From: Aeromicrobium fastidiosum | Lineage (GTDB): Bacteria > Actinomycetota > Actinomycetes > Propionibacteriales > Nocardioidaceae | Assembly (NCBI RefSeq): GCF_017876595.1 | Contig: NZ_JAGIOG010000001.1 | Location: forward strand, 1,426,001 to 1,490,000 | Direction of reading: 5' to 3' | DNA: 64,000 nt | In this document: positions 1 through 64,000 of the stretch, piece by piece | Position numbering within the stretch: the stretch's first letter is position 1 | Layout of the letters: every line of letters starts with the position of its first letter | Notes under the pieces: generated by a model | Told to the model about the DNA's origin: nothing | The model's input: only the letters and a program-made list of their open reading frames with translations | Databases searched by the model: none | Translations under genes and position numbers: made by a program

Positions 1-321
1 ATGCTGCAGGTCGACGAGCCGGAGGACTTCGTGCTGGCCACCGGTGACGGGATCACGGTGCGTGACTTCCTGGAGGTCTCGTTCGCGCACGCGGGGTTGA
101 ACTGGGAGGACCACATCAAGTACGACCCCCGGTATCTGCGTCCGACCGAGGTCGACGCGCTGATCGGCGACCCCTCCAAGGCCAAGGCCAAGCTCGGGTG
201 GGTTCCCACGATCAGCGGCCGTGAGCTGGCCAAGCTGATGGTCGTTGCGGACATCGAGGCCCTCAAGCACGGCGACAAGTGGATCGACAAGGTCCAGCTC
301 GCGTCGTGGGACGCCTCGTGA
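1..321 (+). CDS. gmd: GDP-mannose 4,6-dehydratase, C-terminal part (window edge)
   Basis: This is the last 106 residues of GDP-mannose 4,6-dehydratase, which converts GDP-mannose to GDP-4-keto-6-deoxymannose in the cytoplasm, the first step to GDP-L-fucose. The stretch MLQVDEPEDFVLATGDG followed by the VRDFLEVSFAHAGL helix and the DPSKAKAKLGWVP motif is typical of the C-terminal end of the family. The ATG at position 1 lies inside the family alignment, so the true start is outside the window. The stop overlaps the GTG of the next gene by 4 nt (GTGA), so the two enzymes of the GDP-fucose pathway are translationally coupled. Confidence 0.92.
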   Translation: MLQVDEPEDFVLATGDGITVRDFLEVSFAHAGLNWEDHIKYDPRYLRPTEVDALIGDPSKAKAKLGWVPTISGRELAKLMVVADIEALKHGDKWIDKVQLASWDAS

Positions 322-1313
322 CCCAAGACGTCGGCGACAGCGGGGACGGTGTGGACTTCACGCCGGCGCCGTTGGACCGCGACGCGACGTTCTACGTCGC
401 CGGTCACCGGGGCCTGGTGGGGTCGGCGATCACCCGGCACCTGCAGGCCGAGGGGTTCACCGATGTGATCGGCAGGACGTCGGCCGAGCTGGACCTGATG
501 GACCGCGACGCGACGTTCGCGTTCTTCGCCGAGCACAAGCCCACGTATGTGGCGTTGGCGGCGGCGAAGGTTGGCGGGATCATGGCCAACAGCACCTACC
601 CCGTGGACTTCCTGAGTGACAACCTGCGCATCCAGCTCAACGTGCTCGACGCCGCCCGCGTGCACGACGTGCAACGGCTGATCTTCCTGGGCTCGTCGTG
701 CATCTACCCCAAATACGCCGAGCAGCCCATCGCCGAGGACTCGCTGCTGACCGGTCACCTCGAGCCCACCAACGACGCCTACGCGATCGCGAAGATCGCC
801 GGCATCCTGCACATCCAGGCCGTCCGCCGCCAGTACGGTCTGCCATGGATCAGCGCAATGCCCACCAACCTCTACGGACCCAACGACAACTTCAGCCCCC
901 AGGGATCCCACGTCCTGCCCGCCCTGATCCGCCGCTACGACGAAGCCGCCGCAACGGGTGCCGAGGTCGTGACGAACTGGGGCACCGGCACCCCCCGCCG
1001 GGAGTTCCTGCACGCCGACGACCTCGCCTCGGCCGTGCTGCACCTCATGGAGCACTACGACGGACCCGAGCAGGTCAACGTCGGCACCGGCACCGACGTC
1101 ACCATCGCCGAGATCGCCCACACCATCGCCGACGTCGTCAGCTACACCGGCCGCACCGAGTGGGACACCAGCAAACCCGACGGCACCCCCCAGAAGCTCC
1201 TCGACGTCACCAAGCTCGCCGACGCCGGCTGGACCTCGTCCATCACCCTCGAGGACGGCATGCGCCGCACCATCGACTGGTACCGCGAACACGCACACAC
1301 CCTCCGCCAATGA
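318..1313 (+). CDS. fcl: GDP-L-fucose synthase
   Basis: This is GDP-4-keto-6-deoxymannose 3,5-epimerase/4-reductase, an extended short-chain dehydrogenase that uses NADPH to make GDP-L-fucose. At 331 aa it fits the family (about 310-325). The nucleotide-binding loop GHRGLVG lies near residues 29-35, SSCIYPK carries the catalytic Ser/Cys region, and the YAIAK motif gives the catalytic Tyr and Lys. GTG 318 was chosen over the upstream in-frame ATG at 279 because it overlaps the gmd stop in a GTGA junction and removes an extension that only shadows gmd. About 28 residues still precede the Rossmann fold, slightly more than usual. It forms an operon with gmd and probably the glycosyltransferase behind it. 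Confidence 0.93.
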   Translation: MTQDVGDSGDGVDFTPAPLDRDATFYVAGHRGLVGSAITRHLQAEGFTDVIGRTSAELDLMDRDATFAFFAEHKPTYVALAAAKVGGIMANSTYPVDFLSDNLRIQLNVLDAARVHDVQRLIFLGSSCIYPKYAEQPIAEDSLLTGHLEPTNDAYAIAKIAGILHIQAVRRQYGLPWISAMPTNLYGPNDNFSPQGSHVLPALIRRYDEAAATGAEVVTNWGTGTPRREFLHADDLASAVLHLMEHYDGPEQVNVGTGTDVTIAEIAHTIADVVSYTGRTEWDTSKPDGTPQKLLDVTKLADAGWTSSITLEDGMRRTIDWYREHAHTLRQ

Positions 1314-1332
1314 CCCCACAGGAGACCTCCTC

Positions 1333-2130
1333 GTGAACGACGCCATCCGTCCCGGTTCCGTCCTCGTCGTGTTGCCGACGCTCGGTGACCGGATCGACTA
1401 CCTGCGCGAGACCCTGGCCACGGTGGAGGAGCAGCGCAAGGACGTCGACCTGACGCTGGTCGCCGTCATGCCGGGCTCGGCGACCGAGGCCAGAGAGATC
1501 GCCAAGGCAGCGGGAGCAGTGGTGGTCGACGACCCGCGCACCGGCATCTCCGAAGCCATTAATGCGGGTCTCCGCGCGCGAACGACGGAGGAGTTCTACG
1601 CCTGGATCGGCGACGATGACTTGTTCCGTCCCGGAGGTCTGATCCGCTTGCAAGAGCTGCTGACCTCCGACTCTGCGGCAGTTCTGGCCTATGGCGGATG
1701 CGACTACATCGACCCGGTGGGCAGGACGCTCGGCACGAGCCGAGCTGGAAGGGCTGCCCGGTGGCTGCTTGCCTGGGGCCCGAATCTCATCCCGCATCCG
1801 GGAACGATGGTCCGGCTCAACGCACTGGAGGCCATCGATGGCTTCGACACCCGTCTGAAGTACGCGATGGATCTGGATGCCTTCCTGCGCTTGCGTCCGT
1901 TCGGACGCTTCCTGTCGACGCGGGAGACAGTCTCCGCTTTCCGCTGGCACCCGGATTCTCTCACCGTTGCCGGGCGCAAGGCATCCGGCGACGAAGCCGA
2001 AGCGATCAAGCGGCGTCACCTGCCAGCTGTGCTCCAGCCGCTCAGCCCTCTGTGGATGCTCCCGTGGCGCTGGGCCTCCGTGGTCGCAGCCCGGCAGGTC
2101 ACGAATCGAGCCCGTCGAACAATCCAGTAG
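1333..2130 (+). CDS. Family 2 glycosyltransferase
   Basis: This 265-aa GT-A fold glycosyltransferase should transfer a sugar from an activated donor to a growing surface glycan at the inner membrane face. It begins with the short beta strand VLVVLPTLGDR, has the TGISEAINAGL segment typical of family 2, and carries an acidic DDD metal site in AWIGDDDLF near residue 96. No transmembrane segment is evident. The GTG start is preceded by a GGAG ribosome site and lies 19 nt after fcl, so it is probably cotranscribed with the GDP-fucose genes. A fucosyl transfer role is possible from context, but donor and acceptor cannot be read from the sequence. Confidence 0.82.
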   Translation: MNDAIRPGSVLVVLPTLGDRIDYLRETLATVEEQRKDVDLTLVAVMPGSATEAREIAKAAGAVVVDDPRTGISEAINAGLRARTTEEFYAWIGDDDLFRPGGLIRLQELLTSDSAAVLAYGGCDYIDPVGRTLGTSRAGRAARWLLAWGPNLIPHPGTMVRLNALEAIDGFDTRLKYAMDLDAFLRLRPFGRFLSTRETVSAFRWHPDSLTVAGRKASGDEAEAIKRRHLPAVLQPLSPLWMLPWRWASVVAARQVTNRARRTIQ

Positions 2131-2414
2131 GGGCGACGCAGCGGGTTGAAGATCCTCCGCAACGCGTTCACGCCCGCCTGGAAGGTGTCGGGCAGGCGAC
2201 CGGCCGACATGACGGCTGCTTTGGGCCTTCCGTAGGTCCCGCCGATCGCGGACGACGTGTCCGGGGGGTGCATGGCCGCGATATACAGTGGTGGTTGCCC
2301 AAAATTCTGGTCGGGTTGGCAGCCGGCGTGGCTCGACCGATGGGGTAGTACCGACAACACTCCGCCACGTGTTCGTGCTGTATCCGTCTTCGATTCGTTC
2401 AGTGAGGTGTTCTG
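2131..2414. other. Intergenic region, no supported gene
   Basis: This 284-base gap is visibly less GC-rich towards its right end. Short reading frames cross it on both strands, including one on the minus strand from about 2426, but none has a family signature, a convincing ribosome site or a plausible extent. It probably holds the promoter for the glycosyltransferase/DUF2304 pair and could be decayed coding sequence. Confidence 0.5.
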
Positions 2415-3098
2415 TTGGTTGATCAATCAGACGTATGGCTCGTGGTCCCCGTGTACAACGAGGCCCCCGTCATCGCCGACGTGATGCGACATGCACTCCA
2501 GACGTTTCCGAACATCGTGTGTGTCGATGACGGCAGCAGCGACGCATCTGTCGAACAGATCCGGACCACGTCCGCCAAGTTGGTCTGCCACCCGGTGAAT
2601 CTTGGGCAAGGCGCAGCGATCCAGACCGGCGTGGAATTCGTGCGAAAGCAACCGGGAGCTCGCTTTGTCGCGACGTTCGATGCCGATGGCCAGCATCAGG
2701 TGCCAGACGTGGAGCGGATGATCGATCGGCTACGCAACGAGCCGATCGACATCGTCGTGGGCACCCGTTTCCACGGGGATGTCAGTCATATCCCAAAACT
2801 CAAACGGGTGGTCCTTAGGACAGCAGTCAAGCTGAGCCTCAGGGGTCGACGATTGGGTCTGACCGACTCGCACAACGGGTTGCGAGCCTTCAACCGCTTG
2901 GTGGCAGATCAGATGGACATCACGTCGAGCGGGATGGGACACGCTCCGGAGATTGTCGAGATGATAGACAAGAACAAGTGGCGAGTGGTTGAGGAACACG
3001 TCGACATCGCGTATACGGAGTACTCAATGGCCAAGGGGCAATCTCTGCTCAACGGGGTCAACATCCTGTTTGACAGCGCTGTGCGCCGGAAGAGGTAG
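2415..3098 (+). CDS. Family 2 glycosyltransferase, polyprenyl-phosphate sugar transferase type
   Basis: This 227-aa protein resembles dolichyl/polyprenyl-phosphate mannosyl- or glucosyltransferases, which move a sugar from a nucleotide donor to a lipid phosphate. It shows the strand-plus-helix start VVPVYNEAPVI, the VDDGS motif, NLGQGAAIQTG, the metal-binding TFDADGQHQ near residue 90, and VVGTRF with LTDSHNGLRAF further on, all typical of this branch. It lacks C-terminal membrane segments. The next gene, a DUF2304 membrane protein, starts 5 nt later and is a common partner. The start is a TTG with an upstream AGTGAGGTG purine stretch. Local GC is lower than in flanking genes. Confidence 0.85.
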   Translation: MVDQSDVWLVVPVYNEAPVIADVMRHALQTFPNIVCVDDGSSDASVEQIRTTSAKLVCHPVNLGQGAAIQTGVEFVRKQPGARFVATFDADGQHQVPDVERMIDRLRNEPIDIVVGTRFHGDVSHIPKLKRVVLRTAVKLSLRGRRLGLTDSHNGLRAFNRLVADQMDITSSGMGHAPEIVEMIDKNKWRVVEEHVDIAYTEYSMAKGQSLLNGVNILFDSAVRRKR

Positions 3099-3103
3099 TC
3101 AGT

Positions 3104-4641
<1,538 letters not shown>

Positions 4642-4674
4642 AACCCCGCCCAGAGGTGAACTCTGGGCGGGGTT
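4642..4674 (+). terminator. Perfect 14-bp stem-loop, terminator-like
   Basis: Bases 4642-4655 (AACCCCGCCCAGAG) pair perfectly with 4661-4674 around the five-base loop GTGAA. The 3' side ends in GGTTTC, so a short U run follows rightward transcription, and the leftward copy would end in a similar run. It stands between divergent genes where no transcript obviously needs stopping, so it may be left over from an earlier gene arrangement. Confidence 0.65.
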
Positions 4675-4761
4675 TCGTGAATCGGAGTGCAACAGTTTCA
4701 TTGCTCCCTCGTGGCGGAGGCGCTGCGACGGTATTCCAACCTCAGTGAGACAGGGGGGACG

Positions 4762-5127
4762 GTGCGCTCGACGCGGAACCGAGTCGCTCAAGATGTCCGA
4801 AGTGAGCCCTGGAAGGTACCGAAACTAAGCGGCGGGAACCGAACTCGGCAGATCTTGTCAGGCCAGGAGGCATCTGTAAGAGAGGACTACGAGTCGGGCA
4901 TGGGATCGGTGTCATTGTCCAAGAAGTACGGAATGCCGGTGAACACCATGCTGGACTGGCTACGTCGCGACGGCGTCGAGATTCGAAGTGGCCGGAAGCT
5001 CTCGGCGGCCGACATGGTCGACGTGAGGCGGCTTCGTTCGGACGGTTGGAGTCACCAGCGGATCGCCGATCAGTTCGCGGTGAGTAGGTCGACCGTGTCT
5101 TTACGGTTGCGGAATCAGATCCCTTGA
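4762..5127 (+). CDS. Small protein with two helix-turn-helix units
   Basis: This 121-aa protein contains two tandem HTH-like units: residues about 40-68 (VSLSKKYGMPVNTMLDWLRR) and about 85-118 (HQRIADQFAVSRSTVSLRL). Such paired units resemble the DNA-binding tail of resolvase-type serine recombinases and terminase small subunits, but no catalytic recombinase domain is present. GTG 4762 was chosen because a strong AGGGGGGA ribosome site lies just before it; the frame is open further upstream. It may be a stand-alone DNA-binding protein or a recombinase remnant. It is flanked by hairpins on both sides and sits at the edge of the biosynthetic island. Confidence 0.6.
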   Translation: MRSTRNRVAQDVRSEPWKVPKLSGGNRTRQILSGQEASVREDYESGMGSVSLSKKYGMPVNTMLDWLRRDGVEIRSGRKLSAADMVDVRRLRSDGWSHQRIADQFAVSRSTVSLRLRNQIP

Positions 5128-5137
5128 GAGAACTCTC

Positions 5138-5166
5138 AGGGACGGGCTCCTCGTGAGCCGGGTCCC
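5138..5166 (+). terminator. Imperfect hairpin after the HTH gene
   Basis: AGGGACGGGCTC (5138-5149) pairs with GAGCCGGGTCCCT (5155 onward) with one small internal bulge and a five-base loop. It lies 10 nt after the stop of the HTH gene. No U tract follows, so termination strength is uncertain. Confidence 0.45.
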
Positions 5167-5275
5167 TGTCCGCGACGGTGAACCTCCGGGGTTGCAGGAG
5201 GCGGTCGTGTGGTCAAAGGCTTCACCTGACCGGTCTGCCGCGGCTTCTGGCAGACTGGCGATCGAAGTCATCATC

Positions 5276-5851
5276 ATGTCGGGGGGCATTGTGGAGCAAG
5301 AAAGCCAAGGATCGACGTCGCATCGGTTCGGCGCCACGGTGTGGCTGACCGGCCTGCCCAGCGCGGGCAAGTCGACTCTCGCTACGGAGCTGGCCGGGCG
5401 GGCGCGACGGGACTCGCGTGCGGTCGAAGTTCTCGACGGTGACGATGTCCGATCTTGGCTAACTCCCGATCTCGGATTCTCCCGGGAGGACCGCGACGCC
5501 AACGTTGTTCGTGTCGGCCGCGTCGCGCACCTGCTCGCCCGCAACGGCGTCCTGGTCCTCGTACCGGTGATCGCACCCTACGTGGCTAGCCGAGAGGTCG
5601 TCCGAGAGCTTCACGAGCAGGCGGGTTTGGCCTTCGTCGAGGTCCATGTCTCGACGTCGCTGGAGGAGTGCCAGCGCAGAGATGCCAAGGGCCTGTACGC
5701 CCGGCAGCGATCGCGGAGTCTCTCGGGGTTGACGGGGGTCGATGACCCCTACGAAATCCCTCCCGCTCCTGCCCTGCGTCTCGACACCGAGACCATGCTG
5801 GACGCGGCCGACGTGCTTGAGACGAAGCTACGAGCGCTCGGTCACTTGTAA
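5276..5851 (+). CDS. cysC: Adenylylsulfate (APS) kinase
   Basis: This cytoplasmic 191-aa kinase phosphorylates APS with ATP to give PAPS, the sulfate donor. The P-loop is GLPSAGKS (residues 26-33), followed by the DGDDVR substrate motif, FSREDRDANVVRVG, the VPVIAPY strand and the RDAKGLYARQRS lid region; FTGIDxPYE of the family appears as LTGVDDPYE. The ATG 5276 start leaves a short N-terminal tail; GTG 5291, behind a GGGGGG tract, is an alternative. No ATP sulfurylase (cysD/cysN or sat) is nearby, so it is not part of a full assimilation operon. Position next to a cluster with a sulfotransferase suggests PAPS supply for sulfation. Confidence 0.88.
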   Translation: MSGGIVEQESQGSTSHRFGATVWLTGLPSAGKSTLATELAGRARRDSRAVEVLDGDDVRSWLTPDLGFSREDRDANVVRVGRVAHLLARNGVLVLVPVIAPYVASREVVRELHEQAGLAFVEVHVSTSLEECQRRDAKGLYARQRSRSLSGLTGVDDPYEIPPAPALRLDTETMLDAADVLETKLRALGHL

Positions 5852-5862
5852 CCTGGTCCGCG

Positions 5863-6669
5863 TCAGGTCGGCGTCTTCGTGCGGGGCAACGTGCTGGCCA
5901 CTGAGTTGGCGGCCTGCAGTGCGACGTTCAGGCACGCGGCGGGGACGTCGTCGCGCCACGGCTGGATGCCAGCGGCCGAGACGATGCGCCGCAGCTGGTG
6001 GGCTGGCGGACTCTGCTCGGCCAGGCGTCCGGCACGCCACGCCTCGCGCAGCGCTATCCGCGCGCCCTTGCTGTTGCGGTGCGCCACCCGCAGGTCCGGG
6101 GTGAAGTAGACCTGCTCTCCCACCGCGGCCAGCCGCTCGACGAGACCGTTGTCGCTCGCTGTGACGACGTCGGGAAATCCTCCGGCGGCGAGGAAGGATC
6201 GCCGGAGGATCGCTGAGTTGCCACCGGCGAAGAACGTGACCGGCTCGAGGGACTGGTGCTGCGCGTACCGCACCTCGTACCGGTGCTGGCGGGCTCGGGA
6301 CACCACGCCGCTGTCGAACGGCAGCACCCGGCCCGTGATGGCTGTCCGGTGCGTCTGCAGGTCGCGGGAGATCACCGTGAACCAATGGGGCAGAGGGCGG
6401 GCGTCGTCGTCGAGGAACGCCAGGATGTCGCCCCCTGCGAGATCTGCCGCGATGTTGCGACTGACTGCTGCGCCCCGCTGCGACTGGTTGCGCAGCAGTC
6501 GGACTGGAAACCCGTGCTTTGCCACGTGCAGGGGGACATCTGAGGCATCGTCCACCACGACGACCTCGTGCAGTGACGGATGGTGCTCCCGCGCGATCGT
6601 CTCGAGGAGCAAGTCGATGTCGGTCTGCCGGTTTCTCGTGGCCACGACGATGGAGATCGTGCCCTTCAT
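5863..6669 (-). CDS. Family 2 glycosyltransferase, last gene of the biosynthetic operon
   Basis: This 268-aa GT-A glycosyltransferase starts with ISIVVATRNR, has VVVVDDASD (nucleotide-binding Asp), the RGAAVSRNIAA helix and the metal site FLDDDARP near residue 90, then FFAGGNSAILRR and the GGFPDV acceptor-side segment common in family 2 enzymes. There is no membrane segment. Its ATG overlaps the stop of the upstream ATP-grasp gene by 4 nt, so it ends a chain of coupled genes running from 19668. It probably adds a sugar to the cluster product; donor and acceptor are unknown. It converges on cysC with an 11-nt gap. Confidence 0.84.
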   Translation of the reverse strand: MKGTISIVVATRNRQTDIDLLLETIAREHHPSLHEVVVVDDASDVPLHVAKHGFPVRLLRNQSQRGAAVSRNIAADLAGGDILAFLDDDARPLPHWFTVISRDLQTHRTAITGRVLPFDSGVVSRARQHRYEVRYAQHQSLEPVTFFAGGNSAILRRSFLAAGGFPDVVTASDNGLVERLAAVGEQVYFTPDLRVAHRNSKGARIALREAWRAGRLAEQSPPAHQLRRIVSAAGIQPWRDDVPAACLNVALQAANSVASTLPRTKTPT

Positions 6670-7949
6670 CGTCCGCCCCCTTCGGACGACCGATCCGCGA
6701 ATGCGTCGAGCACCTCGTCGATCTCGCTCATGATCTGGCTCATCGTGGGAGATGGCGATGCACCGGCCGGGACAGTGGTGATGCGGATGTGGCTGGCCGC
6801 GTGCTCGGCGCGCCTGGTTGCCTCGGCGGCGTCACGTCCGGTGGCGATGACGAAGCCGCAACGGTCCTCCGACCATTGGACCGGATGGATCTGGTCGCTC
6901 ACGTCGACCTGGATCTTGACGACGTCGACGCCGTCCGCTGCGGCAGCCTCGGACTCGCCAGTGACGGACTGCACCGTGCCCGGGTCAGCCACCACGTAGC
7001 GGATGGCCGCGGCCCCGTCAGGAGCAGGAATCTCCAGGGGCCCGTCGTCCTCGTCGGCCAGCCGGTACGTGGCAGCTTCGAGGTCGATCCCGTACACGGC
7101 TTCGACGAGCTCGTTGATCCGGTCGCCACCTCGTCGGGAGTGGGACTCGATCACGTACGGCGCGTCATCGGTGATCATGATCTCGGTGTGTGCTGGTCCG
7201 TCCACGAAGCCGACCGCGTCGAGGACCTCGCCCACGAGCCGGTGGAGCGACACGACGGCGGCGTCGTCGAGATCGGCGGGAACCACGTGACCGAGCTCGA
7301 CGACGCCCTCGCCCGTGCTCTTGCCGGTGATGGCGACGATGGTGTGGCGGCGGTCGCGGGAGAACGACTCGACGGACACCTCTCGGCCTACCAGTCGCTT
7401 CTCCACGATCATGTCGGCCAGCCCGAACTGCCCGGCCCAGCTCCACGCGTCGTCGACCTCGTCGATCGAGCCGATCATGCGGACGCCGAGGCTGCCCGAC
7501 CCCATGGTCGGCTTGAGAACGGCGGGCCCGTGCTCGGCGATGAACTCGCGAGCCGTCGCCGCGTCGGGGTTCTTGAGGAAGGGCACCGTCGAGACATCGG
7601 CGGCGTTGAGGACTTGTCTCAGCGCGCTCTTGTCGTGGAGCGTCTGGGCCACCGTGAACCCGTTGCCAGGAAGTCCGAGGACGTCGACGAGGTGCCCGGC
7701 CGTCTGCAGTGCCGCCTCGGTCTGGGTGAACACCCGGACGAACGGGCGGCGGGCGTGCAGCGCCTCGACCAGCGCCGTCGTCGTCGGGACGTCCTGGTAG
7801 TCGACGAGCAGCACGTCGGTGCAGTGGTCGACGACCGCGGGGTCGAACGCGGAGGGCTTCTGGATGTTGACGACATCGAAGCCGAGGTCGGCGGCCTTCT
7901 TGATGATGGCGGCCTTGCCGCCTAGGACGAGGATGGGTAGTCCGGTCAT
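6666..7949 (-). CDS. ATP-grasp ligase 1
   Basis: This 427-aa ATP-grasp enzyme should form an amide or similar bond from a carboxylate via an acyl phosphate. It has a Rossmann-like preATP-grasp domain (PILVLGGKAAIIKKA), the ATP-binding lysine in GPAVLKPTMGSGSLGV, the MIVEKRLVGREVSVESF core and a metal-site segment YVIESHSRRGGDRINEL near residue 275, where families of this fold usually have Glu-x-Asn. It is homologous to the second ATP-grasp protein of the same operon (13216-14508), sharing VELGHV-x-PAD and the whole C-terminal layout. It overlaps its neighbours by 4 nt on both sides. Substrates cannot be assigned from sequence. Confidence 0.85.
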   Translation of the reverse strand: MTGLPILVLGGKAAIIKKAADLGFDVVNIQKPSAFDPAVVDHCTDVLLVDYQDVPTTTALVEALHARRPFVRVFTQTEAALQTAGHLVDVLGLPGNGFTVAQTLHDKSALRQVLNAADVSTVPFLKNPDAATAREFIAEHGPAVLKPTMGSGSLGVRMIGSIDEVDDAWSWAGQFGLADMIVEKRLVGREVSVESFSRDRRHTIVAITGKSTGEGVVELGHVVPADLDDAAVVSLHRLVGEVLDAVGFVDGPAHTEIMITDDAPYVIESHSRRGGDRINELVEAVYGIDLEAATYRLADEDDGPLEIPAPDGAAAIRYVVADPGTVQSVTGESEAAAADGVDVVKIQVDVSDQIHPVQWSEDRCGFVIATGRDAAEATRRAEHAASHIRITTVPAGASPSPTMSQIMSEIDEVLDAFADRSSEGGGR

Positions 7950-8752
7950 GTGAGATCACCTGGCAGGGTTGAGGGGCGGGCGTGGTCGAGGAGCTGGCTC
8001 CACGTGGTGAGGACGCTCGGGGGCAAGGGGAGGTCGCGATCAGGCTCCCGCGGTGGGCGGAGTGCTCGCAGGTGCTCCCACAGCGGCACACCGGTGAATT
8101 CCTCGAGGCGGGCCGTCTCCTCGCCGCGGCACAGCGCGTCGTACTCGATGACGATCCATCGGGCGGGGTCGAGCGAGCCGGCGTGGTCGAGCCATCGGCG
8201 GTTCCAGGTCTCCCACTTGGCCAAGGCCGCCGCCTCCGTGGTCGGCCGCCACGGTCGGTCACCCGTCCAGGCGAGCATCGACCGAGCCACATCGGTGGGG
8301 TGCCGGACGAGCATGACGTAGCGAGCTTCGGGTAGGAGTGAGTCGAGGTGCTCCAGGTGGAGCAGGTACTCGTTGTACTTGTCGCCCCACACGGAAACGT
8401 CTTTGTGGGCGTCGCGGAGTATGCGGCGACCGAGCGCGATCGGATCGGTGCCGGCGACTCCTTCGGCCACATCGGCCGCGAGCTCGCGCAGCACCATCTC
8501 GACGGCCGAGCGCCACCTCGCGGCACCCGGGCCCCCGGGGGGGCGTCGGTCGAGCGCGTGCAGGATCTCGTCCACGCGAAGATGGCGGTCCTCCAGATCG
8601 CGGCGGGTCAGCCACCGGTGCAACAGGTAGGGAAGCTTGCCGTTGACGACGAAGGTGCCGTTGGCCTCCGCGAACGCCTCCGCGAGGGCGTGCGCCAAGG
8701 CTGTCGTCCCCGAGCGCTGGCACCCGAGCAGCACCACGCCGTCCGGCGTCAC
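7946..8752 (-). CDS. PAPS-dependent sulfotransferase
   Basis: This 268-aa cytoplasmic protein has the sulfotransferase 5'-phosphosulfate loop GCQRSGTTAL directly at the N-terminus (residues 9-18) and the 3'-phosphate motif YVMLVRHPTDVARSM in the middle, as in the Sulfotransfer_1/3 families. WGDKYNEYL may carry the catalytic base region. GTG 8752 was chosen because it overlaps the upstream stop (GTGA) and starts just before the fold; a longer frame only shadows the neighbour. It should transfer sulfate from PAPS to a hydroxyl or amine of the cluster product, and the APS kinase at 5276-5851 could supply the donor. Confidence 0.85.
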   Translation of the reverse strand: MTPDGVVLLGCQRSGTTALAHALAEAFAEANGTFVVNGKLPYLLHRWLTRRDLEDRHLRVDEILHALDRRPPGGPGAARWRSAVEMVLRELAADVAEGVAGTDPIALGRRILRDAHKDVSVWGDKYNEYLLHLEHLDSLLPEARYVMLVRHPTDVARSMLAWTGDRPWRPTTEAAALAKWETWNRRWLDHAGSLDPARWIVIEYDALCRGEETARLEEFTGVPLWEHLRALRPPREPDRDLPLPPSVLTTWSQLLDHARPSTLPGDLT

Positions 8753-9597
8753 GAGGCCGCCTCGACGAGCTCGCGCAGCACCTGCATGCAGACGGTGCTG
8801 GCCTCGACGCCGCCACGGCTGAAGGACTCGCCGCACGGCTCGTCTCGTTCGGCCTGGGAGAGGATGCGGTCAGGGCGCCAGTGCGTTTCGAGCGACACCC
8901 ACCCGCGGTAGTCGTCCTGGACAAGCGCCGCGATGATCTCGGGCCACGGGAGGTCGCCGTCGCCGAGTCGGACGTAGCTGTCCTGACCGTCTGGATCCTT
9001 CACGTGCACGTGCCGGATGCGGTCGCGGCCGGCGAGGTAGTCGGCTGGGAACGGGGACGTGTCCCATCCGCTGAAGACACTGTTGCCTGGGTCCCACAGG
9101 ATGCCGGTGTGGTCGTCGCCGAGCGCGTCGAGGAAAGCCAGGACGTGGCGCATCGTGGGCGTGTTGGTGCGCATCCCGGTCTCGACGATGAGCGGGACCG
9201 CGCCCTGCGTGAGCCCGCTGAGGACCTCGCGGGCGACTGAGGCGGCGAGCATCGGGTCGGGATCGCCCGAACGGTAGAACGTGAAGATGCGCACGAACGG
9301 TGCGCCGAGCCGTTCGGCCCGGCGGATCGAGTCGACGACCAGCTCGCGCACCGCTGTCAGCTCGGCGTCGGTGCGGGGCAGCGCGCACTTCAGGGCCGGC
9401 GGGTCGAAGCCGCTGACGGCCAGGCCATGGCCGAGGACCACGGTGCGTACTCGATCAAGCTCGACATCACGCAGGTGATGGGGCGTCACCCCGTACGCCG
9501 AGCGGATCTCCAGGCCGTCGAAGCCGTTGGCGCTCGCGGTGCGGGCCGCGACGTCGACGTCCTGCGAGATCTCGTCGCTGATGATGGACAGTCTCAT
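8749..9597 (-). CDS. Sugar phosphate isomerase/epimerase-like TIM barrel protein 1
   Basis: This 282-aa protein belongs to the xylose-isomerase-like (AP endonuclease 2) TIM-barrel superfamily: RLSIISDEISQD at the first strand, GLEIR, the VRIFTFYRSGD strand, IVETGMRTNTP and LWDPGNSVFSG with acidic metal ligands, RHVHVKDPDGQ and a final LETHW. Members isomerise, epimerise or dehydrate sugars, cyclitols and keto acids; the reaction here is unknown. ATG 9597 overlaps the upstream stop by 4 nt. A second, more divergent protein of the same fold is directly upstream (9594-10337), suggesting two steps on a sugar-like intermediate or a heteromeric enzyme. Confidence 0.8.
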   Translation of the reverse strand: MRLSIISDEISQDVDVAARTASANGFDGLEIRSAYGVTPHHLRDVELDRVRTVVLGHGLAVSGFDPPALKCALPRTDAELTAVRELVVDSIRRAERLGAPFVRIFTFYRSGDPDPMLAASVAREVLSGLTQGAVPLIVETGMRTNTPTMRHVLAFLDALGDDHTGILWDPGNSVFSGWDTSPFPADYLAGRDRIRHVHVKDPDGQDSYVRLGDGDLPWPEIIAALVQDDYRGWVSLETHWRPDRILSQAERDEPCGESFSRGGVEASTVCMQVLRELVEAAS

Positions 9598-10337
9598 GCC
9601 CCTGCCTCCTTGTGCAGGTGGGAGGACAGCTGCCCGCCCCACCAGCCACGCATGGCGGCCAGGTCGTCGGCGATGGTCGGCGACCTGGTCTCGAGAGTGA
9701 TTGCCTCGACGCCTCCGGCTGCGGCGATGAGGCGTCGGGTAAGTGAGGAGCTGGCACCAGTGAGCGCCTCGTGGCGACTGGTCGAGACCTGGTCGGGGTC
9801 GAAACCCTTGACCTGGGCGAAGCGTGTCCAGGGGGCCAGACGTGCCGCGGCACCGACGGGGTCGTCGGTGATCCGCGCCAGCCCCATGGTGTCAAGCAGG
9901 ATAGAGACACCGAAGGTTCGCGCCAGCACCTCCAGTTCGTCGACATCGGCATAGCCGTGGTGGGTCTCCACCAGGACGTCGACCGAGCGGCCGACTCGGT
10001 CGACGAGGTCGGCAACGTGCCGGCGGGTGAGTTCTGCGGCAGGTGCTGCAGTGCAGCCAGCGGCGGCGAACACCTTCACCGGAACGCCCTCCCGCAGGTG
10101 GGCCGCTCCGGGGCCGGGGCGGTCGGCGTCGTCCTCCCGACCGAGGACCGAGCTGATGCCGACGAAGCAGACGTCGACACCTCCAGCGCGCAGGGCGTCG
10201 ATTCCTCCGGCCTCCCAGGCGTGATCCTTGCCGGCGCGCAGGTCGACCACGCTCCCACCATGTTCACGGGTCAGGGCCGCCAGGTCTGCCGCGTCCAGCT
10301 CGGGGGCACAGCCCGACGAGAGCCCGATCGGCATCAT
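9594..10337 (-). CDS. Xylose-isomerase-like TIM barrel protein 2
   Basis: This 247-aa protein starts with MMPIGLSSGC and shows a shortened TIM-barrel pattern: SVVDLRAGKDHAWE, VDVCFVGISSVLG, VKVFAAAG, VDVLVETHHGYADVDEL, ILLDTMGLAR, RFAQVKGFDP and ITLETRSP, the order of acidic strands seen in sugar isomerase/epimerase relatives. It is shorter than protein 1 and may lack part of the first strands. ATG 10337 makes an ATGA overlap with the upstream gene; ATG 10334 is equally possible. The substrate is unknown. The HHGYADVD and LLDTMGLAR motifs keep metal-ligand-type residues, so it may be catalytic. Confidence 0.65.
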   Translation of the reverse strand: MMPIGLSSGCAPELDAADLAALTREHGGSVVDLRAGKDHAWEAGGIDALRAGGVDVCFVGISSVLGREDDADRPGPGAAHLREGVPVKVFAAAGCTAAPAAELTRRHVADLVDRVGRSVDVLVETHHGYADVDELEVLARTFGVSILLDTMGLARITDDPVGAAARLAPWTRFAQVKGFDPDQVSTSRHEALTGASSSLTRRLIAAAGGVEAITLETRSPTIADDLAAMRGWWGGQLSSHLHKEAGA

Positions 10338-11269
10338 GCCGGACCGACCTGCCGATCGCGGACGTGCTCCAGCACCTGCGTGACGGCGCGGGCGCCGGCC
10401 AGGCCGGAACGCTCGGGCTGCCGTCCCGCGGCCACCGCGGCGGCCACGTCGCTGTAGACCGCCCGGCGTAGTGACGTGACGTCGAGGGGCTTGTGCCGGG
10501 TTGCGGTGCCCGCGACGTCCACCTCCACCTCGCCGTCGACGACCGTGAGCGCTCGGTCCGGCGCAACGATACTGAGCCTTTCGCGCCGGATCGTCGACTC
10601 GGCGCTGATCGTGAAGGCGAGGGTGGCGCCCGAGGCGAACGACAACCACCCGCTGACCCGGGTGTCGATGCCCGGCCCGGCGCAACGCGCTGGAGCCAGG
10701 TCGACGGTCAAGACGTCACCCAGCACCGTGCAGGCCAAGTCCAGGTAGTGCACCCCGAGGTGTGCCGTGATTCCGCCCAGCGCCTCGTCGACCGAGGTGC
10801 GCCACCCGGCCTTCTGGTAGTGCGAACCGGGTCGGTAGCGGAACACCTCAAGTACGCCGGTGACCTCAGGCCGTCGCCACGCGTCGATGTCGAGGTCGTT
10901 GGGCAAGCGCCACCGATGCTGCAGCATGACGCCCGCGCAACCGCCCGAGCGTCGCGCCGCGTCATCGATCGTCGTCAGCTCGGCCATCGACATGGCCGGG
11001 GGCTTCTCGAGCAGCACCGAACGGCCGGAAGACAGCGCCTCGATGGCTAGCGCGGCCCGGTCGCCCGGCGGAGTGCACAGCGCGACCAGCTGTACGTCGG
11101 AGTCGTCGAGCAGGTCGGCCCAGGCGGCCGCCCGTGGGAGGCCTCCGACGTCGACCGTCGGGTCGAGCTCGAGGACCTTGGTGACGTGGGCGTGAGGATG
11201 GTCATCCAGCGCATCGGCGTGCTGGCGGCCGGCCGACCCGAATCCGACGATCGCGACACCGAGGCTCAT
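10334..11269 (-). CDS. Gfo/Idh/MocA-family NAD(P) oxidoreductase
   Basis: This 311-aa oxidoreductase has the N-terminal Rossmann motif VAIVGFGSAGRQH (residues 5-17), the family hallmark LLEKPPAMS with catalytic Lys near residue 93, and HLGVHYLDLACTVLG, where the His pair usually sits. Family members oxidise or reduce a sugar or inositol hydroxyl with NAD(P), often C3 of UDP-GlcNAcA (WbpB type) or inositol (IolG type). Context with a UDP-sugar dehydrogenase and two TIM-barrel isomerases fits a sugar or cyclitol tailoring step. The start and stop are fused to the neighbouring genes by 4-nt overlaps. Confidence 0.85.
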   Translation of the reverse strand: MSLGVAIVGFGSAGRQHADALDDHPHAHVTKVLELDPTVDVGGLPRAAAWADLLDDSDVQLVALCTPPGDRAALAIEALSSGRSVLLEKPPAMSMAELTTIDDAARRSGGCAGVMLQHRWRLPNDLDIDAWRRPEVTGVLEVFRYRPGSHYQKAGWRTSVDEALGGITAHLGVHYLDLACTVLGDVLTVDLAPARCAGPGIDTRVSGWLSFASGATLAFTISAESTIRRERLSIVAPDRALTVVDGEVEVDVAGTATRHKPLDVTSLRRAVYSDVAAAVAAGRQPERSGLAGARAVTQVLEHVRDRQVGPA

Positions 11270-12798
11270 GGTGCGCCCACGTCCCAGCCGAGCTGATCCA
11301 CCACGGCTCGCGGCACGCGGACGCCGTCACGGTGAGCGCGCTCCTCGGCGGCGGTCTCCTGCTGCTCGGGCAGGTGGACGTCGGGGAGTTCGCCCAGATA
11401 GCCGCGCACCACCGCTTCGCGCAGCTCGTCGACCAGCTCGTGGATCGGTGGGTCGCCGAACGCCCGCGGCGAGAACGCGATGAACATCTGTGAGCAGTCC
11501 ATCGGGTGGTCGGGCTCGGCGCGCTGCTTGTGGACGCGGGGACTGATCGTGGCCCCGGCTAACACGCCGGCGAGCACCTCCGTGATGAGGGCGACCCCCA
11601 GACCCTTGTAGCCGCCGAACACCGGGACAGCCCCGCCGGCATCGAGCTGGTGCGGGTCGGTGGTGGGCCGGCCGCGCCGGTCGACCAGCCACTCCGGAGG
11701 CACGGGACGGCCGCGGTGCGCGGCGTCGCGGATCTTGCCGCTGGCAACGATGCCGGTGGCGAAGTCGACGATGAAGGGACGACTGCCCTCGAGAGGTGCG
11801 ACGAGGCACACTGCGTCGTTGCCGAGCGTCGCTCGTCCCGCACCGGGTGCCGCGACGCTGGGGCCCGAGACGTTGAACACCAGGCCCACGACGCCGTGCC
11901 GGGTGAATGAGTCACGGTAAGCCGCCAGCATGCCGATGTGGTTGTTGCCACGGACACCGACCGCGGCGATACCCGACACGGCGGCGTCCTCGGCCACGGT
12001 CTGAGCGGCCAGCTCGGCCGCGACCTGCCCGAAGCCACCCTGCGCGTCGAGGACCTTGACGACGCCCATCTCACTGACCCACTGCGGGTCGGCCACCGGG
12101 TCGATGCCGCCTGCACGGATCCGGTCGACGTACATGGGCAGCAGCCCGACGCCGTGCGAGAAGTGACCGCGGGCATCCGCGTCGACGAGCACCCGGGCGA
12201 CGAGAGCAGCACGCCGGGGCGCCACGCCTTCGGCGCACAGTGTCGCGGTCACCAGCTCAGTGAGGTCGGCCAAGGCGATGATCGGATCTTGGACCGCCGA
12301 CGCGGCGGGATCTGTGAGCGGCTCGACCTCGACCTGCCGGTCGGCGGCTGCAGCGAGCTGCTCGTCGGCGGTGACGACAAGCACTGCTGCTCCGCCACCG
12401 GCGAGCACGTGCACCTCGGAGACAGAGGCTCCTGCAGGCGCCGTGCCGGCGTCGACGACGATCGCCCGACAGCTGGGGTCGAGGTTGCCGACCCTGTCGA
12501 GCTCGACTGTGACCAGCCCTCGCGGGGTGCGGGGGGCGATGCGTCGCGACGTGCTCGCACCCACCGAGATCAGCCCGTACTGGGCCTGTCGGCGGCCACT
12601 CAGCGTCTCGACGAGCGCTGCCGCAACGTCACGAGTCGGGCATCGCAGCGCGACCACCTCGCCGGGCTGCGCGTGGGCAGTCAGACCGGGCACGACGATG
12701 GACTCGTTCCCGGTCGGTCCCTGCGCGACGATGAGATCGGTGACGTGGATCCCGCCACTGGCTCTGCCGGATGATCGCGCCCCCCCGAGAGCGTTCAT
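11266..12798 (-). CDS. Ldh-family (malate/L-lactate type) dehydrogenase with degenerate ABC-like N-terminal domain
   Basis: Residues about 176-510 form a complete Ldh_2-family NAD(P) dehydrogenase: ADLTELVTATLCAEGVAP, DARGHFSHG with the catalytic His, GVRGNNHIGMLAAYRD, VFNVSGPSVAAPGAGRATLG and DFATGIVASGKI. Relatives reduce or oxidise 2-keto/2-hydroxy acids. The preceding 170 residues are extra and look like a worn-out ABC ATPase: GLTAHAQPGEVVALRCPTRD aligns with the strand leading to a Walker A loop but lacks GxGKS, RAIVVDAGTAP sits where Walker B would be, and VVTADEQLA resembles the H-loop with His replaced by Ala. ATG 12798 overlaps the upstream stop by one base (TGATG), so the extension is in frame and genuine. 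Confidence 0.82.
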   Translation of the reverse strand: MNALGGARSSGRASGGIHVTDLIVAQGPTGNESIVVPGLTAHAQPGEVVALRCPTRDVAAALVETLSGRRQAQYGLISVGASTSRRIAPRTPRGLVTVELDRVGNLDPSCRAIVVDAGTAPAGASVSEVHVLAGGGAAVLVVTADEQLAAAADRQVEVEPLTDPAASAVQDPIIALADLTELVTATLCAEGVAPRRAALVARVLVDADARGHFSHGVGLLPMYVDRIRAGGIDPVADPQWVSEMGVVKVLDAQGGFGQVAAELAAQTVAEDAAVSGIAAVGVRGNNHIGMLAAYRDSFTRHGVVGLVFNVSGPSVAAPGAGRATLGNDAVCLVAPLEGSRPFIVDFATGIVASGKIRDAAHRGRPVPPEWLVDRRGRPTTDPHQLDAGGAVPVFGGYKGLGVALITEVLAGVLAGATISPRVHKQRAEPDHPMDCSQMFIAFSPRAFGDPPIHELVDELREAVVRGYLGELPDVHLPEQQETAAEERAHRDGVRVPRAVVDQLGWDVGAP

Positions 12799-13178
12799 CA
12801 GTTCTTCGGTTCGAGGAACTCGAGGCGATTGCCGAGCTTGTCGAAGGCGTAAAACCGCTCGTGGCCAGGGAAGTTGTCGTCCCACGTCACCTCATACCCT
12901 TGGTCCTCCAGCCGGGCGGCCAGGCCATGGATCGAAGACACGAGGATGCCAGGGTGAGCCTTCTTGGCCGGGCTGAAGTCCTGCTCGACGCCAAGGTGCA
13001 CCTCGAGTCCCCCGCCACGGAACCAGCACCCGCCTCTTGCGGCCAGCACGGGCGGCTTCTCCAGCTCGGTCATGCCGAGCACCTCGCCCCAGAACTCGCG
13101 GCACTGGTCCTCGGCGCCCGCGGGAATCGCGAGCTGGACGTGGTGGAGCCCCTCGAGGCTGTAGTCGTTCGCGGTCAT
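12798..13178 (-). CDS. VOC (glyoxalase/bleomycin resistance) family protein
   Basis: This 126-aa protein is a single vicinal-oxygen-chelate domain of two beta-alpha-beta-beta-beta units: LHHVQLAIPAG (metal His), FWGEVLGMTELEKP, GGGLEVHLGVE (His), then FYAFDKLGNRLEFLEP (Glu). The metal-type residues H, H and E appear kept, so it may be an enzyme (isomerase, lyase or dioxygenase type) rather than only a drug-binding protein. ATG 13178 has a good GGAGAG ribosome site 7 nt upstream and excludes a long shadow extension. It sits between ATP-grasp 2 (37-nt gap, the longest in the operon) and the Ldh fusion gene. Confidence 0.85.
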   Translation of the reverse strand: MTANDYSLEGLHHVQLAIPAGAEDQCREFWGEVLGMTELEKPPVLAARGGCWFRGGGLEVHLGVEQDFSPAKKAHPGILVSSIHGLAARLEDQGYEVTWDDNFPGHERFYAFDKLGNRLEFLEPKN

Positions 13179-13215
13179 CTTCGCACTCTCCTTGTGATGG
13201 GTGATCAGAACTGCG

Positions 13216-14508
13216 TCAGGAAATGGTCTGGGTGGTGTGGCTGGTCTGGCTCGTCCAGCCGCTCGCCTTGACGGTGAAGTGCATCGCACCGACTCCTCCC
13301 TGTGCTCTCGCCAGCGCCTCGGCGACGGTGTCGCCCAATGCGCACACATGTGCGGCTCTGGCGAACGAACCGGTGACTCCCTCGAGGCGATCACCGATGT
13401 CGCGGAGCACCTCGACGGCCGCCACTCCCGGGCTGGCCTTGGCCTCGTCCTCGCCGTCGACTGCTGTCAGCTCGCCGACAGCATCGGGACAGGCATACCA
13501 GATCGCCGCCGCGGGTGCCTCGTTGACGACGCTCGCACCAGCGCGGGTCTCGGCCAGGGCAGGCAGGCCCAACGACTGCTTGGCCACTGCGTCCAGCAGG
13601 TCGACCTTGCGGATCCGCGACCACAGCTCCGGGATCTCGTCCCCGGCGGGACGCAGGTGGGTCTCGACGATGTGGACCTCGTCGTCGGACACGATGACCT
13701 CGGTGTGGGTGACCCCGTCGCGCACACCGAGCGCGGTCAGGGCGGTATCGACGGCAGCGTGGATGCGGGTCGAGACGTCGTCGGTGATGTCGGCAGGCAT
13801 GACATGGCCGAGCTCGACGAAGTGGTCGTGCTCGGAGATCTTGCCGGTGACGCCCACGACGAAGTGCTCACCTGCTTCGCTGAGCGCCTCGACGCTGAAC
13901 TCCACGCCGGTCACGAACTGCTCCACCATGAGCTCGTGCGAGTCGAGGTCCTTGGTTCCGGACGTGCCCCACGAGAGGGCCGCGTCGATGTCGTCCGGCC
14001 CGTCGACCCGGGTGACGCCCTTGCTCGCCGTGCCACGTACCGGCTTGCAGATCAGCGGGTAGCCATGCGCGGCGGCGAATGCCTCGACCTCGGCCTTGGT
14101 CGTCACCGCGGCAGCGGCGATCCCGCCCAGGCCGGCCTCGGCTAGGTCGTGGCGCATCTGGGTCTTGTCGTTGACGGCTCGAAGGGTCCTCGTGCTGTGC
14201 CACGACAGGCCGAGGTCCTCGGCGATGGCGGCGGTGTGCTCAGTGTCCTTCTCGCTGTAGTTGGCGATGCGGTCGATCGGGTCGACGGCGTGGATGAATC
14301 GTGCTGCGGCCAGCCACTCCTCGACGGGTGCATCTTCGCGGATCGAGAGCAGCCGGGTGACCTGGTCCTTGCTGCGGACCCGCGGGAGCACCTCGGGCCG
14401 GCAGATGACGCTGGTGCGCAGCCCGGGCCACAGGGCGCGGGCCCGGTCGGGCAGGTCTCGGCCTCCCGAGATGATGAGCAGGTGCATCGGGGGTGGGTTG
14501 GCGGTCAC
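13216..14508 (-). CDS. ATP-grasp ligase 2
   Basis: This 430-aa ATP-grasp enzyme starts with MHLLIISGGRDLPDRA after a short leader, has a central DKTQMRHDLAEAG segment, the ATP-binding Lys in YPLICKPVRGTASKGV, MVEQFVTGVEFSVEAL, and the metal-site segment HIVETHLRPAGDEIPEL, with His where Asn is usual. The C-terminal region with VCALGDTVAEALARA is biotin-carboxylase-like. It is a clear paralogue of ATP-grasp 1 in the same operon. GTG 14508 overlaps the MFS stop (GTGA); the internal ATG at 14487 is an alternative. It probably joins an amino acid or amine to a carboxylate in the pathway product. Confidence 0.85.
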   Translation of the reverse strand: MTANPPPMHLLIISGGRDLPDRARALWPGLRTSVICRPEVLPRVRSKDQVTRLLSIREDAPVEEWLAAARFIHAVDPIDRIANYSEKDTEHTAAIAEDLGLSWHSTRTLRAVNDKTQMRHDLAEAGLGGIAAAAVTTKAEVEAFAAAHGYPLICKPVRGTASKGVTRVDGPDDIDAALSWGTSGTKDLDSHELMVEQFVTGVEFSVEALSEAGEHFVVGVTGKISEHDHFVELGHVMPADITDDVSTRIHAAVDTALTALGVRDGVTHTEVIVSDDEVHIVETHLRPAGDEIPELWSRIRKVDLLDAVAKQSLGLPALAETRAGASVVNEAPAAAIWYACPDAVGELTAVDGEDEAKASPGVAAVEVLRDIGDRLEGVTGSFARAAHVCALGDTVAEALARAQGGVGAMHFTVKASGWTSQTSHTTQTIS

Positions 14509-15812
14509 GTGTCCTCCGGGGTCGGGTGGGAGCCGGACGTCTGTCCAGCCTCCGCGGGATCGGGGGTAGGGGTGTCGGGGAGGTGACGCGAGCCGAGATT
14601 GCTGATGAGGGCTGCCAGGGGCAGCACGGCAGCGACGAACAGCCATCCCTCGGGGCCGGCGTGGGCGATCAGCCACAGCAGGACGACCGGGCCGATGATC
14701 TCGGCAGCCGAGAATCCGAGGTCGTAGAAGGCGAGGTAGCGCCCTTGGCCGACGATCGGGGACATGGCGAACGACACCTCCCACGACGCCGCTGAGTGCA
14801 GGAGCTCGGCCATGGTCAGCAGCAGGAGGGCGCAGAACAGCGCCACGGCCGTGGCGATGGCACCGTCGGTGTGCCCGCTGACGGTGAACGCGCCGCACGC
14901 CGCCGACAGTGTGCATGCGGACACCCACATGGAGCGTCGTGCGGAGCGCGGGTCGGCGATGTGCCGGGTCACCGGGACCTGGCAGAAGATCGTCAGCACG
15001 GTGTTGGTCACGACGAGGGCTGTGACCATCCAGATCGGGGCCTCGGTGTGCTCGGCGACCCACAGCGGCAGCACGACGGTCAACATCGCGTCGTGCAGGA
15101 ACAGGATGCCGTTGGCAAGCGTCACGGTGACGAACGATCGATCGCGGATCGGCGGTACGACGGGCTCAGGCTTGTCCGAGTCGTCGGTCACCCGCACGTC
15201 GACATTCGGCAACCGCAGGAGGGTCAGCGCGATGACGACGAAGCTGAGGGCGTTGCCGATGAACAGGAGCCGGAACGCCTCGACCGTTCCCACGGTCAGC
15301 GCGATGCCCGCCAGACCGAAGCCGATCGTGAACCCGACGTTGTGGAGCGACCGGATGAAGCCCATCGTGCGGTTGCGCTCAGTGCCGGTGATGAGCCGGC
15401 CGACCAGCGCCTGGTTGAGCGGCTGGCCGGCTCGGTCCACGAGGTAGAGCAGGCACGCGGCGACCAGGAACTGGGTGAATCCGGAGATGAAGAGGTAGGC
15501 GATGTAGCCCGCGGCCCGCCAGACCGCGGCGGCGACAAGGACGTTGCGGGGTCCGTAGCGGTCGCCGAGACGGCCGATCGGCACCGTCGTCGCCAGGCCG
15601 ATCGCGCCAGCGATGGCCAGCACGACGCCGAGCTGCGGCTCGGACACGTCCGCGAAGCGGGTGAAGTAGATCGCCGATCCGGCAAGGAACAGTCCGGTCC
15701 CGGTCGATCCGACGAGGGCGTTCAGGGCGATGATGCGTGACGCCCGGGTCGCGGGCAGGCTCCCGACGAGTCGGGCACGCAACCCGCTGCTCGTCTGGTC
15801 GGTGTCTGTCAT
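14505..15812 (-). CDS. MFS exporter of the biosynthetic operon
   Basis: This 435-aa major facilitator protein has about 12 hydrophobic segments and the GRLGDRYGPRN loop between helices 2 and 3 that marks the superfamily, with a central cytoplasmic loop rich in Asp and Pro (RVTDDSDKPEPVVPP). It likely exports the small-molecule product of the operon or gives self-protection. ATG 15812 overlaps the deacetylase stop by 4 nt; a much longer open frame upstream is only the shadow of the deacetylase gene. The tail is rich in Pro, Thr and Asp and probably cytoplasmic. Confidence 0.86.
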   Translation of the reverse strand: MTDTDQTSSGLRARLVGSLPATRASRIIALNALVGSTGTGLFLAGSAIYFTRFADVSEPQLGVVLAIAGAIGLATTVPIGRLGDRYGPRNVLVAAAVWRAAGYIAYLFISGFTQFLVAACLLYLVDRAGQPLNQALVGRLITGTERNRTMGFIRSLHNVGFTIGFGLAGIALTVGTVEAFRLLFIGNALSFVVIALTLLRLPNVDVRVTDDSDKPEPVVPPIRDRSFVTVTLANGILFLHDAMLTVVLPLWVAEHTEAPIWMVTALVVTNTVLTIFCQVPVTRHIADPRSARRSMWVSACTLSAACGAFTVSGHTDGAIATAVALFCALLLLTMAELLHSAASWEVSFAMSPIVGQGRYLAFYDLGFSAAEIIGPVVLLWLIAHAGPEGWLFVAAVLPLAALISNLGSRHLPDTPTPDPAEAGQTSGSHPTPEDT

Positions 15813-16594
15813 CGGGAACCCTCCGCTCCGTCGTCGAGCTTCCAGTCGCGGTGCCACCGGTCGATCAGGTCGGGCCAGAGCAGTTGGTGGCCGGACGGCA
15901 GGTAGGTCCGCCTGATCGACTGGGGGTGGTCGGTCCACGGGGTGGCGGGAGACCTGACCGAGCCGAAGGCGAGAGTGCCGTCGGGCAGGTCGATCCGCTC
16001 GGGTATGCCGCCGTATGGGTAGGCGAACAGTCGCGCTGCTGCGGGACCGTAGCGCCGGGCGATGTCCTCGATCGAGCCGAGCGCCTCGTCCTGAACCCTT
16101 CCGGGGTCGATGCGGTCCAGGTGCGGATGGGTCCGGGTGTGCGCCGCGACGACGTGGCCGTCGTCGACGAGGGCGTCGCACTCCGTGAGACTCATGTAGT
16201 CCTCGCGGGCGTGGGCGGAACGCTGTCCGAGGAGCCCGGTGCAGGCGAAGAACACGGCCCGCACGCCGACGTCGCGCAGGATGGCACGTGCGATGTCGTG
16301 ATTGTCGCGGTAGCCGTCGTCGAACGTGATCAGGACGGACGGCTCTTCGGGACGCGGCACGGCCTCGCGCCCGAACGACCGGGGGTCCAGCGGCGTGAAG
16401 CGGGCGAGGACGGCTTCGAGGCCGGCGGCGAACGACGTGGGCGTCAGGGCGGTGTAGTGCCGGACGTCGGGGTGCACGTGGTGGAAGTAGAGGACCAGCG
16501 GCCAACCAGCAGCGCTGCCCTGCGCTGGTTGATGCTCGTCGAGGACGCCTGGGACGAGGGGAGTGCGGTGGTCAGCGGTCGCGGGGCGTGTCAC
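15809..16594 (-). CDS. Polysaccharide deacetylase (NodB-type) family protein
   Basis: This 261-aa carbohydrate esterase 4-like protein has motif 1 VLITFDDGYRDN (the Asp pair for catalysis and metal), motif 2 HTRTHPHLDRI (metal His residues), and FAYPYGGIPE for motif 3. Family members remove N-acetyl or other acyl groups from amino sugars or related amides. No signal peptide is seen, so it should act in the cytoplasm, unlike cell-wall deacetylases; that suits a role on a biosynthetic intermediate. GTG 16594 overlaps the NRPS stop (GTGA) and starts 24 codons before the first conserved strand LVLYFHHV. Confidence 0.86.
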   Translation of the reverse strand: MTRPATADHRTPLVPGVLDEHQPAQGSAAGWPLVLYFHHVHPDVRHYTALTPTSFAAGLEAVLARFTPLDPRSFGREAVPRPEEPSVLITFDDGYRDNHDIARAILRDVGVRAVFFACTGLLGQRSAHAREDYMSLTECDALVDDGHVVAAHTRTHPHLDRIDPGRVQDEALGSIEDIARRYGPAAARLFAYPYGGIPERIDLPDGTLAFGSVRSPATPWTDHPQSIRRTYLPSGHQLLWPDLIDRWHRDWKLDDGAEGSR

Positions 16595-19500
16595 AGGTGA
16601 CCGCCGTCTGCAGGTGCGGCCGATTCGTCGAGCACCTCGGTCATCACGTCCTCGATGCTGGCGGCGAGCCGCGCGATGTCGGAGGGGTCCCACCGACCCG
16701 TCGAGTACTTGAGCGACACCTCGAGTTCGCCGTCGACGATGTCGCCCTCGACCATGAGCAGGTATCGCTCGCGCTGGCGAGGGGACCGGTGCGCGCCGAA
16801 GTCTTCCGTCGCCGGCCGCAGGACCTGCTCGGTCGCGCGTTGTTCGAGCCGCAGCAGGTGACCGCGGAAGTTGAGCCGGACCGCCGGTCGCGGCAGTGAC
16901 GACAGCTGCTGGCGCACGTCGGCGTCCGGGGAGCAGAACCGGAGGGCGTCGAAGCCGTATCGCCGGACGGGGATCTGTGCGAGCTGGCCGAAAGCGGCGT
17001 CGAAGGCACGCCGCCCGGAGCCCTGCCAGTCGACGACGACTGGAAAGGTGCTCTGGACGTAGGCCACGGTGCGCGACAGATCGAGATCGCCCACCGCGAT
17101 GTCGCGGCTGTGCGCGTACACGTCGACGCCGTGCGTGGTCTCGCCGGACCAGCGGGCCAGCCCGCCGGCCAGGCAGCACAGCACGAACGCATGGGTCGGG
17201 ATGTCCTGACGGCCCAGCTCGGTCATCGTCGAGGTCAGCTTGGCCGAGAGCCGGAACCGGTCGGTGCGCAGGGTGGGCAGGCGGTCGTCGTCGTCGCGTG
17301 TGGCACGCAGGGCGGCGAACGGGCGGGTCGACGTCGCCCAGTCGCGTGCGTCCTGGCGGGCTTCTGCGGTGGTGAGCCAGGTCGTCAGCGCCTCGCCCAC
17401 GGCGCGGGGACCGGTCACGGCCGACGTCACGTGGGCACCGGCCAGCAGGTTCTCGAGATCGTCCACGAGCAGGCCCACGGAGACGCCGTCGAGCACGAAG
17501 TGGTGCACGGTCAGCAGCATCCGCGCCGAGCCGTCGCCCAGCTCGAGCACCAGCAGCTGCAGCACCCGACCCGTGGACAGCGACAGCGAGGTCTGAGCGT
17601 CAGCGAGGTGCTGCTCGACGGTCGAGCGCTGCTCCGACGGCGGGACGTCGCGAAGATCGACGACGCGGACGGCATCGCGTGCCCCCTCGATGTCGTTGGT
17701 GCCGAGTCGGACCGACCCGTCGTCCAGCAGCGCCGTTCGCAGGGCAGGGTGGCGCTCCCGTAGCGACTGCACGACACCGACGAGCTCGTCGACGTCGCGT
17801 CCGGGGTCGGTGGAGAACAACGCGTTCAGGCAGAACTGGTCTGGATCGACCAGAGGACCGTCGTGCAGCCATCGGTGCTGCGCAGGCAGCATCGCAACGG
17901 GACCAGCTTCCTCGGGAGCCCGGCTCGCGGCACCATCGGACCGCTCGATCGCCCGGTCGACGGCTGCCCGCGCAGTTCGGGCGTGCAGGAGATCGGTGGG
18001 TCGCAGGGGAAGTCCGGAGTCGCGGGCATGAGCACTGATCCGCATCGCCATGAGGGAGTCGCCGCCGGCCCCGATGAAGTCGTCGTCGGGGCCGATGCCG
18101 GGATCGAGCAGCAGCTCACGCATGAGCCCGACGACGACGCTCAGCGGGTCGTCGCCGACCGACGACGGCACGGCCGCGGGACGGCTCAGCCGATCGGCGG
18201 CGCGGCGACGATCGATCTTCCCGGACGTGGTCAGGGGCAACGAGTCGGTCACGCTGATGACAGTGGGCACGAGGTAGCTCGGCACCCGCCCCCCGATCTC
18301 ACGGCGGATCGACTCGCTGGTCAGGCCGCTCGATCCGGTGACCGCGGCACCCAGGACGCTGCCGCCGGCACCGTCGTCCAGGACGAAGGCGACCGCGGCC
18401 GTGACCCCGTTGGCCTCGAGGAGGTGACGGTCGATCTCCTCGAGCTCGATGCGGTGCCCGCGGACCTTGACCTGGTTGTCGACACGACCAAGGAACTCGA
18501 GCTGCCCGGTGGAGTGCTCGACGACGAGGTCGCCGGTGCGATACATGCGGGTGCCGCTGTCGCTCCACGGGTCGGGGCGGAAACGGTCGGCGGTCTGGTC
18601 AGGGTCGTCGAGGTAGCCGTCGGCCAGGGTCGAGCCGCCGATCCAGAGCTCGCCGGGGTCGCCGGCCGTGGTCGGCCTGCCCTCGGCGTCCACGACATGC
18701 GCGACACGGTCGCCGACCGCGGTCCCGATCGGCAACCCCGCCGAGGTTGGAAGCGGGTCATGGGGTCCGATGGTGAAGGCCGTGGCAGTGACGACGGCCT
18801 CTGTCGGTCCGTACCCGTTGACGAGGGTGGTGTGGCCCAGGGCCGAGGCGCGGTGCGCCGCGAGATCGAGCGCGGTCGCGTTCTCACCACCGATGACCAC
18901 GATCGCCACGCCGGCGAAGAGGGGCGCATCGGCGGGCGTGAGGGTCTGGCACGCCAGACGCCAGTAGGCGGTGGGAAGCTGTAGGACGGTGACACCCAGC
19001 GACGAGGTCACGTCCCCGAGCTCGGCGACGTCGGGGACGGGTCCCTCGAAGAAGGCGACCGTGCCGCCCGCGACGAGCGTCGGCCAGATCTCCTCCTGTG
19101 CCACGTCGAAGGCGATGCTCGCGAACTGCAGGACGACCGAGCCGCTCGAGAGGCCGAGGAGACCGATGATGTCATCGGTGTGCCGACGGAGTGCGTCGTG
19201 GCCGACGACAACCCCCTTCGGAGACCCGGTCGAGCCGGACGTGTAGATGACGTAGGCGGCGTCGCGCGGGACCTTGGTGGTGTCGAGCCCCCGCACGGCA
19301 AGTCCGGTCTCGATCGTCGCGGCGGCACCGGAGCGACTGAGGATCTCGGCGCGGCGTTCGTCAGGAGTCGACTGGTCGATCGGGACGAAGGCCGCTCCGC
19401 TCAACCAGGTGCCCAGCATCGCGACCACGACGTCGGGCCCGCGGGGCACCTGGACCGCCACGAGGTCGGCCTCGCGCACGCCGACCTCGCGGAGCTGTCG

Positions 19501-19668
19501 AGACATGGCAATGGCGCGGTCCCAGAGCTCCGAAGCCGTGACCGACACGGACGAGGTCGTGAGGGCGACGGAGTCGGGGGCGAATTCCACGCGCTGACGA
19601 AGTGCGCTCAGCACACCTTGACGCCCAGGCGCTTCGCGCCCTGCGCAGGCGTGGTTCGTCAAAGACAT
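16591..19668 (-). CDS. NRPS-like protein, adenylation-carrier-epimerization(-like) architecture
   Basis: This 1025-aa single module activates an amino acid and loads it on its own carrier. Residues about 15-495 are the adenylation domain: YTSGSTGSPKG (142-152), FDVAQEEIW, NGYGPTE (284-290), YRTGDL, GRVDNQVKVRGHRIE and SGK with Lys484. FD at 187-188 gives the Asp typical of alpha-amino acid substrates. The carrier is at 505-575 with phosphopantetheine Ser538 in GGDSL. Residues 590-1025 match an epimerization domain (PAQHRW, HHFVLDG at 722-728, DLDLSRTV, LNFRG), but the usual EGHGRE catalytic motif reads YAHSRD at 851-856. There is no condensation or thioesterase domain. A GGGGGGAA ribosome site precedes ATG 19668. 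It is the first gene of the operon. Confidence 0.9.
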   Translation of the reverse strand: MSLTNHACAGREAPGRQGVLSALRQRVEFAPDSVALTTSSVSVTASELWDRAIAMSRQLREVGVREADLVAVQVPRGPDVVVAMLGTWLSGAAFVPIDQSTPDERRAEILSRSGAAATIETGLAVRGLDTTKVPRDAAYVIYTSGSTGSPKGVVVGHDALRRHTDDIIGLLGLSSGSVVLQFASIAFDVAQEEIWPTLVAGGTVAFFEGPVPDVAELGDVTSSLGVTVLQLPTAYWRLACQTLTPADAPLFAGVAIVVIGGENATALDLAAHRASALGHTTLVNGYGPTEAVVTATAFTIGPHDPLPTSAGLPIGTAVGDRVAHVVDAEGRPTTAGDPGELWIGGSTLADGYLDDPDQTADRFRPDPWSDSGTRMYRTGDLVVEHSTGQLEFLGRVDNQVKVRGHRIELEEIDRHLLEANGVTAAVAFVLDDGAGGSVLGAAVTGSSGLTSESIRREIGGRVPSYLVPTVISVTDSLPLTTSGKIDRRRAADRLSRPAAVPSSVGDDPLSVVVGLMRELLLDPGIGPDDDFIGAGGDSLMAMRISAHARDSGLPLRPTDLLHARTARAAVDRAIERSDGAASRAPEEAGPVAMLPAQHRWLHDGPLVDPDQFCLNALFSTDPGRDVDELVGVVQSLRERHPALRTALLDDGSVRLGTNDIEGARDAVRVVDLRDVPPSEQRSTVEQHLADAQTSLSLSTGRVLQLLVLELGDGSARMLLTVHHFVLDGVSVGLLVDDLENLLAGAHVTSAVTGPRAVGEALTTWLTTAEARQDARDWATSTRPFAALRATRDDDDRLPTLRTDRFRLSAKLTSTMTELGRQDIPTHAFVLCCLAGGLARWSGETTHGVDVYAHSRDIAVGDLDLSRTVAYVQSTFPVVVDWQGSGRRAFDAAFGQLAQIPVRRYGFDALRFCSPDADVRQQLSSLPRPAVRLNFRGHLLRLEQRATEQVLRPATEDFGAHRSPRQRERYLLMVEGDIVDGELEVSLKYSTGRWDPSDIARLAASIEDVMTEVLDESAAPADGGHL

Positions 19669-19778
19669 GTCGGTTCCCCCCGAGGGACACTCTGTCAGAA
19701 GCAATCGTAGGCTAGCAGCGGGCGGAGGCGGCTGCCATGGCAGCCGCCTGGGCGTGCAGCGTCGAGATCGGGGGATCT
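19669..19778. promoter_or_regulatory. Divergent promoter region with 24-bp perfect palindrome
   Basis: This 110-bp space separates the leftward NRPS operon from the rightward dehydrogenase/PPTase pair and must hold both promoters. Positions 19726-19749 form a perfect palindrome with no spacer, half-site AGGCGGCTGCCA, centred on an NcoI-like CCATGG. Its size, symmetry and location suit a dimeric regulator controlling both directions. No cognate regulator gene is in the cluster. A leftward -10-like element is hard to fix. Confidence 0.55.
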
Positions 19779-21053
19779 GTGAAGAGTCATGCTGTGGTGA
19801 TCGGGATGGGCTATGTGGGCCTGCCGCTCGCCATGAACTTGGTCGAGTCGGGGCTGTCGGTGGTTGGTTACGACACCGATGCCGGCGTGGTCGAGAGCCT
19901 CAATGCCGGGTCTTCCCACGTCGACGACGTGAAGGCCGACGCAGTCAGGCGTGCCCTGCAGAGAGGGTTCCGAGCATCTTCGGATCCGTCCGAGATCATC
20001 GACGCCACTGAGGTGATCGTCTGCGTGCCCACGCCGTTGGACGTGGACGGCCAACCGGACCTCCGGCACGTCGAGGCCGCCGCCCGGGCGATCGGTCAGC
20101 ACGTTCGGCCGGGAGCGCTGTGCGTCCTGGAGTCGACCATCTATCCCGGGACCACCGAGAAGATCTTCGCTCCGCTCGTATCGGCCGGCGGGCTCGTCGT
20201 GGGCAGCGACGTCTTCGTCGCCTTCTCTCCGGAGCGCATCGACCCCGGCAATCCCGAGTTCGGGATCCGCAACACGCCGAAGGTGGTCGCAGGCATGACG
20301 CAGGAGTGCACGCGGCGGGCGCGCTCGTTCTACGAGCAGATCGTCTCGACCGTCGTCGAGGCACGTGGCACGAGGGAAGCCGAGATGGCCAAGCTCCTCG
20401 AGAACTCGTTCCGCCACGTCAACATCGCCTTGGTCAACGAGCTGCTTCGCCTGTGCAACGAGCTCGAGATCGACCTGTGGGACGTCATCCGTTGCGCTGA
20501 GACCAAGCCCTTTGGGTTCATGGCGTTTCGGCCCGGCCCAGGCGTGGGCGGGCACTGCATCCCGGTCGACCCCGGATACCTACGACATCACGTCCGCAAG
20601 GAGCTTGGCTCGCCCTTCCGGATGCTTGAGCTGGCGGAGGAGGTCAACGCTGGTGCGCCCCGCTACGTCGTCGAGCGGGTGCAACGCATGCTCAACGACG
20701 CGTCACGGCCGGTGAAGGGTTCATCTCTCCTCCTTGTCGGGGTGACGTACAAGCCGGATGTCGCCGACTGTCGAGAGACTCCGGCAGCTCCCATCGCGCG
20801 GCGGCTCGCGGACTGGGGTGCTGCTGTGCGATTCCACGACCCTCTCGTCGAGTCCTGGAGTCCCTGTCCGGGAGGCGAGCCCGCTCTGCAACGGGTCGAC
20901 GACGTCTACGTCGCGGCGGCCGAGGCCGACCTGGTGGTCCTGCTGCAGCCCCACGCCGAGTACGACTTGGAGAGGCTCGCGGGGTCCAGCGTGCTCCTGC
21001 TGGACACCAGCGGTCGGGTGCAGCAGTGCACGGCAGCCGTCCAGCGGCTGTGA
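19779..21053 (+). CDS. Nucleotide-sugar 6-dehydrogenase (UDP-GlcNAc/ManNAc dehydrogenase type)
   Basis: This 424-aa NAD-dependent dehydrogenase oxidises C6 of a UDP-sugar twice to the uronic acid. It shows the N-terminal VIGMGYVGLPLA loop, VPTPLD, ESTIYPGTTE, FSPERIDPGN, KLLENSFRHVNIALVNE and the catalytic cysteine in GPGVGGHCIPVDP near residue 265; LLVGVTYKPDVADCRETP is the C-terminal UDP-binding domain. These features place it with WbpA/WecC rather than plain UDP-glucose dehydrogenases. GTG 19779, behind GGGGA, begins right at the Rossmann strand. It runs divergently from the NRPS operon and probably provides a uronic acid for its pathway (with WbpB-like Gfo/Idh downstream) or for surface glycans. 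Confidence 0.88.
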   Translation: MKSHAVVIGMGYVGLPLAMNLVESGLSVVGYDTDAGVVESLNAGSSHVDDVKADAVRRALQRGFRASSDPSEIIDATEVIVCVPTPLDVDGQPDLRHVEAAARAIGQHVRPGALCVLESTIYPGTTEKIFAPLVSAGGLVVGSDVFVAFSPERIDPGNPEFGIRNTPKVVAGMTQECTRRARSFYEQIVSTVVEARGTREAEMAKLLENSFRHVNIALVNELLRLCNELEIDLWDVIRCAETKPFGFMAFRPGPGVGGHCIPVDPGYLRHHVRKELGSPFRMLELAEEVNAGAPRYVVERVQRMLNDASRPVKGSSLLLVGVTYKPDVADCRETPAAPIARRLADWGAAVRFHDPLVESWSPCPGGEPALQRVDDVYVAAAEADLVVLLQPHAEYDLERLAGSSVLLLDTSGRVQQCTAAVQRL

Positions 21054-21096
21054 CCGCGTCGTCGTCAGACCCCCGGCCAGCGGTCGAGGAGGTGTA

Positions 21097-21723
21097 GTGG
21101 ACCAGCAGGCGGTGTGGCGGTTCGTGCCTGTCGCCGAGGTTGGCGACGCTCTCGTGGCGCTGTCGTGCGCGGAGTCGAGCAGGGCTGCCCTGTTCAGGCA
21201 TCAGACCGACCGCACGGCGTACGTGGCGGCGCACCGACTCGTCCGGGAGTGTGCCGGAGCTCTTCTCGGAGTGACGGCGGGGAGCCTGGTGGTGGAGTCG
21301 TCATGCCCCGACTGCGGCAGCGACGAGCACGGCGTCCCTCGCCTCGCCGGGCGCGGTGACGTGTCGATCAGTCTGAGTCACACGCGAGGGCATGTGGCGG
21401 CGGTCGCGCACTGGGTCGGCTGCGGCATCGACGTCGAGCGCCTCGATCGTCCGGGACCTCCGCGGTCGGCTCTGACTGTCCGTGAGCAGGGGTGGATCGA
21501 CTCTCAGGAGGAGCCTCGAGCCTCAGCCATTCGGGTATGGGTACGCAAGGAGGCACTCATCAAGTCTGGCGTCGGCACCCTCGATGCCGCCCGTAGTGTC
21601 GAGGTCGTCGATCGTAGAGGTTTGCGTGACACGGTGAACAGGAAGGTCGTCCACGAGTGGTCGGTGCCAGGCGCCGTGGGAGCGGTGGCCCTCGGGTTGC
21701 GATCGCAGTATGGGTTGGAATAG
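21097..21723 (+). CDS. 4'-phosphopantetheinyl transferase (Sfp type)
   Basis: This 208-aa transferase moves phosphopantetheine from CoA to a carrier serine. It contains CPDCGSDEHGVPRL, SISLSHTRGHVAAV, the metal site GIDVERL (GxDxE) and RVWVRKEALIKSGVGTL (WxxKEAxxK), all hallmarks of Sfp-type enzymes. GTG 21097 was chosen for the strong GAGGAGGT ribosome site 4 nt upstream. It follows the sugar dehydrogenase by 43 nt and is probably cotranscribed with it. The NRPS-like protein across the divergent promoter has the only carrier domain in the window, so it is the likely client (inference). Confidence 0.9.
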   Translation: MDQQAVWRFVPVAEVGDALVALSCAESSRAALFRHQTDRTAYVAAHRLVRECAGALLGVTAGSLVVESSCPDCGSDEHGVPRLAGRGDVSISLSHTRGHVAAVAHWVGCGIDVERLDRPGPPRSALTVREQGWIDSQEEPRASAIRVWVRKEALIKSGVGTLDAARSVEVVDRRGLRDTVNRKVVHEWSVPGAVGAVALGLRSQYGLE

Positions 21724-21738
21724 GCCCTCTAACAGGGC
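21724..21738 (-). terminator. Short hairpin between PPTase and tRNA-Ser
   Basis: GCCCT-CTAAC-AGGGC forms a 5-bp stem with a 5-base loop just after the PPTase stop and just downstream of the tRNA-Ser 3' end on the other strand. It could terminate either transcript; there is no strong U tract. Confidence 0.35.
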
Positions 21739-21742
21739 GCTG

Positions 21743-21830
21743 TGGCGGAGGATAGGGGATTCGAACCCCTGAGAGCTTTCACTCAACCCGCTTTCCAAGC
21801 GAGCGCACTAGGCCACTATGCGAATCCTCC
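21743..21830 (-). tRNA. tRNA-Ser (anticodon GGA)
   Basis: Read on the minus strand, the 88-nt gene starts GGAGGATTCGCATAG, has anticodon stem CTCGC/GCGGG with loop TTGGAAA (anticodon GGA), a long class II variable arm as expected for Ser, a T arm containing GGTTCGAATCC, and an acceptor stem GGAGGAT/ATCCTCC. The discriminator G is followed by an encoded CCA. It lies 10 nt downstream of the DUF2142 gene on the same strand. Confidence 0.95.
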
Positions 21831-21840
21831 GTCGAAGAGG

Positions 21841-23499
21841 CTACCCGTTCGACTCGAGGCCCGGTGAACCGGGAGGGTCCCCGGCGTCGCGGCTCGCGTG
21901 AGCGCCGCCGACCTCGCGATCGTCCGGCTCTGTCGCCGCCGTTCGTGCGTCGACGAGAGCGCGGCGGTGTCCCGCGTCGGTGCCGGGAGCAGCGCCGTCG
22001 ACGGGCAGACCGGCCACGTCGCCGTCGCCGAGCGGCGAGAAGGTGTTCAGCACGAGCCAGACCACAGCGGCGAAGGCCAGGGAGCCTGCCATCCACACTG
22101 CCATCGGGGTGATCGGGAGATTCCACCACCACTCACGACCGGCGTCCAGGTCGATGCTGACGACGTCGAGGCCCGTGACGTAGCGACGGATGGCGGTGTG
22201 GAGCGCGAAGGAGTTCGCCGCGCCCAGAGCGACCGTCACGAGGGCGATCTGGCCTCGACTCGGAACGTACGAACCTGCCTTCGTGACGAGCAGGGTCATG
22301 CCGGTCAGCATCACGACGATCGGCACGAGGTAGCGGGGCTGCACGCCCTGACCGATGAGCAGGTGCGAGCGCGTGACCAGGAACAGCGGGTAGGTGACCA
22401 GCGCAGCGGCGAGGAGGGCCATGGCGGTCATCTGTCGACGACTGCCGTTGCGGAGGGCCACGAACAGCAGCGCGGCCCAGGGCAGGAGCGATCCGACCAG
22501 CACGACGGGTGGCAGCGGCGTGTCGACCCAGCCGAGAGGCCATCCGCCCCACACGCCCGTCCACATGACCGGTAGGTTCTGGACGTTGTTCCACAGCAGG
22601 GCAGGGCTGCTGAGGTCGCTCGGGGCCATCTGCGCGCCGAAGGCGTCGACGGCGGCGGCCGACTGCTTGGCGGTCAGGAACACGAACAGTGACGCCACGC
22701 CGATGACCGAGCCCGTGGCGAGTGCCGTCTTCGATCGCAGGACATCGCGTGGGCGCATGATGAAGACGAGTGCGACGGCCATGAGGGTGAACAGGCAGGA
22801 GTCCGTCCGCGATCCGACTCCCATGGTTGCCGTCAGTATCGCCGTGATCACCAGAGCTGGGCGGCGCCATCCGACGGCATCGGGCAGCGCGTACAAGCAG
22901 ACCCACAGCGTGCCCGCGCTGACGATCGTCCAGCCCGAAGGGTTGATCGACGAGATCATCCAGATGCCCAGCGGCACCGACGCGAGCACGAAGGTCCAGG
23001 CGGTGACGCGACGCAGCATGGGAGGCACGAGAGCCATGACGGCCGCGACGATGACCAGGAAGGTCAGCACGTTGAACGCCCGCATCGTGAGCACCGACTT
23101 GCTGATGTCGTCTCCGACGAACGTGTGCATCACGGCGTAGTAGACCGGCGGGTAGTCGCCCCTGAAATTGCCTCGATCCGTCTCGAAGGTCGGCTTCGGG
23201 TCGTCGCCGTAGTCGGTGCCGAGGCAGTCGGCGCTCTCGGCCGGCTTCGTGGCGAAGCACTGGGCACCGGTCACGAGGCCTTCAGGGACGGTGCGCCGGT
23301 CGCTGCTCGCACCCTTGGCGCAGTGGGCGTCGGTGCCCTGGCCGCACCAGATGCTGGCGAGGTGGAAGTCCTCGTCGGGCGTGGAGCCGGCCGGCCCCGA
23401 CAGGGACCAGGCCCCGGCAGCGATGCCGGCGAGCACGAGGATGACGATGAACACCGGCCAGGTCCTGGTCGTCGAGGCGCGACGAGGCTGGGAAGACAT
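21841..23499 (-). CDS. DUF2142-type multi-spanning membrane protein
   Basis: This 552-aa integral membrane protein has an N-terminal anchor at about residues 14-34, a large outward loop with several Cys (residues 50-120) containing a GSTPDEDFHLA motif, then about nine to ten more hydrophobic helices and a Pro/Asp/Arg-rich cytoplasmic tail. The PDExxH segment after the first helix and overall plan match DUF2142 proteins, which resemble GT-C glycosyltransferases; a role in cell-surface glycan assembly is a guess. ATG 23499 is the first start after the upstream SRP RNA region and begins a short basic leader before helix 1. Confidence 0.75.
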   Translation of the reverse strand: MSSQPRRASTTRTWPVFIVILVLAGIAAGAWSLSGPAGSTPDEDFHLASIWCGQGTDAHCAKGASSDRRTVPEGLVTGAQCFATKPAESADCLGTDYGDDPKPTFETDRGNFRGDYPPVYYAVMHTFVGDDISKSVLTMRAFNVLTFLVIVAAVMALVPPMLRRVTAWTFVLASVPLGIWMISSINPSGWTIVSAGTLWVCLYALPDAVGWRRPALVITAILTATMGVGSRTDSCLFTLMAVALVFIMRPRDVLRSKTALATGSVIGVASLFVFLTAKQSAAAVDAFGAQMAPSDLSSPALLWNNVQNLPVMWTGVWGGWPLGWVDTPLPPVVLVGSLLPWAALLFVALRNGSRRQMTAMALLAAALVTYPLFLVTRSHLLIGQGVQPRYLVPIVVMLTGMTLLVTKAGSYVPSRGQIALVTVALGAANSFALHTAIRRYVTGLDVVSIDLDAGREWWWNLPITPMAVWMAGSLAFAAVVWLVLNTFSPLGDGDVAGLPVDGAAPGTDAGHRRALVDARTAATEPDDREVGGAHASRDAGDPPGSPGLESNG

Positions 23500-23581
23500 G
23501 GGCGCGAGTCTATCCGCGCGCACCCCCGTGGGCGGTCCGCTCACCCGGGTTGGGGCCGGGGGGATGCCTCCGTATGATGGG

Positions 23582-23676
23582 GGCCAGCCCCTCGCGTGGC
23601 GACACATCACCCAACTCCCCCAGGGCCGGAAGGCAGCAAGGGTCAGTGAGCTCTGTCGGGTACGCGAGGGGTCCTT
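23582..23676 (+). ncRNA. ffs: Signal recognition particle RNA, small bacterial type
   Basis: The conserved apical SRP loop is present: CAGGGCCGGAAGGCAGCAAG (23631 onward), which binds Ffh, followed by GGGTCAGTGAGCTCTGTCGGGT as in actinobacterial 4.5S RNAs. The closing stem pairs CCCCTCGCGT (23588-23597) with ACGCGAGGGG (23662-23671). Ends are approximate. In related genomes ffs commonly precedes dnaX; here it is about 7 kb from dnaX on the same strand. Confidence 0.93.
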
Positions 23677-23701
23677 CACGTCCCGGACCGCACGCCGGCG
23701 C

Positions 23702-25123
23702 TCAAGCCGCGAGCACGACGTCCGGATGCTCGACCGCCTCGTCGTCGACCCGGCGCAGCGCCGCCCACGCCGCGGCCGCGCCCGCGACGACCAATGCGCC
23801 GGCGACCAGGAGGCCGAGCCGGTAGCCGCTCAGGAACGCGTCGAGCGGCAGCGCCCCTGACGCGAGCGCGGAGTCCTGGCGGGAGGTCAGGATGACGCCG
23901 ATGACGGTGATGCCGAGCAGCCCGGCCAGCTCGCGCGAGGTGTTGAAGACGCCCGAGGCCACCCCCGCCTGGTCCTGCGGCATGATGCCGAGCACGACGG
24001 CGGTCAGCGGGATCGTCAGCCCGCCGCCGATGCCCATCGCGACGAAGCTGGGCATCAGGTCGAGCATCCCGGCGTCCTGGCCGAACAGCGCGACCGACGC
24101 GATCGAGACCCCCATCAGCCCCATGCCGAGGCTGACCGACCGGTGCGCACCGAACCTGCGGGCGATGCCCTCCGAGCTCGCGGCGGCGACGGCCATGCAC
24201 AGTGCCATCGGGACGAAGGTGAGCCCGGCCCGGGTGGGTGAGAAGCCCAGCACGCCCTGCAGGTAGAGGGAGGTGAAGAAGTAGATGCCGAACAGCCCGA
24301 ACGCCCACAGCATGAGCGAGACGAGAGCACCGGTGTAGACACGGTCGCGGAACAGCCCGAGGTCGACCATCGGGTCGGTCACGGTGAGCTCGACCCGGAC
24401 GAACCACGCGGCGGTGACGGCGGCGACCGCGAACGACAGCAGGATGGGCGCTGAGTCCCAGCCGCGGCCGTTGCCCTCGATCAGCGCGAACGTCAGCGTC
24501 GACAGCGATATCGTCGACGCGACGAGGCCCCACAGGTCGAGGCGACGCTCGACGGCGTCCCGCGACTCGTCGATGGCCCACACGGCGAGGGCGGCGGTCG
24601 CGAGGCCGAGCGGCACGTTGATGAAGAAGATCCACTCCCAGGCGACGTGCTGGCTCAGCAGGCCGCCCAGGAGTGGGCCGGCCGCCAGGGCCAGCGCACC
24701 GACGGCACCCCAGACGCCGACCGCGACGTTGCGCTCGCGCTTGTCGGTGAAGGTCGCCGAGATGATCGCGAGCGTGGTCGGGGTCAGCAGCGCGGCCCCC
24801 ACGCCCTGCACCGCACGGGCTCCGATGAGCATCTCGACGTTGCCCGCGAGGCCTGCGCCGAGAGAGGCGACCGTGAAGACACCCAGCCCCATGAGAAAGA
24901 TGCGCCGTCGGCCCAGCAGGTCGGCAAGTCGTCCGCCGATCAGCATCAGGCCGGCGAAGGTCAGGATGTACGAGCTGACGACCCATTCCATGCCTGCGGT
25001 GCTGAGCCCGAGATCGTCCTCGATCACGGGGATCGCGACGTTGATGATGTTGTTGTCGAGGTACGTCATGAACGTCGCCAGTGCGACGGCCACGAGGGCC
25101 CAGATGTTTCTGCGGTCGTCCAT
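23702..25123 (-). CDS. MFS drug exporter, DHA2 (EmrB/QacA) family
   Basis: This 473-aa proton-driven exporter has about 14 hydrophobic helices. The family marks are TYLDNNIINVAIPVIEDDLG in helix 1, GGRLADLLGRRR between helices 2 and 3, RAVQGVGAALLTPTTLA in helix 4, and GPLLGGLL in motif C of helix 5, which identifies an antiporter. ATG 25123 has an AAAGGAG ribosome site. It is divergent from a TetR gene with which it shares a 70-bp promoter region containing a palindrome, the classic repressor/efflux pair. Substrate unknown, probably a cationic or amphiphilic toxic compound. Confidence 0.88.
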   Translation of the reverse strand: MDDRRNIWALVAVALATFMTYLDNNIINVAIPVIEDDLGLSTAGMEWVVSSYILTFAGLMLIGGRLADLLGRRRIFLMGLGVFTVASLGAGLAGNVEMLIGARAVQGVGAALLTPTTLAIISATFTDKRERNVAVGVWGAVGALALAAGPLLGGLLSQHVAWEWIFFINVPLGLATAALAVWAIDESRDAVERRLDLWGLVASTISLSTLTFALIEGNGRGWDSAPILLSFAVAAVTAAWFVRVELTVTDPMVDLGLFRDRVYTGALVSLMLWAFGLFGIYFFTSLYLQGVLGFSPTRAGLTFVPMALCMAVAAASSEGIARRFGAHRSVSLGMGLMGVSIASVALFGQDAGMLDLMPSFVAMGIGGGLTIPLTAVVLGIMPQDQAGVASGVFNTSRELAGLLGITVIGVILTSRQDSALASGALPLDAFLSGYRLGLLVAGALVVAGAAAAWAALRRVDDEAVEHPDVVLAA

Positions 25124-25139
25124 GACCACTCCTTTACGT

Positions 25140-25158
25140 TGTACATTTACGATGTACA
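25140..25158. promoter_or_regulatory. Operator-like palindrome between exporter and tetR
   Basis: TGTACAT-TTACG-ATGTACA is a perfect inverted repeat with 7-bp arms and a 5-bp spacer, 17 bp from the exporter ATG and about 34 bp from the tetR GTG. A -10-like TATAGT lies at 25180-25185, so tetR mRNA is probably nearly leaderless. The region is AT-rich compared with its surroundings. It is the expected binding site for the adjacent TetR protein. Confidence 0.7.
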
Positions 25159-25192
25159 GGAACTGCACCATATATGTCGTATAGTTGTCAAC

Positions 25193-25855
25193 GTGAAGGC
25201 CAAGATCTCCCTGAATCGCGACGAGGTAGTCGCCAGCGCCCTGCGCATCGTCGACGAGCAGGGGCTCGACGCGCTGACCGTCCGCAGGGTCGCCGACGAG
25301 TTCGGCGTGACGCCCATGGCTCTGTACTGGCACTTCTCCAACAAGGACGCCCTGCTCGACGCCGTCGGCGATGCGGTCGTCGCCGGTCTGCGGCTGCCCG
25401 ACCTAGCGCTCGACCTCGAGCACTACCTCGGCGAGGCGATGACGGCGCTCGTCGACGTCATGCGGGCGCATCCGCGGGCCGCGTCGCTGCTGCCGCACCG
25501 GATCCTGCTCACCGATCCCGGACGCGAGATCACCGAGGCGACGCTCGACAAGCTCATGACCGCGGGGTTCGACGTCGACAAGGCCGCTGCCGTGGCGCAC
25601 TACGCCATGATGATCGCCACGACGCTGGTCGCTGCGGAGCCGGGTGCCGAGACCTCGATCAAGCCCGCCGATCGCGGCGCGGCGCTCGAGGCGAAGCTGG
25701 CGCTGCTGCAGTCGCTGCCGGCCGACCGCTACCCCCGCCTGCGGGTCGCCGCCCCGGCGATGGTCGAGTGCGGCGACTCCGACGAGTACTACGCCGATGC
25801 GGTGGGCATCTTCGTCGCCGGGGTCATGGCCGACGCGCGAGCATTGACGTCCTGA
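25193..25855 (+). CDS. TetR-family repressor of the adjacent exporter
   Basis: This 220-aa regulator has the TetR HTH at residues about 10-55: EVVASALRIVDEQGLDALT, VRRVADEFGVTPMALYWHFSNKDALLDAV. The C-terminal ligand domain (EATLDKLMTAGFDVDKAAAVAHYAM) resembles the TetR_C/TetR-class tetracycline repressor branch, so it should bind an effector and dissociate from DNA. GTG 25193 is the only start close before the HTH and follows a -10-like TATAGT by 7 nt, suggesting leaderless translation. It most likely represses itself and the divergent exporter. Confidence 0.86.
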   Translation: MKAKISLNRDEVVASALRIVDEQGLDALTVRRVADEFGVTPMALYWHFSNKDALLDAVGDAVVAGLRLPDLALDLEHYLGEAMTALVDVMRAHPRAASLLPHRILLTDPGREITEATLDKLMTAGFDVDKAAAVAHYAMMIATTLVAAEPGAETSIKPADRGAALEAKLALLQSLPADRYPRLRVAAPAMVECGDSDEYYADAVGIFVAGVMADARALTS

Positions 25856-25882
25856 CGCGCACCTGCGACGCACCCGGACGTG

Positions 25883-25947
25883 CCGAGGGGCGGTGCGCCA
25901 GCGTCCACTTCTGCGACGAAGGTGGACGCCAGCGCACCGCCCCTCGG
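25883..25947. terminator. Long hairpin between convergent tetR and acyl-CoA dehydrogenase genes
   Basis: CCGAGGGGCGGTGCGC at 25883 begins a 26-base arm that pairs with 25922-25947 in 24 of 26 positions (one two-base internal mismatch), closing a 13-base loop. It lies between two convergent stop codons and probably works as a bidirectional terminator. Confidence 0.65.
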
Positions 25948-25961
25948 GCGGTTGGCCCTGA

Positions 25962-27104
25962 TCAGGGCAGGGGCTCGACGGCCTCGTGGTCGTCCAGGGT
26001 CTTCGACAGCGCGGTCAGATGGTGACGGCCGTCGCCGAGGGCGTGATCGATCGCGGTGAGCCGGCTCGTGTAGTGACCGACGCTGTACTCGGCGGTCATG
26101 CCGATGCCGCCGTGCAGCTGGATGGCCTCCTGCCCGATGTGCCGGCCGGCCTTGCTGACCTGCAGCTTCGCCCGTGACGCCGCTTCGAGCACTGCTGCGT
26201 CGTCGCCACCGTCGAGCTGGACGAGCGTCGCCCAGGTGACGGTCGAGCGGGCGAGCTCGAGCGACACGTACATGTCGGCGGCCCGGAACGTCAGCGCCTG
26301 GAACGTCATGAGCGGGACGCCGAACTGCTTGCGCGACTTCAGGTACTCGGTCGTGGTCTCCAGGGCGAAGGCCATCGCGCCGAGCGCCTCGTGGCCGTAG
26401 GCGATCTGCGCGGCAGCGACGGCCGACGCGATGACATCGGACTGGTCGGCACCGGGCTCGCCCAGCGGCGTCGCCGGCGTCGAGTCGAACGCCACGTGCG
26501 CCGCGCGTCCGCCGTCGAACGTCGCGTACGACGTGCGGGTCAGGCCCGAGGCGTCCGGCTGGACGACGAACAGACCCGTGCCGCCGTCGATCGTCGCGCT
26601 GACGATCAGCAGGTCGGCGCGAGCGCCACCCAGCACGGGCTCCTTGACGCCCGAGAGCGTCCACGCGTCGCCGTCCTTGGTCGCCGTGACCGTCGGCACC
26701 TCGCTGTAGCGGTTGCCGGGCTCGGTGTGGGCGAACGCCGGGACGAGCTGGCCCTCGGCGAGCGCTCCGATGATCTCGGCGCGCTGCTCGGCGGTGCCGG
26801 CGGCGGCCACGAGACCACCCGCGAGCACGACAGCCTCGACGTACGGCTCGGGGGCGATGACGCGCCCGATCTCCTCCGCGACGATCGAGACCTCGACGGG
26901 ACCGGCGCCGAAGCCGCCGTCCTCCTCGGCGAAGGGCAGCCCCAGGGCACCCATCTCGGCGAGTCGCTGCCAGGTCTTCTCGTCCCAGCCGGGATCGGTC
27001 TTGGTGACGGTGCGACGGTCCTCGGACGAGCCGTAGGCCTTGCCGAGGAGTCCGCGCACGGCGTCGCGCAGCGCGGTCTGCTCGGAGTCGAGTGTGAAGT
27101 CCAT
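25962..27104 (-). CDS. Acyl-CoA dehydrogenase family protein, beta-like subunit
   Basis: This 380-aa flavoprotein has the acyl-CoA dehydrogenase fold: N-terminal helical domain (FTLDSEQTALRDAVRGLL), FAHTEPGNRY in the beta domain, and the C-terminal helices QFGVPLMTFQALTFRAADMY and AIQLHGGIGMTAEY. The usual catalytic segment with EGT after the GG-x-G helix is missing, as in one partner of the two-subunit sterol/side-chain dehydrogenases of actinobacteria. The companion gene is one base upstream, so a heteromeric enzyme is likely. It would oxidise an acyl-CoA at the alpha-beta bond; substrate unknown. Confidence 0.84.
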   Translation of the reverse strand: MDFTLDSEQTALRDAVRGLLGKAYGSSEDRRTVTKTDPGWDEKTWQRLAEMGALGLPFAEEDGGFGAGPVEVSIVAEEIGRVIAPEPYVEAVVLAGGLVAAAGTAEQRAEIIGALAEGQLVPAFAHTEPGNRYSEVPTVTATKDGDAWTLSGVKEPVLGGARADLLIVSATIDGGTGLFVVQPDASGLTRTSYATFDGGRAAHVAFDSTPATPLGEPGADQSDVIASAVAAAQIAYGHEALGAMAFALETTTEYLKSRKQFGVPLMTFQALTFRAADMYVSLELARSTVTWATLVQLDGGDDAAVLEAASRAKLQVSKAGRHIGQEAIQLHGGIGMTAEYSVGHYTSRLTAIDHALGDGRHHLTALSKTLDDHEAVEPLP

Positions 27105-27105
27105 G

Positions 27106-28284
27106 TCAGCCCCTCAGTCCCAGGATCGTCCCGGCGATGATCTGTCGTTGCACCTCGTTGGAGCCGCCGTAGATCGACGCCTTCCGGTAGTTGAGGTAGT
27201 TGGTCGTGGCGACGCGCGCGAGATCGGGCACATCGGAGCCGTCGGCTGCGCCGGTGGCGAGGGCGTTGGGGCCCGCGAGGTCGACCCACAGCTCGGTCAC
27301 GGCCTGCTGCAGGACCGTGCCCTGCAGCTTCAGCACGGACGAGGCGGGGTGCGGCTTGCCGTCGGCGGAGTTCGCGACGACGCGCAGCGCCGTCAGCTCG
27401 AGGGCCAGCAGGTCGTTCTCGAGCTCGGCGATCTGCGCGGCAACCAAGGGGTCGTCGAGCAGCGACGTGCCACCGGCACCGGCAGTCTTGGCGTACTCCT
27501 TGGCCTGGGCCAGGGTGCGCTTGGTCGATCCGACGGGGGCGACGCCCACGCGCTCGTTGCCGAGCAGGAACTTGGCGTAGTCCCAGCCCTTGTTCTCCTC
27601 GCCGACGAGGTTCTCGGCCGGCACGCGCACGTTGTCGAAGAAGACCTCGTTGACCTCGTGCCCGCCGTCGATCAGCTCGATCGGGCGGACCGTGAGGCCC
27701 GGTGACGTCATGTCGATCAGCAGGAACGAGATGCCGGCCTGCTTCTTGACGTCGGGATCGGTGCGCACGAGCGTGAAGATCCAGTCGCCGTACTGGCCGA
27801 GGGTCGTCCACGTCTTCTGTCCGTTGACGACGTACTCGTCGCCCTCCTTGACCGCCGTGGTCCGCAGCGAGGCGAGATCGGAGCCGGCGTCGGGCTCGGA
27901 GAATCCCTGCGACCACCAGATGTCGAGGTTGGCCGTCTTGGGCAGGAAGCGCTCCTTGATCTCCTGGGAGCCGAAGGCGGCGATGACGGGGCCGACCATC
28001 GAGGCGTTGAAGGCCAGCGGCGGCATGACGCCGGCCAGCTGCATCTCCTCGTGCCAGATGTGGCGCTGGAGCGGCGTCCAATCCTTGCCGCCCCACTCGA
28101 CGGGCCAGTTGGGCACCGCGATGCCGGCGGCGTTCATCGCCTGCATCGACCGGACGATCTGGTCCTTGGACAGCTCGCGGCGTGCCGCGACGGTGTCACG
28201 GATGTCCTGCGGGATCTGGGTGGTGAAGAACGTACGCATCTCCTCGCGGAAGGCGATGTCCTCGTCTGACAGCTGCAGCTTCAT
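27106..28284 (-). CDS. Acyl-CoA dehydrogenase family protein, alpha-like subunit
   Basis: This 392-aa protein carries the FAD- and substrate-binding motifs WWSQGFSEPDAGSDLASL, VNGQKTWTTLGQYGDW and DNVRVPAENLVGEENKGWDYAK, plus the C-terminal IYGGSNEVQRQIIA, in which GGSNE replaces the more usual EGTxE. This subclass (FadE17/FadE26-like) is common in actinobacterial sterol and lipid catabolism and often pairs with a second dehydrogenase subunit, here encoded one base downstream. ATG 28284 has a GAGGAG ribosome site and excludes a long shadow frame. Electrons would pass to ETF. Confidence 0.86.
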   Translation of the reverse strand: MKLQLSDEDIAFREEMRTFFTTQIPQDIRDTVAARRELSKDQIVRSMQAMNAAGIAVPNWPVEWGGKDWTPLQRHIWHEEMQLAGVMPPLAFNASMVGPVIAAFGSQEIKERFLPKTANLDIWWSQGFSEPDAGSDLASLRTTAVKEGDEYVVNGQKTWTTLGQYGDWIFTLVRTDPDVKKQAGISFLLIDMTSPGLTVRPIELIDGGHEVNEVFFDNVRVPAENLVGEENKGWDYAKFLLGNERVGVAPVGSTKRTLAQAKEYAKTAGAGGTSLLDDPLVAAQIAELENDLLALELTALRVVANSADGKPHPASSVLKLQGTVLQQAVTELWVDLAGPNALATGAADGSDVPDLARVATTNYLNYRKASIYGGSNEVQRQIIAGTILGLRG

Positions 28285-28337
28285 GGGTCTCCTCGGCATG
28301 GGCCTACTGGCGCGTAACCTTGATACCACCCCTGCGG

Positions 28338-29642
28338 TCATCTCCGCTTGGCGCGGGCTCTCAACGGTCCGACCAGGCGGGGCCCGGCGAGTCGCTGCTC
28401 GAGCCTCCGGGCCTCCCGGCGCAGGGGCTGCGCGATGTACTCGCCGAGGATCACGCCCGCCGCGAGCGAGATCGCCACGGCGATCGCGGTGATCATCGCG
28501 AGGATGCCGGCGAGGTCGTCGGCGGCCAGCAGGCCCAGACCCCGGTAGATCGAGACACCCGGCAGCAGGGGGACGATCGCGGCGGTGACGATCACGAGCG
28601 GCGGCACGTTGACGCGGCTCGCGACGCCGTAGCTGACCAGGCCGATGAAGATCGCCGCGACGGCTGCGGGCCATGCCCGTCCGACGTCGCGCTCGGCGAT
28701 CAGCAGGTAGATCGCGGCGGCACCGCCGGCGATGACGGCGATGGGCAGCAGGACGCGGCGGGGTGCGTAGGCGGCGAAGGCGAACGCCGCCGCGGCCACG
28801 GCTGCGCCCGCGACCATCAGGGGCAGCCGTGACAGACCGGACGCTCCGGGCTCGACTGTCAGCTCGACCCCCACGAGCCGGCCGAACGTGAGCCCGCCGC
28901 TGACCCCGACGATCACGCCGATCGTCGACATCATGACCTCGAGCACGCGGGCGTTGGCGGTGACGTAGAAGTTGGTCAGCGCGTCCTGGATCGCGCCGAT
29001 CAGCCCCAGCCCGGCCAGGAGCATCACGATGCTCGCGGTGATGACCAGCGACGAGTCGGCCTGGATGTGCGTGGCGGCCACGCCCACGGCGAGCAGGGAC
29101 GCGAACAGCCCGCCTGCCGCCTGGCCGTAGAAGTGCGGCAGGCGCAGCCGGGAGATGTACCGCTGGAGCACCTCGATGCCCATCGCGGCCACGGCGGCGA
29201 TCAGCGTGACGGTGAGGTCTCCGCCGATGAGCAGCGCGATGCCGGCACCGACGAGGCCGGACGCCAGCGTGACGGCCCAGCGCGGTGCCCGGTGGCCCGT
29301 CGAGGAGATCTGCGCCAGCCGGATGCGGGCCTCGTCGAGGTCGATCTCGTCGGCGAGCAGGTCGGCGACGAGATGGTCGACACGGGTGAGGTCGTCGAAG
29401 TCGGTCTCGCGATGCGTGACGTGGCGCGTGAGCGACAGGGGCGGCTCGTCGAACGACTCCTGGTGGCTGAGGGTCAGCGTCGTGAACGTGACGTCGACGG
29501 CCACCTGCCGCATGCCGAGGTGGTGCGCGACCGACGACATCGTGGCCGTGACGTCGGCGGCACCGGCACCGTTGGAGAGCAGCATCTCGCCCACGCGCAG
29601 CGCGAGGTCGAGGGTCTGGTGCATCTGGCGGGTGCTGGTCAC
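28338..29642 (-). CDS. ThrE-like threonine/serine exporter family protein
   Basis: This 434-aa protein has the ThrE plan: a soluble N-terminal part (DLALRVGEMLLSNGAGAADVTATM with the basic-to-acidic stretch up to residue 120) and about ten membrane helices from residue 125 onward in two blocks of five. LSNGAGAxDVT and the TFTTLTLSHQ segment are typical of the DUF1212 half. It probably exports threonine, serine or small peptides using the proton gradient. GTG 29642 is chosen; ATG 29624 is an alternative. It is divergent from the hydrolase gene with a 96-nt gap. Confidence 0.83.
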   Translation of the reverse strand: MTSTRQMHQTLDLALRVGEMLLSNGAGAADVTATMSSVAHHLGMRQVAVDVTFTTLTLSHQESFDEPPLSLTRHVTHRETDFDDLTRVDHLVADLLADEIDLDEARIRLAQISSTGHRAPRWAVTLASGLVGAGIALLIGGDLTVTLIAAVAAMGIEVLQRYISRLRLPHFYGQAAGGLFASLLAVGVAATHIQADSSLVITASIVMLLAGLGLIGAIQDALTNFYVTANARVLEVMMSTIGVIVGVSGGLTFGRLVGVELTVEPGASGLSRLPLMVAGAAVAAAAFAFAAYAPRRVLLPIAVIAGGAAAIYLLIAERDVGRAWPAAVAAIFIGLVSYGVASRVNVPPLVIVTAAIVPLLPGVSIYRGLGLLAADDLAGILAMITAIAVAISLAAGVILGEYIAQPLRREARRLEQRLAGPRLVGPLRARAKRR

Positions 29643-29738
29643 ACGTCCATCATGGAGGTCGCGGCACGTGCGCCCAAGCGCGGATCTGCGGGAGCGGCGT
29701 AGGGTTCGGCTGACGGCCCGCGAACGCAGGAGAATCGA

Positions 29739-30722
29739 ATGACACGGTGGGTTCCCGACGAGCTCGGAGACGGCTACGAGCAGCACACGATCCCCCTCGG
29801 CGACGACCCCGACGGCGAGGGCGTCGTCGAGGCGACCCTGGTGCGTCGTGCCGCTCCGGAGGACGTCCGCGCGGCGGTGATCTACGTCCACGGCTTCAGC
29901 GACTACTTCTTCCAAAAGGAGATGGCCGACTTCTTCGCCGAACGGGGATTCGCCTTCTACGCGCTCGACCTGCGCAAGTGCGGACGCTCGCGCCGTGACG
30001 GCCAGACGGGGCACTACGTGTCCGACCTCGCGCTGTACGACGCCGAGCTCGACGCGGCGCTCGAGATCGTCCGCGAGGAGACCGCCGGTGTGCCGGTGCT
30101 GCTGTCGGCGCACTCGACGGGCGGGCTCATCGTCCCGCTGTGGCTCGACCGGCTCAACCGCCGTCCGGGCGGGACGAGGGGCGCAGGCGTCTCCGGCGTC
30201 GTGCTCAACAGCCCGTGGTTCGACCTGCAGGGCAAGCCGTGGATGCGGACGGTCGGCACGCAGGTCATCGGTCTGGTGGCCAAGGTCAGGCCCACGGCGA
30301 TGATGAAGCTGCCCGCCACGGATGCCTACGGCACGAGCCTGCACGTCAGCGGACACGGCGAGTGGGAGTTCAACACCGTCTTCAAGCCGCTCAACGGCTT
30401 CCCCGTCGCCTACGGGTGGCTGACGGCGGTCCGTCGTGGGCACGCGCGGCTGCATCGTGGTCTCGACATCGGCGTGCCGTCGCTCGTCCTGCGGTCGACG
30501 AAGTCGCGGTTCGCCCGCGCGTGGTCGCCGGAGGTCGACGAGGCCGATGCCGTGCTCGACGTCAAGCAGATCGCGCGCTGGGCCGGATGCCTCGGCGACG
30601 CCGTGACGGTCGTGCCCGTCGACAAGGCGCGCCACGACGTGTTCATCTCCAAGGCCGAGCCCCGCGAGGCGGCGTACGCCGCGGTCGACGCCTGGATGCG
30701 GGCGCAGGGCATCACGTCCTGA
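29739..30722 (+). CDS. Alpha/beta hydrolase (serine aminopeptidase S33/monoglyceride lipase type)
   Basis: This 327-aa cytoplasmic hydrolase shows AAVIYVHGFSDYFFQ (oxyanion HG), FYALDLRKCGRS, the nucleophile elbow SAHSTGG (Ser in the GxSxG-like position), and DKARHDVFISK for the catalytic His near residue 298. The size and HG-x4-YF start match Hydrolase_4 lysophospholipase-like enzymes. ATG 29739 has a GCAGGAGAA ribosome site. It ends 118 nt before dnaX with a hairpin in between. The ester substrate is unknown. Confidence 0.86.
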   Translation: MTRWVPDELGDGYEQHTIPLGDDPDGEGVVEATLVRRAAPEDVRAAVIYVHGFSDYFFQKEMADFFAERGFAFYALDLRKCGRSRRDGQTGHYVSDLALYDAELDAALEIVREETAGVPVLLSAHSTGGLIVPLWLDRLNRRPGGTRGAGVSGVVLNSPWFDLQGKPWMRTVGTQVIGLVAKVRPTAMMKLPATDAYGTSLHVSGHGEWEFNTVFKPLNGFPVAYGWLTAVRRGHARLHRGLDIGVPSLVLRSTKSRFARAWSPEVDEADAVLDVKQIARWAGCLGDAVTVVPVDKARHDVFISKAEPREAAYAAVDAWMRAQGITS

Positions 30723-30732
30723 CCACCAGATG

Positions 30733-30781
30733 TGTGACGTCCTGCACCGGTGCTGCCGCCAGATCGGTGCACGGCGTCACA
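30733..30781 (+). terminator. Inverted repeat between hydrolase and dnaX
   Basis: Seventeen-base arms at 30733-30749 (TGTGACG start) and 30765-30781 (CGTCACA end) match in 15 positions around a 15-base loop. It could end the hydrolase transcript. The outer TGTGACG/CGTCACA resembles a cAMP-receptor-type site, so a regulatory role for dnaX cannot be excluded. A -10-like TATAGA follows at 30827-30832. Confidence 0.4.
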
Positions 30782-30840
30782 AATCTCGGGCGGGGTGTGC
30801 GGGGCTCGCTCCTGTCTCCGGCGGTCTATAGAGTTCACGT

Positions 30841-32751
30841 GTGGATGCCCCCCTCGCGCTGTACCGCCGCTATCGGCCGGAGACCTTCGCCGAGGTGATC
30901 GGGCAGGAGCACGTCACCGACCCGCTCCGCCACGCGCTCGCCGCCAACAAGGTCAACCACGCCTACCTCTTCTCGGGCCCGCGCGGCTGCGGCAAGACCA
31001 CCAGCGCCCGCATCCTGGCCCGCGCGCTCAACTGCGAGAAGGCGCCGATCTCCGATCCGTGCGGGCAGTGCCAGAGCTGCCGTGACCTCGCGCGGGGCGG
31101 CCCCGGCAGCATCGACGTCATCGAGATCGACGCGGCCAGCCACGGCGGCGTCGACGACGCCCGCGACCTGCGCGAGCGGGCGTTCTTCGCACCCGTCAGC
31201 AGCCGCTACAAGGTCTACATCATCGACGAGGCGCACATGGTGTCGCCGCAGGGCTTCAACGCGCTGCTCAAGCTCGTCGAGGAGCCGCCGCCGCACCTCA
31301 AGTTCATCTTCGCCACGACCGAGCCCGACAAGGTCATCGGCACGATCCGGTCGCGCACGCACCACTACCCGTTCCGGCTCGTGCCGCCGAAGGCGCTGGG
31401 CGACTACCTGATGCAGCTGTGCGCCGCCGAGGGTGTCGCGCTGGCTCCCACCGCCCTGCCGCTGGTCGTGCGGGCCGGCCAGGGGTCCGTGCGCGACACG
31501 CTCAGCGTGCTCGACCAGCTGCTCGGCGGGGCCGGGCCCGAGGGCGTCACCTACGAGCTCGCGGTCGCCCTGCTCGGCTACACCCCCGACTCCCTGCTCG
31601 ACGAGGCGATCGACGCCTTCGCCGCCAGCGACGGGTCCACGGTGTTCGGGGTCGTCGACAAGGTCATCGAGTCGGGGCAGGATCCGCGCCGCTTCGCCGA
31701 AGACCTCCTGCAGCGGCTGCGCGATCTCGTGATCGTGGCCGCCGTGCCCGATGCGCTCGACAAGGGCCTGCTCGACGTGCCGGGCGACCGCGCCGAGCGG
31801 CTCGTGACGCAGGCCAACGGCTTCGGTCCGTCCGAGCTGACCCGGGCCGCCGACATCGTCAACGCGGCGCTCATGGAGTTCCGGGGTGCCACGGCCCCCC
31901 GACTGCTGCTCGAGCTGATGTGCGCGCGCATCCTCGTGCCGGGAGCCGACAACTCGACGCAGGGCTTCCAGGCCCGGCTCGACCGTGTCGAGCGGCGGCT
32001 CGCGATGGACGGTGGGGCACCGGCACCGGCGCCGGCGCCGGCGCGGGTCTCCCCGCCGGTTGAGCCTGCCTTGCCGGTCGAGCCTGTCGAGACCCCCGTC
32101 CTTTCGACAGGCTCAAGGAGCGAGGCCCCGGTCGAGCCGACCCCGCCGGTCGAGCCTGCCCCGCCGGTTGAGCCTGTCGAAACCGCGACCCCGCCGGTCG
32201 AGCCTGTCGAGACCCCCGCCCCGGCCGGGCAGCTGACGATCGCCGACGTGCGGCGACTGTGGCCCGAGATCCTCGACAAGATCCGCGACATGCGCCGCTT
32301 CGCCTGGATCATGCTGAGCCAGAACGCCCAGGTCATGGCGCTCGACGGGCAGGTGCTCACGATCGCCCTGGTCAACACCGGCGCGCGCGACTCCTTCCTC
32401 AGCAGCGGCTCCGACGACTACGTCCAGCGCGCGCTCCACGAGGTGCTGGGCGTGACGTGGCGCATCGAGGCGATCGTCGACCCGGGTGCCCGTCCGGGCG
32501 TGCCCGACGACGACCACGACGACTCTCCTCGTCCTGCGGCCCCGCCGGCAGCACCGTCCACACCGCCTGTGGCCGTGCCTGACTCCGTCCGTGCCGCGCT
32601 GCGCGAGTCCCACTCGCCCGAGAAGCGCGAAGACCCCGACGCGTCCGCCGACCGCGACGACCCGGTCGTCACGATCGAGGAGCTCGACCCCGAGGCGCTG
32701 CTCAGCCGAGAGCTGGGCGCGGAAGTCATTGACGAGACCCGCACCGACTGA
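30841..32751 (+). CDS. dnaX: DNA polymerase III subunits gamma and tau
   Basis: This 636-aa clamp-loader ATPase loads the sliding clamp at replication forks. It has the Walker A SGPRGCGKTTSARI (residues about 43-56), the four-Cys zinc site from CEKAPISDPCGQC to SC, Walker B VYIIDEAHM, LLKLVEEPP, and the sensor/arginine segment IRSRTHHYPFRLV. A Pro/Glu/Val-rich linker at about residues 395-465 is built from DNA repeats, followed by the tau-type C-terminal domain IADVRRLWPEILDKIRDMRRFAWIM. No clear programmed frameshift site was noticed. GTG 30841 lies about 9 nt after a TATAGA -10 element, so the message may be leaderless. In mycobacteria the homologue sits in the same neighbourhood. Confidence 0.95.
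   Translation: MDAPLALYRRYRPETFAEVIGQEHVTDPLRHALAANKVNHAYLFSGPRGCGKTTSARILARALNCEKAPISDPCGQCQSCRDLARGGPGSIDVIEIDAASHGGVDDARDLRERAFFAPVSSRYKVYIIDEAHMVSPQGFNALLKLVEEPPPHLKFIFATTEPDKVIGTIRSRTHHYPFRLVPPKALGDYLMQLCAAEGVALAPTALPLVVRAGQGSVRDTLSVLDQLLGGAGPEGVTYELAVALLGYTPDSLLDEAIDAFAASDGSTVFGVVDKVIESGQDPRRFAEDLLQRLRDLVIVAAVPDALDKGLLDVPGDRAERLVTQANGFGPSELTRAADIVNAALMEFRGATAPRLLLELMCARILVPGADNSTQGFQARLDRVERRLAMDGGAPAPAPAPARVSPPVEPALPVEPVETPVLSTGSRSEAPVEPTPPVEPAPPVEPVETATPPVEPVETPAPAGQLTIADVRRLWPEILDKIRDMRRFAWIMLSQNAQVMALDGQVLTIALVNTGARDSFLSSGSDDYVQRALHEVLGVTWRIEAIVDPGARPGVPDDDHDDSPRPAAPPAAPSTPPVAVPDSVRAALRESHSPEKREDPDASADRDDPVVTIEELDPEALLSRELGAEVIDETRTD
32053..32220 (+). repeat. In-frame short repeats inside the dnaX linker
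   Basis: Five direct copies of a unit close to CCGCCGGTTGAGCCTG, several extended by TCGAGACC, start near 32053, 32072, 32143, 32160 and 32191. Between them an opposite-orientation copy, CCTTTCGACAGGCTCAAGG, lies at 32100-32118. They encode the repeated PVEPVET peptide. The core resembles a dispersed repeat I remember from high-GC actinobacterial genomes. Confidence 0.8.
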
Positions 32752-35401
32752 GATCTCGCGTCGGCGACTCGACCTGCGCGACGAGCCGCTCGACGTCCTG
32801 AGACGGTTCCGCGGACGGGAGCGGCTCGTCGCGCTGATCGGTGCGTGGCACCACGGTGAGGCACTGATCGCCTTCGACCCCGTCGAGGTGCTCGAGGGCG
32901 ACCCGTTCGCCGGCATCGACGTCGAGCCGTTGCCGCCCGGCGGCGGTTTCGGCGGTGGGTGGATCGGCGCGTGGGGCTACCAGCTGGGCCACCTCGTCGA
33001 ACGGCTGCCGCCCCCGCCTCGCCGACCGCACCCCCAGCCGCACCACAGGCTGGGCTTCTACGACCGGGTGCTGCGGCTGTGCGACGGCACGTGGTGGCTG
33101 GAGTCGCTGACGTCCGACACCGAGCGCGACGCGGCGATCCTGGAGGCGCTGGCCGTGCCGGCACCCGCGCCCCGGCCTCACGACGTCGGCACGTTCACGA
33201 TGACACCGTCACCGGACGGTCACCGGGCGGCCGTGGCGCAGGTGCTCGAGCACATCGCGGCCGGCGACATCTTCCAGGCCAACGTGTGCGCCCGGCTCGA
33301 GGCACCGTTCGCGGGCGATCCGCTCGACGTGTTCTGCGCGGGCGTCCAGCAGCTCCGGCCGGCCTATGCGGCGTTCGTCGACAGCCCCGACGGCGCGTTG
33401 GCCAGCCTGTCGCCAGAGCTGTTCGTGCGGCGCGCGGGCGACGAGGTGCTGAGCTCGCCGATCAAGGGCACGGCCCCGCTCGGCACCGATCCCGACGACC
33501 TGGTGGCGTCGGCGAAGGACCGTGCCGAGAACGTCATGATCGTCGACCTCGTCCGCAACGACCTCGGGCGGGTCAGCGTGCCGGGGTCGGTGCGCGTACC
33601 GGCGATCGTGCGGGCCGAGCGTCACGCGGTCTGGCACCTCGTCTCCGACGTCGTCGGGCACCTCGAGGGTGGCGTGCGTGACTCCGACCTGCTGCGGGCG
33701 ACGTTCCCGCCCGGCTCCGTCACGGGTGCTCCCAAGGTGCGCGCGATGCAGATCGTCAACGACGTCGAGGCGACCGCCCGCGAGGCCTACACGGGCGCGA
33801 TCGGCCACGTGAGCCCCGGAGCGGGCCTCGAGCTCAACGTCGTCATCCGCACCTTCGAGTTCCCGGCTGCGCGCGACCGGGTGTGGCTGGGCGTCGGCGG
33901 GGGAGTCGTGGCCGACTCCACGCCCGACGCAGAGTACGCCGAGTGCCTCGTCAAGGCCCGGCCGCTGATCGAGGCCGTCGGCGGGGTGCTCGACCTGCGC
34001 GCCGATGCCCCCTCCGCCGCGCGCACGCCACGGGCGCTCGAGGTGCCGGACGCCCCGGCGGCCGACGAGGCACTCGGTGTGTACGACACGCTGCTGGTGC
34101 TCGACGGGCGTGTCGTCGACCTCGATGCGCACCTCGCCCGGCTCGACACGAGTGTCCGCGCGGTCTACGGCCACCCTGTCCGAGGTGGTCTCGACGAGGC
34201 GGTCGTGCGGCGTGTCTCCGGACTGCGAGGGCGCCATCGACTGCGCATCGACGCGGTGCCGTCGGGGGGCGGAGCCGACGTCGAGGTCTCGATGACCGTG
34301 CGCCCCGTCGACGACGCGGGCGACACCTGGATCCTGCGACCGCGCAGGGTCGCCGCCGGCCTCGGCCAGCACAAGTGGGCCGACCGGCGGGCGCTGACGC
34401 ACGACGGTCCGCCCGACCACGACCTGCTGCTCGTCGACGACGACGGGTCCGTGCTGGAGACGGCACGGGCGTCGATCTTCGTGGTGCACGACGACGCGGT
34501 CCTGACACCGCCCACCGACGGCCGCATCCTGCCCGGCACGGCGCGCGAGCGGGTCGTCGAGCTGCTGCGCGACGCCGCGGTCCCGCTCTTCCAGCGTCGG
34601 CTGACCCTCGACGACGTGGCGTCGGCGACGGAGGTCTTCGCGACCAACGCGGTTCGCGGTGTCGTGCCGGTCCGGACGGTCGACGGCATCGGGTCGTGGC
34701 CGGTCGGTCGCACGACGACGTGGCTGCGCGACTCCCTGCAGCAGGCCTGGGCCGACCCCGACGGCGGTGCCGCTGCCACGCCTCCGGTGGTGCGACACGT
34801 GACGGAGGCGCCACCCAGCCGGGCGCGGGTGCTGTTCGTCGACAACTACGACTCGTTCGTCTACAACCTCGTGCAGTACGTCGGCGAGCTGGGTGCCACG
34901 GCCGAGGTCGTCCGCAACGACGCCGTCACGGTCGACGAGCTCGTGGCGGCGCGCGCCCGCGGCGAGTTCACCCACCTGGTGGTGTCGCCCGGGCCCGGCA
35001 CGCCCGCCGAGGCCGGCATCAGCCGTGAGGCGATCCGCCGCCTGGGGCCCATGACCCCCACCCTGGGCGTCTGCCTCGGGCACCAGGCCATCGCCGAGGT
35101 GTTCGGCGCGACGGTCGTGCGTGCGCGCGAGGTCGTCCACGGCAAGCCGTCGCTCGTCCACCACGACGGCCGGGGCGTCTACGCGGGTCTCCCGTCGCCG
35201 TTGGTGTGTGCCCGCTACCACTCGCTGGTCGTCGATCCGGCGACCGTCCCCGCCGAGCTCGAGGTGACGGCACGCACGGCCTCGGGCGTGATCATGGGCG
35301 TCCGGCACCGGGTGCATCCCGTCGAGGGCGTGCAGATGCACCCCGAGTCGATCCTGACGTCGCGGGGCCACGACATGCTCCACGCCTTCCTGACCAGCTA
35401 G
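32729..35401 (+). CDS. pabB: Aminodeoxychorismate synthase/lyase triple fusion (PabB-PabC-PabA)
   Basis: This 890-aa protein combines the whole chorismate-to-p-aminobenzoate route of folate synthesis. Residues about 1-420 are component I (chorismate amination; SPIKGT with Lys246, PPGSVTGAPKVRAM). Residues about 450-680 are a PLP-dependent aminodeoxychorismate lyase of the aminotransferase IV fold (Lys549 in LGQHKWADRR, FATNAVRGVVPV). Residues about 695-890 are a class I glutamine amidotransferase (VDNYDSFVYNL, Cys782 in GVCLGHQA, QMHPES). TTG 32729 is chosen as the nearest in-frame start, overlapping dnaX by 23 nt behind GGAAG; this start is not certain. Fusing all three activities in the order B-C-A is uncommon. 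Confidence 0.9.
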   Translation: MTRPAPTEISRRRLDLRDEPLDVLRRFRGRERLVALIGAWHHGEALIAFDPVEVLEGDPFAGIDVEPLPPGGGFGGGWIGAWGYQLGHLVERLPPPPRRPHPQPHHRLGFYDRVLRLCDGTWWLESLTSDTERDAAILEALAVPAPAPRPHDVGTFTMTPSPDGHRAAVAQVLEHIAAGDIFQANVCARLEAPFAGDPLDVFCAGVQQLRPAYAAFVDSPDGALASLSPELFVRRAGDEVLSSPIKGTAPLGTDPDDLVASAKDRAENVMIVDLVRNDLGRVSVPGSVRVPAIVRAERHAVWHLVSDVVGHLEGGVRDSDLLRATFPPGSVTGAPKVRAMQIVNDVEATAREAYTGAIGHVSPGAGLELNVVIRTFEFPAARDRVWLGVGGGVVADSTPDAEYAECLVKARPLIEAVGGVLDLRADAPSAARTPRALEVPDAPAADEALGVYDTLLVLDGRVVDLDAHLARLDTSVRAVYGHPVRGGLDEAVVRRVSGLRGRHRLRIDAVPSGGGADVEVSMTVRPVDDAGDTWILRPRRVAAGLGQHKWADRRALTHDGPPDHDLLLVDDDGSVLETARASIFVVHDDAVLTPPTDGRILPGTARERVVELLRDAAVPLFQRRLTLDDVASATEVFATNAVRGVVPVRTVDGIGSWPVGRTTTWLRDSLQQAWADPDGGAAATPPVVRHVTEAPPSRARVLFVDNYDSFVYNLVQYVGELGATAEVVRNDAVTVDELVAARARGEFTHLVVSPGPGTPAEAGISREAIRRLGPMTPTLGVCLGHQAIAEVFGATVVRAREVVHGKPSLVHHDGRGVYAGLPSPLVCARYHSLVVDPATVPAELEVTARTASGVIMGVRHRVHPVEGVQMHPESILTSRGHDMLHAFLTS

Positions 35402-35443
35402 CTGCTCCTCGCAGGTGCGTGAGTGCACGGGCCCCCGGGGCCC

Positions 35444-35502
35444 GCGAGTGGCGCAGTCTCGTGTTTTCGAGACGGCGCGTCGCGCGAGACTGCGCCACTC
35501 GC
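35444..35502. repeat. Long hairpin with perfect 18-bp arms
   Basis: GCGAGTGGCGCAGTCTCG (35444-35461) pairs perfectly with CGAGACTGCGCCACTCGC (35485-35502), with a 23-base loop that contains a smaller hairpin. It lies 42 nt after the triple-fusion stop and probably ends that transcript. A further partial copy GCGCCACTCG follows at 35513, and GCGCCACTCGC recurs upstream of recR at 44967-44977. Confidence 0.7.
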
Positions 35503-35539
35503 GACCGGGCTTGCGCCACTCGGCGGCCCGAACCCCTAG

Positions 35540-35565
35540 ACATAGCGAGTAGTCACTCGCTATGT
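35540..35565. promoter_or_regulatory. Perfect 26-bp operator-like palindrome
   Basis: ACATAGCGAGT (35540-35550) and ACTCGCTATGT (35555-35565) are exact inverted copies with a 4-bp spacer, ending 24 bp before the amidohydrolase ATG. Such a site is typical of TetR dimers, and a TetR gene follows the amidohydrolase at 37394, so it is the likely operator. Binding here would block transcription of both. Confidence 0.7.
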
Positions 35566-35589
35566 TGGCCATAACGTGACGGAGGCCAC

Positions 35590-37389
35590 ATGAACGAGCT
35601 CGATCTCATCATCCGCGGCGGTACCTATTTCGACGGCACGGGTGCTCCCGGCGTCGTCGCCGACATCGGGATCGCGGACGGCCGCGTCGAGATCGTCAGC
35701 CCCGACGGTCTGACCGCGGGCCCCGGCACCCGGGTCGTCGAGGCAGTCGGCCAATGGGTCATGCCCGGCTTCGTCGACGCCCACACCCATTACGACGCCG
35801 AGGTGCAGGTCGCGCCCGGACTCAACGAGTCGGTGCGCCACGGCGTCACGACCGTGCTGGTCGGCAACTGCTCGTTGTCGACGGTCTACTCGACCCCGCT
35901 CGACATCGCCGATCTCTTCAGCCGGGTCGAGGCATTGCCGCGCACCCACGTGCTGGGTGCCCTGGAGGACGCCAAGACGTGGTCGACGCCGCAAGGCTGG
36001 GTCGACGCCCTCGAGCAGCTGCCACTCGGCCCACACGTCGCCTCGTTCCTGGGGCATTCCGATGTCCGCGCCAGCGTCATGGGCATGGGACGCTCGACCG
36101 ACCCGGCGCAGACGGCGTCACGCCAGGAGCAGGCCGAGATCGAGCGCCGTCTCGAGGACGCGCTCGACGCCGGCTTCCTCGGCATCTCGACGATGACCAA
36201 CCCCTGGGACAAGCTCGACGGCGACCGCTATCGCTCGCGCTCCCTGCCCTCCACGTACTCGAGCTGGAAGGAGTTCCGCGGCCTCAGCCGCGTGCTCCGG
36301 CGGCGCGGTCGCGTGCTGCAGGGCGTCCCCAACCTCAACAAGAAGTACGACATCGCCTTCTACCTCACGACCGCGATGGGCCGGGTGCGCAAGCCGCTGA
36401 AGGTCTCGCTGCTGGCCGCGGCCGACACCAAGGCCGAGCCGTGGGTGCAGCGCATCTTCGCGCCGCTGGCGTTCATCGCCAACAAGATCGGCGGCGGGCA
36501 GTTCACCTGGCAGCACCTGCCGACGACCTTCCGCGTGTGGGCCGACGGCATCGACCTCGTGGTGTTCGAGGAGTTCGGCTCCGGACGTGAGGCCCTGCAC
36601 CTGCGCGAGGAGATGGGCCGCAACGAGCTGCTGAACGACGAGGCCTACCGACGCTGGTTCCGTCACGACTTCGACAAGCGGTTCAGCCCGCGCGTGTGGC
36701 ACCGCGACTTCGACGACGCCGAGATCACCGAGTGCCCCGATGCCGATCTGGTCGGGATGATGATCGGGCAGGTGGCCCGCGATCGCGGCGTGCACCCCGT
36801 CGACTGCTACCTCGACCTCGTCGTCGAGCACGGCACGAAGCTGCGCTGGAAGACCAACATCGCCAACACCCGGCCGAAGATCCAGGACCAGCTGGTCAAC
36901 CGCTACGGCATCACGATCGGCTTCTCCGACGCTGGTGCGCACCTGCGCAACATGGCGTTCTACAACTTCGGCATCCGGCTGCTCAACCGCGTCCACCAGG
37001 CGCAGGTCAAGGGCAAGCCGTTCATGACGGTCGAGAAGGCCGTCTTCAAGCTGACCGGCGAGCTCGGCAACTTCTACGGCATCGACGCCGGACGTATCCA
37101 GGTCGGCGACCGCGCCGACATCGTCGTGGTCGACCCGGCCGGCCTGAGCGACGAGGTCGACAGCTATCACGAGGCGCTGATGCCGGCCTTCGGCGACATG
37201 AGCCGGATGGTCAACCGCAACGACGCCGCCGTGTCGGCCACGATCGTCTCGGGAGAGCTGGTGTTCGAGCGCGGCCGGTTCGTGGACGGTTACGGGGTCT
37301 CTCTCGGCACGGGACGGTTCCTGCGCGCCGGCGAGCCGCGGGGGACCGTCGCACCCGTGCGGCGTCGCCAGGAGGTGCTGGCACAGTAG
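35590..37389 (+). CDS. D-aminoacylase/N-acyl-D-amino-acid deacylase family amidohydrolase
   Basis: This 599-aa metal-dependent amidohydrolase has the starting beta sandwich LDLIIRGGTYFDGTG, the metal motif GFVDAHTHYDAEV (HxH), NCSLS, LGHSDVRASVMG, and IGFSDAGAHLRNM near residue 445 with the catalytic Asp, followed by GRIQVGDRADIVVVDP. This is the pattern of N-acyl-D-amino acid deacylases; the length (about 600 versus 480-530) places it in a longer actinobacterial branch whose substrates are unclear. ATG 35590 has a GGAGG ribosome site. It is coupled with a TetR gene 4 nt downstream. Confidence 0.87.
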   Translation: MNELDLIIRGGTYFDGTGAPGVVADIGIADGRVEIVSPDGLTAGPGTRVVEAVGQWVMPGFVDAHTHYDAEVQVAPGLNESVRHGVTTVLVGNCSLSTVYSTPLDIADLFSRVEALPRTHVLGALEDAKTWSTPQGWVDALEQLPLGPHVASFLGHSDVRASVMGMGRSTDPAQTASRQEQAEIERRLEDALDAGFLGISTMTNPWDKLDGDRYRSRSLPSTYSSWKEFRGLSRVLRRRGRVLQGVPNLNKKYDIAFYLTTAMGRVRKPLKVSLLAAADTKAEPWVQRIFAPLAFIANKIGGGQFTWQHLPTTFRVWADGIDLVVFEEFGSGREALHLREEMGRNELLNDEAYRRWFRHDFDKRFSPRVWHRDFDDAEITECPDADLVGMMIGQVARDRGVHPVDCYLDLVVEHGTKLRWKTNIANTRPKIQDQLVNRYGITIGFSDAGAHLRNMAFYNFGIRLLNRVHQAQVKGKPFMTVEKAVFKLTGELGNFYGIDAGRIQVGDRADIVVVDPAGLSDEVDSYHEALMPAFGDMSRMVNRNDAAVSATIVSGELVFERGRFVDGYGVSLGTGRFLRAGEPRGTVAPVRRRQEVLAQ

Positions 37390-37393
37390 GGCC

Positions 37394-37993
37394 ATGGCCA
37401 CGCCCACCCGTCGCACGCAGACCGAGCGCCGGGAGGGCACGATGGCAGCCGTCGTCGAGGCGGCGGTCGAGGCGCTCGCCGAGGTCGGGTACGCCCGCAC
37501 CACGACGGCCGAGATCGCCCGCCGGGCAGGGGTCTCCCAAGGCGGCCTGTTCCGGCACTTCGGCTCGCGGCTCGACGTCGTCCTGGCCGCGGCCGAGGCG
37601 ATCCGGTCACGCCAGCTGGTCGACTTCTCCGCGGGGCTCGGGTCGCTGGGGGAGGTCGATCTCGACCAGGTCGTCCGCCGTCTGCGGCAGGCGACCCGGG
37701 CGCCGATCAACTCCGCCTGGTATGAGCTGGTCGTGGCGGCGCGCGCCGATGCCGAGCTGCGGGCGGTGCTGGGGCCGATGGCCGCGCGCTACCACGCCGA
37801 GATCCTCGAGCTGGGGCGTGCGCTGCCGATTGCGGCCCACCTGCCGCCGCTCGAGCTCGACACGATCGTCATGAGCATCGTGCACCTGCTCGACGGGGAG
37901 GCGCTGATGGCCTCGGTGCACCCGCAGCCCGAGCAGGAGGACGTCCGCGTCGATCAGCTCGTCCGCCTCCTGTCGGGCCATCCGCTGTTCTGA
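37394..37993 (+). CDS. TetR-family regulator linked to the amidohydrolase
   Basis: This 199-aa regulator has the TetR HTH at residues about 15-60: AAVVEAAVEALAEVGYARTTTAEIARRAGVSQ and GGLFRHFGSR. The C-terminal domain is a plain helical ligand domain with ELRAVLGPMAARYHAEI. It begins 4 nt after the amidohydrolase stop, so the two genes form an operon behind the palindrome at 35540-35565, which the protein probably binds. It converges on the SnoaL-like gene with a 5-nt gap. Confidence 0.86.
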   Translation: MATPTRRTQTERREGTMAAVVEAAVEALAEVGYARTTTAEIARRAGVSQGGLFRHFGSRLDVVLAAAEAIRSRQLVDFSAGLGSLGEVDLDQVVRRLRQATRAPINSAWYELVVAARADAELRAVLGPMAARYHAEILELGRALPIAAHLPPLELDTIVMSIVHLLDGEALMASVHPQPEQEDVRVDQLVRLLSGHPLF

Positions 37994-37998
37994 CTCCG

Positions 37999-38394
37999 CT
38001 ATTCGGCGAAGACGGGTGCCATGTCGCAGTAGATCCGGCAGTGCAGCGAGCCGTCCTCCTCGCGGGTGTACGCCGTCACGGCGGGGATCTCGACGAGTGC
38101 GCCGTCACCGCGGCCGTAGGTGACGACCGCCTCGAAGGCGATGTCGTCGCTGTCCCCCCAGACCTTCAGCAGCCGGTGCTGCATCGAGGTCACCGCCTCG
38201 AAGAAGTCGTCGAGCGACTCCTCGATCGCTTCCGACCCGACGAGGACGGGGCCGTTGCCGAATCGCATCGACCCGCCGGCCGCGAACGCGGAGGCGAAGC
38301 CGGCGGCGTCCAGGCCGTCTGCGCGCTGGTAGAGGTCCTCGAGCCACTGCGGCCACTCGGGACCCACTCCTTTGGCGGGCACCGGGCCGGCCAT
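37999..38394 (-). CDS. SnoaL/NTF2-like domain protein
   Basis: This 131-aa protein has the cone-shaped NTF2/SnoaL fold pattern: an N-terminal helix pair (PEWPQWLEDLYQRADGLDAAGFASAF), SMRFGNGPVLVGSEAIEESLDDFF, HRLLKVWGDSDDIAFEAVVTY and a final strand HCRIYCDMAPVFA. Such proteins bind small hydrophobic ligands or act as isomerases and hydratases. The ATG 38394 overlaps the RidA stop by one base. It is the last gene of the NhaC-RidA operon; its part in it is unknown. Confidence 0.75.
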   Translation of the reverse strand: MAGPVPAKGVGPEWPQWLEDLYQRADGLDAAGFASAFAAGGSMRFGNGPVLVGSEAIEESLDDFFEAVTSMQHRLLKVWGDSDDIAFEAVVTYGRGDGALVEIPAVTAYTREEDGSLHCRIYCDMAPVFAE

Positions 38395-38783
38395 CAGTCG
38401 AGCACCGCCGTGCACTCGATCTCGATGACCAGACCCGGCACGGCGAGTCCGGTCACGCCCAGGATCGTCTGGGCGGGGCCATCGCCGCCGCCCGTGACGG
38501 AGTCGATGGCCTCGGTGATCACGGCGTACTCGGTCGGCTGCGTCGTGTAGATGGTGCGACGCACGATGTTGGTCCAGGCGACACCGCACTCGTCCATCGC
38601 GGTCTTGAGGTTCTTCATGGCGGCCTGGGTCTGTTCGAAGAGTCCTTCTCCGACGACGTTGAACTCGTGGTCGAGGGCAACCTGCCCGGCGAAGTGGACC
38701 CAGGTGGACCCACTCGAGATGGCGATGTGGCTGAAGCCGGGTGCGGCGTGGATGCCTGCGGGGTTCTTGAGGGTGCGTGTCAC
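38394..38783 (-). CDS. RidA (YjgF/UK114) family protein
   Basis: This 129-aa protein belongs to the enamine/imine deaminase family: SHIAISSGSTWVHFAGQVALD, the QTQAAMKNLKTAMDECGVAWTNIVRRTIY helix-strand and LVIEIECTAVLD at the end, with the Glu near the C-terminus. The Arg of the classic IRTP active-site segment is not obvious (VRRTIYTT), so it may be a non-canonical member. GTG 38783 has an AGGAG ribosome site. The neighbouring catabolic operon has an FAD dehydrogenase expected to produce an imine, so handling reactive imines is a plausible role. Confidence 0.85.
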   Translation of the reverse strand: MTRTLKNPAGIHAAPGFSHIAISSGSTWVHFAGQVALDHEFNVVGEGLFEQTQAAMKNLKTAMDECGVAWTNIVRRTIYTTQPTEYAVITEAIDSVTGGGDGPAQTILGVTGLAVPGLVIEIECTAVLD

Positions 38784-38817
38784 GGTGCTTCTCCTAGGGG
38801 TGTGGGGTTGAGGGGTG

Positions 38818-40317
38818 TCAGACGGAGGTGGGGACGGCCACGGCCGCATCGCGGGGATCGCGGACCGGCGTGCCGTCGGGGCCCTCGAACGTCCGGCCCC
38901 AGCCCGTGGCGACGGCGACGACCATGACGACGGTCAGCGACAGGGGGTACAGCACGGCGGGAAACAGATCCAGCGCGGTGAGCGGCTGCACCCCGTCGTA
39001 GCCCGTCGTGAGCAGGGTGCCGATGAACAGGAAGGCGCTCACGAACGGGATGACGCACGACAGCCCCATGGCGAAGCTGTCCATGACGTTGCAGCGGCGG
39101 TACGGGTGCAGGCCGACCCGCGAGCCGATGTCATCGGCGACCGGGCCGAAGGTCATCATCGAGGCTGAGTTGACCCCGCCGAACATCGCCGTCGTCGCGG
39201 TGATCCCCAGGCCGATGGCGACCTCGGCGCCGCGCGGGGTGTGCACCCAGCCGCTGGACAGCAGGGCTCCGATGGCCCGGTCGAGGACTCCCGCAGCGGT
39301 CAGGACGCCCATGATGCCGAAGACGGCGATCACGAGGGCGACGGTTCCGATGATGTTCTGCACGCCGGACGCGATGAAGCCGGTGAGGGCGCCGTCCTTG
39401 ACGCCGACCACGTCGCCGCCGTGGATGAGGCCGCTCAGCAGACCCGTGGCGATGCCCGTGATGAGGCCGACGGTGATGGCCTTGAAGATGTCGCGGGTGA
39501 TGAAGGACGTGATCATCAGCAGGGCCACGGGCACCAGCATGATGAGGGGCTTGGCGCTCGCGGAGTCGGCCACGTCGCCACTGGTCGAGCCGTTGCCATG
39601 GAGCGCGGCGAGCACGAGGAACAGTGCTGCGGCGATCGCGGCCGCGACGAGGGAGTAGCGCGCGCGGGACCTGACGACTCCTGCGATGTCGGCGGACCCC
39701 TCCTTGGTCCTGAAGCGCTGCGTGGAGGCCGAGATGATCGTGGTGTCCGAGATGGGAGCGAGGTTGTCGCCGAAGATGGCGCCCGAGATGATCGCGCCGG
39801 CCAGCAGCGCGGGATCGGCGCCCAGGCCGATGCCGCCGGCGAAGAAGATCGGGAAGGCCGTGAACATCGTGCCGATCGACGAGCCGGTGGCCATCGCGAT
39901 CAGGCACACGGCGAGGAAGGTGAACACGACGATCGTGGTGCCGTTCAACCCCACCTCGTTGCCGATCCACACGAAACCGCTCGACAGGTTGGTGACCTTC
40001 ACGAGCTCGGAGAACATCCCGATGACGAACAGGATGACGATGATCGTGACGGAGGTGGGACTCGCGATGCCGCGCATGACGGCGTCCCAGAACCCGGAGT
40101 AGTCCTTGGCGAACAGCGCGCCGATGAGCAGGGAGACGATCCCGCCGGCTGCCAGGCCCGTCAGGTCGAACGCCTTGTAGTGCGCGAAGAGGGCTACGCA
40201 GGAGATCACGAAGCACACGACGGGTACGAAGGCGAAGAGCCAGCTTCCGCGCATCTCCAACCACGGTCGGTCGGGGCTCATCGCCTCGCTGTCGGTCTGG
40301 CTCGCAATTGACGTCAT
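38818..40317 (-). CDS. NhaC-family Na+/H+ antiporter-like transporter
   Basis: This 499-aa membrane protein has about 11-12 hydrophobic helices and the NhaC/ArcD superfamily marks: ATGSSIGTMFTAFPIFFAGG, SGAIFGDNLAPISDTTIISAS and the FGGVNSASMMTFGPVADD segment. NhaC relatives swap sodium for protons, and some carry malate/lactate or amino acids. Its place, divergent from a regulator and hydroxyproline-type catabolic genes, suggests it may import the substrate of that pathway (inference). ATG 40317 has an AAAGGA ribosome site. RidA follows after 34 nt. Confidence 0.85.
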   Translation of the reverse strand: MTSIASQTDSEAMSPDRPWLEMRGSWLFAFVPVVCFVISCVALFAHYKAFDLTGLAAGGIVSLLIGALFAKDYSGFWDAVMRGIASPTSVTIIVILFVIGMFSELVKVTNLSSGFVWIGNEVGLNGTTIVVFTFLAVCLIAMATGSSIGTMFTAFPIFFAGGIGLGADPALLAGAIISGAIFGDNLAPISDTTIISASTQRFRTKEGSADIAGVVRSRARYSLVAAAIAAALFLVLAALHGNGSTSGDVADSASAKPLIMLVPVALLMITSFITRDIFKAITVGLITGIATGLLSGLIHGGDVVGVKDGALTGFIASGVQNIIGTVALVIAVFGIMGVLTAAGVLDRAIGALLSSGWVHTPRGAEVAIGLGITATTAMFGGVNSASMMTFGPVADDIGSRVGLHPYRRCNVMDSFAMGLSCVIPFVSAFLFIGTLLTTGYDGVQPLTALDLFPAVLYPLSLTVVMVVAVATGWGRTFEGPDGTPVRDPRDAAVAVPTSV

Positions 40318-40377
40318 GGTGCGGGTCCTTTCACGGACGCTGGGGGCCTCGATGGCCACCCCGGTGTGCGATGAGTA

Positions 40378-40490
40378 TGCACAAGATCACACCATCGCGG
40401 CAATAGAACTGCACAAAAGTTTGTGAATTCGCAACAAATCCCCGGGTTTAAAGGATGCATCTGTGCAACCACACTGGACGGTGTGTGCAA
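40378..40490. promoter_or_regulatory. Divergent promoter region with four TGTGCAA half-sites
   Basis: Between the nhaC-like gene and the XRE-cupin gene the DNA is clearly AT-richer. TGCACAA occurs at 40378-40384 and 40410-40416, and its complement TGTGCAA at 40462-40468 and 40484-40490. The two pairs face each other and flank the centre of the gap, as expected if the adjacent XRE-cupin protein controls both directions. Confidence 0.6.
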
Positions 40491-40510
40491 TCTCATGACA
40501 TGCTGGTCCC

Positions 40511-41050
40511 ATGATCGGCACACGACTTCGGGAGCTGCGAACCGCCCAGGGCCTGACCCTGCGCGCCCTCGCCGAGGAGATCGACGTCTCACCCACCCTG
40601 ATCAGCCAGGTCGAGCGCGGTGTCGCCGAGCCGAGCCTGAAGACGTTGCGCAGCCTGGCCACGTTCTTCGGCACCTCGGTCTCGACCCTGTTCGACGACG
40701 GCGAAGATCTCCCCGGCGTGCACCTCAGCCTTCCCGGCGAGCGCTCCCGCATCAGCTCACCGAGCGGTCACATCCAGTACGAGCGCATCGCCCAGGGGCG
40801 CGGGCAGCTCGAGGTCCTGATCGGCGTCCTCGGCCCCGGTGACACCTCCAGCGACGAGGCCTGGGCACACGAGGCCGTCGAGTGTGCGTACGTCCTCACC
40901 GGCACCCTCACGGTCGAGGTCGGCCGTGCCACGCACGAGGTTCCTGTCGGGGCGGCCATCAGCTTCGACTCCAACCAGCCGCACCGCTACCTCAACCGGG
41001 GGAGCGAGCAGGTGCGGTTCATCCTCTCCGCCACCCCGCCCACCCCCTAG
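40511..41050 (+). CDS. XRE-cupin transcriptional regulator
   Basis: This 179-aa regulator has an N-terminal lambda-repressor-type HTH (LRELRTAQGLTLRALAEEI, DVSPTLISQVERGVAEPSLKTL, residues 5-60) and a C-terminal cupin barrel (residues 95-178, with HEAVECAYVLTGTLTVEVG and AISFDSNQPHRYLN). Such proteins sense a small metabolite in the cupin and control neighbouring catabolic genes, as in PuuR-like amine or amino acid pathways. It is the first gene of the rightward operon (15-nt gap to the DapA-like gene) and probably binds the TGTGCAA sites just upstream. Confidence 0.87.
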   Translation: MIGTRLRELRTAQGLTLRALAEEIDVSPTLISQVERGVAEPSLKTLRSLATFFGTSVSTLFDDGEDLPGVHLSLPGERSRISSPSGHIQYERIAQGRGQLEVLIGVLGPGDTSSDEAWAHEAVECAYVLTGTLTVEVGRATHEVPVGAAISFDSNQPHRYLNRGSEQVRFILSATPPTP

Positions 41051-41065
41051 CAACGGAGCAGTCCC

Positions 41066-41998
41066 GTGGACCGTCACGACATCAGCTGGACCGGGTACAT
41101 CCCGGCGATCACCACGCCCTTCGACGCCGCGGGGGCGCTGGACCTCGGTGCGCTCGACGCGCAGCTCGCGTGGTTGGTCGAGCAGGGCATGCACGGCGTG
41201 ATCCTCGCGGGGACGACGGGCGAGTGGTTCTCGATGTCCGAGGACGAGCGGGCCGCGCTCTTCCAGCGCGGTGCGGAGACCGTCGCCGGCGAGGCGCTCG
41301 TGCTCGGCGGGTGCAACGCCTTCACGGCCGACGAGGTGATCCGGCACGCGCGCGCCGCCGAGGCGGCCGGTCTCGACGGCATCCTCGTGACGCCGCCCCC
41401 CTACGTCATCCCGAACCGGCGCGAGATCCTGGCGTTCTACTCCGACGTGAGCGCCGGCACGAGCCTGCCGATCTGCGTCTACAACTGGCCGCGCGGCTGC
41501 ACCGTCGACCTGGACGTCGACCTGCTCGAGGAGATCGCAGGGCTCGACCAGGTCGTCGCCATCAAGAACTCCACGGGAGACATGCGCAGCTTCCTGTCCG
41601 GCCTCTACCGGCTCGGCGACCGGGTCAGGTACTTCGGCGTCCCGACCAGCGAGCTCGGTGCCGACCTGGTGACACTGGGCCACGGCGACGGCCTGATGGG
41701 CTCGGGCGGCGTGCTCGGCGCCGATCACCCCGACTTCTGGCGCGCGCTGGCAGCGGGCGACCGCGAGCGTGCCCTGAGGCTCGGCCAGCGCGACCGCGTC
41801 ATCATGGAGCGCTGGTTCAACCCCGACTACGGGTCCACGTTCGGCAGCGCGCAGGCCATCATGAAGACGGCCCTGAGACTGCAGGGAGTGCCGGCCGGGT
41901 ACGTGCGGCGTCCGCTGCTCGAGCTCACCTCCGACGAGGTCGGCCTCGTCGAGTCGACCCTGCACGACCTGGGCATCGAGACGGTCGCCCTGACATGA
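41066..41998 (+). CDS. DapA-family lyase/deaminase (dihydrodipicolinate synthase-like)
   Basis: This 310-aa class I aldolase-fold enzyme has TPFDAAGALDL, VILAGTTGEWFSMS (the GTTGE loop), CVYNWPRG with the conserved Tyr, and the Schiff-base lysine in VVAIKNSTGD near residue 165. In this context the best-fitting role is 1-pyrroline-4-hydroxy-2-carboxylate deaminase of hydroxyproline breakdown, since the next three genes look like a three-subunit D-hydroxyproline-type dehydrogenase. Other DapA-family lyases cannot be excluded. GTG 41066 has a GGAGCA ribosome site; the stop overlaps the next ATG. Confidence 0.83.
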   Translation: MDRHDISWTGYIPAITTPFDAAGALDLGALDAQLAWLVEQGMHGVILAGTTGEWFSMSEDERAALFQRGAETVAGEALVLGGCNAFTADEVIRHARAAEAAGLDGILVTPPPYVIPNRREILAFYSDVSAGTSLPICVYNWPRGCTVDLDVDLLEEIAGLDQVVAIKNSTGDMRSFLSGLYRLGDRVRYFGVPTSELGADLVTLGHGDGLMGSGGVLGADHPDFWRALAAGDRERALRLGQRDRVIMERWFNPDYGSTFGSAQAIMKTALRLQGVPAGYVRRPLLELTSDEVGLVESTLHDLGIETVALT

Positions 41999-43206
41999 AG
42001 TCCCGCTACGACGTCGTCGTGATCGGCGGCGGGCTCCTCGGGGGCTCGTTGGCGCTCGGGCTCGCCAGGGACGACGTCGACGTGCTGCTGCTCGAGCGCG
42101 ACCAGATCAACCAGCACGCTTCCGGGCGCAATGCCGGCAGCCTGCACTTCCAGCTCGAGTACCGGATGATCGAGCGCGGGATCGAGGCGGCTCGCCGGGC
42201 GGCCGAGGCCATCCCGCTCCACCTGGAGGCCGCCCGGCTGTGGCAGGAGCTCAGCGCCTCGATCGGCCCGTCCCTGGGGGTCTCCCAGCACGGCGGCCTG
42301 ATGCTGGCCACTGCCGTCGAGGACGTCCGGAGACTCGAGGCCAAGGCCGAGCTCGAGCAGAGCTGGGGCCTGGACGTGAAGGTCCTCGACTCCGCGCAGG
42401 CGCACGACCTGGCGCCGTACCTCTCCGACTCGGTCCTCGCGGCGTCGTTCTGCCCCACCGAGGGCAAGGCCAACGCCCGCACCTCCGCACCTGCCCTCTG
42501 CCGGGCGGCCGTGCAGGCCGGTGCCACCGTTCTCTCGCGGGCAGGTGTCACGTCGATCGAGCGTCATGGCTCCCGGTGGCGGGTCGTCGCCGAGCACGAA
42601 GGGGACGCCGTGGTCGTCGAGACGGACGCGGTGGTGCTCGCCGCCGGGGTGTGGTGCAGCGAGCTCGCCGAGATGATGGGGTCGTACGTCCCGGTCGAGC
42701 CGGTCGCCCTGACGATGTCGGTCACCGCTCGCACGGCACCCCTGACGCCCTACCTGATCCAGCATGCCGGCGCGAGACTCTCGCTCAAGCAGAGCGTCGA
42801 GGGCAACGTCCTCATCGGAGGGGGCTGGCCGGCGCAGGTCACGACGCTCCCGAACGGATCCATCGACCTGCGTGGTCGCGGCCAGCTGCTGGCCGACTCG
42901 GTGGCCGGCAACGCAGCCGCGGCCATGAACGCCGTGCCGGCGGTCGCGGACCTTCCTGTCCTGCGCACCTGGGTCGGCACCACGACCCTTGCTCCCGACC
43001 AGCTGCCCGTGGTGGGCCCCCTCCCCGGTGCTCCGGGCGGCTTCGTCGCCACCGGCGGGTCGGCGTTCACGCTCGGTCCGGTCTTCGCCGAGCTCCTCGG
43101 CGAGCTCGTGCAGGGCCGTGCGCCGCGCCTCGACCTGCGGTCCTACGCCGCCGACCGCTTCTCCGGCACTGCCGGGACGACCGAGAGGGCTGCTCAGCAT
43201 GCCTGA
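41995..43206 (+). CDS. FAD-dependent amino acid dehydrogenase subunit (DAO family)
   Basis: This 403-aa flavoprotein has the FAD-binding loop VVVIGGGLLGGSLALGLA at the N-terminus, LLERDQINQHASGRNAG, a large substrate domain, and the C-terminal VVGPLPGAPGGFVATGGSAFTLGP that closes the FAD site. It is a D-amino acid oxidase/glycine oxidase-type fold, like the beta subunit (LhpB/HcnC) of D-hydroxyproline dehydrogenase. With the two following genes it should form a membrane-independent complex that oxidises a cyclic or D-amino acid to an imine. The ATG overlaps the preceding stop by 4 nt. Confidence 0.84.
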   Translation: MKSRYDVVVIGGGLLGGSLALGLARDDVDVLLLERDQINQHASGRNAGSLHFQLEYRMIERGIEAARRAAEAIPLHLEAARLWQELSASIGPSLGVSQHGGLMLATAVEDVRRLEAKAELEQSWGLDVKVLDSAQAHDLAPYLSDSVLAASFCPTEGKANARTSAPALCRAAVQAGATVLSRAGVTSIERHGSRWRVVAEHEGDAVVVETDAVVLAAGVWCSELAEMMGSYVPVEPVALTMSVTARTAPLTPYLIQHAGARLSLKQSVEGNVLIGGGWPAQVTTLPNGSIDLRGRGQLLADSVAGNAAAAMNAVPAVADLPVLRTWVGTTTLAPDQLPVVGPLPGAPGGFVATGGSAFTLGPVFAELLGELVQGRAPRLDLRSYAADRFSGTAGTTERAAQHA

Positions 43207-43483
43207 TAGCCGAAGGATCGCCAGCCCGGACGCTCGCCGCGTCCAGATCGTGGTCGACGACGTCGAGGTGACGGCGTTCGAGGGCGACACCGTCGCCACG
43301 GCCCTGCTGGCCGGCGGGATCACCGCGTTCCACCGCGGCGTCGACCTGACCCCCAGGACGCCGTTCTGCAACATGGGCACGTGCTTCGAGTGCACCGTCA
43401 CGATCGACGACCGGCGTCTGCGACGCGCCTGCGTCACGCCCGTCCGCCCTGGCATGCGGGTCGAGACGGGAGAGTCACGATGA
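43199..43483 (+). CDS. (2Fe-2S)-binding small subunit
   Basis: This 94-aa protein is the small iron-sulfur subunit (LhpF/HcnA type). It has a ferredoxin-like beta-grasp start (QIVVDDVEVTAFEGDTVATALLAGG) and the cluster cysteines in CNMGTCFECTVTID with a fourth in RRACVTP. It overlaps the previous gene by 8 nt and the next by 4 nt, so the three subunits are coupled. It should pass electrons between the two flavin subunits. Confidence 0.87.
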   Translation: MPDSRRIASPDARRVQIVVDDVEVTAFEGDTVATALLAGGITAFHRGVDLTPRTPFCNMGTCFECTVTIDDRRLRRACVTPVRPGMRVETGESR

Positions 43484-44940
43484 CCGATCACGACCTGGCG
43501 ATCGTGGGCGCGGGACCCGCAGGTATGACAGCGGCCCTGACGGCCAGCAGGCTCGGCCTGTCGGTGGTCGTCATCGACGAGCAGCAGCGTCCCGGCGGGC
43601 AGATCTTCCGCCAGCCTCCCGCCAACCGGTCCGCAGGCCCGAAGGCCGTCCGCGGATATCCCTGGGGTCACCGTCTGGTCGTCGCGGCCGAGGCAGCCGA
43701 CAACGTCGAGTGGCGCTATGGCACCACGGCGTTGGGCGTGCTCCGGCCCGCGCCGCCGGGCGAGGGCATCGAGCTCGTCGTGCGCGACGACGACGGTGCC
43801 GACCGCATCTCCGTCCGCAGTCTGCTGATCGCATCAGGAGCCATGGACCTCCCGGTCGCCTTCCCCGGCTGGACCCTTCCGGGCGTGGTGACGGCCGGGG
43901 GCGTGCAGACGATGCTCAAGGCCCAGGACCTCCTGCTGGCGCGCGACGTCGTGCTGACCGGCGGCCACCCCCTCCTGCTGGTGGTGGCCGGCCTGATCCA
44001 CGAGAAGGGCGGCCGCGTCGTCGAGCTGGCGATGCCTCGTAGCCAGGGATCGCTCAGGGAGATGACCCGGGCGCTGGGCGCGCTGCCGGGACACCTGGGC
44101 ATCCTCGCCAACGCGGCGTCGACCGCCGCCCGCCTGGTCGCGTCCGGGACGCCCATCCGCAGCGGATCGATCGTGACCGCAGCGCGGGGCGACGGACGGG
44201 TCGAGGAGGTCGACGTCGCTCGCCTCGGTCCCGGCAACACCCTGGTTCCCGACCAGACGTGCCGGACGGTCGCGGCCGACGGCCTGGTCGTCGGGTACGG
44301 CTTCCAGCCCTCGACCGACCTGGCGCGCCAGGCCGGCTGCGAGCTGCGCTGGGACTCTCCGGCCGGTGGCTGGGTCGTGGCCCACGACGACGAGCTCCGC
44401 ACGACGGTGCCCGGGGTCTACGTCGCCGGGGAGCCGTCGGGCGTGGCCGGGGCGGACCAGTCCCGGGCCGAGGGTCAGCTGGCGGCGCTCTGCATCGTCC
44501 ATGCCCTCGGCGGGACGACCGTCGAGCTCGATCGCGAGATCGTCCGGGCCCGCCGCGCGCTGCGGCACACCAACCGGTTCGCCTCGACGGTCCAGCGGAT
44601 GTTCGAGCCGCCACGGCAGACGCTGGCGGCCCTGGCCGATGCCGACACGACGGTGTGTCGCTGCGAAGGCGTCACACGCGAGCGCGCCGAGACCGTCATC
44701 GACGACAACCCGTTCATCTCGAGCATCGGTGCGCTGAAGCTGGAGTGCCGGACGGGCATGGGCCCGTGCCAGGGACGCTACTGCGAGCTGACCGTCGCCG
44801 GTCTCCTCGCGCAACGGCGAGACATGTCGATCGACGAGGTCGGTGCCTTCAACGCCCAGTTCCCGATCCGCCCCGCGACGGTCGGCGAGCTCAGCCGCAT
44901 GGCTGGTGACCGGCCGTCGCCAGTGGCGCAGGATGGTTGA
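43480..44940 (+). CDS. FAD/NAD(P)-type dehydrogenase subunit with BFD-like 2Fe-2S domain
   Basis: This 486-aa protein has the N-terminal FAD loop AIVGAGPAGMTAALTA, VVVIDEQQRPGGQIFRQPP, and a second dinucleotide domain. GVYVAGEPSGVAGADQSRAEGQLAAL closes the FAD site, and the C-terminal bacterioferredoxin-like domain (CRCEGVTRE then CRTGMGPCQGRYC) binds a 2Fe-2S cluster. This matches the alpha subunit (LhpE/HcnB) of hydroxyproline or hydrogen-cyanide-synthase-like dehydrogenases. No epimerase or semialdehyde dehydrogenase gene of the pathway follows; they may be elsewhere. Confidence 0.86.
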   Translation: MTDHDLAIVGAGPAGMTAALTASRLGLSVVVIDEQQRPGGQIFRQPPANRSAGPKAVRGYPWGHRLVVAAEAADNVEWRYGTTALGVLRPAPPGEGIELVVRDDDGADRISVRSLLIASGAMDLPVAFPGWTLPGVVTAGGVQTMLKAQDLLLARDVVLTGGHPLLLVVAGLIHEKGGRVVELAMPRSQGSLREMTRALGALPGHLGILANAASTAARLVASGTPIRSGSIVTAARGDGRVEEVDVARLGPGNTLVPDQTCRTVAADGLVVGYGFQPSTDLARQAGCELRWDSPAGGWVVAHDDELRTTVPGVYVAGEPSGVAGADQSRAEGQLAALCIVHALGGTTVELDREIVRARRALRHTNRFASTVQRMFEPPRQTLAALADADTTVCRCEGVTRERAETVIDDNPFISSIGALKLECRTGMGPCQGRYCELTVAGLLAQRRDMSIDEVGAFNAQFPIRPATVGELSRMAGDRPSPVAQDG

Positions 44941-45021
44941 GCCGGGGGCGTGAGACCAACAATCCCGCGCCACTCGCGATGCGGGGGGCTCCGGCTCCAC
45001 CTGACCGCCTAGGTTGTTCTT

Positions 45022-45618
45022 GTGTATGACGGCGTGATCCAGGATCTGATCGATGAGCTCGGGCAGCTGCCCGGCATCGGTCCCAAGAGCGCGCAGCGGA
45101 TCGCGTTCCACCTGCTCGACGCCGACCCCGAGGACGTCCGCCGGTTCGCCGCGACGCTCGTCGAGGTCAAGGCCAAGGTGCACTTCTGCTCGATCTGCGG
45201 CAACGTCACGGTCGACGCCGAGTGCCGCATCTGTGCCGACCCGCGCCGAGACCTGAGCGTCCTGTGCGTCGTCGAGGAGTCCAAGGACGTCGTCGCGATC
45301 GAGCGCACCCGTGAGTTCCGCGGGCGGTACCACGTGCTGGGCGGCGCGATCTCGCCGATCGCGGGCGTCGGACCCGATCAGCTCCGCATCAAGGAGCTGC
45401 TGCAGCGCCTGCAGGACGGTGCCGTCACCGAGGTCATCATCGCGACCGATCCCAACCTCGAGGGCGAGGCCACGGCCACCTACCTCATCCGCATGCTGTC
45501 GCCGTACGGTCTGCGGGTCAGCAAGCTGGCCAGCGGACTCCCCGTCGGCGGCGACCTCGAGTACGCCGACGAGATGACCTTGGGCCGAGCGTTCGAGGGA
45601 CGGACGACGATCGGTTGA
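45022..45618 (+). CDS. recR: Recombination mediator protein RecR
   Basis: This 198-aa protein works with RecF and RecO to load RecA at gapped DNA. It has the helix-hairpin-helix [20 protein letters not shown], the four-Cys zinc finger from [16 protein letters not shown], and a Toprim domain starting at [16 protein letters not shown], with [17 protein letters not shown] 45022 lies 7 nt after a TAGGTT -10 element, so the message looks leaderless. A copy of its 3' end recurs at 46263-46293 beyond the next gene. Confidence 0.96.
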
Positions 45619-45706
45619 TTCACCCGGTGGCTGCGCGGTTCTGCTAGCGTTCGCGACAGCCTGTACGGCCGACTCGTGGCCGTACCCGTCACCAGGGGGA
45701 AGCACC

Positions 45707-46147
45707 ATGCAGATCCGTTCACGTACCGCGACCACCGCGCTCGTCCTGATGTTGTCGATGGGCGGCACCCTTGCCGCCTGTGGCGGCAGCAGCGACGACG
45801 GCGGCACGAGCGAGCCCAGCTCGGCACCCGCCTCGAGCGCCGACAGCGATCCCACGACCGAGGCACCCGCCACCGAGGCGGAGCCGGAAGGCGACTCCGA
45901 CGGCGACAAGCCGAGCCGCGAGGACGTCGTCGCCGGGTACGTCAAGGCCGTTGGCGGAGGCACCACCAACGCCGAGACCGACGCTGTCCTCGAGAAGTCC
46001 GCGAAGTGCGTCGTCGACGAGCTGTACGACAAGGCGTCGGCCGAGACGCTTCGTGCCCTGGCTGACAGCGACCTCGCGAGCATCAATCCCGACGATGCGA
46101 AGCTGTTCGGCGACGCGTCAGGGACGTGCGCATCTGCCGGCAGCTAG
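45707..46147 (+). CDS. Small secreted lipoprotein
   Basis: This 146-aa protein has a signal peptide with lipobox TLAAC (Cys25), then a low-complexity linker rich in Ser, Asp, Glu and Pro, and a small helical domain of about 65 residues (REDVVAGYVKAVGGG to the C-terminus) with two Cys that may form a disulfide. It should be anchored to the outer face of the membrane. ATG 45707 has an AGGGGGAAG ribosome site. No family is recognised. A strong terminator follows at 46159. Confidence 0.75.
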   Translation: MQIRSRTATTALVLMLSMGGTLAACGGSSDDGGTSEPSSAPASSADSDPTTEAPATEAEPEGDSDGDKPSREDVVAGYVKAVGGGTTNAETDAVLEKSAKCVVDELYDKASAETLRALADSDLASINPDDAKLFGDASGTCASAGS

Positions 46148-46158
46148 ACCGATGGAGA

Positions 46159-46191
46159 GATGGCCCCGATCCTCCAAGGTTCGGGGCCATC
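46159..46191 (+). terminator. Rho-independent terminator after the lipoprotein gene
   Basis: GATGGCCCCGA (46159-46169) pairs exactly with TCGGGGCCATC (46181-46191) around an 11-base loop, 12 nt after the lipoprotein stop. A short ACCGAGTTTCTCC stretch follows. Confidence 0.7.
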
Positions 46192-46262
46192 ACCGAGTTT
46201 CTCCGGCGGGGGCCGGGCGGGTGTCCGAACAGGGGAGCCGCTGCGGGCGGTGAAGACGTCCC

Positions 46263-46293
46263 CGCGTTCGAGGGCCGCACGACGATCGGCTGA
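46263..46293 (+). repeat. Duplicated 3' end of recR
   Basis: GCGTTCGAGGG followed by CGCACGACGATCGGCTGA repeats the recR terminus at 45591-45618 with three substitutions in 27 bases, including the in-frame stop. Both copies are followed by a TAGCxT -10-like box (45645 and 46323). It has no gene of its own and looks like a footprint of a segmental duplication. Confidence 0.7.
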
Positions 46294-46334
46294 CGCCTCG
46301 CTGCTGCCCGGCCCCCCGTTGCTAGCATCGCCGG

Positions 46335-47291
46335 ATGCGTGACCTGTACCCCGAGATCGAGCCCTACGAGACCGGCCTGCTCGACGTCGGCGACGGACAG
46401 CTCGTCCATTACGAGATCAGCGGCAACCCCGACGGCAAGCCGGCCGTCTACCTGCACGGTGGCCCGGGGGCAGGCTCCAACCCGCAGCAGCGGCGGGTGT
46501 TCGACCCCGCCCGCTACCGCATCGTGCTGTTCGACCAGCGCGGATGCGGACGGAGCACGCCCCACGCCAGCGAGCCCGATGCCGACCTGACCGCCATCAC
46601 GACGTGGCACCTCGTCGCCGACATCGAGGCTTTGCGTGCCCACCTCGGCATCGAGACGTGGCTGGTGTGCGGTGGGTCGTGGGGCTCTGCTCTCGCCCTG
46701 GCCTACGCCGAGACGCACCCGGACCGGGTCACAGAGCTCGTCCTGCGCGGAATCTTCACGCTGCGCCGCAGCGAGATCGACTGGTTCTACGAGGGCGGAG
46801 CGGCGCACGTCTACCCCGACCTGTGGGAAGGCTTCGTCGAGCCCGTGCCCGAGGCCGAGCGAGGCCGGCTCGTGCAGGCGTACCGCCGGCTGCTGGAGGA
46901 TCCCGATCCCGCCGTCCACGTGCCCGCGGCCCGCGCGTGGGCGCGGTGGGAGTCGTCCACCATCACGCTGCTGCCCGATGCCCACATGGTCGAGCAGTTC
47001 ACGCAGGACGCCTTCGCGGTGGCCTTCGCCCGCATCGAGAACCACTTCTTCACCCACGACGGGTGGTTCGGCGACGAGCAGCTCATCCGCGACGCCGGAC
47101 GCCTGCGCGACATCCCGGGCGTCATCGTCCAGGGCCGCTACGACATGTGCACGCCCGCGACCACCGCGTGGGACCTGCACCGGGCCTGGCCGGAGGCCGA
47201 GCTGCACATGATCGCGGACGCGGGGCACGCGCTCAGCGAACCGGGCATCGTCGACGCGATCGTCGCCGCCACCGACCGCTTCGCGCTCTGA
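46335..47291 (+). CDS. pip: Proline iminopeptidase
   Basis: This 318-aa alpha/beta hydrolase removes N-terminal proline from peptides in the cytoplasm. It has YLHGGPGAGSN (oxyanion HGGPG), VLFDQRGCGRSTPH, the nucleophile elbow GGSWGSALAL, the acid in GRYDMCTP and the His in IADAGHALSE. TYPEIEPYETG-type starts are typical (here LYPEIEPYETG). The ATG is only 7 nt after a TAGCAT -10 box, so leaderless translation is likely. Confidence 0.93.
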   Translation: MRDLYPEIEPYETGLLDVGDGQLVHYEISGNPDGKPAVYLHGGPGAGSNPQQRRVFDPARYRIVLFDQRGCGRSTPHASEPDADLTAITTWHLVADIEALRAHLGIETWLVCGGSWGSALALAYAETHPDRVTELVLRGIFTLRRSEIDWFYEGGAAHVYPDLWEGFVEPVPEAERGRLVQAYRRLLEDPDPAVHVPAARAWARWESSTITLLPDAHMVEQFTQDAFAVAFARIENHFFTHDGWFGDEQLIRDAGRLRDIPGVIVQGRYDMCTPATTAWDLHRAWPEAELHMIADAGHALSEPGIVDAIVAATDRFAL

Positions 47292-47397
47292 GGTGTCCAC
47301 CCTGGCGGACAGAATCGCAGCGCTCGGACGACGACCGCTAGACTTGCGCTCGCGCAGCGTCGCGCGTCCGTACGTCACCACCAGGTAGGACAGAACC

Positions 47398-49706
<2,309 letters not shown>

Positions 49707-49746
49707 CCCGGCGCACTGCCCACCCGCACCCGATACCGTGGTGCGG

Positions 49747-50190
49747 GTGAGCACCCCTTCGCGCCTGCTGCTGGTCAACGGTCCCAACCTCAACATGCTG
49801 GGCTCCCGTGAGCCCGAGGTGTACGGCCACGACACCCTGGCCGACATCGAGAGGGTCGTCGCCGAGGTAGCCGCGTCGGCGTCCTACGAGGTGCGTGCCG
49901 TGCAGAGCAACCACGAGGGCGTCCTGATCGACGCCGTCCACGCGGCGCGCGACGACTGCGCGGGCATCGTCATCAACCCCGGTGCCTTCACGCACACGTC
50001 GATCGCGCTGCGGGACGCCCTGCTGGCCGCCGCTCTGCCGGTCGTCGAGGTGCACCTGTCGAACGTCCACCGCCGCGAGCCGTTCAGGCACCACTCGTAC
50101 GTCTCCGACATCGCGGAGGTCGTCGTGGTGGGTGCCGGCATCGACGGCTACGGGTTCGCGGTGCAGCAGCTCGTGCGCGTGCTGGGCTGA
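49747..50190 (+). CDS. aroQ: 3-dehydroquinate dehydratase, type II
   Basis: This 147-aa shikimate-pathway enzyme shows LLLVNGPNLNMLGSREPEVYG with the catalytic Asn and Tyr, VQSNHEGVLIDAVH, VINPGAFTHTSIALRDAL and VVEVHLSNVHRREPFRHHS with the catalytic His. It forms a dodecamer in known cases. GTG 49747 is chosen to match family length (about 145); GTG 49741 and 49738 are possible, and the ribosome site is poor. It follows asd by 40 nt. Confidence 0.94.
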   Translation: MSTPSRLLLVNGPNLNMLGSREPEVYGHDTLADIERVVAEVAASASYEVRAVQSNHEGVLIDAVHAARDDCAGIVINPGAFTHTSIALRDALLAAALPVVEVHLSNVHRREPFRHHSYVSDIAEVVVVGAGIDGYGFAVQQLVRVLG

Positions 50191-50209
50191 TCCCTTTCCG
50201 CGGGGCAGG

Positions 50210-51001
50210 TCAGTCGTCGGTCGGGGCGTTCTCGGCGAGGTCGACCAGCCAGTGCGACAGCACGTAGCCCGCGAGCGAGAGCAACGGGACGAGCACGAGT
50301 CCGGCGACGCCGTCGACGAGGTCGAGGAACAGCCCCAGCATCGCGACGATCGTCAGGATGGCCGCGAGAAAGCTCCGCAGGCGGGGCGCGGGGGTGCCGA
50401 AGCCCCGCAGGAGGCTCTCGCCGAGGAGCACGCCCACGATCGCGACCACCGTGAACGTGATGCCGCCCCACAGTCCGCCGCCGGACGACACCCCGCGCAC
50501 GCTCTCGAAGACCGACAGCGAGCCCGCACCGAGCAGCACGGCCACGACACCGACGACCGCACCGGTGATCAGCGACGCCGGGTAGGGGCTGAGATGGGGG
50601 AGTCTCCACGCGGCGATCGCCCGGGCGCGGGCCGCGACCAGACGTGCGGTGGCGCGCGAACCGTCGGAGACCGGGTCGGCGACGGCCCACCAGACGCGAC
50701 CCGTGGTCGCTCGTGCAGCGGTGACCTTGGCGCGCAGGTCGACCTGGGGCCGCTGGCGCGGCGTCTTGGGTCGCGTCGTCTTCTGCCGAGGCGTGGCGGG
50801 GCCGGTCGGTCGCGGCTGGGCCTTCGCCTTGGCCGGGGCCGGCTTGCCGGCGGAGGCAGTCGACGGCCTGGTGGCGGTGGCGACGGGACGTCCGTAGCGG
50901 ACGACCGGTGCCGGCGCAGGCTCAGGCGTGCTGGGCCGCGCGACGGTCTTCTTGACCACCCGCTTGACGACCCGCTTGGCCGGCTGCTGCTCGTCCACCA
51001 T
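50210..51001 (-). CDS. Membrane protein with basic Ala/Pro/Lys-rich N-terminus
   Basis: This 263-aa protein has about 85 N-terminal residues rich in Lys, Arg, Pro, Ala and Thr (RVVKRVVKKTVARP), probably disordered and cytoplasmic, then four hydrophobic segments at about residues 140-160, 175-195, 205-228 and 230-250. No family is recognised. It could be an anchor or a nucleic-acid-associated membrane protein. It is flanked by aroQ (convergent) and tRNA-Pro (upstream, same strand). Confidence 0.7.
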   Translation of the reverse strand: MVDEQQPAKRVVKRVVKKTVARPSTPEPAPAPVVRYGRPVATATRPSTASAGKPAPAKAKAQPRPTGPATPRQKTTRPKTPRQRPQVDLRAKVTAARATTGRVWWAVADPVSDGSRATARLVAARARAIAAWRLPHLSPYPASLITGAVVGVVAVLLGAGSLSVFESVRGVSSGGGLWGGITFTVVAIVGVLLGESLLRGFGTPAPRLRSFLAAILTIVAMLGLFLDLVDGVAGLVLVPLLSLAGYVLSHWLVDLAENAPTDD

Positions 51002-51064
51002 GCCGCCAGTTTGTCACAGGGTGCGTCACGTCACAGCCCAGACGGAGCTGCGCGCCGGACAAGA

Positions 51065-51097
51065 GAAGCCGGCCCACCCTGGGGGTGGACCGGCTTC
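51065..51097 (-). terminator. Terminator of tRNA-Pro
   Basis: GAAGCCGGCCCACC (51065-51078) pairs with GGTGGACCGGCTTC (51084-51097) with one mismatch and a five-base loop. It lies 9 nt beyond the tRNA 3' end on the minus strand and is followed there by a T-rich TCTCTTG. Confidence 0.7.
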
Positions 51098-51106
51098 GTC
51101 ACAGAG

Positions 51107-51180
51107 TCGGGCTGACAGGATTTGAACCTGCGGCCTCGTCGTCCCGAACGACGCGCGCTACCAAACTGCGCCACAGCCCG
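51107..51180 (-). tRNA. tRNA-Pro (anticodon CGG)
   Basis: On the minus strand the 74-nt gene begins CGGGCTGTGGCGCAGTTTGG, has anticodon stem CGTCG/CGACG with loop TTCGGGA (anticodon CGG), T arm GCAGGTTCAAATCCTGT, and acceptor CGGGCTG/CAGCCCG with discriminator A. CCA is not encoded. The opposite strand gives the well-known spurious FEPAASSSRTTRATKLR peptide. Confidence 0.95.
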
Positions 51181-51195
51181 ATGCCGTGCTGCCCC

Positions 51196-52128
51196 CTACG
51201 AGAGGGAGCCGGACGAGTCTATCCCAGTGAGGGTGAGCAGTGTCGCCTCGGGGCGGCAAGCGAACCTGACCTGCGCGTACGGCGAGGTGCCGAGACCCGC
51301 CGAGACATGCATCCAGGAGGGGTCGTGGCCGTCGGTCCGGTGCGTGTGGAGCCCGCGGGCGCGGGCGCGATCGAGGTCGCAGTTGGTCACGAGCGCGCCG
51401 AGCAGCGGGACGCGCAGCTGTCCGCCGTGCGTGTGGCCAGCGAGGATCAGCGGGTAGCCGAGCCGGTTCCAGTGGTCGAGCACGCGCAGGTACGGCGCGT
51501 GCGCGACGCCGATCGCCAGGTCGGCCGTCGCGTCCGCCGGTCGGTCGACGAGCACGTCGTACTCGAGGTGCGGGTCGTCGACACCGTCGAAGGACAGCCG
51601 GCGGCCGTCGACCTCCAGCTCGCCCTGACGGTTGTTGAGGTCGACCCACCCGTGCCCGGCGAGCGCTCGGCGCAGCTCCTCGAACGGCAGGTCGGCGGTG
51701 CGCTGGAACGTTCCTGCCGAGCTCACCCCCGTGCCGCCCGTCAGGTACCTGACCGGGTTCTTGCGCTCCGGCGAGAAGTAGTCGTTGGAGCCGAACACGA
51801 AGACGCCGGGCACGTCGAGCAGATCGCCGTAGGCGCTCAGCACCGACGGGACGGCGTCGAGGTGGGCCAGGTTGTCACCGGTGTTGACCACGAGGTCGGG
51901 CTGCAGCTCGGCGAGCGACTGCAGCCATCGCTGCTTGCGGTGCTGTCCGGGCGTCATGTGGGTGTCGGACAGGTGCAGCACGCGGAGCGGGTCCGACCCG
52001 GGAGCCAGCACGGGGACGGTCACCCGTCGCAGGGTGAAGGCACGCGTCTCGGCCACGGACCAGGCCAGGCCGGCCGCAGCGGCGGCGACGGGCCACAGGA
52101 GGGGACGCATGCCCCCATTCTGTCTCAC
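51196..52128 (-). CDS. Metallophosphoesterase with N-terminal membrane anchor
   Basis: This 310-aa protein has one hydrophobic N-terminal segment (LLWPVAAAAAGLAWSV) and a calcineurin-like phosphoesterase domain: LHLSDTHMTPGQ (D-x-H), VVNTGDNLAH (GDN), FVFGSNDYF (GN-D variant), GVAHAPY and LAGHTHGGQLRVP (GHTHGGQ), the order of five metal-binding motifs. YkuE-type relatives are membrane-bound. GTG 52128 makes a GTGA overlap with the FUSC gene; ATG 52110 is an alternative. A homologue lies next to ponA2 in mycobacteria. Confidence 0.88.
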   Translation of the reverse strand: MRQNGGMRPLLWPVAAAAAGLAWSVAETRAFTLRRVTVPVLAPGSDPLRVLHLSDTHMTPGQHRKQRWLQSLAELQPDLVVNTGDNLAHLDAVPSVLSAYGDLLDVPGVFVFGSNDYFSPERKNPVRYLTGGTGVSSAGTFQRTADLPFEELRRALAGHGWVDLNNRQGELEVDGRRLSFDGVDDPHLEYDVLVDRPADATADLAIGVAHAPYLRVLDHWNRLGYPLILAGHTHGGQLRVPLLGALVTNCDLDRARARGLHTHRTDGHDPSWMHVSAGLGTSPYAQVRFACRPEATLLTLTGIDSSGSLS

Positions 52129-53540
52129 CGGTGCCCGGCCGCGTCGCGCACCGACTGCGCGATCGACCGCAGGTCACCAGTGAGGGATGCCACGCTCCGC
52201 TCGTCGCGCAGGCGACGCCGCGCTGCGCCGAGCTGTCTGGCGGCCCTGCCGATCACGGCTCGGTCCGCCCTCTCCGGCAGACCACGCACGGCCAGCACGA
52301 GCTCGTCGACGCTCTCGATGGCGTCGGCGGGTGTCGCGGTGTCGCGAGTCGTGCGGCGGTGGACCGCCCAGGTCGACCGGATGGGGTGGAGGTCGTGGAT
52401 CGCGGCGTCGAGCTCGCCGTGGTCGACGAGGCGCTGGCGCAGGTGCTCGTCCAGCACCTCCTGCACGGCGCGCAGCACGTCGGCCACGCGGAGCAGGGCG
52501 ACGTCGTGGCTCCTGACCGGCACCACGACCCACGACACCGCGACGGCGATGATCCCGCCGATCACGACCCCGAGCACCCGCTCGGCCAGCAGGTGCGTGC
52601 CGCCGACCCCGTAGAAGCCGTAGAGCAGGGCCAGAGCCGCCGTGATGCTGGCCGCCCAGAACGCGTAGCCGCGTGGCCGCAGCCACACGCCGACAGCGAG
52701 GGCGACGAACACCAGCGCGACGACGAGGTGCGAGCCGCGCGCGACGTGGCCTGCCAGCAGGGTGGCGAGGAGCGTGCCGACGACCGCGCCGACGACGCGC
52801 TCCGCGCCCTTCACGAGGACGTCGCCGCGGCCGCGGTTGCCCGCGCAGACGACGAACGCCGTGATGACGAGCCACGGCCAGTGTCCACCGAAAGCGAGGT
52901 GACCGATCACCGCTGAGAGGCCGAGGGAGGTCGCCATCTGGATCGCCATGCGGGCGCTCGCGTCGAGCCGGCGGGCGGGACGCGTCCGCGCCGGGGCAGG
53001 CGGTGGCGTGGCGTGCGCGACGCCGCCGGCGCGGGCCACGAGCATCGACGCGACGACCCAGGCGTACGCGACGACGGCCATGACCGGGGCCCACCAGGTG
53101 TCGCCCGGAGCAGGCGCGGCGACTGCGGGTGTGGTCAGGACAGCGACCAGGGGCAGGCTCATCAGGGTTCCCAGGCGCGACCAGGTCGGTCCGAAGCGGC
53201 GGATCGCGATGGGCAGGCTGAGGCCTGCGACGAGCAGCAGGGTTCCGAGCACCGCGTGGTCGAACAACGTGACGGCCACGAGGTGCGCGGCCACTGCGAC
53301 GAGCACGAGCGTCGCGAGCCGTGCCGCGCGGGCGCCCGAGGAGGCGTCTGTCTCGTGCCGGCCGAGCGTGAGGGACAGCACGACCGACAGGACCACCAAG
53401 GCGCTGCCGAATCCGAAGGCCTCGTGCAGGGCCAGGGCGGTCGCGAAGGTGCCGAGGACGGCGGCCATCGTGGTGACAACGCGCCACACGTCCGCAGGCA
53501 CGCGCCGGTGCCACGGCCGGGCCGTCACGTGCTGGGTCAT
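52125..53540 (-). CDS. FUSC-family membrane protein (aromatic acid exporter-like)
   Basis: This 471-aa protein has two blocks of hydrophobic helices (residues about 20-165 and 205-345) and a soluble helical C-terminal part of about 120 residues with many Arg and Asp. The block FGGHWPWLVITAFVVCAGNRGRGDVLVKGAERVVGAVVG contains the FUSC hallmark with the basic GRGD...RVxGTxxG pattern. Relatives (AaeB, YccS) export aromatic acids or are of unknown role. ATG 53540 begins after a long shadow frame; the neighbour metallophosphoesterase gene overlaps its stop. Confidence 0.83.
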   Translation of the reverse strand: MTQHVTARPWHRRVPADVWRVVTTMAAVLGTFATALALHEAFGFGSALVVLSVVLSLTLGRHETDASSGARAARLATLVLVAVAAHLVAVTLFDHAVLGTLLLVAGLSLPIAIRRFGPTWSRLGTLMSLPLVAVLTTPAVAAPAPGDTWWAPVMAVVAYAWVVASMLVARAGGVAHATPPPAPARTRPARRLDASARMAIQMATSLGLSAVIGHLAFGGHWPWLVITAFVVCAGNRGRGDVLVKGAERVVGAVVGTLLATLLAGHVARGSHLVVALVFVALAVGVWLRPRGYAFWAASITAALALLYGFYGVGGTHLLAERVLGVVIGGIIAVAVSWVVVPVRSHDVALLRVADVLRAVQEVLDEHLRQRLVDHGELDAAIHDLHPIRSTWAVHRRTTRDTATPADAIESVDELVLAVRGLPERADRAVIGRAARQLGAARRRLRDERSVASLTGDLRSIAQSVRDAAGHR

Positions 53541-53583
53541 GACCCCGAGCGTAGATCGGTCTGAGCCTGAGAGACTGTGACAC

Positions 53584-54045
53584 ATGTCAGCCCTCAAGGA
53601 CCAGCTCCACGCCGATCTCACCACGTCGATGAAGGCGCGCGACGCGCTGCGCACGTCGACCCTGCGCATGGTGCTCACCGCGATCACCAACGCCGAGGTG
53701 TCGGGCAAGGAGGTGCGCGAGCTCAGCGACGACGACGTGCTGACGGTGCTGGGTGCCGAGGCCAAGAAGCGTCGCGAGGCCGCCACGGCCTTCGCCGAGG
53801 GCGACCGGCCCGAGCTGGCCGAGAAGGAGACCGCGGAGGCCGCGATCCTCGCGGAGTACCTGCCTGCGCAGCTGACCCCCGACGAGATCGCCGTGATCGT
53901 CGCGGCCGCCGTGGAGTCGGCGGACGCCGCGGGTCAGGGCATGAAGGCCATGGGCAAGGTCATGGGCATCGTCTCGCCCCAGGTCAAGGGCAAGGCCGAC
54001 GGCGGGGTCGTCGCCGCCGAGGTCAAGCGCCAGATCGGTTCCTGA
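53584..54045 (+). CDS. GatB/YqeY domain protein
   Basis: This 153-aa soluble protein is the stand-alone YqeY type: LKDQLHADLTTSMKARDALRTSTLRMVLTAI, EVLTVLGAEAKKRREAATAFAEG, YLPAQLTPDEI and MGKVMGIVSPQVKGKADGG, which are the helical tRNA-contact motifs of GatB tails. Its exact role is unknown; a link to tRNA amidation is assumed from the family. The ATG is preceded by a purine-poor leader. Confidence 0.9.
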   Translation: MSALKDQLHADLTTSMKARDALRTSTLRMVLTAITNAEVSGKEVRELSDDDVLTVLGAEAKKRREAATAFAEGDRPELAEKETAEAAILAEYLPAQLTPDEIAVIVAAAVESADAAGQGMKAMGKVMGIVSPQVKGKADGGVVAAEVKRQIGS

Positions 54046-54063
54046 CGCCGGCAGGCCCAGACG

Positions 54064-56229
54064 TCAGTCGTCGTCGTTCTTCTTCTTGGTCGCTGCCTTG
54101 GCCGCCGGCTGACGCTTGGGCGGCGGGTCGAAGTTGACCGGTGACAGGCTCGACTGGATGGCCTGCATGGCCTTGGCCCACATGGGGCCGGCCACCGAGC
54201 TGCCGCCGACGCTGGCGAAGTTGAGCGGGCTGCCGTTGATCGTCACGCCGACCAAGGTCTTGGGCCTGCCGTTGGTGTTCGTGTCCTTGCTGTTGGTCAC
54301 GACGCCGGCGACCATCGAGGCGGTCGCGAGCTCGGGCGTGTAGCCGGTGTACCAGACGGCCTGGTTGCCGTTGGTCGTACCGGTCTTGGCCGCCGAGGGG
54401 ATGTTGAGACCCGTGCCGTTGCTGAAGCCGAAGCCGCCGGGCTCCTGCACGCCGCGCAGGATGTCGTTGATCTGGGCGGCCTGGCCCTGCGTGAGCACCC
54501 GCTCGCAGCTCGCGTCGAACTTCTTGAGCACCTCGCCGTTGGCGTCGAGGATCTCGTCGACCGGACGCGGCTTGCAGTACATGCCGCCAGAGGCGGGAGT
54601 GGCGTAGGCGGCGGCCATGTCGAGCGGGCTGACGCTCGTGACACCGAGCGTGAACGGACCCACCTGGTCGGTGATGCCCTTCGAGGGATCGAACGGCACC
54701 TTGATGCCCATCGACTCCGCGGCCCTAACGGTGTTGCAGAGGCCCGCCTGCTTCTCGAGCTGGGCGAAGTACGTGTTGACCGACTGGCGCAGGCCCGTGT
54801 ACATGTTCTTGCGACCGGACGTCGTGGAGTTCTTGACCTTCCACTCGCCGGTGCCGCCGCCTTCGCAGTCGAAGTAGCTGCCCGGAGCCATCGTCAGGCT
54901 GGGGGGCGAGTTGTAGGTCTGGCCGACGTCGATGCCGTTCTTCAGGGCAGCGGCGGTCGTGAACATCTTGAACGTCGAGCCGGCCTGGAAGCCGCCCGAG
55001 TCGCCGTAGGCGGGCGGCACGGCGAAGTTGATGTACGACTCGCCCTTCTTGGGGTCGTCGCCGATGGGCCGCGACTGGGCGACAGCACGCACCTTGCCGG
55101 TGCCGGGCTCGACCATGGCCATGGCCCCGATCGCGCCGTCGGTGGGCTTGACGGTGTCGCGCACGGCCTTGTCGGCCGCGGCCTGCATCGTCAGGTCGAT
55201 GTTGGACTTGATCGTCAGTCCGCCACGCAGCAGCTTGTCGCGTCGCTCCTCGACCGTCGCGCCGAGCGCCGGCTGGGCCTCGAGCCACCGGCGGGCGTAG
55301 TCGCACGAGAACTCGCCCGTGACGCCGACGCAGCCGTTGGGGTAGTCGGTGACCTTGAGGCCGAGCGCTGAGGCCTGGTAGCGCTTCGAGACCTCGGGGG
55401 TGATCTTGCCGAGCCGCTCCATGACGGCCAGGACCGTGTTGCGCCGCTGAAGGGCCTTCTCGGGATACACGTTGGGGTCGAAGTCGACAGGGTTCTTGAC
55501 CAGGCCGGCGAGCGTTGCCGCCTGGCGAGCGTTGAGCTCGCTGGGACTCTTGGAGAAGTAGTGGCTGGCCGCCGCGCTGATGCCGTAGGCGCCGTCGCCG
55601 AAGTAGGCCAGGTTGAGGTAGCGCTCGAGGATCTCCTTCTTGGTGTGCTTTTCCTCGTACGCGATGGCGAGCTTGAGCTCGCGGATCTTGCGTGACACCG
55701 ACTGCTTCTGGGCGGCCGCGACCTGTTCCTTCGTCGTGGCCTGCGAGATGAGCGTCTGCTTGACGAGCTGTTGGGTGATCGACGAGCCGCCCTGGGTCTG
55801 GCCCTCGGCGGCGTTGTTGACGAGGGCGCGCAGCGTGCCCTTGAGGTCGAGTGCGCCGTGCTCGTAGAAGCGGGCGTCCTCGATCGAGATGATGGCGTCC
55901 TGCATGACCGGGGCGATCTCGGCCAGCGGGACGTCCTGGCGGTTCTGGCTGTAGAAGTAGGCGATCAGGTCGCCGTTGGAGGCGAGCAGCCGGGACGTCT
56001 GGGCGTTGGGCTGGTCCTCGAGCTTCAGCGGCAGGGCGATGACGTCGTCGCTGACCTTGGTGACCGTCATGGCGACGATCGTCGTGGTCGGGATCAGCAC
56101 AAGCGCCACGAGCACGCCGGCGAGCAGCGACAGGCGTCCCATCGCAGCGATCAGGACGGGTTTGCGCTTGCTGTGCGTCTCGGACTGCGCGGCGCGGCGC
56201 AGCGAGTCGCGAAAATCCTCCGAGGCCAT
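54064..56229 (-). CDS. Class A penicillin-binding protein (glycosyltransferase/transpeptidase)
   Basis: This 721-aa bifunctional enzyme polymerises and crosslinks peptidoglycan outside the membrane. After a short cytoplasmic tail there is one membrane helix (LLAGVLVALVLIPTTTIVAM, about residues 34-55). The GT51 domain shows EDARFYEHGALDLKGTLRAL and GQTQGGSSITQQLVKQ; the transpeptidase shows the nucleophile AGSTFKMFT, SVNTYFAQ (SxN) and KTGTTNGNQAVW (KTG). There is no PASTA domain; the C-terminus is a Lys/Ala-rich tail. It faces whiB4 across a divergent gap as ponA2 does in mycobacteria. Confidence 0.94.
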   Translation of the reverse strand: MASEDFRDSLRRAAQSETHSKRKPVLIAAMGRLSLLAGVLVALVLIPTTTIVAMTVTKVSDDVIALPLKLEDQPNAQTSRLLASNGDLIAYFYSQNRQDVPLAEIAPVMQDAIISIEDARFYEHGALDLKGTLRALVNNAAEGQTQGGSSITQQLVKQTLISQATTKEQVAAAQKQSVSRKIRELKLAIAYEEKHTKKEILERYLNLAYFGDGAYGISAAASHYFSKSPSELNARQAATLAGLVKNPVDFDPNVYPEKALQRRNTVLAVMERLGKITPEVSKRYQASALGLKVTDYPNGCVGVTGEFSCDYARRWLEAQPALGATVEERRDKLLRGGLTIKSNIDLTMQAAADKAVRDTVKPTDGAIGAMAMVEPGTGKVRAVAQSRPIGDDPKKGESYINFAVPPAYGDSGGFQAGSTFKMFTTAAALKNGIDVGQTYNSPPSLTMAPGSYFDCEGGGTGEWKVKNSTTSGRKNMYTGLRQSVNTYFAQLEKQAGLCNTVRAAESMGIKVPFDPSKGITDQVGPFTLGVTSVSPLDMAAAYATPASGGMYCKPRPVDEILDANGEVLKKFDASCERVLTQGQAAQINDILRGVQEPGGFGFSNGTGLNIPSAAKTGTTNGNQAVWYTGYTPELATASMVAGVVTNSKDTNTNGRPKTLVGVTINGSPLNFASVGGSSVAGPMWAKAMQAIQSSLSPVNFDPPPKRQPAAKAATKKKNDDD

Positions 56230-56396
56230 GGCAGCCAGCGTACGTGACGGGGACCAGCGCGACCGGGTGGCGACAACGTGTCTAGTCCTTGTGGGCTACA
56301 CAAAATGACTAGTAACGATCTGATGCCGACGGGACGAAGTTCCTACATTTGTACCAACCAACTTCGGCCATGGGGCCGGTCTCGGGGAGGTTCATC

Positions 56397-56654
56397 ATGT
56401 GGAACGAAAACTGGGCGGCCGATGCCGCGTGTCGGGGCAAGTCAGATGCCCTGTTCGTCAAGGGCGCGGAGCAGAACCGCGCCAAGCAGGTCTGCGGCAC
56501 GTGCGAGGTCCGGGCCGAGTGCCTGGCCGAGGCGCTCGACAACCGCATCGAGTGGGGCGTCTGGGGTGGCATGACCGAGCGTGAGCGCCGTGCGCTGCTG
56601 CGTCGCCGTCCCAACGTGACCGCATGGCGCAGCGTCCTCTCCGTCGCGGTCTGA
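56397..56654 (+). CDS. whiB4: WhiB-family iron-sulfur regulator, WhiB4 type
   Basis: This 85-aa protein has the WhiB plan: four cysteines for a 4Fe-4S cluster (Cys in DAACRG, then the CGTC pair and AEC), LFVKGAEQNRAKQVC, and the turn motif GVWGGMTERERRALL followed by a basic DNA-contact tail RRRPNVTAW. The DALFVKGAEQ and ALDNRIEWGVWGGMTE stretches match WhiB4, an oxygen- and redox-responsive regulator of mycobacteria, and gene neighbours (class A PBP, two ArsA-like ATPases) agree. ATG 56397 has a GGGGAGG ribosome site; longer upstream frames are not needed. Confidence 0.9.
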   Translation: MWNENWAADAACRGKSDALFVKGAEQNRAKQVCGTCEVRAECLAEALDNRIEWGVWGGMTERERRALLRRRPNVTAWRSVLSVAV

Positions 56655-56823
56655 TCCTGACCCTGGGGGGGGCTCGGTCGGGCGGCCGCTGTGACCGATC
56701 TTTCGGCGTATGCGGTGCCCCGGAGGCGCGAACGCCGACACTTTCCTTCCCGGGACGACTGATCTCACTGCGTTCAGGCACCTCCGGCTACCGGAACGCA
56801 GAAAGATCGGTTCACTCAGCGGG
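56655..56823. other. Convergent intergenic region with inverted repeat
   Basis: Between whiB4 and the leftward ArsA-like gene, ACCGATCTTTC (56695-56705) is repeated in inverse at 56801-56811, enclosing a smaller inverted pair GGTGCC/GGCACC (56715 and 56777). It may be a bidirectional terminator or a small repeat element. No gene is supported. Confidence 0.5.
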
Positions 56824-58029
56824 CTAGGACCGTCCGGCCAGCAGGTCGCCCACGAGGCGCAGGCCGTCGAGGTCGTGCACGTCGCCGGCCAGCGCCGCCA
56901 CCGACACCGTGGCGACACCGGGGTGGGCTGCGGAGAAGCGCTTCTTGAGCTTCTCCTCGCGGGCCGACACCCGCATGCGGTCGGCGTGGATCGCCAGCAG
57001 CTCGGACGTCGCCTGCGCGGTGGCCGTGCCGCCATCGAGCCGGTCGGCGGCCGACTCGGCGTCGGCGGCCGTGATGCCGTCGGCACCCGTCTCGTGCACG
57101 CGGTTGACCACGAGCCCGGCCAGCGGCATGCCCTCGCCGGCGAGGCGCTCGACGAAGTACGACGCCTCGCGCATCGCAGCGGGCTCGGGCGCCGCCACGA
57201 CGACGAAGGCCGTGCCGCGCGCCTGCAGCAGGGCGTAGGTGCCCTCGGCCCGCTGGCGGAATCCGCCGAAGAGCGTGTCGAAGGCTGCGATGAACGTCTG
57301 CATGTCGGTGAGCACCTGCGCGCCGAGGATCTTGTTGAGGGCGCTCGTGACGATGCCGAAGCCCGCGCTGATGAGCCGCGCCGGGCCCTTCGCGGGGGCC
57401 AGCAGCAGCTTGATGAACCGGCCGTCGAGCATCGACGACAGCCGGTCGGGCGCGTCGAGGAAGTCGAGCGCCGAGCGGGACGGGGGAGTGTCGACCACGA
57501 TGAGGTCCCAGCGCCCGGTGGCGTGCAGCTGGCCGAGCTTCTCCATCGCCATGTACTCCTGCGTGCCCGCGAACGAGCTGGAGAGGGCGACGTAGAACGG
57601 GTTGGTCAGGATCTGTGCGGCCTTCTCGGGGGTCGCGTGCTGCTCGACGACCTCGTCGAACGTCCGCTTCATGTCGAGCATCATGGCGTCGAGCGAGCCG
57701 CCGTCGACGGCCGCGCCCTTGACCGGACGGGGCGTGTTGTCGAGCTCGGTGAGACCCATCGACTGCGCCAAGCGGCGGGCGGGGTCGATCGTGAGGACGC
57801 AGACCGTGCGGCCCTTTTCGGCCGCGCGCAGGGCGAGTGCCGCGGCGGTCGTGGTCTTGCCGACGCCGCCGGACCCGCAGCACACGATGATCTCGGTCGT
57901 GCGGTCGTCGAGCAGGGCGTCGACGTCGAGCAGACCCGATGCCGCTCGAGACGTCGGGGTACCGGTGCCGCCGCGGGGCGACGTGCGTCCCTTGCGGGCG
58001 GACGGGCTGGTCTGCGCCTTGCCGGTCAC
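56824..58029 (-). CDS. ArsA/anion-transporting ATPase-like protein 2
   Basis: This 401-aa P-loop ATPase of the deviant Walker A type has CCGSGGVGKTTTAAALALRAA near residue 52, TIDPARRLAQSMG (the A-site substrate loop), and WDLIVVDTPPSRSALDFLDAP (switch II). A Ser/Arg/Gly-rich 40-residue leader precedes the fold. With its upstream neighbour it forms a pair, overlapping by 4 nt, equal to Rv3680/Rv3679 of M. tuberculosis, which have been described as a chaperone-like ATPase complex for mycobacterial membrane/thick-walled growth; arsenic transport is unlikely. Confidence 0.88.
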   Translation of the reverse strand: MTGKAQTSPSARKGRTSPRGGTGTPTSRAASGLLDVDALLDDRTTEIIVCCGSGGVGKTTTAAALALRAAEKGRTVCVLTIDPARRLAQSMGLTELDNTPRPVKGAAVDGGSLDAMMLDMKRTFDEVVEQHATPEKAAQILTNPFYVALSSSFAGTQEYMAMEKLGQLHATGRWDLIVVDTPPSRSALDFLDAPDRLSSMLDGRFIKLLLAPAKGPARLISAGFGIVTSALNKILGAQVLTDMQTFIAAFDTLFGGFRQRAEGTYALLQARGTAFVVVAAPEPAAMREASYFVERLAGEGMPLAGLVVNRVHETGADGITAADAESAADRLDGGTATAQATSELLAIHADRMRVSAREEKLKKRFSAAHPGVATVSVAALAGDVHDLDGLRLVGDLLAGRS

Positions 58030-59015
58030 GAGGTCGCACCCTTCTGGCGCGCCGTCGCGTGCAGGTCGGTGAGGCGCTCGGCGAGCTCGAACAGGCCGCC
58101 GAGGTCGATGCCGTCGCCGAGCAGCGGCAGCTCGACCAGCGGACGTCCGCAGTCGTCGAGGATCTCGCGCTGGGCGTCCTGCAGCCGCTGGCGCTCGAGG
58201 TGCGCCTCCCCGCCGGCGATCAGGGCGGGGGCGGCAGCGGGGTCGAGCCCGGCACCGGCCAGGGTCGTCGAGACGGCCTTGGGCTTGAGCGTGTGGCCGG
58301 TCAGGGCGTCGCGGGACGCGTCCGACAGCAGCGGGGGCCGCACCAGGTTGAGCACGACGTGACCGACGGGGAGCCGCTCGGACGTCAGCTCGGCGATGCC
58401 GTCGATGGTCTCCTGCACCGGCATCTCCTCGAGCACCGTCACGAGGTGGACGTGCGTCTCGGGCGCGCGCATCATCTGCATGATCGAGTCGGCCTGGCGG
58501 CGGATCGGGCCGACCTTGGCGAGGCCGGCGACCTCGGAGTTGACGTTGAGGAACCGCGTGATGCGACCCGTGGGGGGCGCGTCCATGATGACGGCGTCGT
58601 AGGTGAACCTGTCGCCCGTGCGACGCCGTGCGGCCTCGTAGACCTTGCCCGTCAGCAGCACGTCGCGGACGCCCGGGGCGATCGTCGTGGCGAAGTCGAT
58701 GATGCCGAACTTGTCGAGCGCCTTGCCTGCCCGTCCCAGCCGGTAGTACATCGCGAGGTACTCGAGCAGCGCCGCCTCGGGATCGATCGCGAGCGCGTAG
58801 ACCTCACCGCCGCCGAGACCGACCGCGATCCGGCGCTCCTCGTAGGGCAGTGGCGGCACGTCGAACAGCTGGGCGATGCCCTGGCGGCCCTCGACCTCGC
58901 ACAGCAGCACCTTCTTGCCGCGCCCCGCCAGCGACATCGCGAGGGCCGCGGCGACCGTCGTCTTGCCGGTGCCGCCCTTGCCGGTGACGACATGGAGCTG
59001 GGTCGATTGGGCCAC
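58026..59015 (-). CDS. ArsA/anion-transporting ATPase-like protein 1
   Basis: This 329-aa ATPase has TGKGGTGKTTVAAALAMSLA (deviant Walker A with signature Lys, residues about 11-20), LLCEVEGRQGIAQLFD, the YDAVIMDAPPTGRITRFL switch II and VLEEMPVQETIDGI. It is homologous to the second ATPase and probably forms a heterodimer with it. GTG 59015 is the start (VAQSTQLHVVTGKGG). It is divergent from a lipoprotein gene with a 132-nt gap holding both promoters. Confidence 0.88.
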   Translation of the reverse strand: MAQSTQLHVVTGKGGTGKTTVAAALAMSLAGRGKKVLLCEVEGRQGIAQLFDVPPLPYEERRIAVGLGGGEVYALAIDPEAALLEYLAMYYRLGRAGKALDKFGIIDFATTIAPGVRDVLLTGKVYEAARRRTGDRFTYDAVIMDAPPTGRITRFLNVNSEVAGLAKVGPIRRQADSIMQMMRAPETHVHLVTVLEEMPVQETIDGIAELTSERLPVGHVVLNLVRPPLLSDASRDALTGHTLKPKAVSTTLAGAGLDPAAAPALIAGGEAHLERQRLQDAQREILDDCGRPLVELPLLGDGIDLGGLFELAERLTDLHATARQKGATS

Positions 59016-59147
59016 GTCACGAGCCTACCGACGGTGGCCGATACCGCCTCCTGATCAGGTGGTTTCCCTACTGTTGCGAGGCGTGTCTCACACCTAGCCT
59101 GAGAGCCCGCGGACGCGTCCCACGTCCCGTGCCCCCAGGAGACTCCC

Positions 59148-59732
59148 ATGCGTCGTTCCGTCCTCGCCGCCGCGACCATCGCGCTGCTGCCCCTCCTCGG
59201 CGCGTGCGGCGGAGGTGACGGCGGGCCCGACGGGACGTCAGCCAGCGCTTCCGGAGGATCGGATGGTGCGGACGCGTCGGACACGGCCGACACTGACGAC
59301 GGTGCCGACGAGGTGCTCGACACATGTGCCGTGATCTCGGTCGAGGAGGTCGGCACGATCCTGGGCGGCACCTTCACCTCCGAGCTGGGCCCGTTCGACG
59401 CGTGCGAGTTCGACCAGGAGGATCCACGGGCGACGTCGTTCTCGCTCGACGCCCAGCCGGAGTCCGAGCTCGGCGGCGGCTTCGACGTGTACCGCTCCGG
59501 ATCGAAGAGCGCCCTCACGGATGCCCAGCAGGTCGACGTGCCGGGGATCGGCGACAAGGCCTTCATCACGACCGGCACGTTCGGCGACGGCACCAACATC
59601 CAGCTGCAGGCCGCGACGCTCGTCGACGGACAGGTGCTGACCGTCAGCCTGACCCAGGCGTCGGACATCGCCCAGGACGTCCTGGTCGACCAGGCCACGC
59701 AGCTGCTGACCTTGATCGCCGCCAAGGTCTGA
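59148..59732 (+). CDS. Secreted lipoprotein, DUF3558-like
   Basis: This 194-aa lipoprotein has a signal peptide ending in the lipobox LLGAC (Cys20), an Asp/Ser/Gly-rich linker up to about residue 55, then a compact domain with VLDTCAVISVEEVGTILGG and a second Cys in FDACEFDQED, a likely disulfide. Strand pattern and size resemble DUF3558-type surface lipoproteins of actinobacteria. ATG 59148 has a CAGGAGA ribosome site. Function unknown. Confidence 0.8.
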   Translation: MRRSVLAAATIALLPLLGACGGGDGGPDGTSASASGGSDGADASDTADTDDGADEVLDTCAVISVEEVGTILGGTFTSELGPFDACEFDQEDPRATSFSLDAQPESELGGGFDVYRSGSKSALTDAQQVDVPGIGDKAFITTGTFGDGTNIQLQAATLVDGQVLTVSLTQASDIAQDVLVDQATQLLTLIAAKV

Positions 59733-59782
59733 GCGCGCCGTGGTCTGAGCGCCGCGGGGTCACCGCCCGATACAGTCGGGCC

Positions 59783-59938
59783 ATGACGAAATGGGAGTAC
59801 CTCACCGCACCGGTCCTCGTGCACGCCACGAAGCAGATCCTCGACAACTTCGGGCAGGACGGGTGGGAGCTCGTGCAGATCGTCCCGGGCATGAACCCCG
59901 AGAACCTCGTCGCCTACTTCAAGCGCCCGGTGGCCTGA
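59783..59938 (+). CDS. DUF4177 small protein
   Basis: This 51-aa protein matches the short DUF4177 family: MTKWEYLTAPVLVHATKQIL, GQDGWELVQIVPGM, AYFKRP. The WEY start and the NFGxDGWELV centre are the family hallmarks. It sits immediately before a RidA gene (1-nt gap) as Rv3678A does before Rv3678c homologues. Its function is unknown. It is too short for many gene finders but the match and spacing are convincing. Confidence 0.86.
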   Translation: MTKWEYLTAPVLVHATKQILDNFGQDGWELVQIVPGMNPENLVAYFKRPVA

Positions 59939-59939
59939 C

Positions 59940-60401
59940 ATGTCCGCCGTCGACGACCGGCTGGCCGAGGCGGGGCTGACGGTCCCGACCGTCCCGGCTC
60001 CGGTCGCGGTCTACGTGCCCGCGGTGCGCAGCGGCTCGCACGTCTTCACGTCGGGCCAGCTGCCGCTCCGCTCGGGCGAGCTGCTCGCGATCGGCAAGGT
60101 CGGGGCCGAGGTGACGCCCGACGTCGCCTACGACTGCGCCCGCCAGAGCGCCCTCAACGCGATCGCCGCCGTGACGTCGGTCATCGGTGACCTCGACCAG
60201 GTGGTCCGGGTCGTGAAGGCGACGGTCTTCGTCGCCAGCACCCCCGACTTCACGGGTCAGCCGGCCGTCGCCAACGGCGCCAGCGAGCTGTTCGGCCTCG
60301 CGTTCGGCGACGCCGGCCAGCACGCCCGCAGCGCTGTCGGCGTGCCCGTCCTGCCGCTCGATGCTCCGGTCGAGGTCGAGCTGGTCGTCGAGGTTCGATG
60401 A
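59940..60401 (+). CDS. RidA (YjgF) family protein
   Basis: This 153-aa protein is the RidA type with GSHVFTSGQLPLRSGELLAIG, NAIAAVTSVIGDLDQVVRVVKATVFVAS, and a final VPVLPLDAPVEVELVVEV carrying the usual Glu. The Arg-x-Thr pair of imine deaminases is not clear (VKATVFV), so deaminase activity is uncertain. It starts one base after DUF4177 and precedes NUDIX and MBL genes in a compact operon that is conserved in mycobacteria. Confidence 0.88.
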   Translation: MSAVDDRLAEAGLTVPTVPAPVAVYVPAVRSGSHVFTSGQLPLRSGELLAIGKVGAEVTPDVAYDCARQSALNAIAAVTSVIGDLDQVVRVVKATVFVASTPDFTGQPAVANGASELFGLAFGDAGQHARSAVGVPVLPLDAPVEVELVVEVR

Positions 60402-60411
60402 ACGGGCACGC

Positions 60412-61236
60412 ATGACGGTCCGCATCCCCCTGCCCGAGCGGTTGCGCGAGACGGCGACGAATCCGCCGCAGCCTCCTGTCACGCCGCGCGACGCCGCCAC
60501 GATCGTCGTGGTCCGTGACGGCGAGCGCGGCACCGAGGCCTACCTCATGCGCCGGCAGACCAGCATGGCGTTCGCGGCAGGCATGTACGTCTTCCCGGGC
60601 GGCGGCCTGACGGCGTCCGACCTCGAGCACGAGGTGCCGTGGGTGGGCCCCGACGCCGACGAGTGGGGACGCCGGTTCCGGTGCGAGCCCCGGCTGGCCC
60701 GCGGCCTCGTCGTCGCCGCGGTGCGCGAGACCTTCGAGGAGACCGGCATCCTGCTGGCCGGTCCCGACGCCGACACCGTCGTGTCCGACACCAGCGGCGA
60801 CGACATGCAGGCTGCCCGCGGGGCGCTCGACGAGGGCGAGCTGGCCTTCGCCGACTTCCTCGACGATCACGACCTCGTGCTGCGCGCCGATCTGCTCGGT
60901 GCCTGGGCGCACTGGATCACCCCGGAGTTCGAGCCCCGCCGCTACGACACCCGGTTCTTCGTCGCCGCCCTTCCCGCCGGCCAACGGGTCGGCGCGATGA
61001 GCCGTGAGTCTGACCGCGCCGTCTGGGCACCGCTCTCATCGGTGCTGGCATCGGTCGAGGCAGGTGAGGCGGCGATGATGCCGCCCACGATCGCCGCGTG
61101 CCGCGAGGTCTCGGCGCACACCGCCGAGACCGTCGTGGCAGCGTCGATCGGACGCGAGTTCCCGACCATCCTGCCGCGGCTCGTGCTGGTCGACGGCGAC
61201 CCGTTCCTCGAGACCCACCTGGGAGACAACCCATGA
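60412..61236 (+). CDS. NUDIX hydrolase
   Basis: This 274-aa protein has DAATIVVVRDGE, the FPGGGLTASD loop, and a Nudix-like box LVVAAVRETFEETGILLAG (RE-x-x-EE-x-G with metal Glu residues) around residue 105. There is an insertion between the loop and the box, as in long NUDT19/RNase-like NUDIX members that cleave CoA derivatives; the exact substrate is unknown. ATG 60412 is 10 nt after the RidA stop, and the ATGA at its end couples it to the MBL gene. Confidence 0.85.
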   Translation: MTVRIPLPERLRETATNPPQPPVTPRDAATIVVVRDGERGTEAYLMRRQTSMAFAAGMYVFPGGGLTASDLEHEVPWVGPDADEWGRRFRCEPRLARGLVVAAVRETFEETGILLAGPDADTVVSDTSGDDMQAARGALDEGELAFADFLDDHDLVLRADLLGAWAHWITPEFEPRRYDTRFFVAALPAGQRVGAMSRESDRAVWAPLSSVLASVEAGEAAMMPPTIAACREVSAHTAETVVAASIGREFPTILPRLVLVDGDPFLETHLGDNP

Positions 61237-62003
61237 GCACCAGCGCCGTCCGGGTCACCGACCGCACCTCGTTCGTCCTCGCCGACAACCCGGGCATCAT
61301 GACGCTCGACGGCACCAACACGTGGATCGTGCGCGAGCCGGGCGCTGCCCGCTCGGTCGTGGTCGATCCCGGGCCGGACGACGACGACCACCTGCGCGCC
61401 GTCGTGGCGGCCGCCGGCGAGGTCGGTCTCGTCCTGTTCACGCACCGTCATCACGACCACACCGACGCTCTGGCCCGCATCGTCGAGCTGACCGGCGCGC
61501 CGGCGCGCTCGATCGACCCGGAGTTCTCGCACGGGGCCGAGCCGCTCGTCGACGGCGAGACGATCGACGTCGACGGTCTGACGATCGAGGTCGTGGCCAC
61601 ACCGGGTCACACGACCGACTCGACGTGCTTCCTGATCGGCGCGGAGCGGTCGTTGCTGACCGGTGACACGATCCTCGGCCGCGGCACCACGGTCATCGCC
61701 CACCCCGACGGCGTCCTCGGCCCCTACCTCGACTCGCTCGCGCACATCCGCGAGCTCGTCGAGGAGGGTCTCGTCGAGCGCCTCCTGCCGGGGCACGGGC
61801 CGGTCGTCGACGCCCCCGCCGAGGTCGTCGACTTCTACCTCGAGCACCGCGCCGAGCGGCTCGACCAGGTGCGCGCGGCCATCGACACGGGGGCGACGAC
61901 GGCACGCGAGGTCGTCGAGAGGGTCTACCGCGACGTCGACGAGACGCTGTGGGGTGCGGCCGAGCTCAGCGTCGAGGCGCAGCTCGAGCACCTGCGCGAC
62001 TGA
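61233..62003 (+). CDS. Metallo-beta-lactamase fold hydrolase
   Basis: This 256-aa enzyme has the binuclear metal motif FTHRHHDHTD (HxHxDH), ATPGHTTDS, LLTGDTILG and LLPGHGPVVD, all in the order of the glyoxalase II-like branch, and a helical C-terminal extension (LDQVRAAIDTGATTAREVVERVY) typical of Rv3677c/LACTB2-like proteins. LACTB2 relatives are RNA endonucleases or thioester hydrolases. It ends the operon and converges on crp. Confidence 0.9.
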   Translation: MSTSAVRVTDRTSFVLADNPGIMTLDGTNTWIVREPGAARSVVVDPGPDDDDHLRAVVAAAGEVGLVLFTHRHHDHTDALARIVELTGAPARSIDPEFSHGAEPLVDGETIDVDGLTIEVVATPGHTTDSTCFLIGAERSLLTGDTILGRGTTVIAHPDGVLGPYLDSLAHIRELVEEGLVERLLPGHGPVVDAPAEVVDFYLEHRAERLDQVRAAIDTGATTAREVVERVYRDVDETLWGAAELSVEAQLEHLRD

Positions 62004-62015
62004 CTCGCGTCCTGC

Positions 62016-62188
62016 GCTGTTTCCCAGGTGCACCCCGGAAGCGGGCACCGGACCCAGTTCTCCGACGCCTCGCCCCTGACGCGATCGGGGTGCGGTGACC
62101 AAGAACGGGGCGACCCCGAAAACGAACACCTCACGCCGGAAGCAACCGGGGTGAGGTGTCGGAATCCCAGGTGCACCTGGGAAACAGC
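62016..62188. repeat. Inverted-repeat-bounded, multi-hairpin intergenic element
   Basis: GCTGTTTCCCAGGTGCACC (62016-62034) and its exact complement (62170-62188) bound 173 bp between the convergent MBL and crp genes. Inside are further hairpins: CGGGG-CGA-CCCCG (62106-62118) and ACACCTCAC/GTGAGGTGT (62126-62134 with 62151-62159) whose loop forms another CCGG/CCGG stem. The right arm holds the palindrome CCCAGGTGCACCTGGG. It could be a non-autonomous mobile element or a bidirectional terminator. Confidence 0.7.
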
Positions 62189-62197
62189 CAGCCGGGG

Positions 62198-62875
62198 TCA
62201 GCGGGCGCGGCGCTGCAGACGCTCGAGGTCGAGGATGACCACGGAGCGGGGCTCGAGCCGCAGCCAGCCGCGGCTGGCGAAGTCGGCGAGGGCCTTGTTG
62301 ACCGTCTCGCGGGAGGCACCGACCAGCTGGGCGAGCTCTTCCTGCGTCAGGTCGTGGTTGACGTGGATGCCGTCATCGGCGCGACGTCCGAACCGCGAGG
62401 CCAGGTCGAGCAGCGCCTTGGCCACGCGACCGGGCACGTCGCTGAAGACCAGGTCGCCGACGACCTCGTTGGTGCGGCGCAGGCGCCCGGCGAGCTGGTT
62501 GAGTAGCGCGTGGGCGACATCGGGGTGGGCGTTGAGCACGGGGCTCAGCGCTTCGTGGCCGAGGCTCTTGAGCTCGACGTCGGTGACGGCGGTGGCCGTT
62601 GCGGAGCGCGGACCCGGGTCGAAGAACGACAGCTCGCCGAACATCTGACCGGGGCCGAGGATCGCCAGCAGGTTCTCGCGGCCGTCGGGCGACGTGCGCC
62701 CGAGCTTGATCTTGCCCTCGGTCACGACGTACAGCTGGTTGCCGTCGTCACCCTCGCTGAACAGGATCTCTCCTCGGCGCAGGCTCGACGAGGACATCGA
62801 GTCCTCGAGCGCGCTCGCGACCTCGTCGTCGAGGCCGGAGAACAGCGGTGCCTGGCGGAGAACGTCGTCGGTCAC
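62198..62875 (-). CDS. crp: Crp/Fnr-family global regulator (cAMP receptor protein type)
   Basis: This 225-aa regulator closely resembles M. tuberculosis CRP (Rv3676). It has the cyclic-nucleotide barrel with [44 protein letters not shown] (phosphate-binding GELS loop), the dimer helix, and a C-terminal winged HTH with [28 protein letters not shown] 62875 matches the family length (224 aa). The 113-bp gap to nth holds divergent promoters and a possible own site at 62894-62909. Confidence 0.94.
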
Positions 62876-62893
62876 GGTCTTCCCTATCGGTCG

Positions 62894-62909
62894 TGTATCA
62901 GGGGTCACA
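62894..62909. promoter_or_regulatory. Possible CRP binding site upstream of crp
   Basis: TGTATCAGGGGTCACA fits the TGTGA-N6-TCACA CRP consensus with a perfect right half and three of five left-half bases. It lies 19 bp before the crp start codon, compatible with autoregulation. Score is low. Confidence 0.35.
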
Positions 62910-62988
62910 GTGCGTGGCTCCTTGCGCAGTTTCCCACATCCGGACGGTTCCCGGTGAGTTACGCGCCGAGGCACGTACGCTGGAGCCT

Positions 62989-63708
62989 GTGCCGACCCCC
63001 GTGACGAGACCGGAGACGACACTCGTGCGGAGGGCCCGCAAGATGCACCGGGTGCTCGCCGAGACGTATCCCGAGGCCGGCTGCGAGCTCGACTTCCGCA
63101 CGCCGTTCGAGCTGCTGGTGGCGACGGTCCTGTCGGCGCAGACCACCGACCGCCGCGTCAACGCCGCCACGCCCGGCCTGTTCGCGCGGTGGCCCGATCC
63201 GTACGCCATGGCGGCGGCACCCCGGCTCGAGCTCGAGCAGGTGCTGCGTCCGCTGGGCTTCTTCCGGGCCAAGACCGACAGCCTGCTGGGTCTGTCGGCG
63301 GCGCTGGTCGAGCGGTACGACGGCGAGGTGCCGGATCGGCTCGACGCGCTCGTGACGTTGCCGGGTGTTGGACGCAAGACCGCCAACGTCGTGCTGGGCA
63401 ACGCCTTCGATGTGCCGGGCCTGACGGTCGACACGCACTTCGCCCGGCTCGTGCGCCGGTTCGAGTGGGTCGAGCCCCAGATCGCGAGTGATCCGGTCAA
63501 GACCGAGCACGCCGTCGCGGCGATCTTTCCCCGCAAGGAGTGGACGATGCTGAGCCACCGCCTGATCTGGCACGGCCGCCGCCGCTGCCACGCCAAGAAG
63601 CCCGCCTGCGGCGCGTGCCCCGTGGCGCACTGGTGTCCCGCCTACGGCACGGGGCCGACCGACCCTGTGCTGGCGGCGGCCCTCGTCACGACCCAGGGGC
63701 CGGCATGA
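62989..63708 (+). CDS. nth: Endonuclease III (DNA glycosylase/AP lyase)
   Basis: This 239-aa base-excision repair enzyme removes oxidised pyrimidines. It has [19 protein letters not shown], the Hh[16 protein letters not shown] with the catalytic Lys just in RKTA, the catalytic Asp in TVDTHFARL, and the 4Fe-4S loop C-x6-C-x2-C-x5-C in [20 protein letters not shown] 62989, after TGGAG, is chosen; GTG 63001 is possible. The end overlaps the next ATG by 4 nt. Confidence 0.95.
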
Positions 63709-64000
63709 GGGCGCGGGCGGCGACCGCCGTCATCGCGCTGCTCTTGGTCGCGGCGTGCAGCGGCTCCGAGCCGGCCGACACCAAGCCGACGTTCGGCGGC
63801 GGCCCGGTGCCGACCGTCGCAGCGGACGAGCTCGCCGCGGCGAAGGCGCAGGCGGGCATCGACGCCTGCCCCGCGCCGGCGGAGCAGGCGACGGGCGACG
63901 AAGCACTGCCGGGTATCACCCTGGAGTGCCTGGGCGGCGGCAATGCGGTCGACGTGTCGACACTGGCCGGGCGACCCACCGTCATCAACATCTTCGCGAG
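63705..64000 (+). CDS. Thioredoxin-like (TlpA/ResA type) lipoprotein, N-terminal part (window edge)
   Basis: The frame starts at ATG 63705, overlapping the nth stop, and runs off the window after 98 residues. It has a signal peptide with lipobox LVAAC (Cys18), a linker, two further cysteines, and the beginning of a thioredoxin-like fold: [17 protein letters not shown], the strand just before the expected WCxPC motif. A membrane-bound thioredoxin-like protein downstream of nth is also found in mycobacteria (Rv3673c). It would act in extracytoplasmic thiol redox. Confidence 0.85.

Follow-up and report, generated by a model that had tools for sequence, protein, structure and literature searches.

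In the Nod factor pathway (NodB, NodC, NodH and NodPQ), a deacetylase, a GT2 glycosyltransferase, a sulfotransferase and a dedicated PAPS supply serve one secreted amino sugar, and the freed amine is acylated. In the streptothricin and mycothiol pathways, glycosyl transfer of GlcNAc and deacetylation are followed by ATP-driven aminoacylation of the freed amine; to our knowledge, neither pathway includes sulfation. The YcjS/YcjR 3-keto-glucoside system pairs a Gfo/Idh dehydrogenase with a TIM-barrel epimerase, and the sulfated glycopeptide bulgecin retains its N-acetyl group. The bulgecin gene cluster had not yet been located according to PMC5472815. For the ascamycin acm cluster, PMC9113183 describes a sulfotransferase, an ATP sulfurylase and an APS kinase within an actinomycete cluster. 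The acm product is a nucleoside sulfamate and has no aminouronate core.

Here, we analyzed a locus of Aeromicrobium fastidiosum in a window of 64,000 nucleotides, which is the whole stretch of DNA studied. Twelve leftward genes run from 19668 to 5863, all at the coordinates given in an earlier sequence-only reading of this DNA, which had described them as joined by overlaps almost throughout. This description was confirmed, since 10 of the 11 junctions overlap by 1-4 nt (nine by 4 nt, and the VOC/Ldh junction by 1 nt), and a 37-nt gap lies between ATP-grasp 1 and VOC. The divergent sugar dehydrogenase and 4′-phosphopantetheinyl transferase (PPTase) of that reading are both present. In addition, an APS kinase gene (cysC) absent from that reading converges on the end of the operon. 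Families were assigned to the operon proteins with Pfam, for which 20 window proteins were scanned. The features are as follows.

~21097..21723, plus strand: PPTase, found in the window only (PF01648)
19737..21053, plus strand: UDP-HexNAc-type sugar dehydrogenase (UDPDH), WecC/TviB class (TIGR03026 above cut-off)
16591..19668, minus strand: NRPS-like protein with an A domain, a peptidyl carrier and an E-like condensation-superfamily domain (Pfam AMP-binding, PP-binding and Condensation; TIGR01733 above cut-off)
15809..16594, minus strand: NodB/polysaccharide-deacetylase-type deacetylase (PF01522)
14505..15812, minus strand: MFS exporter (PF07690)
13216..14508, minus strand: ATP-grasp 1, L-amino-acid-ligase type (PF13535 and LAL_C2 above cut-offs; PDB match to the BL00235 ligase)
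12798..13178, minus strand: VOC (glyoxalase-like) protein (PDB 2qqz match)
11266..12798, minus strand: Ldh_2-type dehydrogenase (PF02615, residues 175-503) with a putative N-terminal degenerate ABC-ATPase-like domain (~residues 1-165)
10334..11269, minus strand: Gfo/Idh/MocA oxidoreductase (PF01408, PF22725)
9594..10337, minus strand: TIM-1, divergent xylose-isomerase-like TIM barrel (structure model)
8749..9597, minus strand: TIM-2, sugar isomerase/epimerase (AP_endonuc_2, PF01261)
7946..8752, minus strand: sulfotransferase, PAPS-dependent type (PF13469)
6666..7949, minus strand: ATP-grasp 2, L-amino-acid-ligase type (PF13535, ATPgrasp_N and LAL_C2 above cut-offs)
5863..6669, minus strand: GT2 glycosyltransferase (PF00535)
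~5276..5851, plus strand, open frame from 5153: APS kinase, CysC (PF01583, E 3e-51)

Like the Nod factor genes, this cluster has a deacetylase, a GT2 glycosyltransferase, a sulfotransferase and PAPS supply; unlike them, it has a uronic acid dehydrogenase and an extra Gfo/Idh-TIM-TIM-Ldh-VOC set, and an NRPS/ATP-grasp or PaaK-like module stands where the acyltransferase would be. Neither a NodA acyltransferase nor a NodC chitin synthase is among the Pfam and NCBIfam matches listed for the window proteins. The route proposed below would share, by description, the glycosyl transfer, deacetylation and aminoacylation logic of streptothricin and mycothiol, but differs from them in sulfation and in the other partner enzymes. 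The Gfo/Idh and TIM-barrel pairing resembles YcjS/YcjR, and TIM-1 matches the fold of the YcjR structure (6wn6), whereas here two TIM barrels occur with an Ldh-type enzyme and a VOC protein, and TIM-1 is 14-15% identical to YcjR. Compared by description, bulgecin shares sulfate, an amino sugar and an amino acid amide with the proposed product, but the N-acetyl group would be removed here. The acm cluster is similar in its sulfation genes and differs in its product.

To define relatives, we took complete loci of the same NRPS/ATP-grasp type as type A; there are ten of these, in Streptomyces and Kitasatospora, some of which form close pairs, so that they are not independent samples. The same order of 13 genes, UDPDH and the twelve, is found in all ten, and an APS kinase is added in nine. 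The recurrence of this order shows that the arrangement is not due to chance and supports the view of the operon as one functional unit. As a check, the sequence-only reading had named conserved co-occurrence of at least eight of these families in other genomes with no characterized match; the 13 colinear genes agree with it, and the literature searched gave no characterized match. The most conserved member is VOC (79-85% identity in the ten type A relatives). A UDPDH homologue, 45-50% identical, heads the operon in all ten, and in G735 the match is short. UDPDH and APS kinase of the window lie in the opposite orientation compared to the type A relatives, and APS kinase is inside the operon in the two annotated Streptomyces plasmids. 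In all, the cluster was seen on plasmids in four Streptomyces records, of which UYFA156 was covered in part. The PPTase, in contrast, is local to the window, with no match in the 15 other stretches searched. Among the matches listed, the common block extends from a regulator-like gene X or UDPDH through the Cys genes, and in some loci also includes ABC genes. The PKS genes flanking the cluster in S. albidoflavus-type plasmids lie outside this block and were rejected as members. The more distant plasmid matches of ATP-grasp 1 that were inspected (H4, 39%; H7, 36%) sit in unrelated clusters. Among 40 other genomes of the genus, the flanking DUF2142 gene was found in one and the flanking epimerase gene in none; since these genes are not conserved there, no empty site is shown. 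An M13 peptidase is present in G543; it was weighed as a possible hint of self-resistance and set aside.

Four further loci keep the core while the NRPS/ATP-grasp part is replaced, by a PaaK-like ligase in three and by an NRPS-PKS-ATP-grasp set in one. NodB, GT2, sulfotransferase, Gfo/Idh, TIM-1, TIM-2, Ldh, VOC and MFS are kept in all four, although the MFS of these loci may be a different gene because its identity is just 29-33%. UDPDH is found in three of the four, and G969 (32-kb stretch) has no match to it. An enolase-family racemase accompanies the PaaK-like ligase in two loci. No match to the ATP-grasp enzymes was found in G862 and pFRL2, both of which have the PaaK-like ligase, and we therefore regard these enzymes as decoration. 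The amino acid attachment by ATP-grasp ligases that had been proposed fits the ATP-grasp_4 and LAL_C2 domains of both enzymes, which score above curated cut-offs, but the enzymes are not universal. Taken together, the gene families, their order, the conserved core and the interchangeable decoration module are established.

No described cluster with this set was found in the literature searched, and NCBIfam naming gives none among the matches listed, in agreement with the sequence-only reading. As far as we can tell from the literature and NCBIfam naming, the cluster is without a published product. Alternatively, the cluster may be the source of a known sulfated natural product and have gone unrecognized as such; this would concern novelty and be compatible with the proposed mechanism. 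The occurrence of ten type A loci in genera that have been heavily screened lends this idea some weight. We nevertheless consider it unlikely, since no matching cluster appeared in the literature searched, the cluster proteins carry generic annotation in plasmid records, and no equivalog cut-off was reached by ten operon proteins among the NCBIfam matches listed (best 25 of 99 for the NRPS and best 25 of 40 for ATP-grasp 1).

Judging from the sequences, the cluster probably directs the synthesis of an aminouronic-acid glycoside that is sulfated and secreted, with amino acids added to it as a later decoration; we infer all substrates, the order of the steps and the product. UDPDH, which carries three UDPG_MGDP domains, scored 256 bits with WecC, 236 with the archaeal UDP-ManNAc model, 199 with TviB, and 166 and 116 with the UDP-glucose dehydrogenase models AglM and TuaD, and no equivalog cut-off was reached. 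A modified sugar or cyclitol acid had been proposed earlier; an aminouronic acid is suggested because UDPDH scores highest with UDP-HexNAc models, its sugar substrate is not fixed because AglM still gives 166 bits, and a cyclitol acid is also conceivable. UDPDH would convert a UDP-HexNAc to the corresponding uronic acid, which GT2 would link to an acceptor, and the NodB-type enzyme, whose TFDDGY and HTxTHPH motifs are kept in 6/6 aligned sequences, would carry out N-deacetylation. Gfo/Idh, TIM-2, TIM-1, the Ldh-type enzyme and VOC may oxidize, isomerize or epimerize, and reduce the sugar, or build the acceptor; the Gfo/Idh, TIM and Ldh families are typical of sugar catabolism too, which is a point against the pathway. 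Invariant residues are E88-K89-P90, H170, H174 and D177 in Gfo/Idh (11 sequences) and E139, D169, H198 and E237 in TIM-2 (10 sequences). TIM-1 had no sequence match in Pfam or PDB, and its model has the xylose-isomerase-like TIM-barrel fold common to ketose 3-epimerases and the 3-keto-glucoside 4-epimerase YcjR; for Art22, another fold match, a literature search gave no relevant paper. VOC reached 20.1 bits against a Pfam cut-off of 20.6, and its match to PDB 2qqz has an E value of 2e-35. The sulfotransferase (motif QRxGTT in 6/6 aligned) would add sulfate from PAPS supplied via APS kinase. Sulfation had been called optional; it looks central instead, because the sulfotransferase is present in 15/15 complete loci including the window, APS kinase in the window and in 9/10 type A relatives, and CysD and CysN in 8/10. 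The A-PCP-E-like protein and the two ATP-grasp ligases would place amino acids onto the freed amine and/or the carboxyl, and the MFS protein would carry the product out.

Instead, the target of sulfation and aminoacylation by the same enzymes could be an aminouronic acid within a cell-surface polysaccharide (teichuronic-acid-like or a capsule), as glycan loci typically contain UDPDH, GT2, NodB and sulfotransferase, and the window has an epimerase gene, DUF2142 and two further GT2 genes close by. These flanking genes have no match in the 15 other stretches, however, the conserved set has one glycosyltransferase and an MFS carrier with no flippase or polymerase, and NRPS and PaaK modules are generally unusual for glycans, which makes a polysaccharide improbable. 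Catabolism of a sulfated amino sugar via Gfo/Idh, TIM, Ldh and deacetylase is very improbable, since these oxidoreductase and isomerase families are common in catabolism but a sulfotransferase with its PAPS supply, and enzymes that depend on UDP-sugars, belong to anabolism, and neither a sulfatase nor a sugar kinase was found by Pfam among the 20 window proteins scanned.

The A and PCP domains of the "A-PCP-E" protein were upheld, but its third domain is only E-like, with 48.4 bits against TIGR01720 (cut-off 74.2). Its HHxxxDG motif is present (HHFVLDG in 6/6 aligned), whereas the EGHGRE motif, in which the glutamate is catalytic in NRPS epimerization domains, reads YAHSRD in 6/6 aligned (EGHGRE being the aligned counterpart in PvdL), so that the usual glutamate is missing. 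The PDB relatives of the E-like domain include TycA and GrsA, and the best is the first matched domain of PvdL. The A-domain pocket reads D-V-E-Q-V-G-G-V/I-T-K in six aligned sequences at the commonly used specificity positions; D-x-E pocket codes occur among those for basic amino acids, but we assign no amino acid on this basis. For the Ldh-type dehydrogenase, the assignment held (PF02615), but the N-terminal ABC-ATPase-like domain had been missed. For this domain, CcmA gave an E value of 2.5e-4, under the cut-off, hhalign gave 39.7%, and Foldseek gave E values from 7.9e-5 on a structure model of the whole protein that is poor. The window N-terminus had no NCBIfam match, and the Walker A motif GxxGxGK[ST] is absent from the N-terminal sequences inspected. 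In one relative, G543, the domain is encoded by a separate gene, as a protein of 178 aa. The ABC ATPase adjoining the WA1-19 cluster is 46.8% identical over 64 residues (E 1.9e-8) to the Ldh N-terminus of G969 (32-kb stretch).

The earlier interpretation as a whole is partly supported. Tentatively, with the balance slightly against it, the cluster could represent an undescribed natural product class, in which the core (UDPDH, NodB, GT2, sulfotransferase, Gfo/Idh, TIM-1, TIM-2, VOC and Ldh with its ABC-derived domain) would build a new sulfated aminouronate pharmacophore, and varied acylation modules (A-PCP-E-like with ATP-grasps, PaaK-like ligase, or NRPS-PKS-ATP-grasp) would be plugged in; the dead ABC-ATPase domain would be fixed as a partner of Ldh, and the glutamate-less E domain would now be an amide-forming transfer domain. 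Two enzyme questions are raised, namely the role of a putative ABC-ATPase relic for a dehydrogenase and that of an E domain without its glutamate. The compact versions (~12-13 genes) on Streptomyces plasmids could allow expression and testing of the system. When a conserved core is combined with decoration modules that can be exchanged, this is often a sign of a bioactive scaffold, and a sulfated, aminoacylated aminouronate, if this is the product, would represent an unusual type of polar scaffold, one that standard extraction may miss.

The sequence-only reading had treated the cluster as one functional unit, and its genes do remain neighbours in relatives. All 10 complete Streptomyces and Kitasatospora loci with the NRPS/ATP-grasp version (type A relatives), which are non-independent samples with some closely related pairs, carry 13 genes in identical order on a single strand: UDP-HexNAc-type sugar dehydrogenase (UDPDH), NRPS, NodB, MFS, ATP-grasp 1, VOC, Ldh_2-type dehydrogenase (Ldh), Gfo/Idh, TIM-1, TIM-2, sulfotransferase, ATP-grasp 2 and GT2. 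Cluster proteins are 45-72% identical in these relatives; VOC (window 12798-13178), at 79-85%, exceeds all others in conservation. In G735 (L043), a transposase-like ORF (judged by eye) splits the operon between Gfo/Idh and TIM-1 and the UDPDH match is short, so this cluster may be decaying.

UDPDH and the APS kinase (CysC) of the window are positioned as in the type A relatives with orientation reversed. APS kinase is present in 9 of the 10 relatives, and CysD with CysN in 8; G709 lacks all three, and the K. aureofaciens stretch stops within CysD. The sulfotransferase, together with CysC, CysD and CysN, points to a product that is sulfated. The one CysD of genome G000 lies elsewhere in the genome, so the host can supply APS. 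The window flanks are not common to the other loci: none of the 15 other stretches searched contains a match to the epimerase, DUF2142, the PPTase or the two flanking GT2 genes. In Streptomyces loci, L005 among them, a conserved regulator-like protein, X_332 (332 aa, HTH-like C-terminus by eye), lies about 0.5-0.7 kb upstream of UDPDH; it precedes the cluster in 8/10 type A relatives and had no match within the window.

The cluster is rare and mobile. With ATP-grasp 1 as query, a scan of named genomes turned up five loci.

Loci found by the ATP-grasp 1 scan
3 complete Streptomyces/Kitasatospora clusters
1 contig fragment (AW19M42)
1 decayed Williamsia remnant

Plasmid records added loci in S. 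albidoflavus NBC 01671, Streptomyces WA1-19 and UYFA156 (the last examined in part). A close Ldh occurs in 7/392 genomes of a Streptomyces sample centred on G310; five, including G310, have a fused Ldh and the full cluster, and two have a variant. Among 118 near relatives, Ldh was found in the window's own genome only. Counting that genome, Ldh occurs in 2/396 genomes of a phylum sample; TIM-2 occurs in 2/396, and TIM-1 in 3/394 genomes of a class sample. TIM-1 and TIM-2 homologues are on four Streptomyces plasmid records, three with the cluster or a variant of it and the fourth examined in part. The 94-kb linear, mobilizable plasmid pFRL2 (Streptomyces sp. FR1) has a compact PaaK-type cluster (L052 7323-20035).

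In Williamsia sp. CHRR-6 (L008/L029-L030), window 11734-13414 has a 1.7-kb counterpart at 95.8% identity, and small pieces with 88-97% nucleotide identity match 10370-10437 and, in the far flank, 21745-21830 and 23613-23675, extending to the flank adjoining DUF2142. Judged by these matches, the remnant is a scrambled relic of nearly the window locus, and it looks like a recent transfer followed by decay.

No characterised match emerged for a gene set of which the sequence-only reading knew no described example: no such cluster was found in the literature searched, which covers subscription journals thinly, and no NCBIfam equivalog at or above cut-off was among the matches listed for ten operon proteins. 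On the literature and NCBIfam results, an already described product is the less likely reading. The cluster family is real, conserved and probably undescribed.

The best UDPDH models are UDP-ManNAc/UDP-GlcNAc dehydrogenases (256, 236 and 199 bits), against 166 (AglM) and 116 bits (TuaD) for UDP-glucose dehydrogenases, none over cut-off. Since HexNAc models score highest, UDPDH likely makes an aminouronic acid donor, the sugar not being fixed. GT2 and NodB suggest glycosylation and de-N-acetylation. Gfo/Idh conserves EKP and H170/H174/D177, TIM-2 its E/D/H/E positions, and TIM-1 has E124, D149, Q175 and E216 invariant in 11, which we take to be catalytic/metal positions. Oxidation and isomerisation adjacent to a ketone occur in YcjS/YcjR and inositol chemistry; by analogy, Gfo/Idh and the TIM barrels would fit such chemistry. 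The Ldh domain groups with ureidoglycolate, sulfolactate and diketogulonate reductases. We infer every substrate and the step order of this pathway.

The NRPS had been read as A-PCP-E. Its C-terminal domain is E-like, with HHFVLDG but with YAHSRD in place of the EGHGRE of PvdL; epimerisation is doubtful, and at a guess the domain might act in amide transfer onto the freed amine.

The first ~165 residues of the Ldh protein resemble an ABC ATPase that lacks the Walker A motif. G543 encodes the matching domain on its own, as a 178-aa gene at the equivalent position between VOC and Gfo/Idh, 41-56% identical to the fused forms; in G862 and pFRL2, matching stretches adjoin Gfo/Idh. The pFRL2 stretch (L052 15141-15410) is unannotated. 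The ABC ATPase adjoining the WA1-19 cluster matches the G969 Ldh protein (46.8% over 64 residues, E 1.9e-8 for that stretch) and other comparisons agree more weakly, making ABC ancestry likely.

G543, G862 and pFRL2 retain UDPDH, NodB, GT2, sulfotransferase, Gfo/Idh, TIM-1, TIM-2, VOC, MFS and Ldh. Their loci gave no NRPS match and have a PaaK/F390-synthetase-like protein (53-85% mutual identity). G862 and pFRL2 share an enolase-family gene (80% identical; best models DgcA and L-Ala-D/L-Glu epimerase, both below cut-offs). G543 has a distant ATP-grasp (36%) past an M13 (neprilysin-type) peptidase gene (L046:10314-12269), which separates it from the core. In G969 the core is retained, UDPDH giving no match across 32 kb; beside it lie an A-PCP protein, a KS-AT-ACP-like protein, thioesterase-like ORFs and an ATP-grasp, names assigned from sequence by eye except for BLAST matches. 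Across the 15 complete loci (window included, AW19M42 fragment and Williamsia relic excluded), sulfotransferase, GT2, NodB, Gfo/Idh, TIM-1, TIM-2, Ldh and VOC occur in all 15 and UDPDH in 14. Since these core genes recur in 14 or 15 of the loci and the modules beside them are exchanged, we infer that the core makes a common scaffold and that the NRPS and ATP-grasps decorate it.
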